Shown here piece after piece: positions 1 to 64,000 of a DNA stretch of 64,000 nt. Position 1 is the first letter of the stretch. Every line of letters starts with the position of its first letter. A program made the position numbers and the translations under genes. The notes under the pieces are model-generated. The model made no database searches. It was not told the origin of the DNA and saw only the letters and a program-made list of their open reading frames with translations. This DNA is from Limnomonas spitsbergensis (Eukaryota > Chlorophyta > Chlorophyceae > Chlamydomonadales). The stretch is taken from positions 62,001 through 126,000 of the forward strand of contig JAYJMM010000113.1 in assembly GCA_037349105.1 (NCBI GenBank), read 5' to 3'.

Positions 1-140
1 TCTCTGGGGCTTGACCCAACTTGTTCACACATACTGAACTATGCTGGGTTTGCTGAGCATATTTTGATCACAAAGACCCCTCAGCCCAGGGCACCATGCC
101 CTCTCCTAAAAGGCTGCCATGACATACCCAGGCAGCATAC

Positions 141-1002
141 CTGCACATCCGAGCCCGAGGCGTCGGGCTTCAGGGGCGCAGAGGCGTTGTTTTCTGCAGC
201 TGCCTCGAGTGCAGCCGCGTCACGGCGGTAATCCTCAGGGTCCTCCTTGAGGGCCTTGATGTATGCATTGAAGATCTGTGTTCGGTCCTCAGCTGGAATG
301 GCCTCCAAGATCTGATCAAACACGCTGACGACACCAAGTGCAAAGACCTGCATGGGGCATGGGATGGAAAGCAAGGGAGTGAGGGAAGGTACAGACAGGA
401 CCAGGTGGGCTCGCATGGCATTGTAGAGGTTTGTGCGGTGGGAGTAACAATGAGTGCCATGTTGTGAGCTGAAGGATTCTGGATTTAGCATGGGGAAATG
501 ATGCTTCGGAATCTGTTCGTGGTTTTGTTTCAAAGCTATCTTCTGACCTCGTTGTACTGGTAGTTGATCGAGTAACGAGAGAAGTGCTGCGTCACGATCA
601 GCTCTTGAATGACAGTGTTGTAAATCGCGTTGATGGGCTTCTTGTAGTTCTCCAGAAAGAGCGCCTTCGTGTCGGACACCGAAGGAGGGCTGAAGGCCAC
701 TGCGGTGAAACACGATAGCAATTAAGCGACAGTACAGGTGATAGCCTTCTTTCCTTCCCTCTACGTTCTCTTCACTCAGGCAGGAAAGCAGCGCCGCTCA
801 CCTGCGCTGACGCGCACAGTCACTTGCCGAGTTGATCTCGACACCAAGGAGACCCTGTGAGACGAAAGCGTGCTCTAGATTCAGAATCACATCCTGATTG
901 TAATAGGGTGCAGGTGCGAGACACGCACCGCTGCGTAGTCCTGGCAGACACAGGACGGGCCTGCACCCGCATGCTTGATCTGAATGAGTTAAGGGCTTGC
1001 AT
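141..1002 (-). CDS. THF1: THF1/Psb29 thylakoid formation protein, 5' part (3' end outside window)
   Basis: Four exons close in frame: 929-1002, 802-854, 548-699 and 141-347 (486 nt, 162 codons), with introns of 74, 102 and 200 bp, all GT-AG. The first about 42 residues are rich in Arg/Ser/Thr and lack acidic residues, as in a chloroplast transit peptide. The mature part begins with PPSVSDTKALFLENYKKPI and continues with IYNTVIQELIV, NYQYNEVFALGVVSVFDQ and YIKALKEDPEDYR, the hallmark blocks of the THF1/Psb29 family. The family acts in the chloroplast in thylakoid biogenesis, photosystem II dynamics and FtsH homeostasis. The start at 1002 was chosen because it opens the transit peptide; the next upstream frame is closed. 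A donor at 140 (CAG then gtatgc) shows that the gene continues past base 1, so the C-terminal half is not visible. It is transcribed divergently from the photolyase gene. Confidence 0.93.
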
Positions 1003-1492
1003 ATTGTGACTCGAATCAGTGAGAGGATTATGGGGGATGATCAATACTTTTTCGGCCCGCGATAACGTTTCTGTGGCCTCCACCCAGACAACCACGAATC
1101 GGTGCATCCGTACGCAGCCAATGCTAGGCCTCACAATCGTGTTCACACCTCTACGCGACCCCGGCACAAAGTCGTTAATGCCGATTTCAAACCGCTCCAG
1201 CACATAGAGAGAGAAGAGAAGAGTGGCTTCCTCCATCGGCTGCAGCATCAGGGCGCGAATCCTCTTGCCCGGAAAATCCCGCCAGGCAGCTCTTCCCGGT
1301 GGTAGATACCCCCTCTGGCCGTATTCTAGTCAGATCTGCCACCTCCTGTTCAAGCCCGCAGCTACCAGATCACAGCAAACAATCCAGCACATCCTGTCCA
1401 AGTGCAAGACAACCAGGTCACAGGCTTCCATCCAGCTAATCCAGTCAAAGCCCTCAACATCTGGATCCCAGGCGACCATCCCGACAATCCCC
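1003..1492. promoter_or_regulatory. 490-bp divergent upstream region between THF1 and photolyase
   Basis: The start codons of THF1 (1002, minus) and the photolyase (1493, plus) face away from each other, so this segment must hold both 5' UTRs and promoters. Open frames on both strands cross it (for example 1223-1492 in the photolyase frame), but they have no family signature. I see no clear TATA box. Shared control of a PSII-repair factor and a light-dependent DNA repair enzyme is plausible but is inference. Confidence 0.5.
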
Positions 1493-4400
1493 ATGGCAGA
1501 CATCAATCCACCGAAACGCAAGGCTATAGCTGAAAACGCTGCCACCAGCAAGAAGCATGCATCTGAGGCATCCAAAGCCCTACAAACAGCCCCAGCAGCA
1601 GAAGCAGCAGGTGCAGCCCCTGCTGCAGGCAGCGGCCGCGGCTGCCTGGTCAACCCCAAGCGCGTGCAGCCGATCAAGTCGGGTGCCCCCGCTCCTGGCC
1701 CTGTCATATATTGGATGAGCCGAGACCAGCGGGTGGCCGACAACTGGGCACTGCTCCATGCTGCTGAGTCAGCGGCGCAGACGGGCGCCCCCGTGGCCGT
1801 GGCGTTCAACCTGGTGAGGGGCCTGCTTGATAACAAAGACATGTCTAATAAGTCATTATGCACATCAGAGATGCCCATGAGCTCTGACCAGAGAAGGACA
1901 CCCATTAGAAAATTTGAACCTGGTGAGAGACCTCCTCAGTAATTCATAATATGCTCATTATGCGCGGGTTAGTGGAGCCTCTCATTCGTGGCCTCTAACC
2001 TGGCCAAAAGCCTGTGCGGTCTCGGTCAGCTCAGAAGTTTGTGTACAGGACACGTCAGCACCTTTGTTGGGATTTACTTATAACTGATCCAATGGTGTAG
2101 CCTCCGATCCACAAAGGCCACTGCTAGTTCCTCAATGCTCCAATCAGGTTCTAACTGGAAAGGCAGCTCCCTACTGTAGGGTTCAAAGATTGTCATCGCA
2201 GAGTCATGGCAATTATTAGAGTCTAGCTGTTTGAAGGCTCCATTTTTGCAGCTGAGATTTTGACCTGCACCTACAGCGCTGTTATTGGCGGCGTCGACAC
2301 CTCCTCCCATGAGCCTTTTTTCTTATGAAATGGTCGGGCTATGTAACCGGGGAGAGCATAGGAAGTTGTGAAATGCCGCAAATGCTTTTCAGTTCGCTTT
2401 AAAATGTGTAATTTGGACGGTGTGTGGAGTTGCTGTTTGGTACTGAAATTATTCTACCTGAGGCACGCGATGATAAGGCGGTAGGGGGATAAAGGATCGC
2501 TGGCCCGCGTGCATGCGCGCCAGCGACGCAGATTCGTAGTCTCATACCCTGGATCGTCTCAGCAAAGCCTGTTTAGTTTTGAGATGAATTAAGCCGCGGT
2601 GGGTGCGGATTTGGGGGCGCTGAGGACCGAGCCCCCCAGGTGGTGCATCAGTGGAATTCTTCAATGCAAATGCTTATCATGTCGTTATAGTATAGCCGAT
2701 TGGCCGGGTCACTTGCCCCCAATAACTTAATCAGAAGGAAAAAATCCAAGCAAACAATAAAATAAATCTGTGGAAGATTCCAGAATCGATTTGCCAGCTG
2801 CTGATGCCCTGCTACCGTGCAACACCGCCTGGCCCTGCAGCTGCCTCCTCTGGTGCTGCTACTAAGAGGGAAAGCTTATACAAGTTGAGACTCGAATGGG
2901 GCATATTCCTACCAGAGGTGTATCCTTCCTTGCTTTCTCTAAAAGGAATCATATTTTGTAAACCTTGAACCCTTGAAACCTTGAACCCTAAACCCTGAAC
3001 CCTAGAGGGTTGGCTCCTTAGTAGATCCCCTCTCTTCCCTCTTCCACTTTCGTTCCCAAAGCCAGCCCCCTGCTCCTATACCCCTCATGACAGGTTCCAG
3101 CTTTTCTGGGGGACGGTCCTTCACCCCTCTCAGCCAGCCCCTTGCTCCTTCACCCCTCTTGACAGGTCCCGGCCTTCCTGGGGGCTGGTGCTCGTCACTG
3201 GGGCTTCATGCTGAGAGGCCTGAGGGAGCTGCAGGAGGCACTGCGTACTGCTGGCATCCCATTCTTTCTACTCAAGGTGTGAAAAGTATGAATGAACAGA
3301 GGGGGAGCGTAGACTCCGTAGAGCCACTAGGGCTTAATAATGAGAGGCCTGGGGGAGGTGCAGGGGGCACTGGCAGCTGCAGCCTGCAGGCATGTCGATT
3401 TTTCTGCTAAGGGCAGGCAGGACTGGGGTAGGCAGGCAGAACCTTGGCCCTTCCCTGGCTGAAGGTATACGATTGTGCCCACTGAAGTTTGCTTTGTGTT
3501 GCTTTTAGGGATGCCTTGTTTGCAGCCCACAGTATGAACAGAAGTATGAAAGTATTCAAGCCGTGGGACCGCAGCCAGGGAGGGGGGTCGTTAAGTGCGG
3601 GCGGTGGTGGTGGTGGGCGTGAAGTAGGGGGGGGGGAGGGGGGCATTAACCAGGTTTCTCATTCTCTTGGTAAGACCGCCGTGGGATATGAATGTCTGCG
3701 TTCAATTCGCTTTGGGGCTAGTCATTGAAAATGTGCGACAAGCAGTCACTGGGCTTGCCTGGGTCATGTGATGCATATAAGAAGAAAGGCATGTGCTGAA
3801 TCCCCCCCCCCCTCCGAATGCAGGGCGACCCCGCCGAAACCATCCCTCGCCTCGTCACAGACTCCGGAGCCGGCTTGCTGGTCACGGATTACTCCCCGCT
3901 GAGGCTAGGCCGGCAGTGGAGAACGCAGGTGCGTGCATGCAAGCCTAACCCTGAACTCTCTACCCTAAAACCTTCACCGTGAAGGAGGCAGGCGTGTGCG
4001 CATTCAAGCCTAAACCATAAGACCTACACAGTGGAGGACGCAGGTGTGTGTGCGTGCTAGCCCAATCCCTTCACCCTAAAACCCTATATCTGGACAATGA
4101 GGGATGCAGTTGTGTATGTGCATGCAAGCCTAAAACCTCAACCCTAACCTGAAACCTAAAACCTAGACAGTGGAGGACGCAGATGTGTGCGGTGGAGTTG
4201 AATTGTGATGCATCTGAATGGTAGCTGTAGCGCTGAACAGTGGACGGGTGCAGTGCGTGTTGGGAGTGCAGTGGACATGGGTACGGTGCGTGTTGGGAGT
4301 ACAGGGTTGAGCTACCGGGGATGCTCTCAGGAGGTGAGAGTAGCACCTGGCGCTGTGGCAGGAGGTATTGATTTTGTAACGAGGGGGACGGGCCTAAACC

Positions 4401-7400
4401 CTGGATTGGGACGGGCCTTAACCCTCGAGGGGACGGGTCTTAACCCTTGGGGGGCACGGGCCTAAACCCTATCCATGGACCTGCTTCCGCTCGCTGCTTC
4501 CCCGACCCCAACTCAACCCCTCCAGGACCCTGCTCCGTTCTTTTGCTTCTGTGATCCCAACTCGCTCCTTCCACTGCCTTGCTTCATCCTCTTGCTGCCG
4601 TGTCTGCGTAGGTGGCTGCCCGTCTGCCGGAAAGCGTCCCCTTCCATGAGGTGGATGCTCACAACGTCGTGCCAGTATGGTGTGCCAGCGACAAGCGGGA
4701 GGTGTGTGGAAGTGTGGGACTCAGCACTCAGTCGTGGGATGAGAGCTACAATCATTAGCAAGATGGCTGGGTGGGAGGTGTGTGGAAGTGTGGGACTCCA
4801 CACTCAGTAGTGGGATGAGAGCTACACACATTAGTAAGACGGGTGGGTGGGAGGTGGGTGGAAGTGTGGGACTCCACACTCAGTAGTGGGATGAGAGCTA
4901 CGATCATTAGCAAGATGGCTGGGTGGGAGGTGTGTGGAAGTGTGGAACTCCACACTCAGTGGTGGGATGAGAGCTACATACATTAGTAAGACGGGTGGGT
5001 GGGAGGTGCGAGAACAGGTTGGTGCGCGTACGCTTCGACCACGTATCCAAAAGCAGCGGGGGGATTCCAACGTGAACGTCTCCTACATGAATTATCCAAG
5101 CCCTCAGCCCTAAACCCTTAAGTCCCGGTGCCTAAGCCCTGTACCGCCTGAACCCATGCTTCAGATTGGTGCGCGTACCCTGCGGCCACGCATCCACAAG
5201 CAGCTGCCGGAGTTCCTACGTGAATTCCCGTCTCTGCCGACCGGTTTGGCTGCATGGCCCCAGCAGGGCCTGATACAGCCTGAGCCGGTAGACTGGGACG
5301 CCCTCATAGCAGAAGTCCTGCAGAGGTAAGGGGAGTGGGGGGGGAGTGGTCAGAGGGGGAGGGGGGGAGGGGAAGTCCTGCAGAGGTAAGGGAAGTGGGG
5401 GGAGTGGTCAGAGGGGGGAGGGGGGGAGGGTGAAGTGCTGCAGAGGTAAGGGGGGGGGGTATGGGGGGAGTGGGAAGTGCTGCAGAGGTAAGGGGGGAGG
5501 GGGAGTCAAAGGGGGGGGAAGGGGGGGGCTTTTTGTTTAGCAGGGAGTTTAGGTGGCTGGGATTGACTGCAAATAATCGAAATGAACGGCACCTCAGGCC
5601 TCTTGTCACCTGTGTAGTAGCTGAGATACCCTAAATCAATATGTGGTTCCCCCTACCCGGTACTCCTTTATAGGTAGCGGCGTGCCTGAGATGCACTGGA
5701 TTCTATCGGGAGGGGCTGCAGCCCGCTTGGAAGTGGATGGCACCTCAAACTTCCTGTCACCTGTGTTGTAGCTGACACAGCCTTAAAATAAGTGTGGTCC
5801 TCCCCATCCTTTATGGGTAGCGGCGTGCCTGAGATGCACTGGATTCTGCCGGGAGGGGCTGCAGGCTTTCGTGGATGGCACCTCAGGCCTCTTGCCACCT
5901 GTGTTGCTGCTGAGACGGCCTTGAGCCCTAATAAACCTGTGCCCCGCCCCCCTCCTTCAGGGGTAGCAGCGTGCCTGAGGTGCACTGGATCCTGCCAGGG
6001 GAGGCTGCAGCCCGTGCTGCGCTGGATGGCCCCTCCGGCTTCTTGTCTCCAGCACGGCTGTCTCTCTACAAAACAAAGAGGAATGACCCGGCAGCTGTGG
6101 TGAGTTCTTAAGGGTCCAGGGTTGAGGTGGAAGGTCCTAAGCGCCTTTTGGCTCGTCCCTAAATATCACCGAGAGGAGCGAATCAAAGACCCTGCTGCCC
6201 AAGTGGAGTCCGAACCCTAAACCCTAAACCCTGCTGCCTGAGTGGATTTTTGTTCCAGCGACGATGTGTCCATGTCGAAAGCCTGTCTTGAACGTGAGGG
6301 GTGTGAGGACTCTTAACCTGTGGGGCCCCAGAGGCCTTGGATGCAGGGCCCAAAGCTGCAATTGTGTTGGAAGTCCAGTAGAGCATCAGAGTTTAATCTT
6401 GGGAGAGGTGCCCGCAAATCGGTTTGGGCGCCAAATTAACTGGGGTAGTCACAAAGCAATCAGCCCCCCCGCCCTATTTATTTATTTTAGTGTGCATCAG
6501 ATACAGTTCAGCTACAACCCGGCCTACAGCTGGCAGGTGTAAGTGCAGCAAGCCTTATTGCATGGGCCACCAGCCGCACGCTGTTCAACAGTCTGTTCAT
6601 TGGGGTCCCAATCAGCCTGATGGTGATTACCCAGCAGCATGCGTAAGGTGGTCTGGTGCGTGCTGAAACGAACACTGCCGCCCCCCCCCCCCCGGGCTTG
6701 TTACCAGCACACAAACCCTGGCCAGCTGGCTGGGGCTGAGTCATCTTGAGACATCACTCCAGTGGTTGGTTTCAGAGCACACAGTACCACCTTGGGCAAG
6801 CCGCTGAACACTCTATTGCTTAGGAAGGAGGGGGGTGGGACTGCTGGGCTGATTGGGACTGATTTTATGGTTTAAGGTAAATGTGTAACCAGCCACTCTT
6901 TGTTGGGGTCTAGAAGGTTTGAATCTGAGCCATGCACTCTGTTGCTCAGAAAATAGGAAGGGGGGGGCTGCTGGGCTGACTGGGACTGACCCTGTATCAG
7001 CCCACGGTCTTTCTTTTGTCGACTCAAAGACGATTATCGACAGGCTGCCCCTCAACCGCCCTAGGCCCGATTGGGATCAAACCTGGCCCCACTTTCAGCT
7101 GTCGGTCCAAGCAGCATGGCGGGTCACACCTGATGCAGTCTGTCGGAGGTCGTAGTGTAGCTGACAGGTAGCTGAGTCACTAAAAAGGCAACGCTGCCTG
7201 TGCCCGGTGGCTCCAGCGGCAGGTCCAGCTGCAGCAGGCCCCCACTGGCCATAGGCGGAGACGTAGCTGAATTGTATTGTAATTGTAGCGGAATTGTAGC
7301 GGACTTACAGCTTGATTACCCTAGGACTGAGAGGACGTGGACAAGAGCAGCATGGGAATACGTGGGAAGGACCCTTGTCTCTGCTTCATTGCAACAGCAT

Positions 7401-10400
7401 CAGAAAGTCTCAATCGAAAAATATATATACTCCTCAATCCGCATTTGGTTTCACCACTTAACGAAAATTCGCTGCATGGTCTGTCCTTTTGTGGATCGCA
7501 CTTGAGCTAAATTTCAGCTTTGTCCTGGTCTGCGGTCAGGGGATCCTGGTCCAGCATGCCTTGCTGCTGGTCCCAAACTTTGGTCCCTATCGGCCCCCAT
7601 TACCTACCCGGCAGCCCTCCAGAAGGTTGCCTAGTGCACTCTTCAAGGAACCCTGTAGCTGAGATTCCGTCCTCTCTACCATGTCTTAATCCTAGATCCG
7701 GCAGGGTTAATGGTTTCACCCTGAACCCATAACCCTAGACAATAGTGCCGAGAACCCTCCTGCCCCTGTGTCGCATGTTCCCTGGCAGGGCCAGAGTGAG
7801 CTGTCGCCATACCTGCACTGAGGCCAGCAGGGTTAACGGTTTAATCCTAAACCCTGGGCAACACTGTCGAGAACCCTCCTGCCCCTGTGTCGCATGTTCC
7901 TTGGCAGGGCCAAAGTGAGCTGTCGCCATACCTCCACTATGGCCAGCTAGCGCCGCAGAGGGCAGCCCTGGAGGCGGCAAAACATCGATCCAAGTGAGCC
8001 TTTCTGAGCTGGGTGGCATGTTGGTTTTCTGCTTCTAAGTAGCTGAATTATGGGTTGAGGGTTCAGGATGACGGGAACTTTTCTCACAATTTAAACCTAG
8101 GGGTCGATTTGAGAGGGGGCGAATGACCTCCAGAATTTGATTTAAATGGTAAAAAGCTGATACCGGTATTCAGGATTTCATTTCAAGGTTATAGATGTCC
8201 CTATTTTGATCAAAACTAGAACAGGTCTGCAGAATTTGATTTGAATTGTGATTTATCTTCTGGTTCTGAGTGGATCGGTTACGCTTTCTCTGGTTTGAAT
8301 TTAATTGAACGGTTGCAGGTACAAGGATGCTGTGGAGAGCTTCCTGGAGGAGCTGGTGGTACGCAAGGAGCTGTCCGACAATTTCTGTCACTGTAAGACT
8401 GCTGAAAGCAGAAAAACTTTTCCGTTTTATTATAGCGGTTCTGACATGTCCACTTTTGAGGTTTCGGATTAAAAATCTAAAAAATCGTATGTCGACATCA
8501 ACATACCAAGTCGACATAACACAAGTGTGCGGAAGATCACAGTTGCTGCATATTTCCTGCGCTATGGTACTGCATATCGATGCTGTCCACTGGTCAGTTG
8601 ATGTTGTCGAGAAGCAGGAATCAAATGAATGCAGCACTCAATCTGAAGGCGATCTTGCTTATGTTCAAGTTATGTCGACTTGGTATGTCAACATGACATG
8701 TTTTAGGTTTCAATCTGAAAGCTGGAAAGTGCAAACATAAGTCAGAACCGCTATAATTCCGTTTTTAATTCATTTACCTCAATCGGTTCTCCTAATAACT
8801 GTAATAAGATTTGATGATCACAAGTTCATCATGTCGGAAATGCTTTTAGTAGGTAGGTCAGCTGGGGGGTGCTATCGGACAACTTCTGCCACAGGTTGCT
8901 GACTTCAACCCTTCACACAATTTGAGAGCACTGTCCATTTGCACTGATACTTATTTTCCTGATAATATGAGTAATATAGCATTCGAATTACCTGGATCAG
9001 TTAATCGCGAAGAATAATAGGAGTTTGTTTTACAAATGAATCACTGCAAGATATATTTGCTTTGCGTGCTGTTTCAGATGCTCCTGATGCTTACGACAAC
9101 CTGGACTGCGCCGCCGGGTGGGCGAGAGAGTCGCTTGAGAAACACATCGCGGACAAGCGGGAGCACCTTTACACCAAGTGGGTTTAGGGTTTAGTAGGGA
9201 GCACCTTTACACCAAGTGGGTTTAGGGTTTAGTAGGGAGCACCTTTACACCAAGTGGGTTTAGGGTTTAGTAGGGAGCACCTTTACACCAAGTGGGTTTA
9301 GGGTTTAGTAGGGAGCACCTTTACACCAAGTGGGTTTAGGGTTTAGTAGGGAGCACCTTTACACCAAGTGGGTTTAGGGTTTAGTAGGGAGCACCTTTAC
9401 ACCAAGTGGGTTTAGGGTTTAGTAGGGAGCACCTTTACACCAAGTGGGTTTAGGGTTTAGTAGGGAGCACCTTAACACCAAGTGGGTTTAGGGTTTAGTA
9501 GGGAGCACCTTTACACCAAGTGGGTTTAGGGTTTAGTAGGGAGCACCTTTACACCAAGTGGGTTTAGGGTTTAGTAGGGAGCACATTTACACCAAGTGGG
9601 TTTAGGGTTTAGTAGGGAGCACCTTTACACCAAGTGGGTTTAGGGTTTAGGGCTTAGTAGGGAGCACCTTTACATCGAGTGGGTTTAGGGTTTAGTAGGG
9701 AGCACCTTTACACCAAGTGGGTTTAAGGTTAAGGGTTTAGTAGGGAGCACCTTAACACCAAGTGGGTTTAGGGTTTAGTAGGGAGCACCTTTACACCAAG
9801 TGGGTTTAAGGTTAAGGGTTTAGTAGGGAGCACCTTTACACCAAGTGGGTTTAGGGTTTAGTAGGGAGCACCTTTACACCAAGTGGGTTTAAGGTTAAGG
9901 GTTTAGTAGGGAGCACCTTAACACCAAGTGGGTTTAGGGTTTAGTAGGGAGCACCTTTACACCAAGTGGGTTTAGGGTTTAGGGCTTAGTAGGGAGCACC
10001 TTTACACCAAGTGGGTTTAGGGTTTAGTAGGGAGCACCTTTACAACAAGTGGGTTTAAGGTTAAGGGTTTAGTAGGGAGCACCTTAACACCAAGTGGGTT
10101 TAGGGTTTAGTAGGGAGCACCTTTACACCAAGTGGGTTTAAGGTTAAGGGTTTAGTAGGGAGCACCTTAACACCAAGTGGGTTTAGGGTTTAGTAGGGAG
10201 CACCTTTACACCAAGTGGGTTTAAGGTTAAGGGTTTAGTAGGGAGCACCTTTACACCAAGTGGGTTTAGGGTTTCATAGGGAGCGCCTTAACACCAAGTG
10301 GGTTTAAGGTTTAGGGTTAAGGGTTTAGTAGGAAGCGTCTGAACGTCAAGAGTGTTTAGTGTTAAGTAGGGAGCACCTTAGCACCTAGTTGATTTAGTGG

Positions 10401-13400
10401 TTAGGGGTTAAGGGTTTAGTAGGGAGCACCTTTACACCGAGTACACCCAGTGGGTTGGTGAACACCGCATCTGCTCTCCTCATCATTCGAATGCGGGAAC
10501 GGATCTCAAGCGGGAGAGGTGGAGGGGGGGGTAACGGGGTGGTGAAGGGAGAGGTACAGGGTGTCGCTGCACCTGCACCTGCTCATGGGGGACTCGGAAT
10601 ATATGTGATGTCGCGACAATTTATCATACCGGCACTTGTTAAGGGCATGTAAAAATGTTTAGGGCTCCTCAGCCCTAAACATTTAGCCCTAAACCTTAAG
10701 CACTCAGCCCTGAACATTTAGCCCTAAACCTTAAGCACTCAGCCCTAAGCACTCAGCCCTAAACACTTCACACTAACCCTAAACACTTCACACTAAACCA
10801 CCCATCCCCCTAACTGTGCTCTCCCGCCCCTGACGTGCCGCGCCCCAACAAGAAAGCATCCCTCTTTCTTGCTCTGCTCCAAGCCAGTGGAGAGAGGCGG
10901 CATGAGAGCAGTCCACCCTCCTGCTGTACTGCATACCGTAGTTTGATCAAGTACATAATAAATCAGGCAGTAACGGTGCTCAAATGTTCAGTATGTTTGC
11001 GACGCACTTTGTCGTATGCCCTCTTCTAGGCCCTCGGGGTTGCAATTGCAGGCCATCGATTGTGCCTGTCTCTATTAACCATGCCATGCTATGCCCATGC
11101 CATGCCGGACCTCTTTCTTAAGTGGCCCACGCCCATGCCCATGCCCATGCCGGACCTCTTTTTCAAGTGGCCCAATCCCTCCTCCCCTCTCACCCCCAGA
11201 CAGCAGTTTGAGGAGGGCAAGACACACGACGAGCTGTGGAATGCAGCTCAGTTGCAGATGGTCCATCTGGGAAAGATGCATGGCTTCATGCGCATGTATT
11301 GGGCCAAGAAGATACTGGAGTGGACCCCGGGGCCAGTGGAGGCAATAGAGGTGTGCGAGATGGGAGGTGGAGGGGCCTAGATGGTGGAGGCGATAGAGGT
11401 GTTAGGGAGTAGGAAGGGGCAGTGGAGGCAATAGAGGTGTGCAAGATGGGAGGTGGAGGGGCCTAGATGGTGGAGATGCAGGGAGGGGTGGGAGGGGCCA
11501 GTTAAGGTGATAGAGGTCGAGGGGGCAGTTGAGGTGATTGAGGTGATGGGGAGGTGTGGGGGCCATGACGGTGGATGCGATAGGAGTGTGCTTAAGGATA
11601 GGGAGTAGAGGGGGGCAGTGGAGGCAATATAGGTGATTGGGAGTAGGAGGGGCCAGTGGGGGCAGTAGAGGTGTGCAAGCTGATAGGGAGGTGGAGGGGC
11701 CTTGATGGTGGAGGCGATAGAAGTGTAAGGGAGTAGGATGGGGCCAGTGGAGGCAATAGAGGTGATTGGGAGTAGGAGGGGCCAGTGGGGGCAGTAGAGG
11801 TGTGCAAGCTGATAGGGAGGTGGAGGGGCCTTGATGGTGGAGGCGATAGAAGTGTTAGGGAGTAGGATGGGGCCAGTGGAGGCAATAGAGGTGATTGGGA
11901 GCAGGAGGGGCCAGTGGGGGCAGTAGAGGTGTGCAAGCTGATAGGGAGGTGGAGGGGCCTTGATGGTGGAGGCGATAGAAGTGTAAGGGAGTAGGATGGG
12001 GCCAGTGGAGGCAATAGAGGTGATTGGGAGCAGGAGGGGCCAGTGGGGGCAGTAGAGGTGTGCAAGCTGATAGGGAGGTGGAGGGGCCTTGATGGTGGAG
12101 GCGATAGAAGTGTAAGGGAGTAGGATGGGGCCAGTGGAGGCAATAGAGGTGATTGGGAGCAGGAGGGGCCAGTGGGGGCAGTAGAGGTGTGCAAGCTGAT
12201 AGGGAGGTGGAGGGGCCTTGATGGTGGAGGCGATAGAAGTGTAAGGGAGTAGGATGGGGCCAGTGGAGGCAATAGAGGTGATTGGGAGCAGGAGGGGCCA
12301 GTGGGGGCAGTAGAGGTGTGCAAGCTGATAGGGAGGTGGAGGGGCCTTGATGGTGTAGGCGATAGAAGTGTAAGGGAGTAGGATGGGGCCAGTGGAGGCA
12401 ATAGAGGTGATTGGGAGCAGGAGGGGCCAGTGGGGGCAGTAGAGGTGTGCAAGCTGATAGGGAGGTGGAGGGGCCTTGATGGTGGAGGCGATAGAAGTGT
12501 AAGGGAGTAGGATGGGGCCAGTGGAGGCAATAGAGGTGATTGGGAGCAGGAGGGGCCAGTGGGGGCAGTAGAGGTGTGCAAGCTGATAGGGAGGTGGAGG
12601 GGCCTTGATGGTGGAGGCGATAGAAGTGTAAGGGAGTAGGATGGGGCCAGTTAAGGCAAAAACCAAGGCCTTGTTTCATCAGTTTTTATACAGGCACCCA
12701 CCTAAAGCCTTAAACTGAAACCTGCGCACTCTGTATCTGATCGGCATCTTCCTGAACCCTGAACCCTCCAAATGGGTCCTGCTTATTTCATCCGCGTCAG
12801 ATGGGCATCTAACTGGAGCCATATAAGGTTATATAAATCGCACCCTTGTTCGTAGCGGGCACCATTCTTCCATTACCTTCCTTAAAAGCTGCAGTACGAC
12901 AAATATGCTTATTCCTTCAATTTACTAAACGTGTGTCAGGTCGGTATCTTCATGACTCAAAACAAATTGATCCTGCTTGCTCCATCCGCGTCCAGATTGG
13001 CGTCTACCTGGAGCCATTAAAACTCTTATATTACTTACCGGTGTATACTGATTCCATCTGTTTCGTCGATGTGTGTCAGATTGGCATCTACCTGAACGAC
13101 AAGTTCTCCCTGGATGGCCGGGATCCCAGTGGCTACGTGGGAATTATGTGGAGCATGGTCGGGGTACATGACATGGTGCGTGACAGGTCTAAACCCTAAA
13201 CCCTAAACCCTAACCCAGTGGCTATGTCGGCATCATGTGGAGCATGGCCGGGGTGCATGACATGGTGCGTGAGGGACACAGAACGTCTTGGTAAATGAGA
13301 CACGTCTTAACTGATGTCTCAAAACATGTTGGGATACATGTTGCAACATAGGCACAGACATAGGCACACCATTTGTAGGTAAATGAGTGACACGTCTGAA

Positions 13401-14151
13401 ATGATGTTTCAAGTACATGTCGGGATGCATAACATAGTGCGGGGGAGGCACAGATGTTTTTAGATAATGAGATACGTCTTCACTGATGTCTCAAATAGGT
13501 GTCGGGATGCATGACAGGGTGCGTGGTTTCTTTTATCGGCCAGGGGCTGTTGACTGTTATAAAACGGGAACGTTGAGGCATAACAAAAACTTAGAGAGTG
13601 AGTGACATCTGAACACATGTCTTATAGACCTTCAGGTTCCTTGGGCTAATCCCCGACTCTCATAATGGCTGAATGTGCAATCTGGCTGTATCTAGTGCTT
13701 AAGCTCCTACATACTATTTAGGAGGTGTTTCATGCTTCGCAAACAATGACTCAGCGATACAAATATCTGACTCAGCAACACAAGTATCTGACTCAGCAAT
13801 ACAAATATGAAACCCGGCAATACAAGTATCTGACGCATGCGTTCATGCTGGTGAGATCCGCACAGCACCCCAGACCTCCCCCCTCCCTTCCCAGTCCCCA
13901 CGACATCAAACGATTTCAAACGACTTAAAACGATGTTGCAGGGCTGGACGGAGCGGCCCATCTTCGGCAAGGTCCGGTTCATGAACTATGCCGGCTGCAA
14001 GCGCAAGTTCAAGATCCAGGAGTACGTGGACCACGTCAATCGGAGTATCAGCAAGGAGAGGGCGGCCAGGGAGGCACCGCCAGGCACCAGGCCTGTGTCA
14101 CAGGCCGCGGCAGCAGCCAAGGCCCTCTTTAAGACTAAGGGCACAAAATGA
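1493..14151 (+). CDS. PHR2: Class II CPD photolyase (deoxyribodipyrimidine photolyase), 12 exons
   Basis: Exons: 1493-1813, 3166-3276, 3824-3928, 4612-4701, 5165-5325, 5961-6099, 7908-7993, 8319-8392, 9078-9177, 11200-11350, 13080-13175, 13942-14151. They total 1644 nt (547 aa) and close in frame through every phase. The enzyme uses light and FADH- to split cyclobutane pyrimidine dimers. Diagnostic class II blocks in order: YWMSRDQR (residues 73-80), [63 protein letters not shown] (exon 10), [10 protein letters not shown] with MWS (exon 11), and [10 protein letters not shown] (exon 12). The first 55 residues are Ala-rich with a PPKRK stretch and could be a targeting or nuclear-localisation segment. 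Coding sequence is only 13% of the 12.7 kb; the introns are swollen by duplicated copies of the exon edges (separate entries). The ATG at 1493 lies in a frame open upstream to 1223; I chose it because it starts the compositionally normal protein. Confidence 0.95.
2955..3012. repeat. Degenerate telomere-like CCCTAAA/CCTTGAA tract in photolyase intron 1
   Basis: Several near-copies of the heptamer family (ccttgaa, ccctaaa, ccctgaa, ccctaga) lie in a row. The plant/green-algal telomere unit is CCCTAAA, so this reads as a short interstitial telomere-like tract. Intron 1 (1814-3165) otherwise shows no coding signal. Confidence 0.6.
3064..3392 (+). repeat. Decayed copies of photolyase exon 2 edges
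   Basis: Bases 3064-3125 resemble 3138-3190, the acceptor and first about 25 bases of exon 2 (pyrimidine tract, gacagg, then a tail with ttctgggggac against ttcctgggggct). Bases about 3325-3390 resemble the middle of exon 2 (cactrgggcttmatrmtgagaggcctg, then ggaggtgcaggggg). Neither copy has an open frame. Exon 2 is thus flanked on both sides by fossil copies of itself. Confidence 0.7.
3911..4200 (+). repeat. Diverged tandem copies of the exon 3 donor junction (about 5 copies, 60-75 bp)
   Basis: The real junction is cagtggagaacgcag followed by gtgcgtgcatgcaagcc. Similar blocks recur near 3985, 4035, 4105 and 4175 (for example cagtggaggacgcag then gtgtgtgtgcgtg). They are separated by CCCTAAAA/ACCTAAA-type tracts. 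The copies are diverged and non-coding. The rest of intron 3 (to 4611) contains further aaccctgg-type telomere-like fragments and no gene. Confidence 0.75.
4693..5010 (+). repeat. 76-bp minisatellite, 5 copies, starting at the exon 4 donor
   Basis: Starts of the gggaggtg core fall at 4697, 4773, 4849, 4925 and 5001, a constant 76-bp spacing. The first core is the exon 4 / intron 4 boundary itself (cgggag then gtgtgtggaag), so every unit restates the donor. The short minus-strand open frames over the array are a by-product of repetition. Confidence 0.9.
5011..5085 (+). repeat. Decayed copy of the exon 5 acceptor and exon start
   Basis: Acag-gttggtgcgcgtacg followed by cgaccacgtatccaaaagcag matches the true exon 5 start at 5165 (cag-attggtgcgcgtaccctg, then cggccacgcatccacaagcag). 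The copy has substitutions and a lost frame. It lies immediately after the 76-bp array. Confidence 0.8.
5311..5500 (+). repeat. G-rich tandem copies of the exon 5 donor (4 copies)
   Basis: The boundary gaagtcctgcagag then gtaagg at 5312-5331 recurs near 5370, 5430 and 5475 (gaagtcctgcagaggtaagg or gaagtgctgcagaggtaagg), separated by runs of G. Four near-identical splice donors therefore stand in a row. The minus-strand proline-rich open frame here is not a gene. Confidence 0.9.
5560..6060 (+). repeat. About 140-bp tandem copies of the exon 6 acceptor and exon body
   Basis: Blocks starting tag-gtagcggcgtgcctgag near 5672 and 5817 precede the true exon 6 at 5961 (cag-gggtagcagcgtgcctgag). Homology runs through the exon body (cactggattctgccgggaggggctgcag) and into the upstream intron (cacctgtgttg...gctgagac). 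A partial fourth copy starts near 5585. Only the last copy has an open frame that matches photolyase. Confidence 0.88.
6780..7000 (+). repeat. Two-copy tandem repeat of about 130 bp in intron 6
   Basis: The blocks cactctattgcttaggaagg and cactctgttgctcagaaaatagg each lead into gggggctgctgggctgactgggactga-type sequence. Intron 6 (6100-7907) contains a run of three CCCTAAA heptamers at about 6213-6235 but no other coding signal; the short open frames across it look spurious. Confidence 0.6.
7741..7940 (+). repeat. Two copies (about 120-bp spacing) of the exon 7 acceptor and exon start
   Basis: Both copies read tcgagaaccctcctgcccc, cgcatgttcc, tggcag, then gggccaragtgagctgtcgccatacct. The upstream copy (about 7741-7825) contains a stop within the exon homology (cactgaggc against cactatggc). 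The downstream copy at 7908 is the functional exon. Between them sits an aatcctaaaccctgg telomere-like tract. Confidence 0.85.
8431..8755. mobile_element. MITE-like element with about 95-bp imperfect terminal inverted repeats, in photolyase intron 8
   Basis: The left end reads tatagcggttctgac and the right end is its exact reverse complement, gtcagaaccgctata. Inverted homology continues about 95 bp to a shared cataccaagtcgacataac block on each arm. The element is 325 bp and non-coding, with TA dinucleotides at both ends, as expected for Tc1/mariner-type target choice. Overlapping open frames on both strands arise from the palindromic arrangement. Confidence 0.85.
9161..10442 (+). repeat. 38-44-bp minisatellite, about 31 copies, built on the exon 9 donor junction
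   Basis: The first unit is the end of exon 9 (gagcacctttacaccaa, 17 nt) plus the start of intron 9 (gtgggtttagggtttagtagg). Early units repeat every 38 bp (9178, 9216, 9254 and on). Later units are longer because of an inserted aaggttaaggg. Each unit contains the donor and a TTTAGGG telomere-like heptamer. Reading through the first donor meets an in-frame TAG within four codons. Confidence 0.95.
10650..10805. repeat. Degenerate cagccctaaacatt / aaccctaaacacttcacact repeats
   Basis: Short direct repeats of tcagccctaaacattt, ttaagcactcagccctaa and aacacttcacact sit in intron 9 after the 38-bp array. All contain the CCCTAAA heptamer. The remainder of the intron to 11199 has no coding signal, except the usual pyrimidine-rich acceptor with a ccatgcccatgcc repeat. 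Confidence 0.6.
11329..12656 (+). repeat. 129-bp minisatellite (8 homogeneous copies plus decayed ones) built on the exon 10 donor
   Basis: The core ggggccagtggaggcaatagag then gtg is the last 22 nt of exon 10 plus the donor at 11351. It recurs at 11740, 11869, 11998 and so on to 12643, exactly 129 bp apart, with more diverged copies at 11418 and 11611. Because 129 is a multiple of three, all three minus frames stay open for 270-430 codons; these are repeat artefacts. Confidence 0.95.
12740..13079 (+). repeat. Decayed copies of the exon 11 acceptor and exon start
   Basis: Phrases like tgatcggcatcttcctgaaccc (about 12740), aggtcggtatcttcatgac (about 12938) and cagattggcgtctacctggagcc (about 12993) match the true boundary cag-attggcatctacctgaacg at 13080. 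The spacer between them (tcctgctt...ccatccgcgt) is also shared. Confidence 0.78.
13190..13530 (+). repeat. Decayed copies of the exon 11 3' part and donor, with a telomere-like run
   Basis: Directly after exon 11 come four CCCTAAA-type heptamers (about 13190-13213). Then a near-perfect copy of the exon end follows (ccagtggctatgtcggcatc, then catggccggggtgcatgacatg and gtgcgtgag, 13214-13272). Weaker copies of gtcgggatgcatgacagggtgcgtgg occur near 13430 and 13502. None is needed by the reading frame. Confidence 0.82.
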
Positions 14152-14450
14152 GAGCAGGGAGAGGGCCGCCTAGGAAGCGCCGCTGGGCACTAAGCCGGTG
14201 TCGCTGGCTACGGTTGCAATTGCCAAGGCCCTCTTTGAGACGGAAGGCACAAAATCAGTGTGTGTGGAGGGCGGCTTGGGAAGTGCTGCTGGACACTAAG
14301 CTGGTATCCTTGTCGCGGCAGCAGTCAAGGCCCTCTTTGAGACGAAAGGCACGGAATGAGAGCAGGGAGAGGGCCGCCTGGGAGAGGGCCGCCGGGCACC
14401 AAGCTCGTGGCCTTAGCCGTGGCTGCCAGATCACTTGTCAAGGTCAAAGG
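14100..14450 (+). repeat. Tandem copies of the photolyase last-exon tail in the 3' flank
   Basis: The end of the gene (gtcacaggccgcggcagcag, then aaggccctctttaagactaagggcacaaaatga and gagcagggagagggc) is followed by about three diverged copies, near 14220-14260, 14325-14370 and 14380-14440. They retain caaggccctctttgagacg-type cores and gggagagggccgcc. They lie after the stop and are presumably 3' UTR or intergenic. This extends the boundary-duplication pattern to the terminal exon. Confidence 0.8.
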
Positions 14451-14522
14451 CGCCAAGCATTAGTGGGAGTGCTCCAAATGAAAGCAGGGTATCACCTGCA
14501 TCAGCGCATCGCTCTTAGCATC

Positions 14523-15168
14523 AAGTGCCTGTACCGGTTTACTGGCACATGTCCCATGCATCAAATGTGATGCTCTGTTGGACTGTAAAACTTCACTTCA
14601 CATTAGCTCGATCCACTGGATATGGACGGCAGGCATGGGTGGGAGGGCTGCTGAGCGCTATGTGCATTTGCCTTCCATGGGGAATGTGAGATTTGACTGT
14701 GTGTGGATGTGAGAACTTGATGTGAGGGCAACCCGGGATGACACGCATCATGTTTGGGCGAGTATGTTTGCATGTTACAGTGCATCCCAGTCTCTCGCCA
14801 GATTCTGCTCCTCGAGTCCACGGTCCTGTCCTGTGGGGAATCTTTTATTTCGGATGCCTATTTTTTTGCCTTCGAGGCAGAAGAAAAGCTGGGCCAATAG
14901 GGCAAGGGCATCATGTCCTTGCCCCTACAGAGAACGTCATCAACTCCCCATTTTCCGACATATACGCCCTCTGAAGAATGCGGCTTATTTGCACAGCTTG
15001 GGTGAGTTCTAGGGTTGTCTAAAGCATACAGTACTGAATATTTGATAGCTGGAATGCTGACAGCGTTTAAGTATCACTCAATGACAAGACCTGTGAAGTT
15101 TTTACAGTCCAACAGAGCATCACACTTGATGCATGGGACATGTGCCCGTAAACCGGTACAGGCACTTG
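14523..15168. mobile_element. Non-autonomous element bounded by about 75-bp inverted repeats (DR-1 family)
   Basis: Bases 14523-14596 (from caagtgcctgtaccggttta to gttggactgtaaaacttcac) are the reverse complement of 15094-15168 (gtgaagtttttacagtccaac to taaaccggtacaggcacttg) with few mismatches, enclosing about 500 bp without a convincing gene. The same 45-60 bp core occurs singly near 18205-18255 and 35863-35930, and decayed near 34128-34190, so it is a dispersed family. It may be a foldback or MITE end, or a shared repeat that happens to lie in inverted orientation. Confidence 0.65.
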
Positions 15169-15312
15169 ATACACTAGGACAGAAAGCGAAAACCAGTGAC
15201 CCCCCTGGACAAGCAACCAGTACACAACCACGACAGTGGCGTGGGAATAGTGCAGAAGATAAGCCCCAGCCATAAAACATGACGTGGGTGCAAAAGAGTT
15301 CGATTGAGCACC

Positions 15313-17240
15313 GCCTAGAGAATTAGGGGGGAGACAGGAAATTTGGCAAAGTTTTGAGATGATTCTCTCTTTTCATCATACACTGAAAGATAAAAGAACC
15401 AAATTTCTTCCAGAACACATATGCAGAATCCGCTGCATTTAGTTTGCCCCACACTCCATTTGCGCACCGTTTCATGGCCTCATCCTCGTCCTCTAGGACA
15501 TTATGGAAAGTAAGGTTGAACTGAAAACGAAGGTCTGTATAGAACGAGCAGTAAAACATGTGAAGCTCATCCTCCCGACATTTAAGATTGCAACATCTAC
15601 AATTCCTCTCGCTACGAGGCACACAAGGTTTCTCAAAGCGCCCCGTCTCAACATTCAGCCAATGCGACCCCATCCGATACCGGGCTACAGCGAAAATGAT
15701 ATAAGGCTTACTCAAATTGTACCAGAAAGTCTCCTTCACATCACGCTTAATTTGGAACCACTTAGAGAATGTAAACAATTTGAGCCCCGAGCGTTCTGAG
15801 TCAGGAGTAGCACGGACTAACAGGGCCGTACGTGGCATGTCCCTGGAAATTTTGGAAAGCCACTGATCCCTAGCTGAATTCACAATGACCTCAATATCCA
15901 AAGAGGTATTGGCTGAAGCAGTCAATAAATCAATACCCAGAGTCATCAATATCGTAGACAGAAAACCAGCCCAACAAAGTGAAGTGCCAGCCTTCGCCAA
16001 ATCACAACTTTCCTGCATAGCCATTTTCACAAGGTCATCGTCAGACCTCAGATTAATTATATTCCAGAAACTCAGGGTCTGCTGAAAAAGACTTAAGATA
16101 AGGGGTTCACGGTGCAGTTCACTCATGAGAACATACTCGGCCACAGACTTGCGAAGACCCAGACACTGCCAAAGGAAACCCTTGTGAATTACCTCCAAAT
16201 CTCTAGAGAAACCAGTATCTGTCAAGCCGACTCCTTTCGCAAGGAGACCTGGTCCCCCAATTTCACACCCATAAAACAGAATAGGCTTCACCAAAGAGTA
16301 AAAAATAAAATATGACATTTAATGTGAACATTGTTTATGTCAAGCTCATGACATCTCAGGACCATGGCATACAAAGCTGCCATCTATTCCCTTGTTGACA
16401 CAACGTCTACCTGCTCCCTTCATACCTTCTGCCTCATCAAATAACGTACCCACGTAGATGAAAAAGGGCTTAATATCAAGAAAGCTTCCGTCATAAGACA
16501 GAGATGCCAAACGACGGCAATATTTCTGGTTAAAAACAACTGCTTCAGATTTTTTTTATTGACTGTCAAGGCATTGTGGCGACACAAAAATATGGAGAGC
16601 ATCAAGAAGTTTTTGCAGATCATCCGGCGATTCAGCGAATAGCACCAAATCATCAGCATAAAGTAAAACTCCGACCAAAGCATGTGAAAGACGGGCGCCA
16701 ATATCAGGGCACTCACTTGCGACAAACTTCTCGAAACGGTCGATAAACAGGCCAAACAATAAAGGGGACAGCGGGTCTCCTTGTTTAACACCCATAAAGG
16801 AGGAGAAATTATCTCCCAGTTTACCACCAACCCGTACACGGATTTTTACATCCTGATACATCTCCTTTAAATTTTCTAAAATCCGGCCGTGCACGCCCAT
16901 GCTCTGTAAACTCCGCCACAGTAAATCTCTGTCAATGCAGTCATATGCCTTCCTAAATTCAATGAAAGCAGCAAAAACCGTTTTTTTTCTCCGAATGGTA
17001 TTTTCAATAATGTGGTTAAGAATGAAAGCATTATCAGGTGTTCCCCGTCCATGCCGAAAACCTGCCTGGCCATCGGTTCTGAAACCCTGACTTTCTGCCC
17101 AAGAATCAAGACGCTACAATAACACGAGGGAATATTGGATAGGGCAGTTCCAACGGCAATACCCCTATAATCGTCTTTGATTGCAGGACTGCCCTTTGGC
17201 TTGGGTACCGGAACGAGTGCTCCGATGCCCCACTCCTTAG
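15313..17240 (-). mobile_element. 5'-truncated, frameshifted non-LTR retrotransposon (LINE) with reverse transcriptase
   Basis: Reading the minus strand from 17240 down gives pieces of one ORF2 in shifting frames. A GFRHGRGTPDNAF block and FRKAYDCIDRDLLW come first (about 16950-17080). Then FMGVKQGDPLSPLLFGLFIDRF and LLYADDLVLFAES, the catalytic YADD box, follow (16560-16900). A 331-residue C-terminal open frame (15323-16318) ends with a C-x2-C...ED-x2-H-x4-C cluster like the zinc-binding domain found after reverse transcriptase in many LINEs. Frame breaks near 16556 and 16320-16440 and the missing endonuclease show that it is dead and 5'-truncated. It lies between the photolyase and TLC genes. 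Confidence 0.9.
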
Positions 17241-18189
17241 GGTAGGGTTGTGTTGGTCAACTGCCCATGTGTTTTCTGTTGAACATGCCCCTCTTTTCCT
17301 GTCTTGCTTTCATTATAATTTTAGTGTGTAAAAGATGAGAGCCTCAACAGCTGTGATGTTTTTTTATATTTAAGCACTGCCTGGGGCAAAGCACGCCCTT
17401 CGTCATGACACCGGTACCCCTCATTCGCTAGCTCGGATTAAGGCACATGGTGTCTTGTGTGATGCATTATCCCCTGGTAGCATGTATGCCACTGTTCACA
17501 CAACACTTTTGGGGCACAGCATACGGGGCGTACATATCAGATTTCAGTGCGCTTTCATTCAACTGGTCGTCAAGGAGATGCATGGGACTCGTTATGGCAG
17601 ACTGATTCAGAGACGGGAGAAGTACGGCTTGACGAAAACAGCCAGTCCCTGGTAGAATAATACAAGGGACTAACGGTATCACGGAAAGAGTCGTGAGGTT
17701 CTGTACCCTACCTGCTTAAGACAAGTCCCAACTTAATATATGACGTGGTTGAACAGGCCGAAAGCAGCCTTGAAATGTACAATTTGAATTCATGAGGGAT
17801 GTGAAAGCATCAAGGCTCATAGCAAGTGGCCCAACTACACGCTGGACACCTCAGATCGATATCATAAAAGCTGTGGTTGATGGGGCACTAAAAAGCTTTG
17901 CCCACACTTGACCCAGTAATTCCATTTCATGGGCAGATACATCCAGGTACATCTCTGGGTACATCCCTTTCTACCAGGAACCGCGACTGACTATCTAAGA
18001 AATAGGCCTCTCCCAACAAAACCCACCACTGACGACCCCTCACACCGTGACACCTGAAAACCAATATTCTCAATAAACAAATCAATTAAAAGCAATACGT
18101 TCAGGCAGTTTTAATGCATCGGTATCCAGTACCTATCCTTCACCTCCAGGTCCTCACTTGTCCATCATCACTGGCTCTCTCCGATACAG
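17241..18189. other. Intergenic stretch without recognised content
   Basis: AT-richer than its neighbours, with only short open frames on both strands. I see no domain motif, tRNA or clear repeat. Confidence 0.5.
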
Positions 18190-18262
18190 GTAGGGTGCTG
18201 TGAAGTTTTGTGAAGTTTTAACAGTCCACCAGAGCATCACACTTGATGCATTTGGTGCTGAA
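18190..18262 (+). repeat. Solo DR-1 dispersed repeat copy
   Basis: Contains gtgaagttttaacagtccac then cagagcatcacacttgatgca, matching the inverted repeat ends at 14523-15168. A duplicated tgtgaagttttgtgaagttt precedes the core, as in the copy at 35859. Confidence 0.8.
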
Positions 18263-18329
18263 ATTGCCTTAAGACAGGTGTTCGCTTGCACACGTGCCCA
18301 CACAAGGAACGGGAGCGTCACAAGGTGCT

Positions 18330-19725
18330 CTGCCACCAGAGCAGAGCATAGCCGGCAGTAGGAAGAGCTTGACTTGTACCTATACCCTTGGCTTCCGTTT
18401 CTATGCCATCCACAAGTTTAGGACAGTGCATACCCGCTGGGCCTTGCTGAACGCTCGGCCGCAAGGGGCCGGTAGGGAATGAGCAACCTCAATTCCAGCT
18501 ACCATGCACATCCAGGACCATGGGGCAGCCATGCCACCCTCCTACACGAGGGGCGGGAACATGGACCCCATCATGAGGTATGCTTGCCCCTGGTTTCAGG
18601 ACGCCTTACAGCCACCTCGGCCACACATGCCCCTCGTTAGAAGGTACCCAGCTGACGACCCTGCCTCAAGCTTCCTTGCTATCCTCGGCTATGCCCATAG
18701 AGGCTGCATGCTTCATGCCGTCACCCACCAGGGGCCAGGCATGCCCCTCGTTGTACATACTTAGCTGACACCCCAGCCTCAAGCTTCCTTGCTATCGTCG
18801 GCTATGCCCACAGAGGCTTCAGGCTTCATGCCGCCACACACTATATGCCATGCGCCCATGCCCCATGCATGACCAGCAGTAGAAAGGGCGCATCGCCTGA
18901 TTAGCAGCAGGCCCAGGCTCACACATCGGTGACACCTGCGTGCATGCCTACAGAACCCGCTTTCATGCCACCATGCAGTTGCATGGCATGCACCCGAGTC
19001 CGCGCATGACCACCAGTGCAAAGTGCTCGCCTAGTTGGCTGACAGCTGAGGCTTGCGCACATTCTACGTCGGCATGCCATGCCGACATGAGCTGCGGTCT
19101 GCCGCAGCCCCATGCGATCATTCCACAACCAGGGTCAGTGGCTCAGGGCGTGACCTGCGAAGGATGTGCTTGCCGACAGCCGTGACGGCTCACACATACC
19201 CATACATCCCGCCAGCATGCCCGATGCGGCTCTGGGCCTTCTCACCACCACAAAGGTCTGTGCAGGACCAGCGGTAGACAGAGCTCGCCTACTTGGCGAC
19301 ATCTAGCGGCGGCAGGCAGCGGATTTCGCATCCATTGCATCCTGGCGGCGGCGGCGGTAGAAAGAGCTTCGGCGGCGGCGGCATCCATTGCATCCTGGAA
19401 TATACCTATGCGGCTGCTCCCGGCCTCCTCCTATGCCGCCAACCGGGGTGGAGTAGGTCCAGCAGTAGATACAGCTTGGCTGACTCCCCTGTCTCATGCT
19501 GTCTCATGCTGTCTCAAGTGTCTCATGCTTGTCTTGAGTCACGTCACTGAGTAAAGATGCCGCAACTCCCGGCCTCGTCCCTGCCGGGATCGGCCTTGGC
19601 ATGGTCACCATTGGTAGAAGGAGCTCGCCAAGGGTTTCTGGTTTGCTTGGCCGACAGCCGTGGCAGATCACACACACATCCTTCACGTCCGCCAAACGCT
19701 ACGGATGCATGCTCTTCCTCATATC
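18330..19725 (+). repeat. Strongly diverged tandem repeat (unit roughly 200 bp) downstream of the TLC gene
   Basis: A signature like gaccagcagtagaaagagct, then cgcctacttggctgaca and a catgcc-rich segment, recurs near 18350, 18650, 18765, 18870, 19010, 19265, 19460 and 19605. Divergence is high, and inserts include a GGC-rich run (about 19340-19380) and a ctcatgctgt run (about 19490-19530). The last copy abuts the TLC stop codon, so the array probably began as 3'-flank duplication of that gene. Confidence 0.6.
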
Positions 19726-19735
19726 TGCCCCCTGC

Positions 19736-22700
19736 TCAAACATCCTTCAGTTCGTTGGCCGTTGCTCCAAGCCTTCTCTTGGCTGCCATCTGCCTCAGCA
19801 TCGTGAGGGTCCACCAGAAGTTGAGCATGGTCAGGTACGCTTGCAAGATGGGCCCCAGCAGCAAGATGTTCCAATAAGTGCCAAACTCCTTGGAGTCCGC
19901 CACGTACAGCTTGATGTACTCAGGGACAAGATAGGGGTACCTGAAGGTAGAGGAGGGAAACCTTGAACGCTATGTAAACATGTACCTGAAAATATGCAAA
20001 CCCTTTCTGCAGGCTTGGAAGGTCAGTGCTCAAACGGGCGTGTAAGTAAGGAGAGTTAATTAGGGCTCGAACGTGCATGCGGGACATGTGTCCCAAGCGC
20101 CACATAGGTGATGTACAACACTGCAAGTCTGCAACAGTGCCTCCTCCTCCCGCTACACACACACTCACAAAACTAGCCTGAAGCCTACACAGGCGATGTA
20201 CACACTCTCACAGTGCCGCCTCCTCCGCCTTCTCACGGCACCCATGCACAAGACCTGCCTGACCCCCCTCTCCTGCACCCAGGTGGCACAAAACCTCCTC
20301 CTCCTCACAGCATGAGCCTGAAGCCAATCCAGGTGGTGTAGAAAAGGGCCGAACCCTAAACCCTCCCCCTCCTCACAGCATGAGTCTGAAGCCAATCCAG
20401 GTGGTGTAGAAAAGGGCCGAACCCTAAACCCTCCCCCTCCTCACAGCATGAGTCTGAAGCCAATCCAGGTGGTGTAGAAAAGGGCCGAACCCTAAACCCT
20501 CCCCCTCCTCACAGCATGAGCCTGAAGCCAATCCAGGTGGTGTAGAAAAGGGCCGAACCCTAAACCCTCCCCCTCCTCACAGCATGAGTCTGAAGCCAAT
20601 CCAGGTGGTGTAGAAAAGGGCCGAACCCTAAACCCTCCCCCTCCTCACAGCATGAGCCTGAAGCCAATCCAGGTGGTGTAGAAAAGGGCCGAACCCTAAA
20701 CCCTCCCCCTCCTCACAGCATGAGTCTGAAGCCAATCCAGGTGGTGTAGAAAAGGGCCGAACCCTAAACCCTCCCCCTCCTCACAGCATGAGCCTGAAGC
20801 CAATCCAGGTGGTGTAGAAAAGGGCCGAACCCTAAACCCTCCCCCTCCTCACAGCATGAGCCTGAAGCCAATCCAGGTGGTGTAGAAAAGGGCCGAACCC
20901 TAAACCCTCCCCCTCCTCACAGCATGAGTCTGAAGCCAATCCAGGTGGTGTAGAAAAGGGCCGAACCCTAAACCCTCCCCCTCCTCACAGCATGAGTCTG
21001 AAGCCAATCCAGGTGGTGTAGAAAAGGGCCGAACCCTAAACCCTCCCCCTCCTCACAGCATGAGTCTGAAGCCAATCCAGGTGGTGTAGAAAAGGGCCGA
21101 ACCCTAAACCCTCCCCCTCCTCACAGCATGAGCCTGAAGCCAATCCAGGTGGTGTAGAAAAGGGCCGAACCCTAAACCCTCCCCCTCCTCACAGCATGAG
21201 CCTGAAGCCAATCCAGGTGGTGTAGAAAAGGGCCGAACCCTAAACCCTCCCCCTCCTCACAGCATGAGTCTGAAGCCAATCCAGGTGGTGCAGAAAAGGG
21301 CCGAACCCTAAACCCTCCCCCTCCTCACAGCATGAGTCTGAAGCCAATCCAGGTGGTGTAGAAAAGGGCCGAACCCTAAACCCTCCCCCTCCTCACAGCA
21401 TGAGCCTGAAGCCAATCCAGGTGGTGTAGAAAAGGGCCGAACCCTAAACCCTCCCCCTCCTCACAGCATGAGTCTGAAGCCAATCCAGGTGGTGTAGAAA
21501 AGGGCCGAACCCTAAACCCTCCCCCTCCTCACAGCATGAGTCTGAAGCCAATCCAGGTGGTGTAGAAAAAGGCCGAACCCTAAACCCTCCCCCTCCTCAC
21601 AGCATGAGTCTGAAGCCAATCCAGGTGGTGTAGAAAAGGGCCGAACCCTAAACCCTCCCCCTCCTCACAGCATGAGCCTGAAGCCAATCCAGGTGGTGTA
21701 GAAAAGGGCCGAACCCTAAACCCTCCCCCTCCTCACAGCATGAGTCTGAAGCCAATCCAGGTGGTGTAGAAAAGGGCCGAACCCTAAACCCTCCCCCTCC
21801 TCACAGCATGAGCCTGAAGCCAATCCAGGTGGTGTAGAAAAGGGCCGAACCCTAAACCCTCCCCCTCCTCACAGCATGAGTCTGAAGCCAATCCAGGTGG
21901 TGTAGAAAAGGGCCGAACCCTAAACCCTCCCCCTCCTCACAGCATGAGTCTGAAGCCAATCCAGGTGGTGTAGAAAAGGGCCGAACCCTAAACCCTCCCC
22001 CTCCTCACAGCATGAGCCTGAAGCCAATCCAGGTGGTGTAGAAAAGGGCCGAACCCTAAACCCTCCCCCTCCTCACAGCATGAGTCTGAAGCCAATCCAG
22101 GTGGTGTAGAAAAGGGCCGAACCCTAAACCCTCCCCCTCCTCACAGCATGAGTCTGAAGCCAATCCAGGTGGTGTAGAAAAGGGCCGAACCCTAAACCCT
22201 CCCCCTCCTCACAGCATGAGTCTGAAGCCAATCCAGGTGGTGTAGAAAAGGGCCGAACCCTAAACCCTCCCCCTCCTCACAGCATGAGCCTGAAGCCAAT
22301 CCAGGTGGTGTAGAAAAGGGCCGAACCCTAAACCCTCCCCCTCCTCACAGCATGAGTCTGAAGCCAATCCAGGTGGTGTAGAAAAGGGCCGAACCCTAAA
22401 CCCTCCCCCTCCTCACAGCATGAGTCTGAAGCCAATCCAGGTGGTGCAGAAAAGGGCCGAACCCTAAACCCTCCCCCTCCTCACAGCATGAGTCTGAAGC
22501 CAATCCAGGTGGTGTAGAAAAGGGCCGAACCCTAAACCCTCCCCCTCCTCACAGCATGAGCCTGAAGCCAATCCAGGTGGTGTAGAAAAGGGCCGAACCC
22601 TAAACCCTCCCCCTCCTCACAGCATGAGCCTGAAGCCAATCCAGGTGGTGTAGAAAAGGGCCGAACCCTAAACCCTCCCCCTCCTCACAGCATGAGCCTG

Positions 22701-24595
22701 AAGCCAATCCAGGTGGTGTAGAAAAGGGCCGAACCCTAAACCCTCCCCCTCCTCACAGCATGAGTCTGAAGCCAATCCAGGTGGTGTAGAAAAGGGCCGA
22801 ACCCTAAACCCTCCCCCTCCTCACAGCATGAGCCTGAAGCCAATCCAGGTGGTGTAGAACAGGGCCTCCATCCCCGCATGCTTGTAGTGCCGCTTTGCGA
22901 TCAGGAGCCAGGTGTTGATCTCTACTAGCACTGTAAGGAGGGCGGCGCATGTGGACAGCAGCTCAGATCAACTCATGGGTCAGCAACTTGGTTCAGTTCA
23001 GGTGGGCAGCAACTCAGATCAGTTCAGTGCCCTGTGTTGTGTCGACCTTGGCAGTCAGGGGCCAGGCATTGATCTCCACTATAGCACTGCAAGGAAGGAA
23101 GCGCAGTTCAGGGCAGCAGGTCAGCTCAGGGAGGCAGGTGGACACTGCAGGTCAGCAGCGTGTCTAGAAACCGCAGCTTGTGCAGATTTGTTTTTCAAAT
23201 ATTTAAATATTTCGAAATGGGGACTGGTATTCGTTGGAGATAAAAGCATCCGCTGGGCCACATCGGTGCGACAGGCCCACCGAGCAGCAATCCATGAGCA
23301 ACGGTGTCCGAGCAGTGCTGAGGGGATTAGGTCATGGTGTAAAGTGCATGACGCAAGGCATAGCATGAAAGGATTGAGATCTCTCATTTTTGTGCTCGGA
23401 CTGGGCTGGCTTTGCATCTGCTTCACATTGAGGTCTGGGGTCAGGCCTTATGGCCAGTCTGGCCTGCAATAAATCCGCAGCAAGAAATATGGTCAAGGGA
23501 GGGATACTGGATGATGATTCCAATGAGCACAGCTGAGATTACAAGCCCATAAGCCCATCAGACTCCACGGCTCCACGCCCTCAGCCAGGCATGCGCATGT
23601 AGCTGAAACCTGCTCAAGCCACATGGCTTCTGCAAGGCTTCCACGACACCATGCACCCCAGGGGGATCTCCCTGGTGCACCCTTGTAATAAAAAACGTAA
23701 GAAAAACGCGGTTATGCACACATATGCAGCTGCAGCCAGGCCTGAAAATATTCCTGATGCTGCAAGACTGCCGCATAGGCATGCACCTTCTTGTCTTAAA
23801 ATACGTCGAAGCCGTTTTTAAGATGCCCCTTTTTCGTTTCTACCGTGCATACGCATGCAGTTGCGGCCAGGCCTGAAGCCTCCCCATGCTGCATGGCTGC
23901 TGCCTCACCATGCAACCCTCTGAATTGCTACAAATAAAACCTGTTTCCTAAACATGCATTTTGTATTTTTGAACATGCATGCGCATGCAGCTGTTGTCAG
24001 TTCTGAATTGTCGCCCCATGCTGCATGGCCATGTACATGATGGACGCTCACTGCTGGTAGCCATGAGCAGCGTAAATTGTCCATGCACCAGGGAATAAAA
24101 CCTCCCTTCATGCAGCATGGCCGCTGTGTTGCCATGCAGACGCATCACTCACTGTTGATGGCCATGAGCGGTGCGTATTTGACGTGGTACCAGGGTATAG
24201 CCAGGTATATGGCGGTGAGGATATGGTGGCTGATGATCGCGACGTGGCCCTTGACGCACGACGGGTCCAAAATCACCTGCCAACAGCAACGATCAAACCC
24301 TTGATCCGTCAACCAAGATCCAGTGTGTTTAAAGAAATGACAGATTTAATCAGTGAGCCCCTGCCCTCTGTGAACGATCCTGGGTACTTCGATCTCTCTC
24401 CGGACACCGTCGACCTACCCAGATGCCGTCCAGGACGAAGTAGAGCGCGGTCGCACCCCACAGCACCCAGAATGCTTTACCGGTAGTCATATAGAAGATG
24501 TCGATCACGAACATGCCTAGGACATAAGCGAGGTTGAAGTAGTCGTGGGTGACAACATTCTGGGGCAGAGTCGTCGCCAGTTTCCTCGAGCCCAT
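19736..24595 (-). CDS. TLC-domain multi-pass membrane protein (TLCD4/TMEM56-like)
   Basis: Exons 24419-24595, 24153-24276, 22825-22930 and 19736-19940 (612 nt, 203 aa) close in frame with GT-AG introns. The product is almost entirely membrane segments: LAYVLGMFVIDIFYM, FWVLWGATALYFVL, HVAIISHHILTAIYL (the conserved His pair of TLC domains), INMLVEINTWLLI, FYTTWIGFRLMLYPYLV and WNILLLGPILQAYLTMLNFWW. The order, histidines and EINT-x-L motif fit the TRAM/LAG1/CLN8 family, whose members act in ER and other membranes in lipid synthesis, sensing or trafficking. It is nearest the short TLCD4-like subgroup; ceramide synthase is unlikely at this length and without a Lag1 motif. The ATG at 24595 opens the first exon directly upstream of the first membrane segment. 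Intron 3 is dominated by a 68-bp array. Confidence 0.86.
20090..20296 (-). repeat. Decayed outlying copies of the 68-bp array
   Basis: Stretches such as ctagcctgaagcctacacag then gcgatgtacac, and ggtgatgtacaacactgcaa, resemble the array unit (catgagcctgaagccaatcc, aggtggtgtag) but are diverged and irregularly spaced. They form the old edge of the array next to the last TLC exon. Confidence 0.6.
20297..22866 (-). repeat. 68-bp minisatellite, 38 copies, built on the TLC exon 3 donor junction
   Basis: The word gaaaagggcc recurs from 20341 to 22857 at exactly 68-bp steps (37 periods). On the minus strand each unit is the last 34 nt of exon 3 (encoding FYTTWIGFRLM) followed by the donor gtgagg and 34 nt of intron containing ggtttaggg, which is telomere-like. 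Units are nearly identical. The main variant, agcctg/agtctg, is silent in the exon reading (AGG/AGA, Arg). The copy at 22825 is first in transcription order and is the one joined to intact exon 3. Continuing past it gives CTG TGA, an immediate stop. Confidence 0.97.
23040..24100 (-). repeat. Decayed copies of TLC exon 3 acceptor and exon 2 donor inside intron 2
   Basis: On the minus strand, about 23045-23100 carries tgcagtgctatagtggagat then caatgcctggcccctgactg. This matches the true exon 3 start (acagtgctagtagagatcaa, cacctggctcctgatcg). Bases about 24041-24095 copy the exon 2 end (acgctcactgctggtagcca, tgagcagcg) against tcactcactgttgatggcca, tgagcggtg. In between, catgcatgcgcatgcagctg-type segments repeat near 23590, 23720, 23850 and 23980. 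Confidence 0.78.
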
Positions 24596-26370
24596 GCTGC
24601 CCTACTGCCTTCGGGCTCGGAAACACACTCCGGCTCAGCGGTAGTTCTCTGAAAGAGGAGCGATGCCGATTATGGATTCAGAAACAGATTGACAGGCATC
24701 TGGATTCGATCGAAGCATGCTTGGCTTCCAGTCAAGATGCGGTATCCGTCACGTGGGGACCGAGTGTGAGGGAAGGAATCATTAGTATGGCGGGCACGCG
24801 GGGTGGGCAGTGCTAATTTTAGCGCGCTTCAGCCACAATTCAGCTACAACCCAGATCCGGCCAGGTGTCCATCTTGCAGGCCTGTCAAGGTTTGGGTACC
24901 GTAGTTGGTTCCTATGATGAATGGACTATCAGTGGCTGCCCTGCGGCCTGCTCATTGAGGACGAGCCTGGTGCATATTAAAGAATAATAACAGGGACCAA
25001 GGGCGGGATGTGGGACCCAACTTACAGTGCAAACCTGGCCCAGAGGCCATGATAATATACCTGCATCCACACTACAAAACCAGTGTAAGGTTGCTCTGTT
25101 AAATGTAACCATCAATTCCGGTACCAGCAGTTTTTATCAGGTACTGCCTACAGTTGTGCTCGTCAGGAAGGGCCATGCCCACACTGACAGGCACCTTGAC
25201 AGTGTAAATGCAAAAGTGCAACAAACTCGTTGCAATATCAGAAGTCATGAGCAAATGGTTCAACTACCGGATACCCATAGCTACCTGTTCTCAGCATAAA
25301 ACACAGCATTGTTTTGTTTTTGCTATTGTAACTAGGAAAAAATGTCTCCGTTTTCGACCGTTGCTTTCCTGGATATGCAGGCCAAGGAAGGTGAAATCAA
25401 ATTGGGCGGATTTCAGAATTTCTGCCAAACACCACTTTGAGTCTACGACCTATTTCTTGGAAGTTGGCCTGAACCAGGTTGCCCCCCCCGTGGCCTGTAC
25501 CCTGTAACACTCACACAAGCCAAAGCATCACCCCTGGTGAGTGTCGTTCCCCAGGCCCACAAATCACAAAAACTGAAGATAAAAGTTGAGGTTCTGCGTA
25601 AAAGACATTCAAGGACACACAAGACACAGTCATCAACTCCAAGCCACGGAGACCTAGAGACCAAGGCACTGCCGCTAGAATCATATGCATAAGCAGCACT
25701 GCTAACGACCAATCATACATTTGACAAAAAGGAAGATTCCACATTTCCACGTGTCACTCCCCGTAAAAACTCACCAGCAGCAAGTTTTTCAGGCTCCCAT
25801 TTAAAAGCAATACACGCAATACCGAACCTCTCGCACGAAAGCAAAGCACACATTGAATGGGCAGTGAGATCTAGGTGAGATCTGCACACCTGCAAAACAA
25901 ACCTGCCAGTCTGTAAACAAAACTGACAATCAGCTGAAGGCTGGTTATGAAGGGGGCTGCGCCTCAACTGCGTCTTGCCGGGGCAGAAGTCTGAACATCT
26001 GCAAAACAAACAAGCCCGTAAAAAACTGACAATCTGCTCAATCCTGGATATCAGGGGGGCTGCTCCTTAGTTACCTCTTGCCATAGACAGGCGTTCACAC
26101 CCAGGCTTGCAGGCCCCACACCGCCGGTGTCTACTTACAGGAGAGCTTCAGCCTCACTTCAGCAGCATCACAGCCTACGATCGGAGGGGGCCGGGTGGAA
26201 GCTAGCCCTGCTGCTTGGGCAACTGTCTGCAGGTCGGTCAAGGCTAGGCCTCCATAGGCCCAGTGGTGGCCTTCCGGCACCAACCCAGAGGTGACAAGCT
26301 GGTATGCACTTTAAATTAAAACTGCTCATCGCCCCGAAGCCGTCTGTCACGCACTGTCGGTAAACGCTGC
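24596..26370. other. Intergenic region between TLC and GGCT-like genes
   Basis: Contains the TLC promoter side and the 3' flank of the next gene. The only structure I see is a two-copy diverged tandem repeat at about 25880-26095 (cacctgcaaaacaaacctgc, then actgacaatcagctga and a ttgcc-gggcag end, against catctgcaaaacaaacaagc and actgacaatctgctca). No convincing gene; scattered open frames lack family features. Confidence 0.5.
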
Positions 26371-29300
26371 CTAACGCCCCTTGCCAAGGACCGGCGACCA
26401 TACCCAGTCATGCAGGCCCCACACCATCGCATTCACAGAGCTGGCCAGCGGGCTGACCCAGTTAGGCATGCCCCCCTCCTCCTGCTGCTGCTGCTGCTGC
26501 CCCTGCTCCTGCAGCCCCTCCTTCTGCAGCGGCTGCTGCCCCTGCTGTTTCCGTCCACTGCCCTCGGCAGACGATCCAACAGCAGCCGGGATAACCTCCC
26601 TTCCCACTCCTGCACCGCGCCCAGCAGGAATCCACCTCTTGCTCACACCTGCCCCAGCTGACCCGTCCGCACCCGGGCGCCTCGAGCCGCCCCTCATCAG
26701 CCCTGCTTGGTCGAGCGCCCACATGGTGGGCACGAGGGACGCGGCTACTGCCAGCGCCGTGGCCCCAGCAGCCAAGCCTCCGACTACCGAGGCCAGGCCG
26801 CTGCGGTCAAAGGCCTGCATGCGCTGCATCCATTGCTGGTATTCCGGAGACAGGCCGTGATACGCGGCACCTGAGCAGAGTGGAGTTTGGGGAGGTGGGA
26901 TGGAGTAGAGTTTGGGAAAGCGGTCCTAGGGGGAGGTAAGAAGGGGGGGGGGGGGGCAGTAATATTACCGCAATATAGGAAGGAGACGGGGAGGCGAGGG
27001 GGGGAGGCAATTTTGAGAGTGGGTGAGGGGGAAACTCGATAGAGGGGGAGGTGAGGGGGGGAGGTGAGGGGTGTAAAGGCCTGGAGTCTAAAGGACGGTC
27101 ATTTTAGATTCCAGGCACCAGTGGAGTAGTGGTTAACGTTTTACGGTACCTACGCCAAGTTATGCCTTTGCATGGCAGTCTATCCAGTGCTATGGTTAAA
27201 CAGGTGGCGTCATAGATCCACACCTTATGGCGCATTGTTTCTTCATTTACTTTCTGGAGGATGCTAGCTGCTGATTGACCCCCAGGGGGCCTCCACCGTT
27301 GATCCTCCTATCTGTAGAACTGCACTTCTTACACCTGCCTGATGGCTTGTTTCCTTGATCCTTATTCCGACCAACGGTCTCAAGGGCATCATCTTGGGAC
27401 CTTGGCTCATGCTACACAGTTTATTTCTCCCTCTCTCATCAGCGTCAGGAGCTGCACCTGGGACTCCCCAATACCCTCCCCCCCAATACCCATCCTCCCT
27501 AATACCCTTCCTCCCTAATACCCATCCTCCCTAATACCCATCCTCCCCAATACCCTCCCCCCCAATACCCATCCTCCCTAATACCCATACTCCCTAATAC
27601 CCATCCTCCCTAATACCCATCCTCCCTAATACCCATCCTCCCTAATACCCATCCTCCCTAATACCCATCCTCCCTAATACCCATCCTCCCCAATACCCTC
27701 CCCCCCAATACCCATCCTCCCTAATACCCATCCTCCCTAATACCCATCCTCCCTAATACCCATCCTCCCTAATACCCATCCTCCCTAATACCCATCCTCC
27801 CTAATACCCATCCTCCCTAATACCCATCCTCCCTAATACCCTTCCTCCACAATACCCATCCTCCCTAATACCCTTCCTCCCTAATACCCATACTCCCTAA
27901 TACCCATCCTCCCTAATACCCATCCTCCCTAATACCCATCCTCCCTAATACCCATCCTCCCTAATACCCATCCTCCCTAATACCCATCCTCCACAATACC
28001 CTTCCTCCACAATACCCATCCTCCCTAATACCCATCCTCCCTAATACCCATCCTCCCTAATACCCATCCTCCCCAATACCCATCCTCCCTAATACCCATC
28101 CTCCCTAATACCCATCCTCCCTAATACCCATCCTCCCTAATACCCATCCTCCCTAATACCCTTCCTCCCTAATACCCATCCTCCCTAATACCCATCCTCC
28201 CTAATACCCTTCCTCCCTAATACCCATCCTCCCTAATACCCTTCCTCCACAATACCCATCCTCCCTAATACCCATCCTCCCTAATACCCATCCTCCCTAA
28301 TACCCATCCTCCCTAATACCCATCCTCCCTAATACCCATCCTCCCTTATACCCATCCTCCCTAATACCCTTCCTCCCTAATACCCATACTCCCTAATACC
28401 CATCCTCCCTAATATCCATCCTCCACAATACCCATCCTCCCTAATACCCATCCTCCCTAATACCCATCCTCCCTAATACCCTTCCTCCCTAATACCCATC
28501 CTCCCTAATACCCATCCTCCCTAATACCCTTCCTCCCTAATACACATCCTCCCTAATACCCATCCTCCCTAATACCCATCCTCCCTAATACCCATCCTCC
28601 CTAATACCCATCCTCCCTAATACCCATCCTCCCTAATACCCATCCTCCCTAACACCCATCCTCCCCAATACCCATCCTCCCTAATACCCATCCTCCCTAA
28701 TACCCATCCTCCCTAATACCCATCCTCCCTAATACCCATCCTCCCTAATACCCATCCTCCCTAATACCCATCCTCCCTAATACCCATAACCCCATGCCCC
28801 TCTTTATCAGGAGACACACGCCCAAGGACCTGCCTTCCAGTAATATGTCCAGATATCTCTGTGACGGCTTGACCGCCCCTGTGACCCCCAGCTCGGTCGG
28901 GGCCCCGGTGCTCCTGCGCCAGGGGGCCAGGGAGGCCGTGGCGCCCATGAGAGTGACCACTGTGTGCTGACTCCCGTCATACAGGCGACACGGTAGCTCC
29001 ACCACCTGATACCTGCACGGCCGGGGAAGCCAGGGAGGGAGGGAGATACAGATTAAGGGGGGGTCTATTTTCAGCAAGAAAACCAGAAATAGGAGAAGCG
29101 AAACATCATGTTCATTCATCCGGGCACGGCCAGTCAGCCTTCCTTAACCCTCGCCTGAGGGCGTGTGATCTATTTTAGTGAAGGCATTCAAAGGAAGGGT
29201 GTTTTTTTAAGACGCGGCCAGTCTGGTAGAATGAGCAGGCACAGTACAGGCCCGAATTAGGGTTTAGAAGCAAGCACACCACTTGCCCGGTTTAAGGTTA

Positions 29301-32153
29301 AGGAGCAAGCACCGCACTGGCCTGGTTTAGGGTTTAGGAGCAAGCACAGCAGTGGCCCGGTTTAGGGTTCAGGAGCAAGCACACCACTGACCCGATTTAG
29401 GAATTAGGAGCAAGCACAGCACTGACTCGCTTTAGGGTTTGGGAGCAAGCATAGCTGCACTTACCCCGTCCCTGAGCCCCTGCTCTGGACGCCCTCGCTG
29501 CGCTTGATGGAGCTCCATTCGTCGCGGCTGATAAGGTGGATCACACCGTGCACATCCTGCCGGTCGCCGGGCATACACCTGCAGCATGCGGCACAAGTTA
29601 ATGGTTCATTCTAAGACCCATCCCAGCAGCAAAACTGTGCACCCTTGCAATGTTAAATGTCAGGTGTTCCCCAGCTTGGGGCTGGGGGATGGGGGCTTCT
29701 CCATGACAGGCTGACGGGTATGGCCTTTTTGGTGCTTCATTTCCATTTATTTCGAAACTGAAATGGCACGAGAATTCAACCCAGCCTACAGTTTCAGTGG
29801 GCTTTTAAACAGAATGAACAGGTCGCTGTACATTGCATTCGGAATGGGTTGCACTCGTGCAATTCAGCTACTCTACAGCTTCACCACAGCTACACTTCAG
29901 CAGCACTCCTTCCAATAGCCTGGTTCAGCAAGCGCTGCTGCTTGGGCCACTGTCAGTGGGCCACTCGTGATGATGTCTCAGTCAGAACTCCGGTGGCATC
30001 CCAAATACTCTGCTCTGGTGGTCTGGTATGTGCTAAGAAGAATACAAATAATAACAACAAGAATGATGGTCACTGCCTGAGAGACCTTCCTTGGTGGGGT
30101 CGATCCTAGGGCAGGCCCACACTTGTGGTCCCCGCCGCAGCTTGCATTGTCGAAGGCAGGGCTCTAAGCCTTGACCCCTGCACCCTTAGCCGGTGTGGCA
30201 CTGTGGCTAGGGTTAAGGGTTTAGGGTTTGGGGTTCAGATTTCACTGTGGCTCACCTCTCAATGGTTGCAAACCCTGGCTCGATGTACGGTAGGCCCTGC
30301 ATCGGGCGGGCAATGAAATGCTTAAGCAGCAGGGGTTGTGGGGCAGGAGGGGCAGCAGTCACTGTACCAAGGAGGGAGCTTAATTTATAGTTCTATACTG
30401 CACGAGCAGCAGGGTAATATTGTGCTGTTACCTATGATGGCTTCACTAGCAAAAGTTAATTAGAAGCAAGCAGCTGCTTCTTACATGTTTTTTCAGATGG
30501 CAATTTTGCGGCCCGTTTAAGGTGCTTGTCTGCCTACCTTGTACATAAGCATGTCATCCCCGCAGTACTTTCGTTTCCGTCGGAGAAGTTGATAAAAACG
30601 AAAATGTGTTGAAAAGTGCCAGAAAAGTGCGGAAGTTAAGGTAATGCCTTGATGTGTATGTGTGCAAGGGGCGAAAAATAGCAGGAGGAGGGCGTTGAGC
30701 CTTGGGGCAATGCTGTGCAGGCTGTGACGGGTACGATGTATCATCAGAGCTCGCCAGTGACAAATGATGATGTAGAACACACACCCACAAGAGAGTGATG
30801 AGCCATGGGTTGTTGTTGCTACAAGGGGTATATGCAGTACATGGGGATGCAATTCATGCCATGAGGGTGTCGTGCGTGCCCTTAAGATTGCAAGCCATGA
30901 GGGTGCGGTTCATGCCATGACTGCATGACGGGTCCATGGCACGAGGGGTGTGGTTCGTGGAATGACGAGTGAGGTGCATGGTATGATGGGTGTGGTGCAT
31001 GGTATGATGGGTGTGGTGCATGGTATCATGGGTGAGGTGCATGGTATGAGGGATGTGGTGCATGGTATGATGGGTGTGGTGCATGGTATCATGGGTGTGG
31101 TGCATGGTATGATGGGTGTGGTGCATGATATGAGGGATGTGGTGCATGGTATCATGGGTGAGGTGCATGGTATGAGGGATGTGGTGCATGGTATGGGTGT
31201 GGTGCATGGTATGAGGGATATGGTGCATAACATGATGGGTGAGGTACATCGTCGTTGCTCACCAGGAGCCGGAAGCTGATGACGTATCCGTCCAGAACCC
31301 CTGGCACAGAGACCTTGGGATTGACCATACGTCGCTCCGTCAGCACCTTGGGCGACATGTTTGAGCCGTAGGCAAAGTAGAGGACGTCATGCTGGGCGCG
31401 GGCGGACACGAAGGGGCTACCAGCGGGTTGTGTCCGGGGCTCTTGCTGGGACCTGGGGGACCGTGGAGAGGAGTGCGAGTGCGTGTGAACTGTGAACCTT
31501 TGTTTGTAGGTCTTGTGCAGAGTATATGCCATGTTTCTTCCCACTGCCACTCTCATGCAATCGCCCATGCCACTGCCCATGCCACCTGCCCATCCAGTCT
31601 GCCCTCATGGCCTCATGGGCAAATAAATACAGCCATCTGGCCAACCGGATGGCCAGCAGAATTAAAGCGTCAAATTTTTCTTGAGGCTCAAAACTTGGCC
31701 AATCACTCAGTTTGCATGAGCCAAAGGCCTAGGCAGGTACACCCTACCCAATAGTAGTGGGGGGGACATTGAGTGCTGCAGCTCGTGGCGTTAACTTGGA
31801 TAAGCGCGTCGCCTGGCCAGCTGCAGGGCCTGTTAGTTGAATCCGTGCATTCATGTGCCTACAGTCCTGTTCAGCGACTGATAGAAGACGCTAAATAGCA
31901 GAGCTGAAAAGTGTGGCTTTCGATGATGTACGGCCAGGGAGTGAGAGGACGCAAGTGGCCCGCCCAACCCCCTTCTTTCACGCCCCCCCCCCCGGGACCC
32001 CACAGAAGTCGCTATTTTCCTGACCCCCTCATCCTGACGATTTTTGTGTAGACTTACGCTTCGGTTTCGGCGCATCGACAGCGAGGACTGCAAAGGCAGT
32101 GTTTTTTGACGACGGCGAGAGCCACTGAATGGTCTCAGCGCAGCTGCTGTCAT
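26371..32153 (-). CDS. Gamma-glutamylcyclotransferase-like protein with N-terminal presequence and C-terminal membrane segment
   Basis: Exons 32058-32153, 31263-31391, 30256-30296 (41 nt), 29465-29578, 28834-29012 and 26371-26870 total 1059 nt (352 aa) in one frame. The GGCT/AIG2-fold substrate loop YFAYGSNM is at residues 37-44, followed by GLPYIEPGFATIE and DVHGVIHLI. The SEGV motif carries the probable catalytic Glu117. VKPSQRYLDILLEGAAYHGL ends the fold. GGCT enzymes turn gamma-glutamyl amino acids or peptides into 5-oxoproline. The first 32 residues are Arg/Ser-rich without acids (organelle presequence likely). Residues about 214-233 form one hydrophobic helix, followed by a Gly/Ala/Gln-rich tail. 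Intron 5 requires a GC donor (exon ends GAAG, intron starts gcaggt) to keep the frame. The exon 1 to exon 2 junction is the least certain. Confidence 0.87.
27472..28792. repeat. 16-bp minisatellite, about 82 copies, in intron 5 of the GGCT-like gene
   Basis: The unit taatacccatcctccc is repeated with minor variants (cttcc, ccaca, catac). It ends about 40 bp from the exon 5 donor and contains no exon sequence, unlike most large arrays here. The rest of the intron (26871-27471) has G-rich [16 protein letters not shown] runs near 26940-27070 and no gene. Confidence 0.95.
29240..29466 (-). repeat. About 43-bp repeat, 6 diverged copies, abutting the exon 4 donor
   Basis: Plus-strand units read ggtttagggtttaggagcaa then gcacagcactggcc. 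The unit next to exon 4 contains the donor region (minus strand: cggggtaagtgcagctatgc, ttgctcccaaaccctaaa). Other units keep cgggtcagtggtgtgcttgc, tcctgaaccctaaa. The donor area is thus part of the unit, and the telomere-like CCCTAAA is in each copy. Confidence 0.75.
30845..31250. repeat. 21-bp minisatellite (about 18 copies) in intron 2 of the GGCT-like gene
   Basis: The unit gcatggtatgatgggtgtggt, with variants (tatcatgggtgaggt, tatgagggatgtggt), begins just inside the exon 2 donor. The 21-bp period keeps frames open on both strands (107-131 codons of His/Met/Thr-rich or Gly/Val/Met-rich peptide); these are artefacts. Confidence 0.92.
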
Positions 32154-32231
32154 TGCCGTTTCCGTCCTAGTCAGCAATAATTCGAAAAATCACACTGAAG
32201 CAGCTCCGTGTTTATCGCACCGTCGTTCACC
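32154..32231. promoter_or_regulatory. 78-bp bidirectional start region
   Basis: Only 78 bp separate the two divergent ATGs (32153 minus, GGCT-like; 32232 plus, APEM9-like). Both 5' UTRs and the core promoter must lie here or overlap the opposite first exon. No TATA box is evident; a small AT-rich core (caataattcgaaaaatcaca) lies in the middle. Confidence 0.6.
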
Positions 32232-33987
32232 ATGGTGTCGTGCGATGCCGACGAGGTGGCCTTACTTGAATCCCAGCTGGTGCTCGGTCACTTCGAAGAG
32301 GTGGCTGCTCGGTCTCACAGCATCTTAACTGCATCAGTCCCCAGCATCGAGCAGGCGAATGAGAGTCTACTGGCCAGGCTCTTGTTCGTTGCCATGCAAT
32401 CATTCTTCCTCAGTGCCAGGTACCATGCGCATGCAGACTTTTCTGGCTGCACGCGTCACTGCATGGCTGAAGCATGACAAATTTAACGCAGGCATCTGCA
32501 TGAATATCCCTCACAGGTTTTTAGGAACCTTACAGCATCATGATGGCTGCATGCTCAATTGCATGCATGGCTGTACCCATGTCACCAGCCGTGCCATGAA
32601 GCTGAAACGAATTATACACTTGTATGCGAAGGGAGATGGAGCTGCAGCAGGTCCTGGTTCAGAGCTTGGGCACGGAGCACAACGTGCCATGCAGGGCATT
32701 CCTACTCTGGTACGTCCTCGATTCGAAACTGCCTATCAGTGGCTGAACTGCAGCTGAAGCACCTTAAACAACACTCTGACAGGGACGGGGCGCAATATTT
32801 CACCTCAACATAGTGTACATGCCTCCTCTTGATTTGGCAGACAAACTGTTACGTCACGTGCCTTCTCTCTGTTCTACGTGCATGCCGCCTCCACTTGCCA
32901 CATTGTTTCCTGCGCTTTCTACCACAGGCAGCTGCTGCTCAACGACCACGGACAGGGCGTGGAAGCCAAGGGCCACCTGGAACACAGGCTACGACACCTG
33001 ATGGAGCAGACAAGCAGCGGAGCTTTCGAGTATTCGCCGCATATAGAGGGCCCGACTGAGCTGCTAAATGGCAAGGCGTCTGGGCACGTTGAGCATTGCG
33101 AGGGCTTACCTGGGGTCTCGTATCCCCAGCCCCTCCAAGACAATGACACGGGAGTGCAGGAAATGATTGCCACGTGTCGATGCTACGTCCTGGACACCCT
33201 CTGCGACAGCCTGCGAGACTACGACGGGGCAGCCACATGGCTCAGAGTGCAACAGGGACGAGAGCACCTGCCAGAGGGTGAGGTCCTGTGGCTTATCGGG
33301 CAGGTGCAAGAGCGTTCGGGCAAAAGTGCAGCCGGGGGCTCAAGAGAGCCGGGGCCCTCTGCCTCGGCCACAGTGGCCAGCAGCCGCACTCAGGAGAAGG
33401 CCCCTGCTGCTGCTGCTGCTACAGCTGACCCAATCGCAGCAGTTGGCTCAGGTTTCTTCACGATGATGGGCGATTTGTCTGACGATGGCAAAGACTGGCA
33501 TCAGACAAGTCCTCAAGCCTCAATCAGCAGCGCGAGCGGGTCGGGAGCGGGCCGCGCCCGGGCCGCCAGCGGAGCGGAGACTGGCCGCCGTTTGGGGCAA
33601 GCAACAGTGGCAACGGCAAGATCTGCTGCTGTGCAGCAATCGGTGCCCAGAAGCTGCTCTTCGGGGAGCAAATGGGTGAGGCACGTGTGGACGGCCACCG
33701 TAAGCCGCTTCAGGGCCTGGCAGCTGGGTGCGGCTGCCCGTCTGGCCCGGATCGGGGCCGCAGACCCAGCTGCCTCGTGGGAGAGCTGGCGGCACACGCT
33801 TTACATCCTGGCCTCGTGCGCGGTCGTGTTTGCGCTCGTGGCTGAGAGCCGGACCTTGGGGGCTGCCGCCAAGAGGTGGTGGCGGGAGCTGCGTGCTGCG
33901 TTGCGCGCCATGATGGCGGAGATGTTGTCCATGGGATTCGCCGTCACACCGAACCCCATCACCAATGGATACGCCGCCAGGGGATGA
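32232..33987 (+). CDS. Tail-anchored protein, candidate APEM9/PEX26-like peroxisomal import factor
   Basis: Exons 32232-32419, 32632-32709 and 32928-33987 (1326 nt, 441 aa) close in frame. The N-terminus (EVALLESQLVLGHFEEVAAR, then SHSIL) and the alternating helices that follow (ELQQVLVQSLGTEHNVPCRA, LEHRLRHLM, YVLDTLCDSLRDYDGAATWL) resemble the TPR-like helical repeats of plant APEM9. A Ser/Ala-rich disordered linker follows. A single hydrophobic segment, about residues 380-396 (LYILASCAVVFALVAES), lies close to the C-terminus. APEM9, the plant counterpart of PEX26/Pex15, is a peroxisomal tail-anchored protein that tethers the PEX1-PEX6 ATPase. The architecture is what I trust; sequence similarity is from memory and weak. 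Other tail-anchored helical proteins remain possible. Confidence 0.55.
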
Positions 33988-34754
33988 GACACGGGTCAGA
34001 AGGCGCGGCGGGGCTGCGGATCAGAGGGCACGACAGGGCTGCTTGTTCCTGGACCACTGCTGTCCACTGGTCAGTGGCTGTGCTGCGGCAGCTGGCCAGG
34101 GCCGGAGCCAGACACTGTGGGGGGGTCCCTGTCTCATCCATTAGTTGTGACGCACTGCTGGTCTTCATATTTTTACAATTCACAGCTGAGCCGTTTGCAT
34201 TCCATGAGAAAGACGCCGATTGAGCGGGTTTATCGCTGATGGGCCCTCATTGGTGTCTGTCCTCCTCGTTTGTACTGCCTGGGCCTTTCGATCAAGGCCA
34301 TGAGGTGGATGCAAGGACATTGAAAAAGGAACCTTTCTGCTCAGGCTAGGGGGCGCAGAAAAAATCGTCTGGTTAACTTCTCTTTTGATGTTCTTTACAC
34401 TGGTATGCTGTATCCACATCGCCCTTATTTACATGCCATGTGAGGTATGTTGCTCCTTTTTCTCTGAGTACCATATGCATTTTTTTTTTTGCATTGACTG
34501 TGGTGAAAAAGGTTGCACCAGTGGCATACGTCATTACACCACCAGAATGTTCATGTTGTGCGTGCAACAAATAAGTTACCGGTACCGTATAATTCAAAAC
34601 TCTGACAGCTTGCATCCATTGAGATGAACTCTGGCTGGTTTCATTTAGGTTGGCCATTTGGAGCCGCTCCAATCCCTACGAACCCTTCTATTCGTTCGAA
34701 TAGACTTGATCCCTCCAACAGTTCTCCAAAGCTGGTACATATTTAATTCTTGCG
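33988..34754. other. Intergenic region with a decayed DR-1 copy
   Basis: Bases about 34128-34190 (ctcatccattagttgtgacg then cactgctgg, ttttacaattcacagc) look like an eroded reverse-orientation copy of the DR-1 core. The segment ctgctgtccactggtcagt (34068-34086) also occurs inside the MITE at about 8580-8598. No gene seen. Confidence 0.45.
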
Positions 34755-35093
34755 ATGGCTGATGATTTGCGCAATGGCAAAGATACTTTAGATTCCCAAC
34801 CCGTCGTCGATGCTGATGCGAGGGACGAACAGCGGGTCGCAACGGTCCGTTGCTTTTGTGGCGTCCATTGTTTAAGAGCAGGGATTCATAGGCACATCTC
34901 CGCTCATTCGGAATGGATGCCGAAGGCGAAGGGTTGGGAGGCCACCAAGAACGAGGTTTCAATGACCAAGGATGAGTACCTTGCAATGGGGACACCAGCA
35001 GAGCAGGCAGCGAGTCTGAGAAAGCAGGCCAAGCAGCGCTTGAGGTTCAGAGGGAACAGCGACAGGAGAGCGGGCACGCAAGACGCAGCATGA
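34755..35093 (+). CDS. Small hypothetical protein (112 aa), single open frame
   Basis: ATG at 34755 in a purine-rich start context, stop TGA at 35091-35093. The product is charged (many Asp/Glu/Lys/Arg) with a cysteine/histidine cluster, CFCGVHCLRAGIHRHISAH, at residues about 33-51 that could bind one metal ion. The C-terminal third is helical and basic. I do not recognise a family. It may join the exon at 35376-35750 by splicing, but I found no convincing donor. Confidence 0.4.
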   Translation: MADDLRNGKDTLDSQPVVDADARDEQRVATVRCFCGVHCLRAGIHRHISAHSEWMPKAKGWEATKNEVSMTKDEYLAMGTPAEQAASLRKQAKQRLRFRGNSDRRAGTQDAA

Positions 35094-35375
35094 TCCCTTC
35101 CCTGGCCTGGCAACAGCAGGAATTCCGGCATTGGTGAAATTTGTGCGGTGTTTTCACCTCAAGAAATCAGAAATGCTGCCTAGGATCCAGGCCTTGCACC
35201 TGTAATTCAAATCGCTCCCTATCAACCGGGAAATTACATTACTCCCTAGCACCTGGAATTCAAATTGTTTCAGAGCAGTCTGGATTCAATATGCTACCAG
35301 GGAACAAATTTGTGGATGCTGTTGGACCCTGAGATACATAACAAGGATTGCCTAATCTTTTGAGTATTTCCGCAG

Positions 35376-35750
35376 GGCGACATAGATGGACTGGAATATC
35401 TGCCGAGTTTTGCTACCGTGCGCATGAGGCGCATGCCTGCTCCTGGGGGACAAGCTGCTCTGACTCGCAACCTGATTGCCACCTTGCCGAACTCCACTTT
35501 TAGCGTTCCCCTCTGCTATGAAGAAGCCTCCTTCAAGATCAAAAGGCTGCAAGGGATGGCCAGGCAGCATGGTAATGGCTTGTTCGACGAGTATGACTGC
35601 AGCCGCATCAGCTCAGTAAGCTACGAGGCTGGGCGCACAATCTTTGCAGATGTCGAGACAGATGATCAGCTGACAGATCTTGCCAGGGATGCTGGTGCCA
35701 GCCATATTGAAATGTGTGTGGAAGAGGCAGGCCCCTGTGGGCATTGCTGA
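35376..35750 (+). CDS. Probable 3' exon of an unrecognised gene (125 codons incl. stop)
   Basis: A good acceptor (cctaatcttttgagtatttc then cgcag) precedes an open frame beginning GDIDGLEYLPSF and ending EEAGPCGHC with TGA at 35748-35750. The composition is protein-like (mixed charged and hydrophobic, no low complexity). It follows the 112-aa ORF on the same strand by 280 bp, so the two may be one gene. No family recognised. Confidence 0.4.
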   Translation, partial: GDIDGLEYLPSFATVRMRRMPAPGGQAALTRNLIATLPNSTFSVPLCYEEASFKIKRLQGMARQHGNGLFDEYDCSRISSVSYEAGRTIFADVETDDQLTDLARDAGASHIEMCVEEAGPCGHC

Positions 35751-35858
35751 TGCTAAGTTCATGAGCACCTTTTTGAAGAACAAGGCATGAAGGGCATTGA
35801 GTCAAGAGGTAGGTAATGCCATATTGCATATGCATTCTTATTAAGTATTACTTCCTGG

Positions 35859-35970
35859 GCTGTGAAGTTTTTGTGAAGTTTTTACAGTCCAACAGACCAT
35901 TACACTTGATACATGGGACATGTGCCCGATAAATGCTGTGAAACAATATGTGCCCAATAAATGCTGTGAA
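35859..35970 (+). repeat. DR-1 dispersed repeat copy with short tandem tail
   Basis: The core gtgaagtttttacagtccaa then cagaccattacacttgatac matches the ends of the 14523-15168 element. It is followed by two copies of cccaataaatgctgtgaaac aatatg. Confidence 0.8.
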
Positions 35971-35989
35971 ACAATATGGACCCCATCAC

Positions 35990-36506
35990 CCCAGCGTGGG
36001 GGGGGTCCGGGGCCAGCGCATGGACCAGCGCATGGGCCCTGGTGGCAAAGCCCTTGAAGCTCAGAAAAGTTGTGTAGCATGTACTTGAGATTCTTGTCCA
36101 AAAATGTTGGAATTCTAACTGTTTCAGTCCAATTAGCTGACTGCGGAGCCGAGATGTTTGTGTCAGCAAATAATCTCTCGATTTTCAGCCTGGCCATGCT
36201 TGACATGTTCTGGTGTGTGACATGCTTTAACTCCTCTGCACATTGTATGCAGAGCTTTTCTGAGATGCCAGTCTGGCGGCAAGACAGCATTTTCCCTTCA
36301 GAGGCGCACATCGCAGAGCGTTGAAAGAAGCACACCAGCACACGCACTGCCTCTCCCACCCTCGAACCTGACAGTGAAGACGATGGTTTTAATAAAATGG
36401 AGGTGGCAATGGGTTCAGCTTCTCCGTATGTGCCCCCCACTCGTAAGTCAGCCCTGGTTGCATCACGGAGCCCACAGCAAGAGACATTATTCTCCCACGT
36501 CTTCAT
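35990..36506 (-). CDS. Open frame of a dispersed coding repeat, probably mobile-element derived
   Basis: The minus-strand frame from 36506 contains a protein-like stretch (EKLCIQCAEELKHVTHQNMS, then RLKIERLFADTNIS and TFLDKNLKYMLHNFSELQGL) and runs into the DR-1 repeat at its 3' end. The block DKNL-x-Y-x-LH-x2-SEL recurs, frame-broken, at 40040-40165 minus (DKNLEYKLHSVSEL). The sequence is therefore a multi-copy coding element, not a single-copy host gene. No transposase catalytic motif is visible in this part, so its type is unknown. It overlaps the opposite-strand ORF at 36397-36789; both cannot be fully real. Confidence 0.35.
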
Positions 36507-36789
36507 TGATGATTTCTACGATACACAGGGCTCAGGTCTGGATGCCACCCCCGGGAAGATAGTGCTGTACCTGAAAGGACCCTTCAAGGCAGCGGGTAAA
36601 GACGAGTGGTATCTTCTGGTTCGTTGCATGGGCAAGGAGGTGTGGGTGCTTTCTGGAAGGGATGCATGGCCATTTGATGGCGGCCCGACAGAAACGGCGA
36701 GGAGTGGATTCCTGAGGGTTCTTCCAACATGGACCCCCCCTCCCCCAATCCCGCCGCCTCCCCCCGCTCCAGTCGTGTTTTCTCAGTGA
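36397..36789 (+). CDS. Hypothetical protein (130 aa) with proline-rich tail
   Basis: ATG at 36397, stop at 36787-36789. The middle (HVFIDDFYDTQGSGLDATPG, then KIVLYLKGPFKAAGKDEWYL) has the hydrophobic/charged alternation of a folded domain. The last 25 residues are mostly proline. No family recognised; no introns needed. Confidence 0.35.
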   Translation: MEVAMGSASPYVPPTRKSALVASRSPQQETLFSHVFIDDFYDTQGSGLDATPGKIVLYLKGPFKAAGKDEWYLLVRCMGKEVWVLSGRDAWPFDGGPTETARSGFLRVLPTWTPPPPIPPPPPAPVVFSQ

Positions 36790-37853
36790 AGAAGGGTGAC
36801 AGCTTTGGGAGGGCCGTCATGCTAAGGAGTGCATGTAAATCTGGCCAGCGAATGACTTGATGCAGATTTATTCCCATTGCTTCATCAAGACGCTGTAGCA
36901 CAAGCCTAATTGTCAATATAATTTTAGATTTTATGCGCATGCTTTCAACCTAGAAGGCTCAAGATAGGGATTTCTGGCTTCAGAATGCAAAGAATCTGGC
37001 CAGTCTTCCATTTGTAAGAGATCTACAATGTTTTAAATAGACGGTATCAGCAGGGGTACAATACTCAATCTGTGTGATTTTCGAGAAGGTATAATTTGAG
37101 TGCCTTCGTCTGCAAAAACTTTTGGCATGCTGTCACTGGCAATGTCTACTTCTAAGCGTTTTGTGTAAAGATAAACGGAGGCTGCATGAAGGCTTCAAAT
37201 GGCCAACATAGATGAAAACAGCAATAGCTTACCCGTGACCTCATTTGCCAGGTCAATGACGCAACACCTCTGGGCCCTTTCTCCCTTTTGACTGGTGTTG
37301 CGTGGATTAAGGCCTAGCTGGACACCAGATACCGTCTCTCGGATCTACTTCTGGATGCTGTTACATGTCATTGGGACTTTCTTTCTCCCAACCAGACAGT
37401 TGAGGGCCCACGCAACTGGGCATTTTTGAGCAGGGTATGTAGGTGTTATGCCATTGGCAACATGTCATTAATGCTGCTGGGCTGCGGCGCGGACAACCTT
37501 CAGCACAGGTCACATCATAAACCAGGGTGACTGATGCGAATCTTCCTAAGGTTACACACACAATGGCAAAATAAAACCTGCTTGAACTTGGCCCACTTCG
37601 TCCAGGCCTACTCTCTGGATATGTGGAGAAAACATGAAAATTATGACGCCCCGCACTCAAATTTGAAGTCATGACACAATGGAAAACCCCCACAAAAACT
37701 GACGATGGGAAGGCAGCACAGTCTAGGCCGTACAATCTAATAATTTGAAATTTTGATGCTTCGCCATCGTTCACAATATGAAATTCTGAGCCTGCTCTGC
37801 TTCCAAAACTCGTCACCACTTCATCATCACACTCAATTTCACACATGGCAACG
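36790..37853. other. Intergenic region without recognised gene
   Basis: Low-complexity-free sequence with only short open frames. One small inverted pair (gcaacacc at about 37261 and ggtgttgc at about 37294) flanks a pyrimidine-rich loop. Nothing else is supported. Confidence 0.45.
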
Positions 37854-40800
37854 TCATGCCTTCTGAGAGGACCGTCGTCGTGCCAGCTCAGCCTCCAACT
37901 CCTCCATGCTCATAGACGATATCTCCTGTCAAAAACAAATGTGGGAGAATGGGAGGTAGGTAGGGATGAGGGTGCTCTTGGATGGGAGTTATTTTGTTTT
38001 GGGCAAGCGGGTGGCGAAAGAGAGATTGTGGAAACAGAGGAGAGGAACACCAAGGACATACCTTATGCCGATTTATCTGCAGGTCCAACAGTCCCAGATC
38101 CAGAATTGGTGGAAACCAGGAAACCTGGAGCTTTTGTGTTCAAAATTATATCCATCGAATCCTCCAGCCTTCAGCCAAAATCTGATCCTGCTGTGCAGTA
38201 CAAGATCCAAAGAATCCCTCAACCAGAGAGCCCTCAACCCTCCCCTAAATCCCAATACTGCTGCTGCCAAGTACTAGATTCAGCTGGATCCAACTGGAAC
38301 CTACTAAACGAGATCAGCTGGATCCAACTGGAACCTGCTATACTAAATCCCATTCACCGCGGCTGTGCACTGCCGGTTCAACCCATCTCAGTTCAACCTG
38401 AAAAAAATTGCGAAATCTGGATCTCCGCTTTTTCATGTTGAGAGTTCGTGGTGAGGGTTTTATGGGCCCTGAACCCTGTGCCCCATGCTCGTGTTTCAGA
38501 AACCAGAAAAACGCATCCCATCTGCACTCCTGCGACAAACCTGATCCGTCCAGAGCACCCAATCGGGCGTGGGCTAAGGGCGCAAACGTGTTGCACCCCA
38601 CCAATCCCTGCTCCCTTCCTCATGATCCAGCCGCCTCCCCGCCCCTGAGCCCCCACCCATATTCCCACCTTTGCTGTTGTTGCTGACGTCACCGGCGCGG
38701 CCGGTGCCGGCGCCACTGCGGAAGGAGGTGCGCCATTGCTGCTGACGCTACTGGGTGTCGCCGGCGCCGAGGGAGCCGCATCGCCCCATGCCATCCTTGC
38801 CGCCTCTGCGCGCTTCTGCTCGATGTCGGGGTCTCTTGACTGGGTCGCGTCACCTCCACTCATAGCCAGCGGCCCTGTGGATGCCGCTATGGGACACGCC
38901 AGCCATTAGGGAGTCAGGGGCAGTATGAACCACGCCGGCCAGTAAGGCATCAGGGGCAGTACAACACTCCCGGCCATAGGGGGGGGGTCAAGGGCAGTAC
39001 AACACGCGCCGGCCATAGGGCCGGGGATGTGGGGCATGTGCATCAGTAACCTAGTCCTCCTCGTTTGAACCAGACCCTCCTCAACCAAAATTGACAGCAC
39101 CAAGTGATCCACCCCGAAACCACCAACCCAAGCAAGGAAGCGACCATGGATGAGCTTGAGAGCCTGTCCAGGCCCGTGATTCCTTTTTGAACAGCTCAGC
39201 TTCAGTCCAGCTTCGGTTCAGCCAGCACCTGGCGTCTGGCCGGCTGACCCATTCGCATTTTTTCTCGACGCGGACAAATTTGGTGGAGATGAAAGGATTT
39301 TATCCGCTGACAAAATGCCCCCCCCCCTCCAACATGACGAGCGCACCCTCTGTTTCTGTACAGCTATTCAGCTGCACTTCTGTTGTCAGCAAAGCTAAAA
39401 ACAGGTACCGGGGGAGGTTGAGAGCTACACCGTGTTTACCTACAGTAGGCCTGCTTAGCCCCCCCCCTGGCAGGTCCCTCCTGCCTCTAAATAATCACCT
39501 GGGGGAGCTCTGGGCACTGGTCGCGCTGCCTGCCTGAACTCATCGAGTCCGAGTTCCTGCAGAGATCAAATCGCATTTCTTTCATTTATATTTACCAAGA
39601 CAAAAAAGGGGGAAAAACATGCAAGACGTGATCAGGCATGTGTGTGTGTTGGGGGGAGGGACCAGCCGTGCTTGGGAGGGAAAAGGTAGAAAGCCACATT
39701 AATGCATTTTCAAAAACAAAGAAACGGGAAATAATAGCAACCACAGCACCGGCTTTTATTTTTTACACGGTGTCTTCTGCTTCCACCAGCCCCTGCGCTT
39801 TCAGCCAATGCTTCCGTCAATGAAAAGGGAGCTTTCTTGGTAGTCCCAGGACCATGTTTATGAGCTTCCCATCAGTCATCAGCTTTATGACGCTCATGCC
39901 CATCCTGTCCCAGGTTTCGTCGCACAATCATGCCCACCCTTTCCAACGTCGTACCCATCTTCCTGCCCAGTTCTTTTTTCAGATTGAGCAATTAATTAAA
40001 AAAAGCAGAGGTGTGAAAAAGTGTGCGGCGCAGGGGGGGGTGCGGGGGGGGGCCCGTGGGGGTTTGGGGACTTCAAGCCCCCAAAGCTCAGAAACAGAGT
40101 GCAGCTTATACTCGAGATTCTTGTCCCAAATCTTTTATAATTTCACTGTTGAAGTCCGATCAGTCCATGTTAAGAATCGCAATGAACCGTGAGCACGTCA
40201 AAAGGCTGAACTGTCGACACCAGGGGTCGAAACCTAGAATCCCACAAATCTACAACTGGCCTTATGGCAACTCAAGCCTACAAGCTATAACTGAACAGCC
40301 CTGATGCAGAAGTTATGCAGATGACTAGCAGTAGTGCCCCCTCCTTGTGGCTGCATCCTCCCAGTGCTGAATGGCCTCGGCGAAGGAAAAGGCGGCCAAA
40401 CTAAATATGCCACACAGGAACAGCCGCAGTGCATCAGTCAATTGAGGGTTGATCAGCCGGCTCAGCTGCGTCTGCCACTGCGGAGCCAACTGCGGAGTCG
40501 AGCAGCAGCTGCTTCGCAGCAGCAAAATGCCCCTTTCTATTTCCAGTCAGGCTTTTTTTATACCTCTGTCATTACTGTAATTATTAGGGCCTCATCTATG
40601 GCCTCAGGCCATTTATGCCCCCCCCCCCCCCAAAAAACGTTCCTGCCCCATGCAGCCTACCTGTTTATGCCCCCACCTCCCATTCCTCATCCCCTCAGCT
40701 GCATATCCGCATGCCCCCTGCTCGTGCCTGCTGCCGCTGCCCCCTGCTGCTGCCCCCATCTACAGTCCCTCAGCTGCCTGCATTCAGCCTCTTGCTGTCT

Positions 40801-42862
40801 GTATTCCCATGCCCCCTGCTCATGCCCCTTGCTGCATACCTGCTCATGCCCATAGCTCCTGCCCGCTACTCCTGCCCCTGCTGCTTACCTGCTCCAGTGA
40901 TCCCTTGAGCTCCTACCCCAACCCGTCCACCTCCTTGTTGGTGGCTCCTGCCCGCTGCTCCTGCCCCCTGGTCATCCCCCAGCTGCTCACCTGCTCCAGT
41001 GATCCCTTGAGCTCCTGCCCCAACCCGACCACCTCCTTGATGGTGGGCTGGAAGGAGCGCAAGGTTTGGCCAACACTCTTAGCGGCCTGCGAGAATATAG
41101 GCAAGAGGTTGTGACACGTCAAGACCTGACATTTCCTACAGGAATTTAGGCGGGAGATCTTGATCTGCTTTCAAACAGCAAAATCTGTTCTCAACCAGCA
41201 TTACCTGCTTCTGCACAGTATGATTTGAATTAAAAGGGCACAACCAAAACAACACCGTCTGCATGAAAAGAAGACTTCCTGCTTTCAAACTGCAAGGTCT
41301 ACATACAGACAACACAATCTGCAGTCCTGCAGCATCATCTGATTATCTGCCACATAACAGCATTTTCTATGTAAGAGCTCAATCTACTCCGTTGCAGCAA
41401 AATCCACTTCCAGACGGCACGAAATCTCTTTGAAACAGCAGGATACCGGATATACCGGTATGCTTGCACTGGACACCCAATATTGGTAGTACACTCGCGA
41501 GCCCCAAGACCCGGCTTGAAACCGCACGGCCCGATTTCGATTCACACAACCTGATTTCATGCATGTTGTCCACACAATGAAGTCAGGTGGGCATGAAAGC
41601 AATGCTAGAGGGGTGCAATGACACTCCTTACGACGTGCTGCAGGCCTGATGTGCATTGCGTGGGCATGGCGATGTGCATGTGCATGCGCATGGGCATCTC
41701 CAGATGTTTGAAACATTCATCCATCTTTAGAAATGAAGACAGCACCCCAGCAATATTGCCAGCATTTCCGTCCCATTAAGTCTCTTACACTTATACATAC
41801 CCTAAATCTTAAGTCCCACCTCGGCCAAGCCTTTAGGCCCGAACACGACCAGAGCCACAATGCCCACGAGAATGGCCTCCGGCGCTCCAACTCCCAGAAA
41901 TGACATCTGGGCTGGCTACACACGCAGACAGATTAAAAATTGAGACATGAGAGATCTGGGCTAGCTGAGCTTGCAGGCAGAGATGCAAATGACAAAAAAG
42001 GGGGGAAACAATACATCTGGGCTGGCTGACACAACTTCAGTCAACTAAAAAGCGAAAGAGGAGGTGAATGATAGCAAGTTAGTCCCATAGGCTGAAATAG
42101 CATGCAAGTCTCAAGACTGGCACACGTCAGAGCTGCCTCTGTGTGCATCAGATCACCTTCACCAGGCCCTGGGCGGCAACCACATGGCGCCTATGGGGAC
42201 CGGACCATGACCGGCCTAAGCAGTAGGGCTTGCTGCACCAAGCCCTCCTTCCCCACAGGCTATCAATCTTGGATGAAGCACCCTCAAATAAACAGTGGAA
42301 TATCCACATATGCATCCTACTTCACATGGCGGCCTTTCAGCATTCATGCAAACATGACATTGAAGTCTAAGGCAGGCAGCCCAGCCTCTAATCCTGGTTG
42401 TACAGCATAGCCTTTGCATTCCTGGTGTATGGCTACATGGCCGGAGGGTCCACAGCCCCATGTTTAAAAGGTTCATCTGCCTCCTAGCATGACAGGGAAG
42501 ACCTAGGGCCAGGGCCGGAGCGCTGTGGAAACCAGCTTACCATACGCATCATCTTTCCAATGGCCTTCGCGCCTGAACCGGATAGACGGTTGCAGGCGAG
42601 GTAGAGGGGGAAATTGGGTCAGTACCGATGGTCAGTGGGTGAGCCGCAGCTTCTCGTGCCGTATCGCGTGCTCACCTCGCCGGACGTAGCACTCTGGCAG
42701 CAGCATTTTATTCCCGTAAAAGGAACTGAATTGCGCAGGCGTCGAATATGCCATGTGTACCATCGCCTTGCTCACGCTCCGCCGTTGCGTCGACGTCAGC
42801 GTCACTGCGAGGCTGGCTGACACCGGCCGTGAGCTCGAGCACGCATTCCTAACACACCTCAT
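37854..42862 (-). CDS. HCF106: Sec-independent protein translocase subunit TatB/Hcf106, chloroplast thylakoid
   Basis: Seven exons: 42676-42862, 42541-42572 (32 nt), 41820-41906, 40991-41086, 39499-39556 (58 nt), 38669-38874 and 37854-37925. They total 738 nt (245 aa) with every phase matching. Residues 1-62 are a Ser/Thr/Arg-rich plastid targeting region. Exon 3 is the TatA/B core, MSFLGVGAPEAILVGIVALV then VFGPKGLAE, with the membrane helix and conserved Glu. Exon 4 is the amphipathic helix (SVGQTLRSFQPTIKEVVGLG), and ELGLDEFRQ follows as in Hcf106. The tail is Ala/Pro/Ser-rich and closes with MEELEAELARRR. TatB/Hcf106 with TatC forms the thylakoid receptor that imports folded, twin-arginine-signal proteins using the proton gradient. 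TatA/Tha4 is excluded by the QPTI motif and length. Confidence 0.92.
40025..40170 (-). repeat. Decayed second copy of the dispersed coding repeat (inside TatB intron 4)
   Basis: On the minus strand the block gggacaagaatctcgagtat then aagctgcac and tctgagctttgggggcttga aligns with gacaagaatctcaagtacat, gctacacaac and tctgagcttcaagggctt of 36020-36130. Indels and stops break the frame. Confidence 0.7.
40875..40960 (-). repeat. Copy of the TatB exon 4 3' part and donor
   Basis: Plus strand: cctgctccagtgatcccttg then agctcctaccccaacccgtc and cacctccttg at about 40888-40940. This matches the true exon end, cctgctccagtgatcccttg, agctcctgccccaacccgac, cacctccttg, at 40990-41039. The duplicate is about 100 bp downstream in transcription and includes the donor dinucleotide region. 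The sequence beyond (40620-40880) is ctgcatgcccctgctcatg-type low complexity. Confidence 0.88.
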
Positions 42863-42891
42863 CGCGCTGTAATTCAATTATTTTGAAGTCG

Positions 42892-43050
42892 CTAGGCTGG
42901 AATCGCTTCCAGCTGTATGGCATTTGCTGCTCCGAAGACAATCGTCCACACATTGCATGCCCTTATTATTCCTAGGCTTGAATCGCTTCCAACTGTATGA
43001 CACTTGCTGCCCCGAAGACAGTAATCTACATTGCTTGCCCCTATTGTTGA
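42892..43050. repeat. 80-bp two-copy tandem repeat just upstream of TatB
   Basis: Copies start at ctaggctggaatcgcttcca (42892) and ctaggcttgaatcgcttcca (42972), each followed by ctgtatg, ttgctg and ccgaagacar. It lies 30 bp upstream of the TatB ATG, in the likely 5' UTR or promoter. Confidence 0.85.
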
Positions 43051-43250
43051 GTGGCTGTCTGGGTGGGTGTAGAAGTCCAAGAAGGAGTAGAAGGCGCAAC
43101 AAGTGCAGGACTACAGGCAACGAAACAACTTTTTCGTGCAGATTAGCCGCAGACCAGCAGGGCATGTGTTGAGCTGGGAAAGTTGGGATCTCGTAGCGTA
43201 CAATGTATTTATGTGTACTGCATGCTGGATGCCACTCACTGCGGCCAGCC

Positions 43251-44478
43251 CAACAACCAGTCCGTCTCTAAGATTTCTTGTCGCGAACTCCAACATCCCA
43301 GAATCAAGTTTTTTCTTTAGCCTGAGCTGTCTCCCCGTTGTTACCATGCAGCGGATTTGGACTCCCAGACTGATCGAGCTGATATTTCAGAGGATTGACC
43401 AGGCTGAGGATGCAGTAGTGAGAAGGGTTACAGTAGGGGTGGTCTCTTCTGCAAGATTTCCACGTGTCTCTGGCCTCTGTCCCCTCTGGGTGGCAGAAGG
43501 TGCCCCCAACCCACCTCTTCATTGGTGTCCGGGGAGAGGGTGAACAAGTAGCCTAGAAGCTCAACTTGCCGCATGGGGTGACAGAGGGATAACGGCTGCT
43601 AAGCGGATGGCCCCCCGTCGTCATCAAAATTAAAATATAATGGCTGCTCAGCGTTTGCCCCCTGTTGGAATCACAATCAATCAATCAGGCAGGGGTATCT
43701 CCCTTCTGCCTTGATTTAGGTGCTTCTTGCTTCTTGTCTAGCTCCTTGGGTAGCTGGTTTCAGGACTCGCCTTGACGCTTTAGTTCTTGGCTGGCTGTAT
43801 CTTTTGGGCTATGTCAGCTAGTCCTGCCCCTCCTGGGGGCCTTTCATTGTTGACATTACGGTTGGCTTGGGGTTGTCAGCCGCTCAGCTGCACTTCTTTG
43901 GGGTGGACTCCCAGGCCTTGCCTGCTCTGTCTCTTATTCTCTTTGCGTGAGGCCCTTGAGGCAGCATTTGTTTCTTCTTGTCTGAACTCTAGGGCTTTAG
44001 GTCATTGGATGTAGTCCTAGATCCTGTTGGGATAACGGCTGGCCTCCTGTGTAATCCCCTGAAATAGAAAAGGTAGCGATTTTGTAAAAATAGAAACCAA
44101 ACATCATTTTCGGCTACCGGTCCAAGTTAAACACCTTCCATGGATCACACCTGTCAAGCGGTCCATCTCCTGCTATCCCAGACGTAAAAACACGGCGGTT
44201 ACACCCAAAAGCACCACGGTCACGGTCTCCACCGCCCCAAACACGTCCTGCTCCGCTTTCCCTCCCTCCCTAACAAAGCCTCATCATATTGTGTGAGGCC
44301 TGAGCCTGCAGCTGGCCCTCGACGAACAAAGCCTCCACAACAGCCACCCATGCACGCTAAAATACCTCTACCTTCCGAACCCGTTCCAGATGCTCCAGAA
44401 CCTTGCCACGTACTGCATGACCAGTTATACTCGTCCAGCGGCAGCGGCCTGCGCAGGGAAATCACACCACCCACCCCG
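43251..44478 (-). pseudogene. Decayed segmental duplicate containing the 3' end of the LRR gene
   Basis: About 1.23 kb matches 52711-53968 nearly end to end, in the same orientation. It begins at the gccagccca...ccagtccgtctctaagattt block, passes ttttttctttagcctgagct and cggatggccccccgtcgt, and ends in the last about 70 codons of the LRR-protein gene. In this copy the frame is broken: where the intact gene reads GCA TTT GAG CGC GCA TGG, this one reads GTA TTT TAG CGT GCA TGG, and there is a small deletion near 44432. It is therefore a truncated pseudogene plus 3' flank. Short open frames such as 43103-43543 are incidental. Confidence 0.85.
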
Positions 44479-46049
44479 GTTAAACACTCAGGGTATTCAG
44501 TTATATTTTTTTACTAGTGGCAGTGCCTCTCTTTAAGCACTTGATGTCCTACAGGAGAGAAAGACCCCAGCGGTGTGCGAGAAAATAGCCCAGATGTAGA
44601 GCCTGAAGCCATATTCGCATCATGACTGTTACTTACAGACTTTGTAAGGGTAAACGGAAAAGTTGTCAGTCCCTTGCCGTGGTGTTTTCCTAAAATCTTA
44701 TTTGTTTTTTAACCGAATCTGGTTTTCTTACACTTTCTATGGCTACCTTCAACCTCCGCGGTTGCCATAACCCTCCACTGGAAAGCTATAGAAGATTTCC
44801 TCAATGCTTATCTGGTAATCTCACTGTCGCAGAGGTACATTTTGTGTGAATGTACGAGTGTGCAAATCTCTGTTTGACTTTTTGAATCACAACCAGGAGG
44901 TCAACCACAGAGCAGCCGTTACCTCAACCACTGGATCTATGAACTCAGATCGCAAGCACACAGTTGACCAATTACCAGAGCCAGGGCCAGTTAGGAAGAA
45001 GGATATATAAATGGGCAAACTCAATCTCGAGATCATGAAGAGAGAAATCAGCACGGAAATGCAGAACCCCAGAAATGTATAATTCACATGCAGAACCCCA
45101 GAAATGTAGGCCATAATTCACACATACCAGTAACAAGGACCATCATATATTTACCAACCTGCCCCTCCCATTTTAAAGCCCCTGCCTACTGACGACCTTG
45201 TTCAACAGGTCGTCCGCCTGGAGGCAGGCATGAGCTCAGTACTTTTAGCCGTCATCCTCTTTCGGACTGACTCAATAATAAGCGCGAAATGGTACATTTT
45301 AGTCCCATCAAACAAAATGACCGTGGTCTGATAGCAGACAGCACAGCTATTCAACCAACTAAAATTAGGAAACTGACAGATACACAATTTTGGGACATCA
45401 CCCTGATACCAGTGGAGAAATCCGGAACAGCTTGCCATGCATGAATAAAAAAAAGCTTCCCACGACAATCGTCAAAGTTCGCCCCAGTCATCTACCGGTG
45501 CAGCAGCATATAAATCACATATACCCCTAGCAATTTACTTTTATTCAGCTACGGACAGCAAGCAAGCACAGTCCATGTAGAAATGAAACGGGAGACGTGA
45601 GGTCTGGAAGTGAAAAAATGCGAGCGGAGAACCACATTTGGGACACGTGCCTGAAGTCGATGCATAGGACATACGACCACAACCCGGAAATGGATGAGAT
45701 GACGGAATTCGTCAGGTGGGATAAAACCGGCCACAAGCTACCAGTATACAAATTGTCGAGTAACAAAATGAGTCAGATCCAGGCAGCAGGTTATGTAAGG
45801 ACGGCCAATAAGGGCAGCAACAGTTGCTCAAATATTAAATGATTGTTAAATACCAGTTGCCCCGCAGCACCGCATATTTGCCCTGTCTATTGACTGCTTC
45901 AGAAGGACGAAACGTTCACCACAAAACAGGACAGAAATGAATACCAAGTTCTGAACATATTAATGACTAACACATGGACCGTCATTTATCTACACACCAG
46001 CTACCACCCTGTTGGAGGCCCCTGCTACCGACGGTTGCTGGCGAGCCTG
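44479..46049. other. Intergenic region
   Basis: Contains a 2-copy short repeat (catgcagaaccccagaaatgtataattca type, about 45050-45110). I recognise no gene. The open frame at 45597-45842 (81 aa) has a protein-like composition but no family features or start context. Confidence 0.4.
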
Positions 46050-49000
46050 CTACCTGTCCCTCATCTCAATCATGGCGGCGCAGTTTTTCATGTGCCCGCC
46101 ACTCCACGCCTGCACCTGGCAGGCCTGGCAGCAGTACCTCGCCCCGCACCCGCCGGCGCACGCCAGCGTCTTGACAGTCAGCTCACACGGGCCGCCCATT
46201 TGGAGGCAGGCGGGGTTGTAGCAGGGCCCGGTGCCCCACAAGTCCTCAAGCAGGCCCAACAGCAGCTCTGCCCGGACCAGCTCCCAGCTGCTGCCATCAG
46301 CCATACCACTGCCTCCAAGCTGGGGTGGTGCCAGGAGTGCAGGAGTGGCAGATGCACTGCCTCCCCCTTCCATCTGCATCGTACCCTGCCCTAGAAGCAG
46401 GATTTCCCTCAACAGCCCCAGCAGGCTTAAGCCAGCCTCCCTGATGTCAAAGGGGCTCGCTGAAGATGCGCTGCCAACTCCTGGCCCTTGGATCTGATCT
46501 GCTGAGCCAAAGCTCAGAAGACGGCGAGACAGGTCACCGACCAGGGCCCCAGCCTCTGCAAAGAGCGCATCGAGGCCTGGGGAATGAAGCAACTGCTTGA
46601 GCACAATCAGCAGCTGATGGAAGCAGGTGCTCATAACTACAGCCACCAGCAATACCTCAGGCATGCATCCCAGCAGCACCTCCCAAGCCCCACTGCCCAG
46701 GACCTTTGACAGGGCAGCTCGCACCACAGCCATAGAGCTCCCCTCAGCCTCAGAAAGCTCTGCCGCTGAGGAGCTGGACGGCTCAGGGCCCGAAGGAGCC
46801 CGCTCATCAGGGTGACCCCGCATCCTAGCAGCCATGTATCTGAACCTGACCGGGCTGTCAATCTCCTCCGCCAGCAGACTGGATCCCAGCAGTGCGAAGC
46901 ACTGTGAGGCAGCTGCAGTCCAAAGCTGGTTTGATCCAACCTGCTGGTGCTGCCGGACGCTGCGGAAGGGCTGCTCACCCAACGCGGTGCACGCCAGGCT
47001 ATCCACCAGCAAGGCCATGATTGCTGCCACCTCCATAGCAAGGCGAACACGTCCGCTAATCAAAACAGCCTCGGCACTGGTAGGCTCCCCATCGGGTGAC
47101 ACAGCTTGTGTAGACAGCTGCCAGGCCTGATGCAGCATCCTGCTGGTGGAGTTGATGCTGATCAATACTGGATCGGTAAGCAATACGGAGAGACACAGCT
47201 GTGGGGCTGAAATGCCATGACAGAGGAGCCGGATCCCTAGGAAGCATGCCGAGGTGGTACTGATATCCTGACCGGATTTCTCCAAGGGAGCAGGCAGGGA
47301 TAGCGCAGTAAAAGACTGAAGGACAGCAACACCTGCCACATCAGCAGCATCACAGGTGGGCACTGCTCTGCCGCTGACAGGCACTGTACTGCTGGCAGGC
47401 GCTGCAGCAGCGCAGGCAAGTGCTGTACTGCTGGTAGGTGTTGCTGTACTGCTGGCAGAAGTTGTGGTACTGCTGGACGGCGCTGCAGAAATGCCACTTT
47501 CTGGCGTTGCAGTGGGCAGGACTCTAGCCAGCAGGCTACACCAGGCAGGGACCTGCAGGGCAGCCATTCCATCCAAGGCACGCATGCGCATGGGCAGGAC
47601 CCAAGTCTGTCCTGCTGACTGAGAGCACCCAAAACACAAACATGCGGACGTGAGCATATCACAAAAGAAATGGCCACCCGTGCTGTCCAACTTGGCTGAA
47701 AGGAGCGCCACTGCTTTGACCAGAGTCAGGCCCATGCTGACCAACCTCAGCAGACTTGAGCACAGCTGCTCCGGCAGACATGGGGAAGGCTGCGCAATGT
47801 TGTGGCCAGAAAGGCCAGCACCCACATGAAGAATCGCATGGCTGGCCTTTGCCATACCTTCCCACAAGCAAGCCACATGCGGCAGCGCATCTGCTGTAAG
47901 GTGAGGGGCTGTGAGGCGCAGCGTCTCCTCCATCAAGCACATCAGGTCCCACAGCTGTTGCGGCCTCAATAGCTCTGTGTCAGGCACAAGGTGGACATGG
48001 AGGGGTGGGCAGGAATATAAAAGTGTGAGATGGGACCAAGTCAGGATGGATGAGGTGACTCATCACATCAACGCAGCAGGTGCTTATAACTACACAAGGT
48101 GGACATGAAAGGCTGGGTTAATTCAAGTATGTAAAATATGATTCAGTGGGGACAGATGAGGAAATTCAAAACAGAAAGGCGGCCAGGGGCAGCATTACAC
48201 AGCACCAAATGGTTAGATATTTGCATCAACGCAATCCGCATTCTGCTGTAATTAACCATGTGTGCTGACGTGCCGGAAGAAATTAGTACAGCAATACTGC
48301 AACACTGAGGTATTGCTAAGCGGGCTTAACACAAATAGATCTCCAACTGACAAATATTGCAGCATGACTACCGGTACCCACCTGGCGTAAATGAGGAAAA
48401 CACGTTCCGTGCATGTATCAACAGATTTTGCTTCGCCTCCGACAGAGAGGATTGCAAGCTGGCTGTGGGGGCTGCGACCTCAAACGACGGTGGGGGCGGG
48501 ATGAGGCGGCAGCTCCCCGGCAGTAGCGCAATCTGCATGGCTTGCAGCGCGCATCGGCACGGCCACACCTGGATGGATCCACCACCCTCCCTCAGCAATG
48601 GCGCCATGATGGCAAGGGGGAGACCCAAGCCGACATGATATAACCTCAGATCCTCTGGCATCGCCTCAGCATCCAAGTCTCTAGCCAGCTGGAAGGACTG
48701 CACCAGGAGGGGCGACAGTAGCCTCCAGTCCGCAGATGAAAGCGATGGATCCCGAAAGCTGTCCTGAAGGTATGCAAGATAAGAGAGCCATAGCCTGGGG
48801 GCCTGTGAGAGATCATACACCGAGGGTCGCGTGCTGCTGTCAACTTCAAGCCATTTGCGGACGAGGGGGGTCAGGTACTTGAAAGCGGTGCAGTAGAGCT
48901 CCACGACGTCATCGGTGCTCACACCAAGGAAGGCACTGCCCAAGCGGCTGTTTTGACTGCTGAAATGGGTGAGCGTCCAGCTAACAGTTTTGAGGGCTGC

Positions 49001-49513
49001 CACTCCAATGCACCATAGAGCAGGGGCAGCGCCATGCAGGACTGGACGCAGCAACTTGGCACATGCAGAGATGATCCTCGCCATGCCCTGCTGCAGTAGC
49101 CAAGAATCCAGCTGTGGCCATCTCACGGTTTCATGGCTGCCTTCGCCAGAGATAACCTGTCTGATCGTCTCGATAGCTAAGAAGGCGGCGGCCGCTTTAA
49201 AGATGACAGGGTTGGAGAGCTGGATGTAGGAGACGCATGCAAGTGCTTGATCGAAGCAGTTTATGAACTCCTTGCTGGTTAACCCGTCCGACCACTGTCG
49301 CCACCATAGAGACAGCATGCTGCTGCTGCCGACATAAAAGGCAGTCGGTGATTCTATGGCTGATTCTATCTTGGCACAGCAGGATCCAAAAGATTGCCAC
49401 GCATCAAAAACTGTGTTCGAGGATATAGGGCCGTGCCGAGAGTTGAGACATTTAAAATCTTTAGTGCTGGATCGAAGATCACGCAATAGTTCAGCATCAT
49501 CGATATGATGCAT
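46050..49513 (-). CDS. Large MYND zinc-finger protein (1018 aa)
   Basis: Two exons, 48382-49513 and 46050-47974 (3057 nt), join in phase across a 407-bp GT-AG intron. Start ATG 49513 (MHHIDDAELLRDL), stop at 46050-46052. Most of the protein is Leu/Ala/Ser-rich helical sequence without a recognised domain. A Ser/Thr/Ala low-complexity stretch (about residues 545-585) interrupts it. The C-terminus is a MYND finger: C962 YNPAC, then CAGGCGARYCCQACQVQAW, SGGHMKNC to C1009, with the Cys/His spacing of MYND domains. MYND fingers bind proline-rich peptide ligands, and large C-terminal-MYND proteins of unknown function are numerous in chlorophytes. Biochemical role unknown; a SET methyltransferase is unlikely, as no SET motifs are seen. 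Confidence 0.87.
47975..48381. repeat. MYND intron with a two-copy diverged repeat
   Basis: Caaggtggacatgga...tcaggatggatgagg (about 47988-48056) and caaggtggacatgaa...cagtggggacagatgagg (about 48098-48162) are diverged direct copies. The first begins 14 bp from the exon 2 acceptor. Confidence 0.55.
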
Positions 49514-50585
49514 TTTATAAAAAATAGATGAAAAAAAGAGAAGGAAGGAACATGAATAGCTGTGGCAAAATGGATACGACACTGGTCCAGACACTGGTTC
49601 AGCTGTTCGGGTGAGCCCCCGGGGGCTGGTGCCCTGCTTCATGCACACCAGGTGGAGGAAGGCGTTAATGAGGTCCGTGAAGGATGAGGAGTCGCAAACA
49701 CGATCAGGAAACTTACGACCTGCTGAATGTGTCGCAGGCGATACGTGTCAAAGTGAATGACATGCCGTGTCAGCTATGGGATATGAGGGACAGTAGGCTG
49801 CCTATCCAGCAGACCTCACCTGTTGCAACCAAACCTGCCCAGACCAGTACCTATGTCACTTTCATGTCAGGCAGTGGCCCGCAGCAACACAAGCAGCTCA
49901 TGTGGCCTGACTGAGTGGACCTGGCCTTGCTAAGAATGCTAACTGTTATCAACTATCAAAGGGTTCTATCACCTGCCACCACTGGCCAGTAACAGGGGCT
50001 GGCTGGGATTTCCTTTCTCACTCGTTGCTACCTATTTTATCCCGTATTTTCCTGGGCCAAGATTCCTCCCCGCTCTGTCTCTTGCTGCCACAGGAAGTGG
50101 TTGGCTGGCCTGCTATGACATCATCGGCTTGTGGACTTTGCAGCAACATCAGCAACCCGACAGAGCAAGTACGGTAGGTGTCTTGCGGTCTCATAGGGAG
50201 AAGGCTCCAGAACCAGCAGAGAATGGCGTGAACGTTCTAGGTTGCGTCTTTCACATTCTCCTTTTCTCCTAGTGCCCTGCAACCGCAATGCAGTAGGATG
50301 GAGCCATACTGAGTCTGTGTTATGCGTCTGTTCGAGTATGGTAGCTGTACCTGCATGACAGCTGTACCTCAGGGGCCCTGACAGTACAACCCCATTCATA
50401 ACAACTCCTTTTCTGCTCTTCTGATGCACAATGCAGTGGGATGGAAACCCACTCAGCCTATGTATTGCAGGCTGTAACTGCATGGTAGCTGTAACTGCAT
50501 GACAGCTGTCCCTCAGACCCAAGCAGCACAGCCCCTTTTCTTAGACCTCCTGTTATGCTGTCCTGATGGGTCCTTGGTGGGGCAG
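49514..50585. other. Intergenic region with about 150-bp diverged tandem repeats
   Basis: Blocks such as gcaatgcagtaggatggagcc...tggtagctgtacctgcatgacagctgt (about 50280-50370) and caatgcagtgggatggaaacc...tggtagctgtaactgcatgacagctgt (about 50430-50510) repeat. The minus frame over 49650-49720 (FTDLINAFLHLVCMKQGTSP) looks protein-like and may be the last exon of an unseen gene or an unused 5' extension of the MYND gene. Confidence 0.45.
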
Positions 50586-52362
50586 TTACTAAGGCGCGAG
50601 CTGACGTCTCAGTTGCAGCTGCAGTACTGACAGCCTGGATGCACTGCCTTTCTGATGTTCTGCTGGACACCAGTTACATGGACCCCCAGGAGGCGGATGC
50701 ACTGCCCCACTCCCTCCCGCTGTCGATTGCGGTACAGCTTCAGCGGACGCAGCTTCAGATTCTGCCACTGAAGAGCGGGCCTGGGCTGCAGGTATACTGT
50801 CAGGGTGGGCGGCTCTGGACCAGGGTTTAGGTTAGGTTGAAGATCAGGACATGGAAATATCCTGATTAGGTTTAGAGCATAAATACAGGTCGAGTAAATT
50901 AAAGGATATAAGGAATCATTGGTATGGATACTAGTCGCAGGGCCTCCTGTCCCCGCTCCCATCTGTTGTTAGGACCGCTTAACGTTGATGGGGCAGCCGG
51001 GCCCCCTCCCCTCAGCCCTCCTTACTCTGATTCCCTTCACTGAACAATGTACTGCCAAGTGTTGCAGGACTACCCCCCCACCCCCTTCCCCTCTTGGCCT
51101 CCCCTCTCTCCTTCAGTCTTCATGTTGCGAGAATCCACCGAAATCCTCCTCCCTTCCCTACCCCCACCCCGTGACACTCGTTGTGCATCTGTTGCTCTCC
51201 GATCCCGCTTCTTAATCCCATCTGATCCCTGGCTCCTTGCTCTCTGCTTCCCACCCCTGCCATTGTTCCATCACCTCGCTCCCCCACCCTGTCCCGCAGC
51301 GATGCGTCAGCTGCCCGAGGCACAGCACCACCCTTGCTGACTTCCCGCTGCCCGTCCCTACCCTCACCATCGCCAAGGTGTCCCTCCCCTAGACCTCACC
51401 CACCCACCAACCCACCCACCCACCACTCACCTTGCTCTCCGCTTCCATCTCCTACAGCGATGCGTCAGCTGATCCAGGCCTAACCCACATTGCTGCTGCT
51501 GCTGGGGGCGACCAAGAGGCTGTGCAAGCGGCCAACGCCGTGAACCGGATCCGGATCCAAGGAGGCTGCTGGTAGAGATCCGTTCTGGCCACAGGCGGAC
51601 CGCCGCTGCGGGGGGACGCGTCACGACGTACGGCCCTCCTGGAGACCTGGACCAGGCGCTGCGATTGCGGCCCAAGTGAGCACGGGGGCTGACCCACTCC
51701 TGGCTCTAAAACTCAATACCCCAAAGCCTCATGAGATTTCACTAATTTCAGCCCAAGAGAGTGCACTTAAACAATATCCTTTCGCAGTGGCTCAAAGGCT
51801 CTCAGCCTAAACCGGCACGCTTCACCCCAATACTTGAACCCTGGAGCGAAAACAGCACTATATTTTAGGCTCTCTGGCAAAGCTGTCGCTGAAGAGTACC
51901 TGATGTGCATTTTAGTATTTTTCGTCTCCGACTTCAAGGCACGTCCTCTTCGCCCGAATCTCTGCCCTTGCCCACGGGATGAGACCGACCTCTCCCTCCC
52001 CCGCCCTCTGCGCCACTGCCCCACCCCCATACAATCCACTCACTGCCCCCCCACCGCTACACAAAACACTGACCCACACTCTGCGTGACCTCCTGGCCTC
52101 GCTCCCCTGTTGTTCTCCCCTTCAGCACTCTAGTCATGCAAGCAGCAGCGGTTTCAAGAAAACAGCGAAGAAAGGGCAGCCTCGCCGGCCCAGCCTACCA
52201 GCAGTGCGTGTGGAGGTGGGGCGGCGGCGGCGGAGCGGCTGAGTGTTGAGCAGTTGGAGCAGCTGCTGTCAATGCAGCTGCTGAGCTGGGATGGTTCCAG
52301 CAGAAACGGGTGCTGCGGTGTGGTGGGCAGTAGCAGCGAAGACGTCTGCACGATTTGCCAGG
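50586..52362 (+). CDS. Probable RING-type protein, exons only partly resolved; RING cut short
   Basis: Two stretches look coding. Exon 50586-50791 (acceptor ggggcag, donor gtatac) encodes AAAVLTAWMHCLSDVLLDTS then YMDPQEADALPHSLPLSIAV and QLQILPLKSGPGLQ. Exon 52134-52362 (acceptor cactctag, donor gtgggt) encodes RLSVEQLEQLLSMQLLSWDG and ends SSSEDVCTICQ, the first cysteine pair of a RING/RING-H2 ubiquitin-ligase domain. Between them, 51458-51675 has two overlapping protein-like frames (DPGLTHIAAAAGGDQEAVQA and TTYGPPGDLDQALRLRPK) that I could not join without a 23-bp intron. No downstream exon with the remaining RING ligands was found before the duplicated block at 52711. The gene is either truncated or has an unusual later exon. 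Confidence 0.45.
51290..51470 (+). repeat. Two copies of the exon acceptor junction gcag-cgatgcgtcagctg
   Basis: Cccgcagcgatgcgtcagctg at about 51294-51314 and cctacagcgatgcgtcagctg at 51451-51471 share the acceptor and exon start. Upstream they share ccttgctctctgcttccca / ccttgctctccgcttccatc. Spacing is 157 bp. Only the second leads into a long open frame. Confidence 0.8.
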
Positions 52363-52710
52363 GTGGGTATCTGCAGATCATATGGTGACTCGTGACATAA
52401 ACACGCAACGTGAGAGTGAAGAATATTGTTACCCATTCGTGAATTCCGGTACTGTTTAATGCAGAACTCTGTAACCGCTAACTTGGATTTGTTTTGCAGA
52501 CCTTTGGGTATGAATTAATTCCTTATTTACTGGTTATGAGACTATCCTTCAAGCAAATTGCGTACACAACATCTTGATTTCAGACAGACACTTGGTGTCG
52601 AAGATCAATTATAGCAATCAGTTTGCAGGGACATGCCAAGAATTATACTCCAGACAGGTCCATGCTTTGTAGGGGCATGCCCAGGATGAAGTCCAGACAG
52701 GCCCATGCTT

Positions 52711-53968
52711 TTTGGCCAGCCCAGCCATACCAGTCCGTCTCTAAGATTTCCCAACTCCAACACCCCAAAATACAGTTTTTTCTTTAGCCTGAGCTGTCTC
52801 CCCGTTGTTACCCTGCAGATGGGTTGGGCTCCCAGACTGATCGAGCTGCTATTTGAGAGGATTGGCCCCAGGCTGAGGATGCAGTGGTAAGGAAGGTTCC
52901 AGTGGGGGAGGGTGTGTGCTCTCTTCTGCAAGACTTGTATGTGTATCTGGCCTCTGTCGCCTCTGGGTGGTAGAAGGTGCCCCCAACCCACCCCTTCATT
53001 GGTGTCCGGGGAGAGGGTGAACAAGCAGCCTAGAAGCTCAACTTGCCGCATGGGGTGACAGAGGGATAACGGCTGCTAAGCGGATGGCCCCCCGTCGTAA
53101 TCAAAATTAAAAGATAATGGCTGCTCAGCGTTTGCCCCCTGTTGGAATCACAATCAATCAATCAGGCAGGGGTATCTCCCTTCTGTCTTGCTTTGGGTGC
53201 TTCTTGCTGCTTGTCTAGCTCCTTGGGTAGCTGGTTTCAGGACTCGCCTTGACGCTTTAGTTCTTGGCTGGCAGTATCTTTTGGGCTATGTCAGCTGGTC
53301 CTGCCCCGCCTGGGGGCCGTTCGTTTTTGACATAACGGTTGGCTCCTGGTTGTCAGCCGCTCAGCTATGCACTTCTATGGGGTGGGCCCCCAGGCCTCGA
53401 CTGCTCTGTCTCTTTGCGTGAGGTCCTTAGGGTCCTCCGCATTTGTTCTTCTTGTCTGGGCCCTAGGGTTTTAGGTCATTGGATTTAGTCCTACATCCTG
53501 TTGGGATAACGGCTGCCCGGCGGCTGGCCTCCTGTGTAATCCCCTGAAGATGGAAAAGGTAGTGATTTTTTAAAATAAACCCAACATCATTTTTGGCAAC
53601 CGGTCGAACTTAAACACCTCCCATTAATCACACCTGCCAAGCGGTCCATCTCCGGTCATCCCAGACGTAAAAACACGGCGGTTACACCCAAAAGCACCAC
53701 GGTCACGGTCTCCACCGCTCCAAACACGTCCTGCTCCGCTTTCCCTCCCTCCCTAACAAAGCCTCATCATATTGTGTGAGGCCTGAGCCTGCAGCTGGCC
53801 CTCGACGAACAAAGCCTCCACAACAGCCACCCATGCGCGCTCAAATGCCTCTGCCTTCCCGTCCCTGTCCAGATGCTCCAGAACCTTGCCACGTACTGCA
53901 CGACCAGTTACACTCGGCAGGTCCAGCGGCTGCGGTCTGCGCAGGGAAGTCACAGCCCCCACGGCAGG
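52711..53968. repeat. Segmental duplication, intact partner (copy B)
   Basis: Matches 43251-44478 over its whole length. It contains about 1 kb of non-coding sequence (ttttttctttagcctgagct, cggatggccccccgtcgtaa, caatcaatcaatcaggcagg blocks) plus the last about 70 codons of the LRR gene on the minus strand. The about 9.5-kb separation and the intact gene on this side identify it as the source copy. Confidence 0.88.
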
Positions 53969-56772
53969 CCGTGATTGCCCCCCGGGGTCCCTAGCCTCTG
54001 CCTGAGATCCGCCGCCGTCATGGTTGAGACTAAAACGCACTTGCTTTGCCCGAGGCAGGCTGGTTGAATGCTCCGGAGCCTGCTGTACCGTGGAGCCCGC
54101 GGAGCATCCACCTGCTTGTACTGCAGAGCTTCCACCCAGTTGTACCACTGCAGGATCGTCACAACAGTAGGCATCAGAGCAGCCAGCAGGAGGAGCAGTG
54201 GCAGCCGAGGCATCAGCACCTGAAGGTGGGCGGCGGAACGCCGATATGTGCACCCACGCCTCCCCTGCCTCGATAGCAGCAGCAGTAGAAGCAGCGGCAG
54301 TAGCAGAAGTAGAGGCAAAAGCAGCAGCAGCAGTAGCAGTAACAGAAGTAGAGGCAGCGGCAGTAGTAGTAGCAGAAGTATAAGCAGAAGCAGCAGTAGC
54401 TTTCGCCCTCTTGTCGGTGGCTGGCTGACTCTCCCTGCGTCCCCCTCCGAAGGGATGTCTGATGGTGGCGGTGGTGGAGACTGCTCCTGCTTCCTGCTGC
54501 ATCCGCCCTTGCTGCCCGCCACCAGATGAGATGATGGCTGTAGCCGCAGGCTGCCTCTCTTCACAGGCGGACACTGGCTGCTTCTCTGCACCCGCTGCCT
54601 CGGGCTGCCTCTCTTCACTAGCTGCCGCGTGCCGGGCCGTCAAGGAGCTCAGCACCTGAGCGATGCTGAAGCTCGTCTTAACAGGGGAGGACACGGTGCC
54701 GCCTCCAACTCCGCGGAAAGGGTCACCGCCGAATCCGCCACCCAGATGATCGCCATTGGAGCTGCTGAGGCTTGCATCAATCCCGCGAGGAGGGGCGCCG
54801 TCAGGGTCGCTGGAGCGGCAGTCCTTGCTGCCAGGATCGGCGCTGGAGCAGCAACCTTTGCTGTCGGGAGGGGCGCAGTCAGGGCCGTGGGGACCGCAGC
54901 CAAGGGGGTGGACTCCGCGGGCATGGCCTTTGTTTTCCGCAGAGCCCGTCAATGCGCTGCTAGTGGGCTGAGACGCCTCATGTAGCCGCACCGCCTCCAG
55001 CTGCTGCTGCATAAGGGCCTGCCAGCTTTTCCCGTCCCCATCCCCATCATGGGAGGAGGCAGCAGGCCGGGCCTCTACCCAAGCACCCGCCTGCGCACCC
55101 GCTGCACAGATGGACGACCCGGTCCCCTCCTGCCCCTCGGCTGCAGCATGGTCTCCCCCTCGGGCAGGTACTGCAGGGTTGGGAGCATGAGCGGGGCCAG
55201 GGAGGAGGGTGCTCCCGCAGCCATCAGCGCTATAAGGGCCGTCCCAATCCAGCAGCTGCCTCCTCAGCTGCCTGATGCCATCGACAGGTCCGGGCTGGCC
55301 AGCATCGGCAAGCCCTGGTCGGCCAGGGGCTGAGGGTGCCAGGCTATCGGACCTGCCATCGGACCTAGGCCGCCGCATATCATCATGAAGCGCCTCGCCA
55401 GCACCGCTATCGGTCAAGAGGCAAGTTGCTGCCGTTGACACGTCTGCGAAGCCACCCGACAGCTTGTTTGCCTTAGATGCTGTCAAAGGGGCAGCGGACG
55501 TCAGGCAAGGCGCCGCCGCCGCCGTTGTTGCAAGCGCTGAATCAGCGGTTGTGCCCGAGGTTGGGGCAAGGATCGCCGCAGTAGAAACAGCAGCATCCTC
55601 AACAACCTGCATCGAGATAGAGATGGGTGGACGTAATGCTTCTGCAATGAGGGAGGGGAAGTGGGGGACGGTACGCAATGCGTGGGGGGCGGTAAATCGA
55701 TTGCCTTTTGCCCCCCGCCCCCATCGCGACCTACACCGAGAAGAGAGTCGTCAAGTGCTGCCTCAGGTGGGTGGCGGTAGGCAATGGGGGAGGGAAAGTA
55801 AATGGGGAGGGTAAATGTGCTCAAGGGGAGGTGGGGGAAAAACCTCCTCAGCCATGATAATCCCCAAAGGGAGCGGAGGGGCAAAAGGGGAGTCCACGGA
55901 TGACCTGGGGGTGAGTGACAAGCAGAGGGAGTGGGCAGCGTAGAGAGGGAATTTTCCATTTGACGGCTAGGGTGCGCTAAACCACTCAGACATCTGGCGC
56001 CAGCTGCCTAAGGGGCTTGGCACCCTGTTACCTCTACAAGCCTGCACTCCTCCATACCCTTCGGCGTACCCACAGGGAACCTCGCTGATGGGCATCCGGG
56101 TGAAGAGTCTGGCATGCCCAGCACTGCTGTTTATTCCATTGCATGCGAGACCACCTTCGGTAGTTCTTTGTGTTGTAAACGAATTGTATCTGAAGCACCC
56201 TCACAATACGCAGCGCAGCGTACGCACACCAGAGTTAAACCCTGAGTGCAATCCTGATCCTCTGCGTCTGGCCGCGACGCGTATGAAGCCGCCTGAAATA
56301 CACCGTGAAGCCCCCCGCCCGCCAGTGCTGCCTGGTCTCACCGCTGACCCGTCCAAGACCTGTAGGGCGTCCGGCATGAACTGCAGCACCGCGCTCCTGT
56401 AGCTAGGCGCCAGCAAGCCCCTGGAGAACGGGCAGCCCTCTGCAGACATCTCCTTCAGGTGAATAAGACAGCTGCGTCATAAGTGACAGGGGAGGGATAG
56501 GAGGCAGTGAATGCTTCTCAAGCTAAACAATGGCAGGCCCTGGGTAAACAAAAGGTTGAGGTTTCAGAGTCTGAACCCTATGAGTGTGCCTCGACCATGG
56601 TGGGGGGCCTCAAGCTTTATATGCCTATATTGTCCAGCCGTGGTGTGTCCCTCACACCTGATAGGCGCCATGCAGTCAGCAGACTCGAATCGGTTGTGGG
56701 ACAAGAACAGGCGCTCCAGGCCGGTGGGCAGGGTGCAGGGGCGGACGGTGTCACCAGGGGATGGCCCTCCTT
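53753..56772 (-). CDS. Leucine-rich-repeat protein, C-terminal exons with long disordered tail (5' end outside window)
   Basis: Three exons visible on the minus strand. Exon A 56658-56772 encodes an LRR (LPTGLERLFLSHNRFES). Exon B 56342-56473 encodes HLKEMSAEGCPFSRGL, then YRSAVLQFMPDALQVLDGSA, the typical closing LRR cap with LDG. Exon C 53753-55606 joins B in phase 0 (SA then VVEDAAV) and adds 617 residues of Ala/Ser/Gly/Thr-rich low complexity, ending in a short ordered tail (VRGKVLEHLDRDGKAEAFER). Proteins of this shape (LRR block plus disordered tail) are often cytoskeletal or ciliary adaptors; that role is inference. The A donor (AG then gtgtgagg) leaves phase 2, whereas the B acceptors I see are phase 0, so a small exon or an indel is missing between A and B. 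Earlier LRR exons must lie beyond the 91-bp array. Confidence 0.72.
55607..56341. other. LRR-gene intron between exons B and C
   Basis: GC-rich with [17 protein letters not shown] runs (55640-55830). No repeats of the flanking exons seen. A short protein-like frame on the minus strand at about 56045-56095 is not needed. Confidence 0.45.
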
Positions 56773-59700
56773 CTGTGGGTGCTTATGGAGGCAGGAAAGT
56801 AGCATTATCATTCAGTGGGCAGGGTGCAGGGGCGGATGTTGTGACCAGGGGATGGCCCTCCTTCTGTGGGTGCATATGGAGACAGGCAAGTAGCATTATC
56901 ATTCAGTGGGCAGGGTGCAGGGGCGGATGTTGTGACCAGGGGACGGTTCTCCTTCTGTGGGTGCATATGGAGGCAGGCAAGTAGCATTATCATTCAGTGG
57001 GCAGGGTGCAGGGGCGGATGTTGTGACCAGGGGATGGCCCTCCTTCTGTGGGTGCATATGGAGGTAGGCAAATAGCATTATCATTCAGAGGGAAGAGTGC
57101 AGGGGCGGATGTTGTGACCAGGGGATGACCCTCCTTCTGTGGGTGCATATGGAGACAGGCAAGTAGCATTATCATTCAGTGGGCAGGGTGCAGGTGCGGA
57201 TGTTGTGACCAGGGGATGGCCCTCCTTCTGTGGGTGCATATGGAGGCAGGCAAGTAGCATTATCATTCAGAGAGCAGGGTGCAGGGGCGGATGTTGTGAC
57301 CAGGGGGTGGCCCTCCTTCTGTGGGTGCATATGGAGACAGGCAAGTAGCATTATCATTCAGAGGGCAGGGTGCAGGGGCGGATGTTGTGACCAGGGGATG
57401 GCCCTCCTTCTGTGGGTGCATATGGAGACAGGCAAGTAGCATTATCATTCAGAGAGCAGGGTGCAGGGGCGGATGTTGTGACCAGGGGATGGCCCTCCTT
57501 CTGTGGGTGCATATGGAGGCAGGCAAGTAGCATTATCATTCAGTGGGCAGGGTGCAGGGGCGGATGTTGTGACCAGGGGATGGCCCTCCTTCTGTGGGTG
57601 CATATGGAGGCAGGCAAGTAGCATTATCATTCAGTGGACAGGGTGCAGGGGCGAATGTTGTGACCAGGGGATGGCCCTCCTTCTGTGGGTGCATATGGAG
57701 GCAGGCAAGTAGCATTATCATTCAGTGGACAGGGTGCAGGGGCGGATGTTGTGACCAGGGGATGGCCCTCCTTCTGTGGGTGCATATGGAGGCAGGCAAG
57801 TAGCATTATCATTCAGTGGGCAGGGTGCATGGGCGGATGTTGTGACCAGGGGATGGCCCTCCTTCTGTGGGTGCATATGGAGACAGGCAAGTAGCATTAT
57901 CATTCAGTGGGCAGGGTGCAGGGGCGGATGTTGTGACCAGGGGATGGCCCTCCTTCTGTGGGTGCATATGGAGACAGGCAAGTAGCATTATTATTCAGTG
58001 GACAGGGTGCAGGGGCGAATGTTGTGACCAGGGGATGGCCCTCCTTCTGTGGGTGCATATGGAGACAGGCAAGTGGCATTATCATTCAGTGGGCAGGGTG
58101 CAGGGGCGGATGTTGTGACCAGGGGATGGCCCTCCTTCTGTGGGTGCATATGGAGACAGGCAAGTAGCATTATCATTCAGTGGGCAGGGTGCAGGGGCGG
58201 ATGTTGTGACCAGGGGATGGCCCTCCTTCTGTGGGTGCATATGGAGGCAGGCAAGTAGCATTATCATTCAGTGGACAGGGTGCAGGGGCGGATGTTGTGA
58301 CCAGGGGATGGCCCTCCTTCTGTGGGTGCATATGGAGACAGGCAAGTAGCATTATCATTCAGTGGGCAGGGTGCAGGGGCGGATGTTGTGACCAGGGGAT
58401 GGCCCTCCTTCTGTGGGTGCATATGGAGACAGGCAAGTAGCATTATCATTCAGTGGGCAGGGTGCAGGGGCGGATGTTGTGACCAGGGGATGGCCCTCCT
58501 TCTGTGGGTGCATATGGAGACAGGCAAGTGGCATTATCATTCAGTGGGCAGGGTGCAGGGGCGGATGTTGTGACCAGGGGATGGCCCTCCTTCTGTGGGT
58601 GCATATGGAGGCAGGCAAGTAGCATTATCATTCAGTGGGCAGGGTGCAGGGGCGGATGTTGTGACCAAGGGATGGCCCTCCTTCTGTGGGTGCATATGGA
58701 GACAGGCAAGTAGCATTATCATTCAGTGGGCAGGGTGCATGGGCGGATGTTGTGACCAGGGGATGGCCCTCCTTCTGTGGGTGCATATGGAGACAGGCAA
58801 GTAGCATTATTATTCAGTGGGCAGGGTGCAGGGGCGGATGTTGTGACCAGGGGATGGCCCTCCTTCTGTGGGTGCATATGGAGACAGGCAAGTAGCATTA
58901 TCATTCAGTGGGCAGGGTGCAGGGGCGGATGTTGTGACCAGGGGATGGCCCTCCTTCTGTGGGTGCATATGGAGGCAGGCAAGTAGCATTATCATTCAGT
59001 GGGCAGGGTGCAGGGGCGGATGTTGTGACCAGGGGATGGCCCTCCTTCTGTGGGTGCATATGGAGACAGGCAAGTAGCATTATCATTCAGAGAGCAGGGT
59101 GCAGGGGCGGATGTTGTGACCAGGGGATGGCCCTCCTTCTGTGGGTGCATATGGAGACAGGCAAGTGGCATTATCATTCAGTGGGCAGGGTGCAGGGGCG
59201 GATGTTGTGACCAGGGGATGGCCCTCCTTCTGTGGGTGCATATGGAGACAGGCAAGTAGCATTATCATTCAGAGAGCAGGGTGCAGGGGCGGATGTTGTG
59301 ACCAGGGGATGGCCCTCCTTCTGTGGGTGCATATGGAGGCAGGCAAGTAGCATTATCATTCAGAGAGCAGGGTGCAGGGGCGGATGTTGTGACCAGGGGA
59401 TGGCCCTCCTTCTGTGGGTGCATATGGAGACAGGCAAGTAGCATTATCATTCAGTGGGCAGGGTGCAGGGGCGGATGTTGTGACCAGGGGATGGCCCTCC
59501 TTCTGTGGGTGCATATGGAGACAGGCAAGTAGCATTATCATTCAGTGGGCAGGGTGCAGGGGCGGATGTTGTGACCAAGGGATGGCCCTCCTTCTGTGGG
59601 TGCATATGGAGACAGGCCAGTGGCATTATCATTCAGTGGGCAGGGTGCAGGGGCGGATGTTGTGACCAGGGGATGGCCCTCCTTCTGTGGGTGCATATGG

Positions 59701-62700
59701 AGACAGGCAAGTAGCATTATTATTCAGTGGACAGGGTGCAGGGGCGAATGTTGTGACCAGGGGTTGGCCCTCCTTCTGTGGGTGCATATGGAGGCAGGAA
59801 AGTAGCATTATCATTCAGTGGACAGGGTGCAGGGGCGGATGTTGTGACCAGGGGATGGCCCTCCTTCTGTGGGTGCATATGGAGGCAGGCAAGTAGCATT
59901 ATCATTCAGTGGGCAGGGTGCAGGGGCGGATGTTGTGACCAGGGGATGGCCCTCCTTCTGTGGGTGCATATGGAGACAGGCAAGTAGCATTATCATTCAG
60001 TGGGCACGGTGCAGGGGCGGATGTTGTGACCAGGGGATGGCCCTCCTTCTGTGGGTGCATATGGAGGCAGGCAAGTAGCATTATCATTCAGTGGGCAGGG
60101 TGCAGGGGCGGATGTTGTGACCAGGGGATGGCCCTCCTTCTGTGGGTGCATATGGAGACAGGCAAGTAGCATTATCATTCAGTGGACAGGGTGCAGGGGC
60201 GGATGTTGTGACCAGGGGATGGCCCTCCTTTTGTAGGTGCATATGGAGACAGGCAAGTAGCATTATCATTCAGTGGACAGGGTGCAGGGGCGGATGTTGT
60301 GACCAGGGGATGGCCCTCCTTTTGTGGGTGCATATGGAGACAGGCAAGTAGCATTATCATTCAGAGAGCAGGGTGCAGGGGCGGATGTTGTGACCAGGGG
60401 ATGGCCCTCCTTCTGTGGGTGCATATGGAGGCAGGCAAGTAGCATTATCATTCAGAGAGCAGGGTGCAGGGGCGGATGTTGTGACCAGGGGATGGCCCTC
60501 CTTCTGTGGGTGCATATGGAGGCAGGCAAGTAGCATTATCATTCAGTGGACAGGGTGCAGGGGCGGATGTTGTGACCAGGGGATGGCCCTCCTTCTGTGG
60601 GTGCATATGGAGACAGGCAAGTAGCATTATCATTCAGTGGGCAGGGTGCAGGGGCGGATGTTGTGACCAGGGGATGGCCCTCCTTCTGTGGGTGCATATG
60701 GAGACAGGCAAGTAGCATTATCATTCAGTGGGCAGGGTGCAGGGGCGGATGTTGTGACCAGGGGATGGCCCTCCTTCTGTGGGTGCATATGGAGACAGGC
60801 AAGTGGCATTATCATTCAGTGGGCAGGGTGCAGGGGCGGATGTTGTGACCAGGGGATGGCCCTCCTTCTGTGGGTGCATATGGAGACAGGCAAGTAGCAT
60901 TATCATTCAGTGGGCAGGGTGCAGGGGCGGATGTTGTGACCAGGGGATGGCCCTCCTTCTGTGGGTGCATATGGAGACAGGCAAGTGGCATTATCATTCA
61001 GTGGGCAGGGTGCAGGGGCGGATGTTGTGACCAGGGGATGGCCCTCCTTCTGTGGGTGCATATGGAGGCAGGCAAGTAGCATTATCATTCAGTGGGCAGG
61101 GTGCAGGGGCGGATGTTGTGACCAGGGGATGGCCCTCCTTTTGTGGGTGCATATGGAGACAGGCAAGTAGCATTATCATTCAGTGGGCAGGGTGCAGGGG
61201 CGGATGTTGTGACCAGGGGATGGCCCTCCTTCTGTGGGTGCATATGGAGACAGGCAAGTAGCATTATCATTCAGTGGGCAGGGTGCAGGGGCGGATGTTG
61301 TGACCAGGGGATGGCCCTCCTTCTGTGGGTGCATATGGAGACAGGCAAGTAGCATTATTATTCAGTGGACAGGGTGCAGGGGCGGATGTTGTGACCAGGG
61401 GATGGCCCTCCTTCTGTGGGTGCATATGGAGACAGGCAAGTGGCATTATCATTCAGTGGGCAGGGTGCAGGGGCGGATGTTGTGACCAGGGGATGGCCCT
61501 CCTTCTGTGGGTGCATATGGAGACAGGCAAGTAGCATTATCATTCAGAGAGCAGGGTGCAGGGGCGGATGTTGTGACCAGGGGATGGCCCTCCTTCTGTG
61601 GGTGCATATGGAGGCAGGCAAGTAGCATTATCATTCAGAGAGCAGGGTGCAGGGGCGGATGTTGTGACCAGGGGATGGCCCTCCTTCTGTGGGTGCATAT
61701 GGAGACAGGCAAGTAGCATTATCATTCAGTGGGCAGGGTGCAGGGGCGGATGTTGTGACCAGGGGATGGCCCTCCTTCTGTGGGTGCATATGGAGACAGG
61801 CAAGTAGCATTATCATTCAGTGGGCAGGGTGCAGGGGCGGATGTTGTGACCAAGGGATGGCCCTCCTTCTGTGGGTGCATATGGAGACAGGCCAGTGGCA
61901 TTATTATTCAGTGGGCACGGTGCAGGGGCGGATGTTGTGACCAGGGGATGGCCCTCCTTCTGTGGGTGCATATGGAGACAGGCAAGTAGCATTATCATTC
62001 AGAGGGCAGGGTGCAGGGGCGGATGTTGTGACCAGGGGATGGCCCTCCTTCTGTGGGTGCATATGGAGACAGGCAAGTAGCATTATCATTCAGAGAGCAG
62101 GGTGCAGGGGCGGATGTTGTGACCAGGGGATGGCCCTCCTTCTGTGGGTGCATATGGAGGCAGGCAAGTAGCATTATCATTCAGTGGGCAGGGTGCAGGG
62201 GCGGATGTTGTGACCAGGGGATGGCCCTCCTTCTGTGGGTGCATATGGAGGCAGGCAAGTAGCATTATCATTCAGTGGACAGGGTGCAGGGGCGAATGTT
62301 GTGACCAGGGGATGGCCCTCCTTCTGTGGGTGCATATGGAGGCAGGCAAGTAGCATTATCATTCAGTGGACAGGGTGCAGGGGCGGATGTTGTGACCAGG
62401 GGATGGCCCTCCTTCTGTGGGTGCATATGGAGGCAGGCAAGTAGCATTATCATTCAGTGGGCAGGGTGCAGGGGCGGATGTTGTGACCAGGGGATGGCCC
62501 TCCTTCTGTGGGTGCATATGGAGACAGGCAAGTAGCATTATCATTCAGTGGGCAGGGTGCAGGGGCGGATGTTGTGACCAGGGGATGGCCCTCCTTCTGT
62601 GGGTGCATATGGAGACAGGCAAGTAGCATTATTATTCAGTGGACAGGGTGCAGGGGCGGATGTTGTGACCAGGGGATGGCCCTCCTTCTGTGGGTGCATA

Positions 62701-64000
62701 TGGAGACAGGCAAGTGGCATTATCATTCAGTGGGCAGGGTGCAGGGGCGGATGTTGTGACCAGGGGATGGCCCTCCTTCTGTGGGTGCATATGGAGACAG
62801 GCAAGTAGCATTATCATTCAGTGGGCAGGGTGCAGGGGCGGATGTTGTGACCAGGGGATGGCCCTCCTTCTGTGGGTGCATATGGAGGCAGGCAAGTAGC
62901 ATTATCATTCAGTGGGCAGGGTGCAGGGGCGGATGTTGTGACCAGGGGATGGCCCTCCTTCTGTGGGTGCATATGGAGACAGGCAAGTAGCATTATCATT
63001 CAGAGAGCAGGGTGCAGGGGCGGATGTTGTGACCAGGGGATGGCCCTCCTTCTGTGGGTGCATATGGAGGCAGGCAAGTAGCATTATCATTCAGAGAGCA
63101 GGGTGCAGGGGCGGATGTTGTGACCAGGGGATGGCCCTCCTTCTGTGGGTGCATATGGAGACAGGCAAGTAGCATTATCATTCAGTGGGCAGGGTGCAGG
63201 GGCGGATGTTGTGACCAGGGGATGGCCCTCCTTCTGTGGGTGCATATGGAGACAGGCAAGTAGCATTATCATTCAGTGGGCAGGGTGCATGGGCGGATGT
63301 TGTGACCAAGGGATGGCCCTCCTTCTGTGGGTGCATATGGAGACAGGCCAGTGGCATTATTATTCAGTGGGCACGGTGCAGGGGCGGATGTTGTGACCAG
63401 GGGATGGCCCTCCTTCTGTGGGTGCATATGGAGACAGGCAAGTAGCATTATCATTCAGAGGGCAGGGTGCAGGGGCGGATGTTGTGACCAGGGGATGGCC
63501 CTCCTTCTGTGGGTGCATATGGAGACAGGCAAGTAGCATTATCATTCAGAGAGCAGGGTGCAGGGGCGGATGTTGTGACCAGGGGATGGCCCTCCTTCTG
63601 TGGGTGCATATGGAGGCAGGCAAGTAGCATTATCATTCAGTGGGCAGGGTGCAGGGGCGGATGTTGTGACCAGGGGATGGCCCTCCTTCTGTGGGTGCAT
63701 ATGGAGGCAGGCAAGTAGCATTATCATTCAGTGGACAGGGTGCAGGGGCGAATGTTGTGACCAGGGGATGGCCCTCCTTCTGTGGGTGCATATGGAGGCA
63801 GGCAAGTAGCATTATCATTCAGTGGACAGGGTGCAGGGGCGGATGTTGTGACCAGGGGATGGCCCTCCTTCTGTGGGTGCATATGGAGGCAGGCAAGTAG
63901 CATTATCATTCAGTGGGCAGGGTGCAGGGGCGGATGTTGTGACCAGGGGATGGCCCTCCTTCTGTGGGTGCATATGGAGACAGGCAAGTAGCATTATCAT
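56720..64000 (-). repeat. 91-bp minisatellite, about 79 copies, built on the LRR exon A acceptor; continues past window
   Basis: The unit recurs every 91 bp from exon A to base 64000. On the minus strand each unit contains the acceptor (tatgcacccacag) and about 53 nt homologous to the start of exon A (aaggagggccatcccctggt, cacaacatcc, gcccctgcaccctgcccac), then about 25 nt of unique spacer. Only the copy joined to exon A lacks the in-frame TGA that follows the homology elsewhere. Variants (gggcag/ggacag/gagcag, agaca/aggca) are ordered in blocks; the variant series beginning near 61507 repeats near 62963, 1456 bp (16 units) later. The many 61-83-codon frames are repeat artefacts, not genes. 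Confidence 0.97.

Follow-up and report, generated by a model that had tools for sequence, protein, structure and literature searches.

Tandem arrays and splice signals in known genes

In a PNAS report of 2007, Zhuo and co-workers are said to have described human alternatively spliced introns that were created from tandem arrays. Genes of the green alga Limnomonas spitsbergensis likewise contain tandem arrays bearing splice signals; the human arrays reportedly create introns, whereas those of the alga extend existing introns and carry decoy sites that look unused. Intronic minisatellites, or VNTRs, offer a second likeness, as the alga's repeats are head-to-tail copies of short units, tens to more than 100 bp long, in 2 to hundreds of copies, some of them homogeneous. 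Unlike in such repeats, the unit contains an exon edge in over a third of the events in our sample of algal genes.

Intron gain by duplication is represented by the ATP2A1/2 test of Hellsten and co-workers and by the internal gene duplication of Gao and Lynch (both as cited in passages of PMC3443670 and PMC4974935). There, as here, short intragenic stretches with splice signals are duplicated and the new copies become intron, but the alga copies existing junctions and lengthens existing introns. In the potato RdRp gene, according to the passages of PMC4974935 that treat it, tandem duplication of an intron-exon structure also passes on splice signals; it yielded a new intron and a piece of exon in one gene, whereas in the alga the exon stays single, the copies look silent and many genes are involved. 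Border-induced selection, as outlined in PMC9748784, shares with our case the principle that a conserved exon border favours the survival of some length changes over others. That model concerns indels generally, and the paper's main text never uses the phrase 'tandem duplication'. Finally, introns of six annotated species of Chlamydomonas and its relatives are conspicuously long, and the mechanism driving their length is likely ancient, the relevant passages naming none (PMC8226300). In the literature on intronic minisatellites, duplicated splice sites and intron growth by repeats, the phenomenon described below was not found among the titles and beginnings of abstracts listed.

Duplicated exon edges in the 64-kb window

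The window, the whole 64-kb stretch analysed, belongs to the genome, 260 Mb in size, of a green alga of the Chlamydomonadales. It contains a gene for which we aligned a 12-exon spliced model with 6 algal homologs (Table 1). The model is similar to class II photolyases over its full length (70% identity over 100% of the length in Chlamydomonas eustigma), placing it among the class II CPD photolyases. Neither Rfam nor tRNA scans gave a match in the window.

Table 1. Photolyase gene model and repeats at or near exon edges in the window
Feature	Position	Strand	Remarks
Class II CPD photolyase gene	1493..14151	+	12-exon spliced model
Photolyase exons 1-6	1493-1813, 3166-3276, 3824-3928, 4612-4701, 5165-5325, 5961-6099	+	
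Photolyase exons 7-12	7908-7993, 8319-8392, 9078-9177, 11200-11350, 13080-13175, 13942-14151	+	
Exon 2 acceptor	3060..3192	+	two copies, lag 72
Exon 3 donor, photolyase	3914..4191	+	degenerate copies
Exon 4 donor, photolyase	4697..5008	+	76-bp x 4 array; last 5 exon bp included; below strict criterion
Exon 5 start copy	5015..5211	+	match starts ~3 bp before acceptor; below strict criterion
Exon 5 donor array, photolyase	5312..5528	+	
Exon 6 acceptor	5579..6050	+	copies ~140 bp apart
Exon 7 acceptor	7724..7947	+	119-bp x 1.8
Exon 9 donor	9159..10458	+	38-bp array, ~29 copies; 19 exonic bases in unit
Exon 10 donor	11329..12659	+	129-bp array, ~8 copies plus degenerate ones
Exon 11 acceptor	12732..13097	+	old copies
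Exon 11 end and donor	13125..13526	+	copies
Photolyase terminal exon tail	14041..14426	+	~105-bp repeats across stop codon; no splice edge
TLC exon 3 donor	20164..22866	-	68-bp x 38 array; final exon base 22825
TatB-like gene donor	40855..41046	-	102-bp x 1.9; edge 40990; gene from frame and motif only
LRR-like acceptor array	56724..64000	-	91-bp unit includes acceptor plus 49 bp of putative LRR-like exon; runs past window

An edge was counted as duplicated when an ungapped self-alignment scored at least 18 at a lag of at most 1000 bp and the duplicated stretch reached 6 bp or more to both sides of it; three block-shuffled photolyase regions contained one segment with such a score in total. 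By this measure a duplicated stretch spans 9 of the 22 photolyase splice edges, the acceptors of exons 2, 6, 7 and 11 and the donors of exons 3, 5, 9, 10 and 11. Two more miss narrowly, the copies passing the exon 4 donor and the exon 5 acceptor by 3-5 bp. The first-pass annotation had counted about 16 repeats across exon edges, naming 19 sites, and its observation is largely real. Besides the nine photolyase edges it stands for the TatB donor, for the TLC exon 3 donor, whose array indeed holds about 38 copies of 68 bp, and for the LRR-like acceptor, which qualifies through the extent of its array (four inner copies checked; the exon is a reading of the frame only). It does not stand for the two narrow misses, for the terminal tail of the photolyase gene, which crosses a stop codon and not a splice site, or for two TLC edges, the exon 2 donor and the exon 3 acceptor, both below the self-alignment threshold. 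The same applies at GGCT, where two donors fall below it and at one of these (29464) an array stops 9 bp away.

The figure of about 79 copies given for the LRR-like array fits the part inside the window but not the total. The 91-bp array stays in register across the next 15 kb beyond the window; 244 whole units were delimited in all, the first 180 with a mean identity of 0.983 to the consensus. A genome search with the unit listed 75 matches at C113:158630-165397, and the matches listed lie on C113 alone. If the array is unbroken through C113:141001-158629, its length would be about 46.7 kb.

Lags range from 8 to 316 bp among all events studied and from 11 to 164 bp among edge-spanning ones. 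We find that all 36 edge/event pairs examined (26 from CCT/Cpn60 genes, 9 from photolyase and 1 from TLC) extend mainly intronward, which fits the earlier suggestion that selection confines expansions to places where an intact junction survives. Their lags are without reading-frame preference (13, 10 and 13 pairs leave remainders of 0, 1 and 2 on division by three). Matched copies vary in how much of them is exonic (10 to 71 bp in 25 pairs) and in where the junction lies; in many diverged pairs the matched part is mostly exonic, as in 63 of 78 or 71 of 81 bp. At 33 divergent edges the copies kept GT/AG at a rate of 0.71, against 0.68 for the other dinucleotides in these alignments (p=0.31), with 0.83 against 0.73 at donors and 0.63 against 0.67 at acceptors. 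By this comparison of sequences, the decoy splice sites decay neutrally.

Edge-spanning events in CCT/Cpn60 genes

Are exon edges duplicated more often than chance allows? The photolyase gene, in which 9 of 23 events span an edge, is a selected case. Our test sample consists of 11 CCT/Cpn60 gene copies picked regardless of repeats, with 145 edges and 73 duplication events; it uses 61 of 72 matches, those left out being nine on other contigs and two of C61. Exon tables were completed by means of homologs and paralog conservation. Seven junctions whose splice motifs were weak or ambiguous were excluded before counting, one of which was later restored at its corrected place, and the table grew from 100 to 101 edges (L030 acceptor corrected, L033 acceptor added) and then to 145 (44 added); the L033 cpnB acceptor, being ambiguous, was excluded. 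The pairs L029/L030 and L033/L034 are paralogous and have some old events in common, and counts with one copy per pair were made as well. A reading of no enrichment from coverage only (edges 14/100, deep intron 0.23) was rejected. Coverage mixes births with copy number, and therefore events were counted on collapsed sequence. Pfam scans of read-through frames at two loci taken at random, on a single strand of each, matched no family at one locus and a single repeat-type entry at the other, and this route to a wider sample was given up.

We find that 26 of the 73 events (36%) span an edge. Simulation of uniform birth with full tolerance and frozen exons gave 11.0 spanning events (sd 3.3), and none of its 80 runs reached 26 spanned edges; allowing units that cover both edges of an exon gave 12.2 (sd 3.2), and the most generous permutation 15.5 (p=0.0018). 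The excess over chance is thus 1.7-2.4-fold between the generous permutation and uniform birth, a value that is supported in a small sample. All simulations except the set yielding 12.2 and the deletion set yielding 18-26% (below) redrew two-edge units, which possibly lowers the chance share; allowing such units moved that share from 0.153 to 0.157. Under chance alone 15-21% of events already span an edge, because units are about 100 bp long and exon edges occur every few hundred bp. In this independent sample the claim that boundaries are overrepresented relative to random birth survives in a weaker form.

Against the generous bound the excess is significant under all four threshold settings, with p values from 0.0018 to 0.017 for the full set of 11 gene copies and from 0.004 to 0.031 when each paralogous pair contributes a single copy. 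Likewise, 12 of the 27 events with an identity of at least 0.9 span an edge (p=0.002), which means that slow decay is not by itself the cause. The excess is present in all seven copies with three or more events, while 4 of the 11 have almost none. Some edges are duplicated in one paralog only, both in L029/L030 and in L033/L034; births therefore recur. Subsets that do not reach significance against the generous bound are events with identity below 0.9 (14 of 46, 10.4 expected, p=0.12), those with identity of at least 0.95 (3 of 8, 1.7 expected, p=0.21) and the TLC gene (1 of 5, 1.3 expected). Sorted by distance, the ratio of observed to expected events is 1.6 for spanning ones, 0.5 at 0-10 bp, 1.6 at 10-30 bp, 1.3 at both 30-60 and 60-100 bp, 0.6 at 100-200 and at 200-400 bp, and 0.8 beyond 400 bp. 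The notion that repeats centre on splice boundaries is not borne out: most events miss the edges, repeats cover edges less often than deep intron, the enrichment is spread over about 100 bp as a gradient without a spike, and the junction lies at variable positions in the copy. Duplications within exons are scarce, with an interior coverage of 0.041 against 0.238 for deep intron. Hence the interpretation offered with the original observation is supported in part.

Probable origin and tolerance of the copies

We consider it probable, although by no means assured, that ordinary local tandem duplication is tolerated and remembered at exon edges, together with an exon-proximal bias that is incompletely explained and partly a matter of retention. 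Local tandem duplication would be frequent in genes of Limnomonas spitsbergensis. A duplication straddling an edge would keep the intact exon and junction outermost, donors having them in the first copy and acceptors in the last; the surplus copies would land in the intron and be spliced out, and therefore be tolerated at any length. The spliceosome would stay with the copy attached to the true exon, leaving the surplus splice sites as neutral DNA, and exon definition may be what renders these decoys harmless. Given that the exonic copy is fixed by selection, edge-spanning duplications would be recognisable for longer, and some arrays would later grow like any minisatellite. Introns would apparently lengthen in this manner while the encoded protein seems unchanged. 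Edge spanning lies somewhat above simple chance, and nothing shows machinery aimed at the border itself; the residual excess probably reflects births or retention that are broadly raised across some 100 bp next to exons and not a junction-aimed process. Uniform birth, tolerance and frozen exons yield about 15% spanning against the 36% seen, which counts against this preferred explanation.

Retention and not birth could underlie the excess if big deletions clear duplications from deep introns and are lethal near exons, as under border-induced selection, a principle already published (in the passages of PMC9748784 concerned). This account, which overlaps the preferred explanation as one cause of the exon-proximal bias, is possible but not probable. 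The gradient reaches about 100 bp, as it expects, and with simulated deletions the share of spanning events is 17-27% in one set and 18-26% in another, up from 15%. When deletions were purged at exon borders, the share was 18-19%, genes ending at 1.08 times their starting length; heavy deletion brought it to 24-26% (length 0.85-0.94), still below 36%. That value was reached in 1 of 96 runs of the 17-27% set but in 0 of 128 of the 18-26% set, and 26 or more spanning events occurred in 2 of 128 deletion runs; the simulation of border-induced selection reproduces part of the excess only. An edge-directed process, with transcription-, R-loop- or spliceosome-linked breaks or polymerase stalling at the junction seeding duplications, is unlikely. 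The excess in genes chosen blind to repeats, its presence at an identity of at least 0.9 and in all copies with three or more events, and a small rise in coverage (0.16-0.18 within 10 bp of the edge, compared with 0.125 in the intron 10-30 bp away, in an earlier edge table) agree with such a process. Yet events do not spike at the edge, the nearest 10 bp being depleted and 10-100 bp into the intron also enriched; the exonic share of the copy varies; donors (12 of 70 spanned) and acceptors (14 of 75) are affected alike despite different sequence and position; and four gene copies are nearly without events. We are just as doubtful that tandem duplication has true hot zones at exon edges, where repair coupled to transcription or splicing seeds it in exon-proximal DNA and from which introns lengthen edge-inward. 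Such hot zones, if real, would go some way towards explaining why chlamydomonadalean algae have unusually long introns.

Less likely still is the absence of any enrichment, with chance and the reader's eye acting on units some 100 bp long in genes dense with introns and on a window chosen as striking. The share that chance yields, the non-significant subsets and base coverage, which is lower at edges (26/145) than in deep intron (0.238; exon interior 0.041), speak in its favour, as does the first, incomplete table of 100 edges, with 14 spanning events against 5.6 expected by matched length or 10.9 by lag, the generous bound. With 101 edges, 15 of 73 events spanned against 8.3 (sd 2.5) simulated; the excess over the generous bound grew as exons were added, and the completed table is significant in every setting, as detailed above. 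Intron gain by tandem duplication would account for duplications with splice signals within genes and for copies of exon ends within introns, but the donor-to-acceptor alignment of one and the same intron occurs in 0 of 75 intervals, a few of which may hide an unrecognised exon, and we regard it as highly improbable.

Edge-crossing tandem duplication represents a concrete and countable route to intron growth that leaves the protein untouched. Natural tests of splice-site choice result, in which a single site is seemingly used among dozens to hundreds that are nearly identical, and in such genes the exon positions given by gene finders and RNA mapping may be wrong. Introner-like sharing among unrelated genes was not found in an all-versus-all comparison of 36 edge regions of 120 bp; among the best 12 of 93 hits (E<1), the four long ones (75-115 bp) pair an edge with its counterpart in a paralog, another arises where two edges of one exon overlap, and seven are at most 25 bp. 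Base composition looked too weak to be the cause: in the CCT sample the GC content is 0.53 in intronic event units and 0.51-0.52 in unique intron, and in the photolyase gene the difference is larger, 0.56 against 0.48-0.50.

Duplicated exon edges and the gene models beneath them

Duplications of exon/intron borders (edges) are real and recur across unrelated genes of this genome. The 12 exons of the photolyase gene join into a single open frame of 547 codons, and in an alignment with six algal homologs nothing disturbs the junctions but one small gap close to the exon 6/7 joint; therefore its edges are established independently of the repeats. The nearest match to the spliced model is Chlamydomonas eustigma (70% identity, 100% coverage), and a CCT-beta query matches the same species at 93% identity in an alignment covering 52% of the query, which places the organism among the chlamydomonadalean green algae. 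The other edges have a weaker basis than those of photolyase: a readable 4-exon frame in TLC, frame plus splice motif in TatB and GGCT, and the frame by itself for the LRR-like exon.

Across three block-shuffled versions of the photolyase region, one segment in all passed our self-alignment threshold, and an edge was counted as spanned only when at least 6 bp of the duplicated stretch lay on each side. The first-pass annotation placed splice-site-containing repeats at about 16 sites and judged splice boundaries to be hit too often for random minisatellite birth. In photolyase, 9 of 22 edges do lie inside a duplicated stretch, whereas two more copies pass an edge by just 3-5 bp and the terminal-exon repeat, although genuine, is away from any splice site. 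The repeats claimed at the TLC exon 3 donor, the TatB donor and the LRR acceptor hold; three other places outside photolyase fall below threshold.

Features of the window and of one stretch fetched elsewhere (unprefixed positions refer to the window)
Feature	Position	Strand	Remark
Window	C113:62001-126000		Genome of 260,226,709 bases, 124 contigs
Thylakoid formation protein frame	84-797	-	Upstream of photolyase; PF11264, E 1.5e-14
Photolyase	1493-14151	+	Class II CPD
Intronic arrays with telomere-like words	9178-10458, 10668-10799		Among several; TTTAGGG/CCCTAAA; includes exon 9 donor unit
Open frames	15323-17256	-	Downstream of photolyase; possibly a decayed retroelement
Reverse transcriptase match	16559-17113		Within these frames; PF00078, E 1.4e-20
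91-bp array, LRR-like acceptor	56724-64000	-	Array much larger than its part within the window
L009	C14:538000-547999		GC 0.61 (higher); strong coding signal on both strands; intronless 503-codon photolyase frame

Edge-spanning events against chance

Because the window had been chosen as striking, we sampled the Cpn60/TCP1 family, fixed before its genes were seen. Eleven gene copies were fetched, representing nine independent genes, four with nearly no events; 145 edges were placed by profile matches and splice motifs, later by homologs and paralog conservation. Overlapping self-alignments merged into 73 events, 26 of which span an edge. A simulation with uniform birth, edge duplications always tolerated, unchanging exons and decaying introns yields 11.0 (sd 3.3), and none of 80 runs reaches 26; deeper decay gives 8.7 (sd 2.7), and permitting units that cover both edges of an exon gives 12.2 (sd 3.2; 0/60 runs). 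Random placement of events on the collapsed gene predicts 15.5 when the unit is the full repeat spacing, or lag (p=0.0018), and 8.2 when it is the matched length only. When each paralogous pair is represented by a single copy, 19 of 53 events span an edge (8.1 by simulation, 11.0 by lag). Photolyase has 9 of 23 (2.5 and 4.2). In some event subsets the excess lacks significance against the generous bound set by the full lag. The excess in this small, unbiased sample is moderate and does not establish an aim at splice sites.

Two chaperonin genes, one CCT-type (L029/L030) and one Cpn60-type (L033/L034), are each found twice, on separate contigs; between the copies the exons translate almost identically and the introns have diverged. 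This suggests that a gene or a segment was duplicated, or that two haplotypes are present.

Shape and sources of the excess

On collapsed sequence, spanning events occur at 1.59 times the expected number. For the remaining events, the ratio of observed to expected is 0.47 within 0-10 bp of the edge, then 1.63, 1.33 and 1.26 at 10-30, 30-60 and 60-100 bp; farther out it is 0.61 (100-200 bp), 0.56 (200-400 bp) and 0.80 (over 400 bp). In the earlier edge table, repeats in the CCT sample cover a fraction of 0.164 of the ten intron bases nearest the edge and 0.125 of those at 10-30; coverage reaches 0.19-0.25 at 60-250 and 0.27-0.41 beyond 250. The edge thus lies below deep intron, despite a slight local rise at the edge itself. 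Photolyase coverage there is flat near the edge (0.45, and 0.43-0.53 at 60-250 bp). Given this event gradient and coverage profile, duplications concentrate in exon-proximal DNA, with the junction inside the zone and not clearly its centre.

What produces the excess? Frozen exon copies increase detection, an effect already built into the simulation. When deletions that reach exon borders are purged, the simulated spanning share rises to 18-19% under moderate deletion (gene length 1.08 of start) and to 24-26% under heavy deletion (0.85-0.94), against 36% observed; a second deletion simulation gave similar shares. Base composition looks too weak a cause in the CCT sample, though this is less clear for photolyase. 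The leftover may reflect a genuinely higher birth rate close to exons, or retention underrated by the deletion model.

Fate of the copies and known systems

In all 36 edge/event pairs the array is mainly intron-side, and these pairs show no preference for lags in multiples of three. Surplus GT/AG sites are lost at a roughly neutral pace. In the simplest working, splicing would use the copy that adjoins the true exon and remove the remaining copies.

Tandem duplication as an intron source is well described (PMC3443670, PMC4974935). There duplication makes introns, whereas here it lengthens them and copies junctions; the duplication expected of intron birth by this route appears in 0 of 75 donor-to-next-acceptor intervals. 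The edge duplications belong with intragenic minisatellites and tandem duplication, already known. Listings from searches of open-licence papers yielded no description of junction-copying, intron-lengthening duplication as a genome-wide habit.

Repeat load is highly uneven among the 20 ten-kb stretches fetched: in L012, L016, L018, L019 and L024 local repeats take up over half of the sequence, while others are almost repeat-free. Contig C14, the source of L009, may be a bacterial contaminant.
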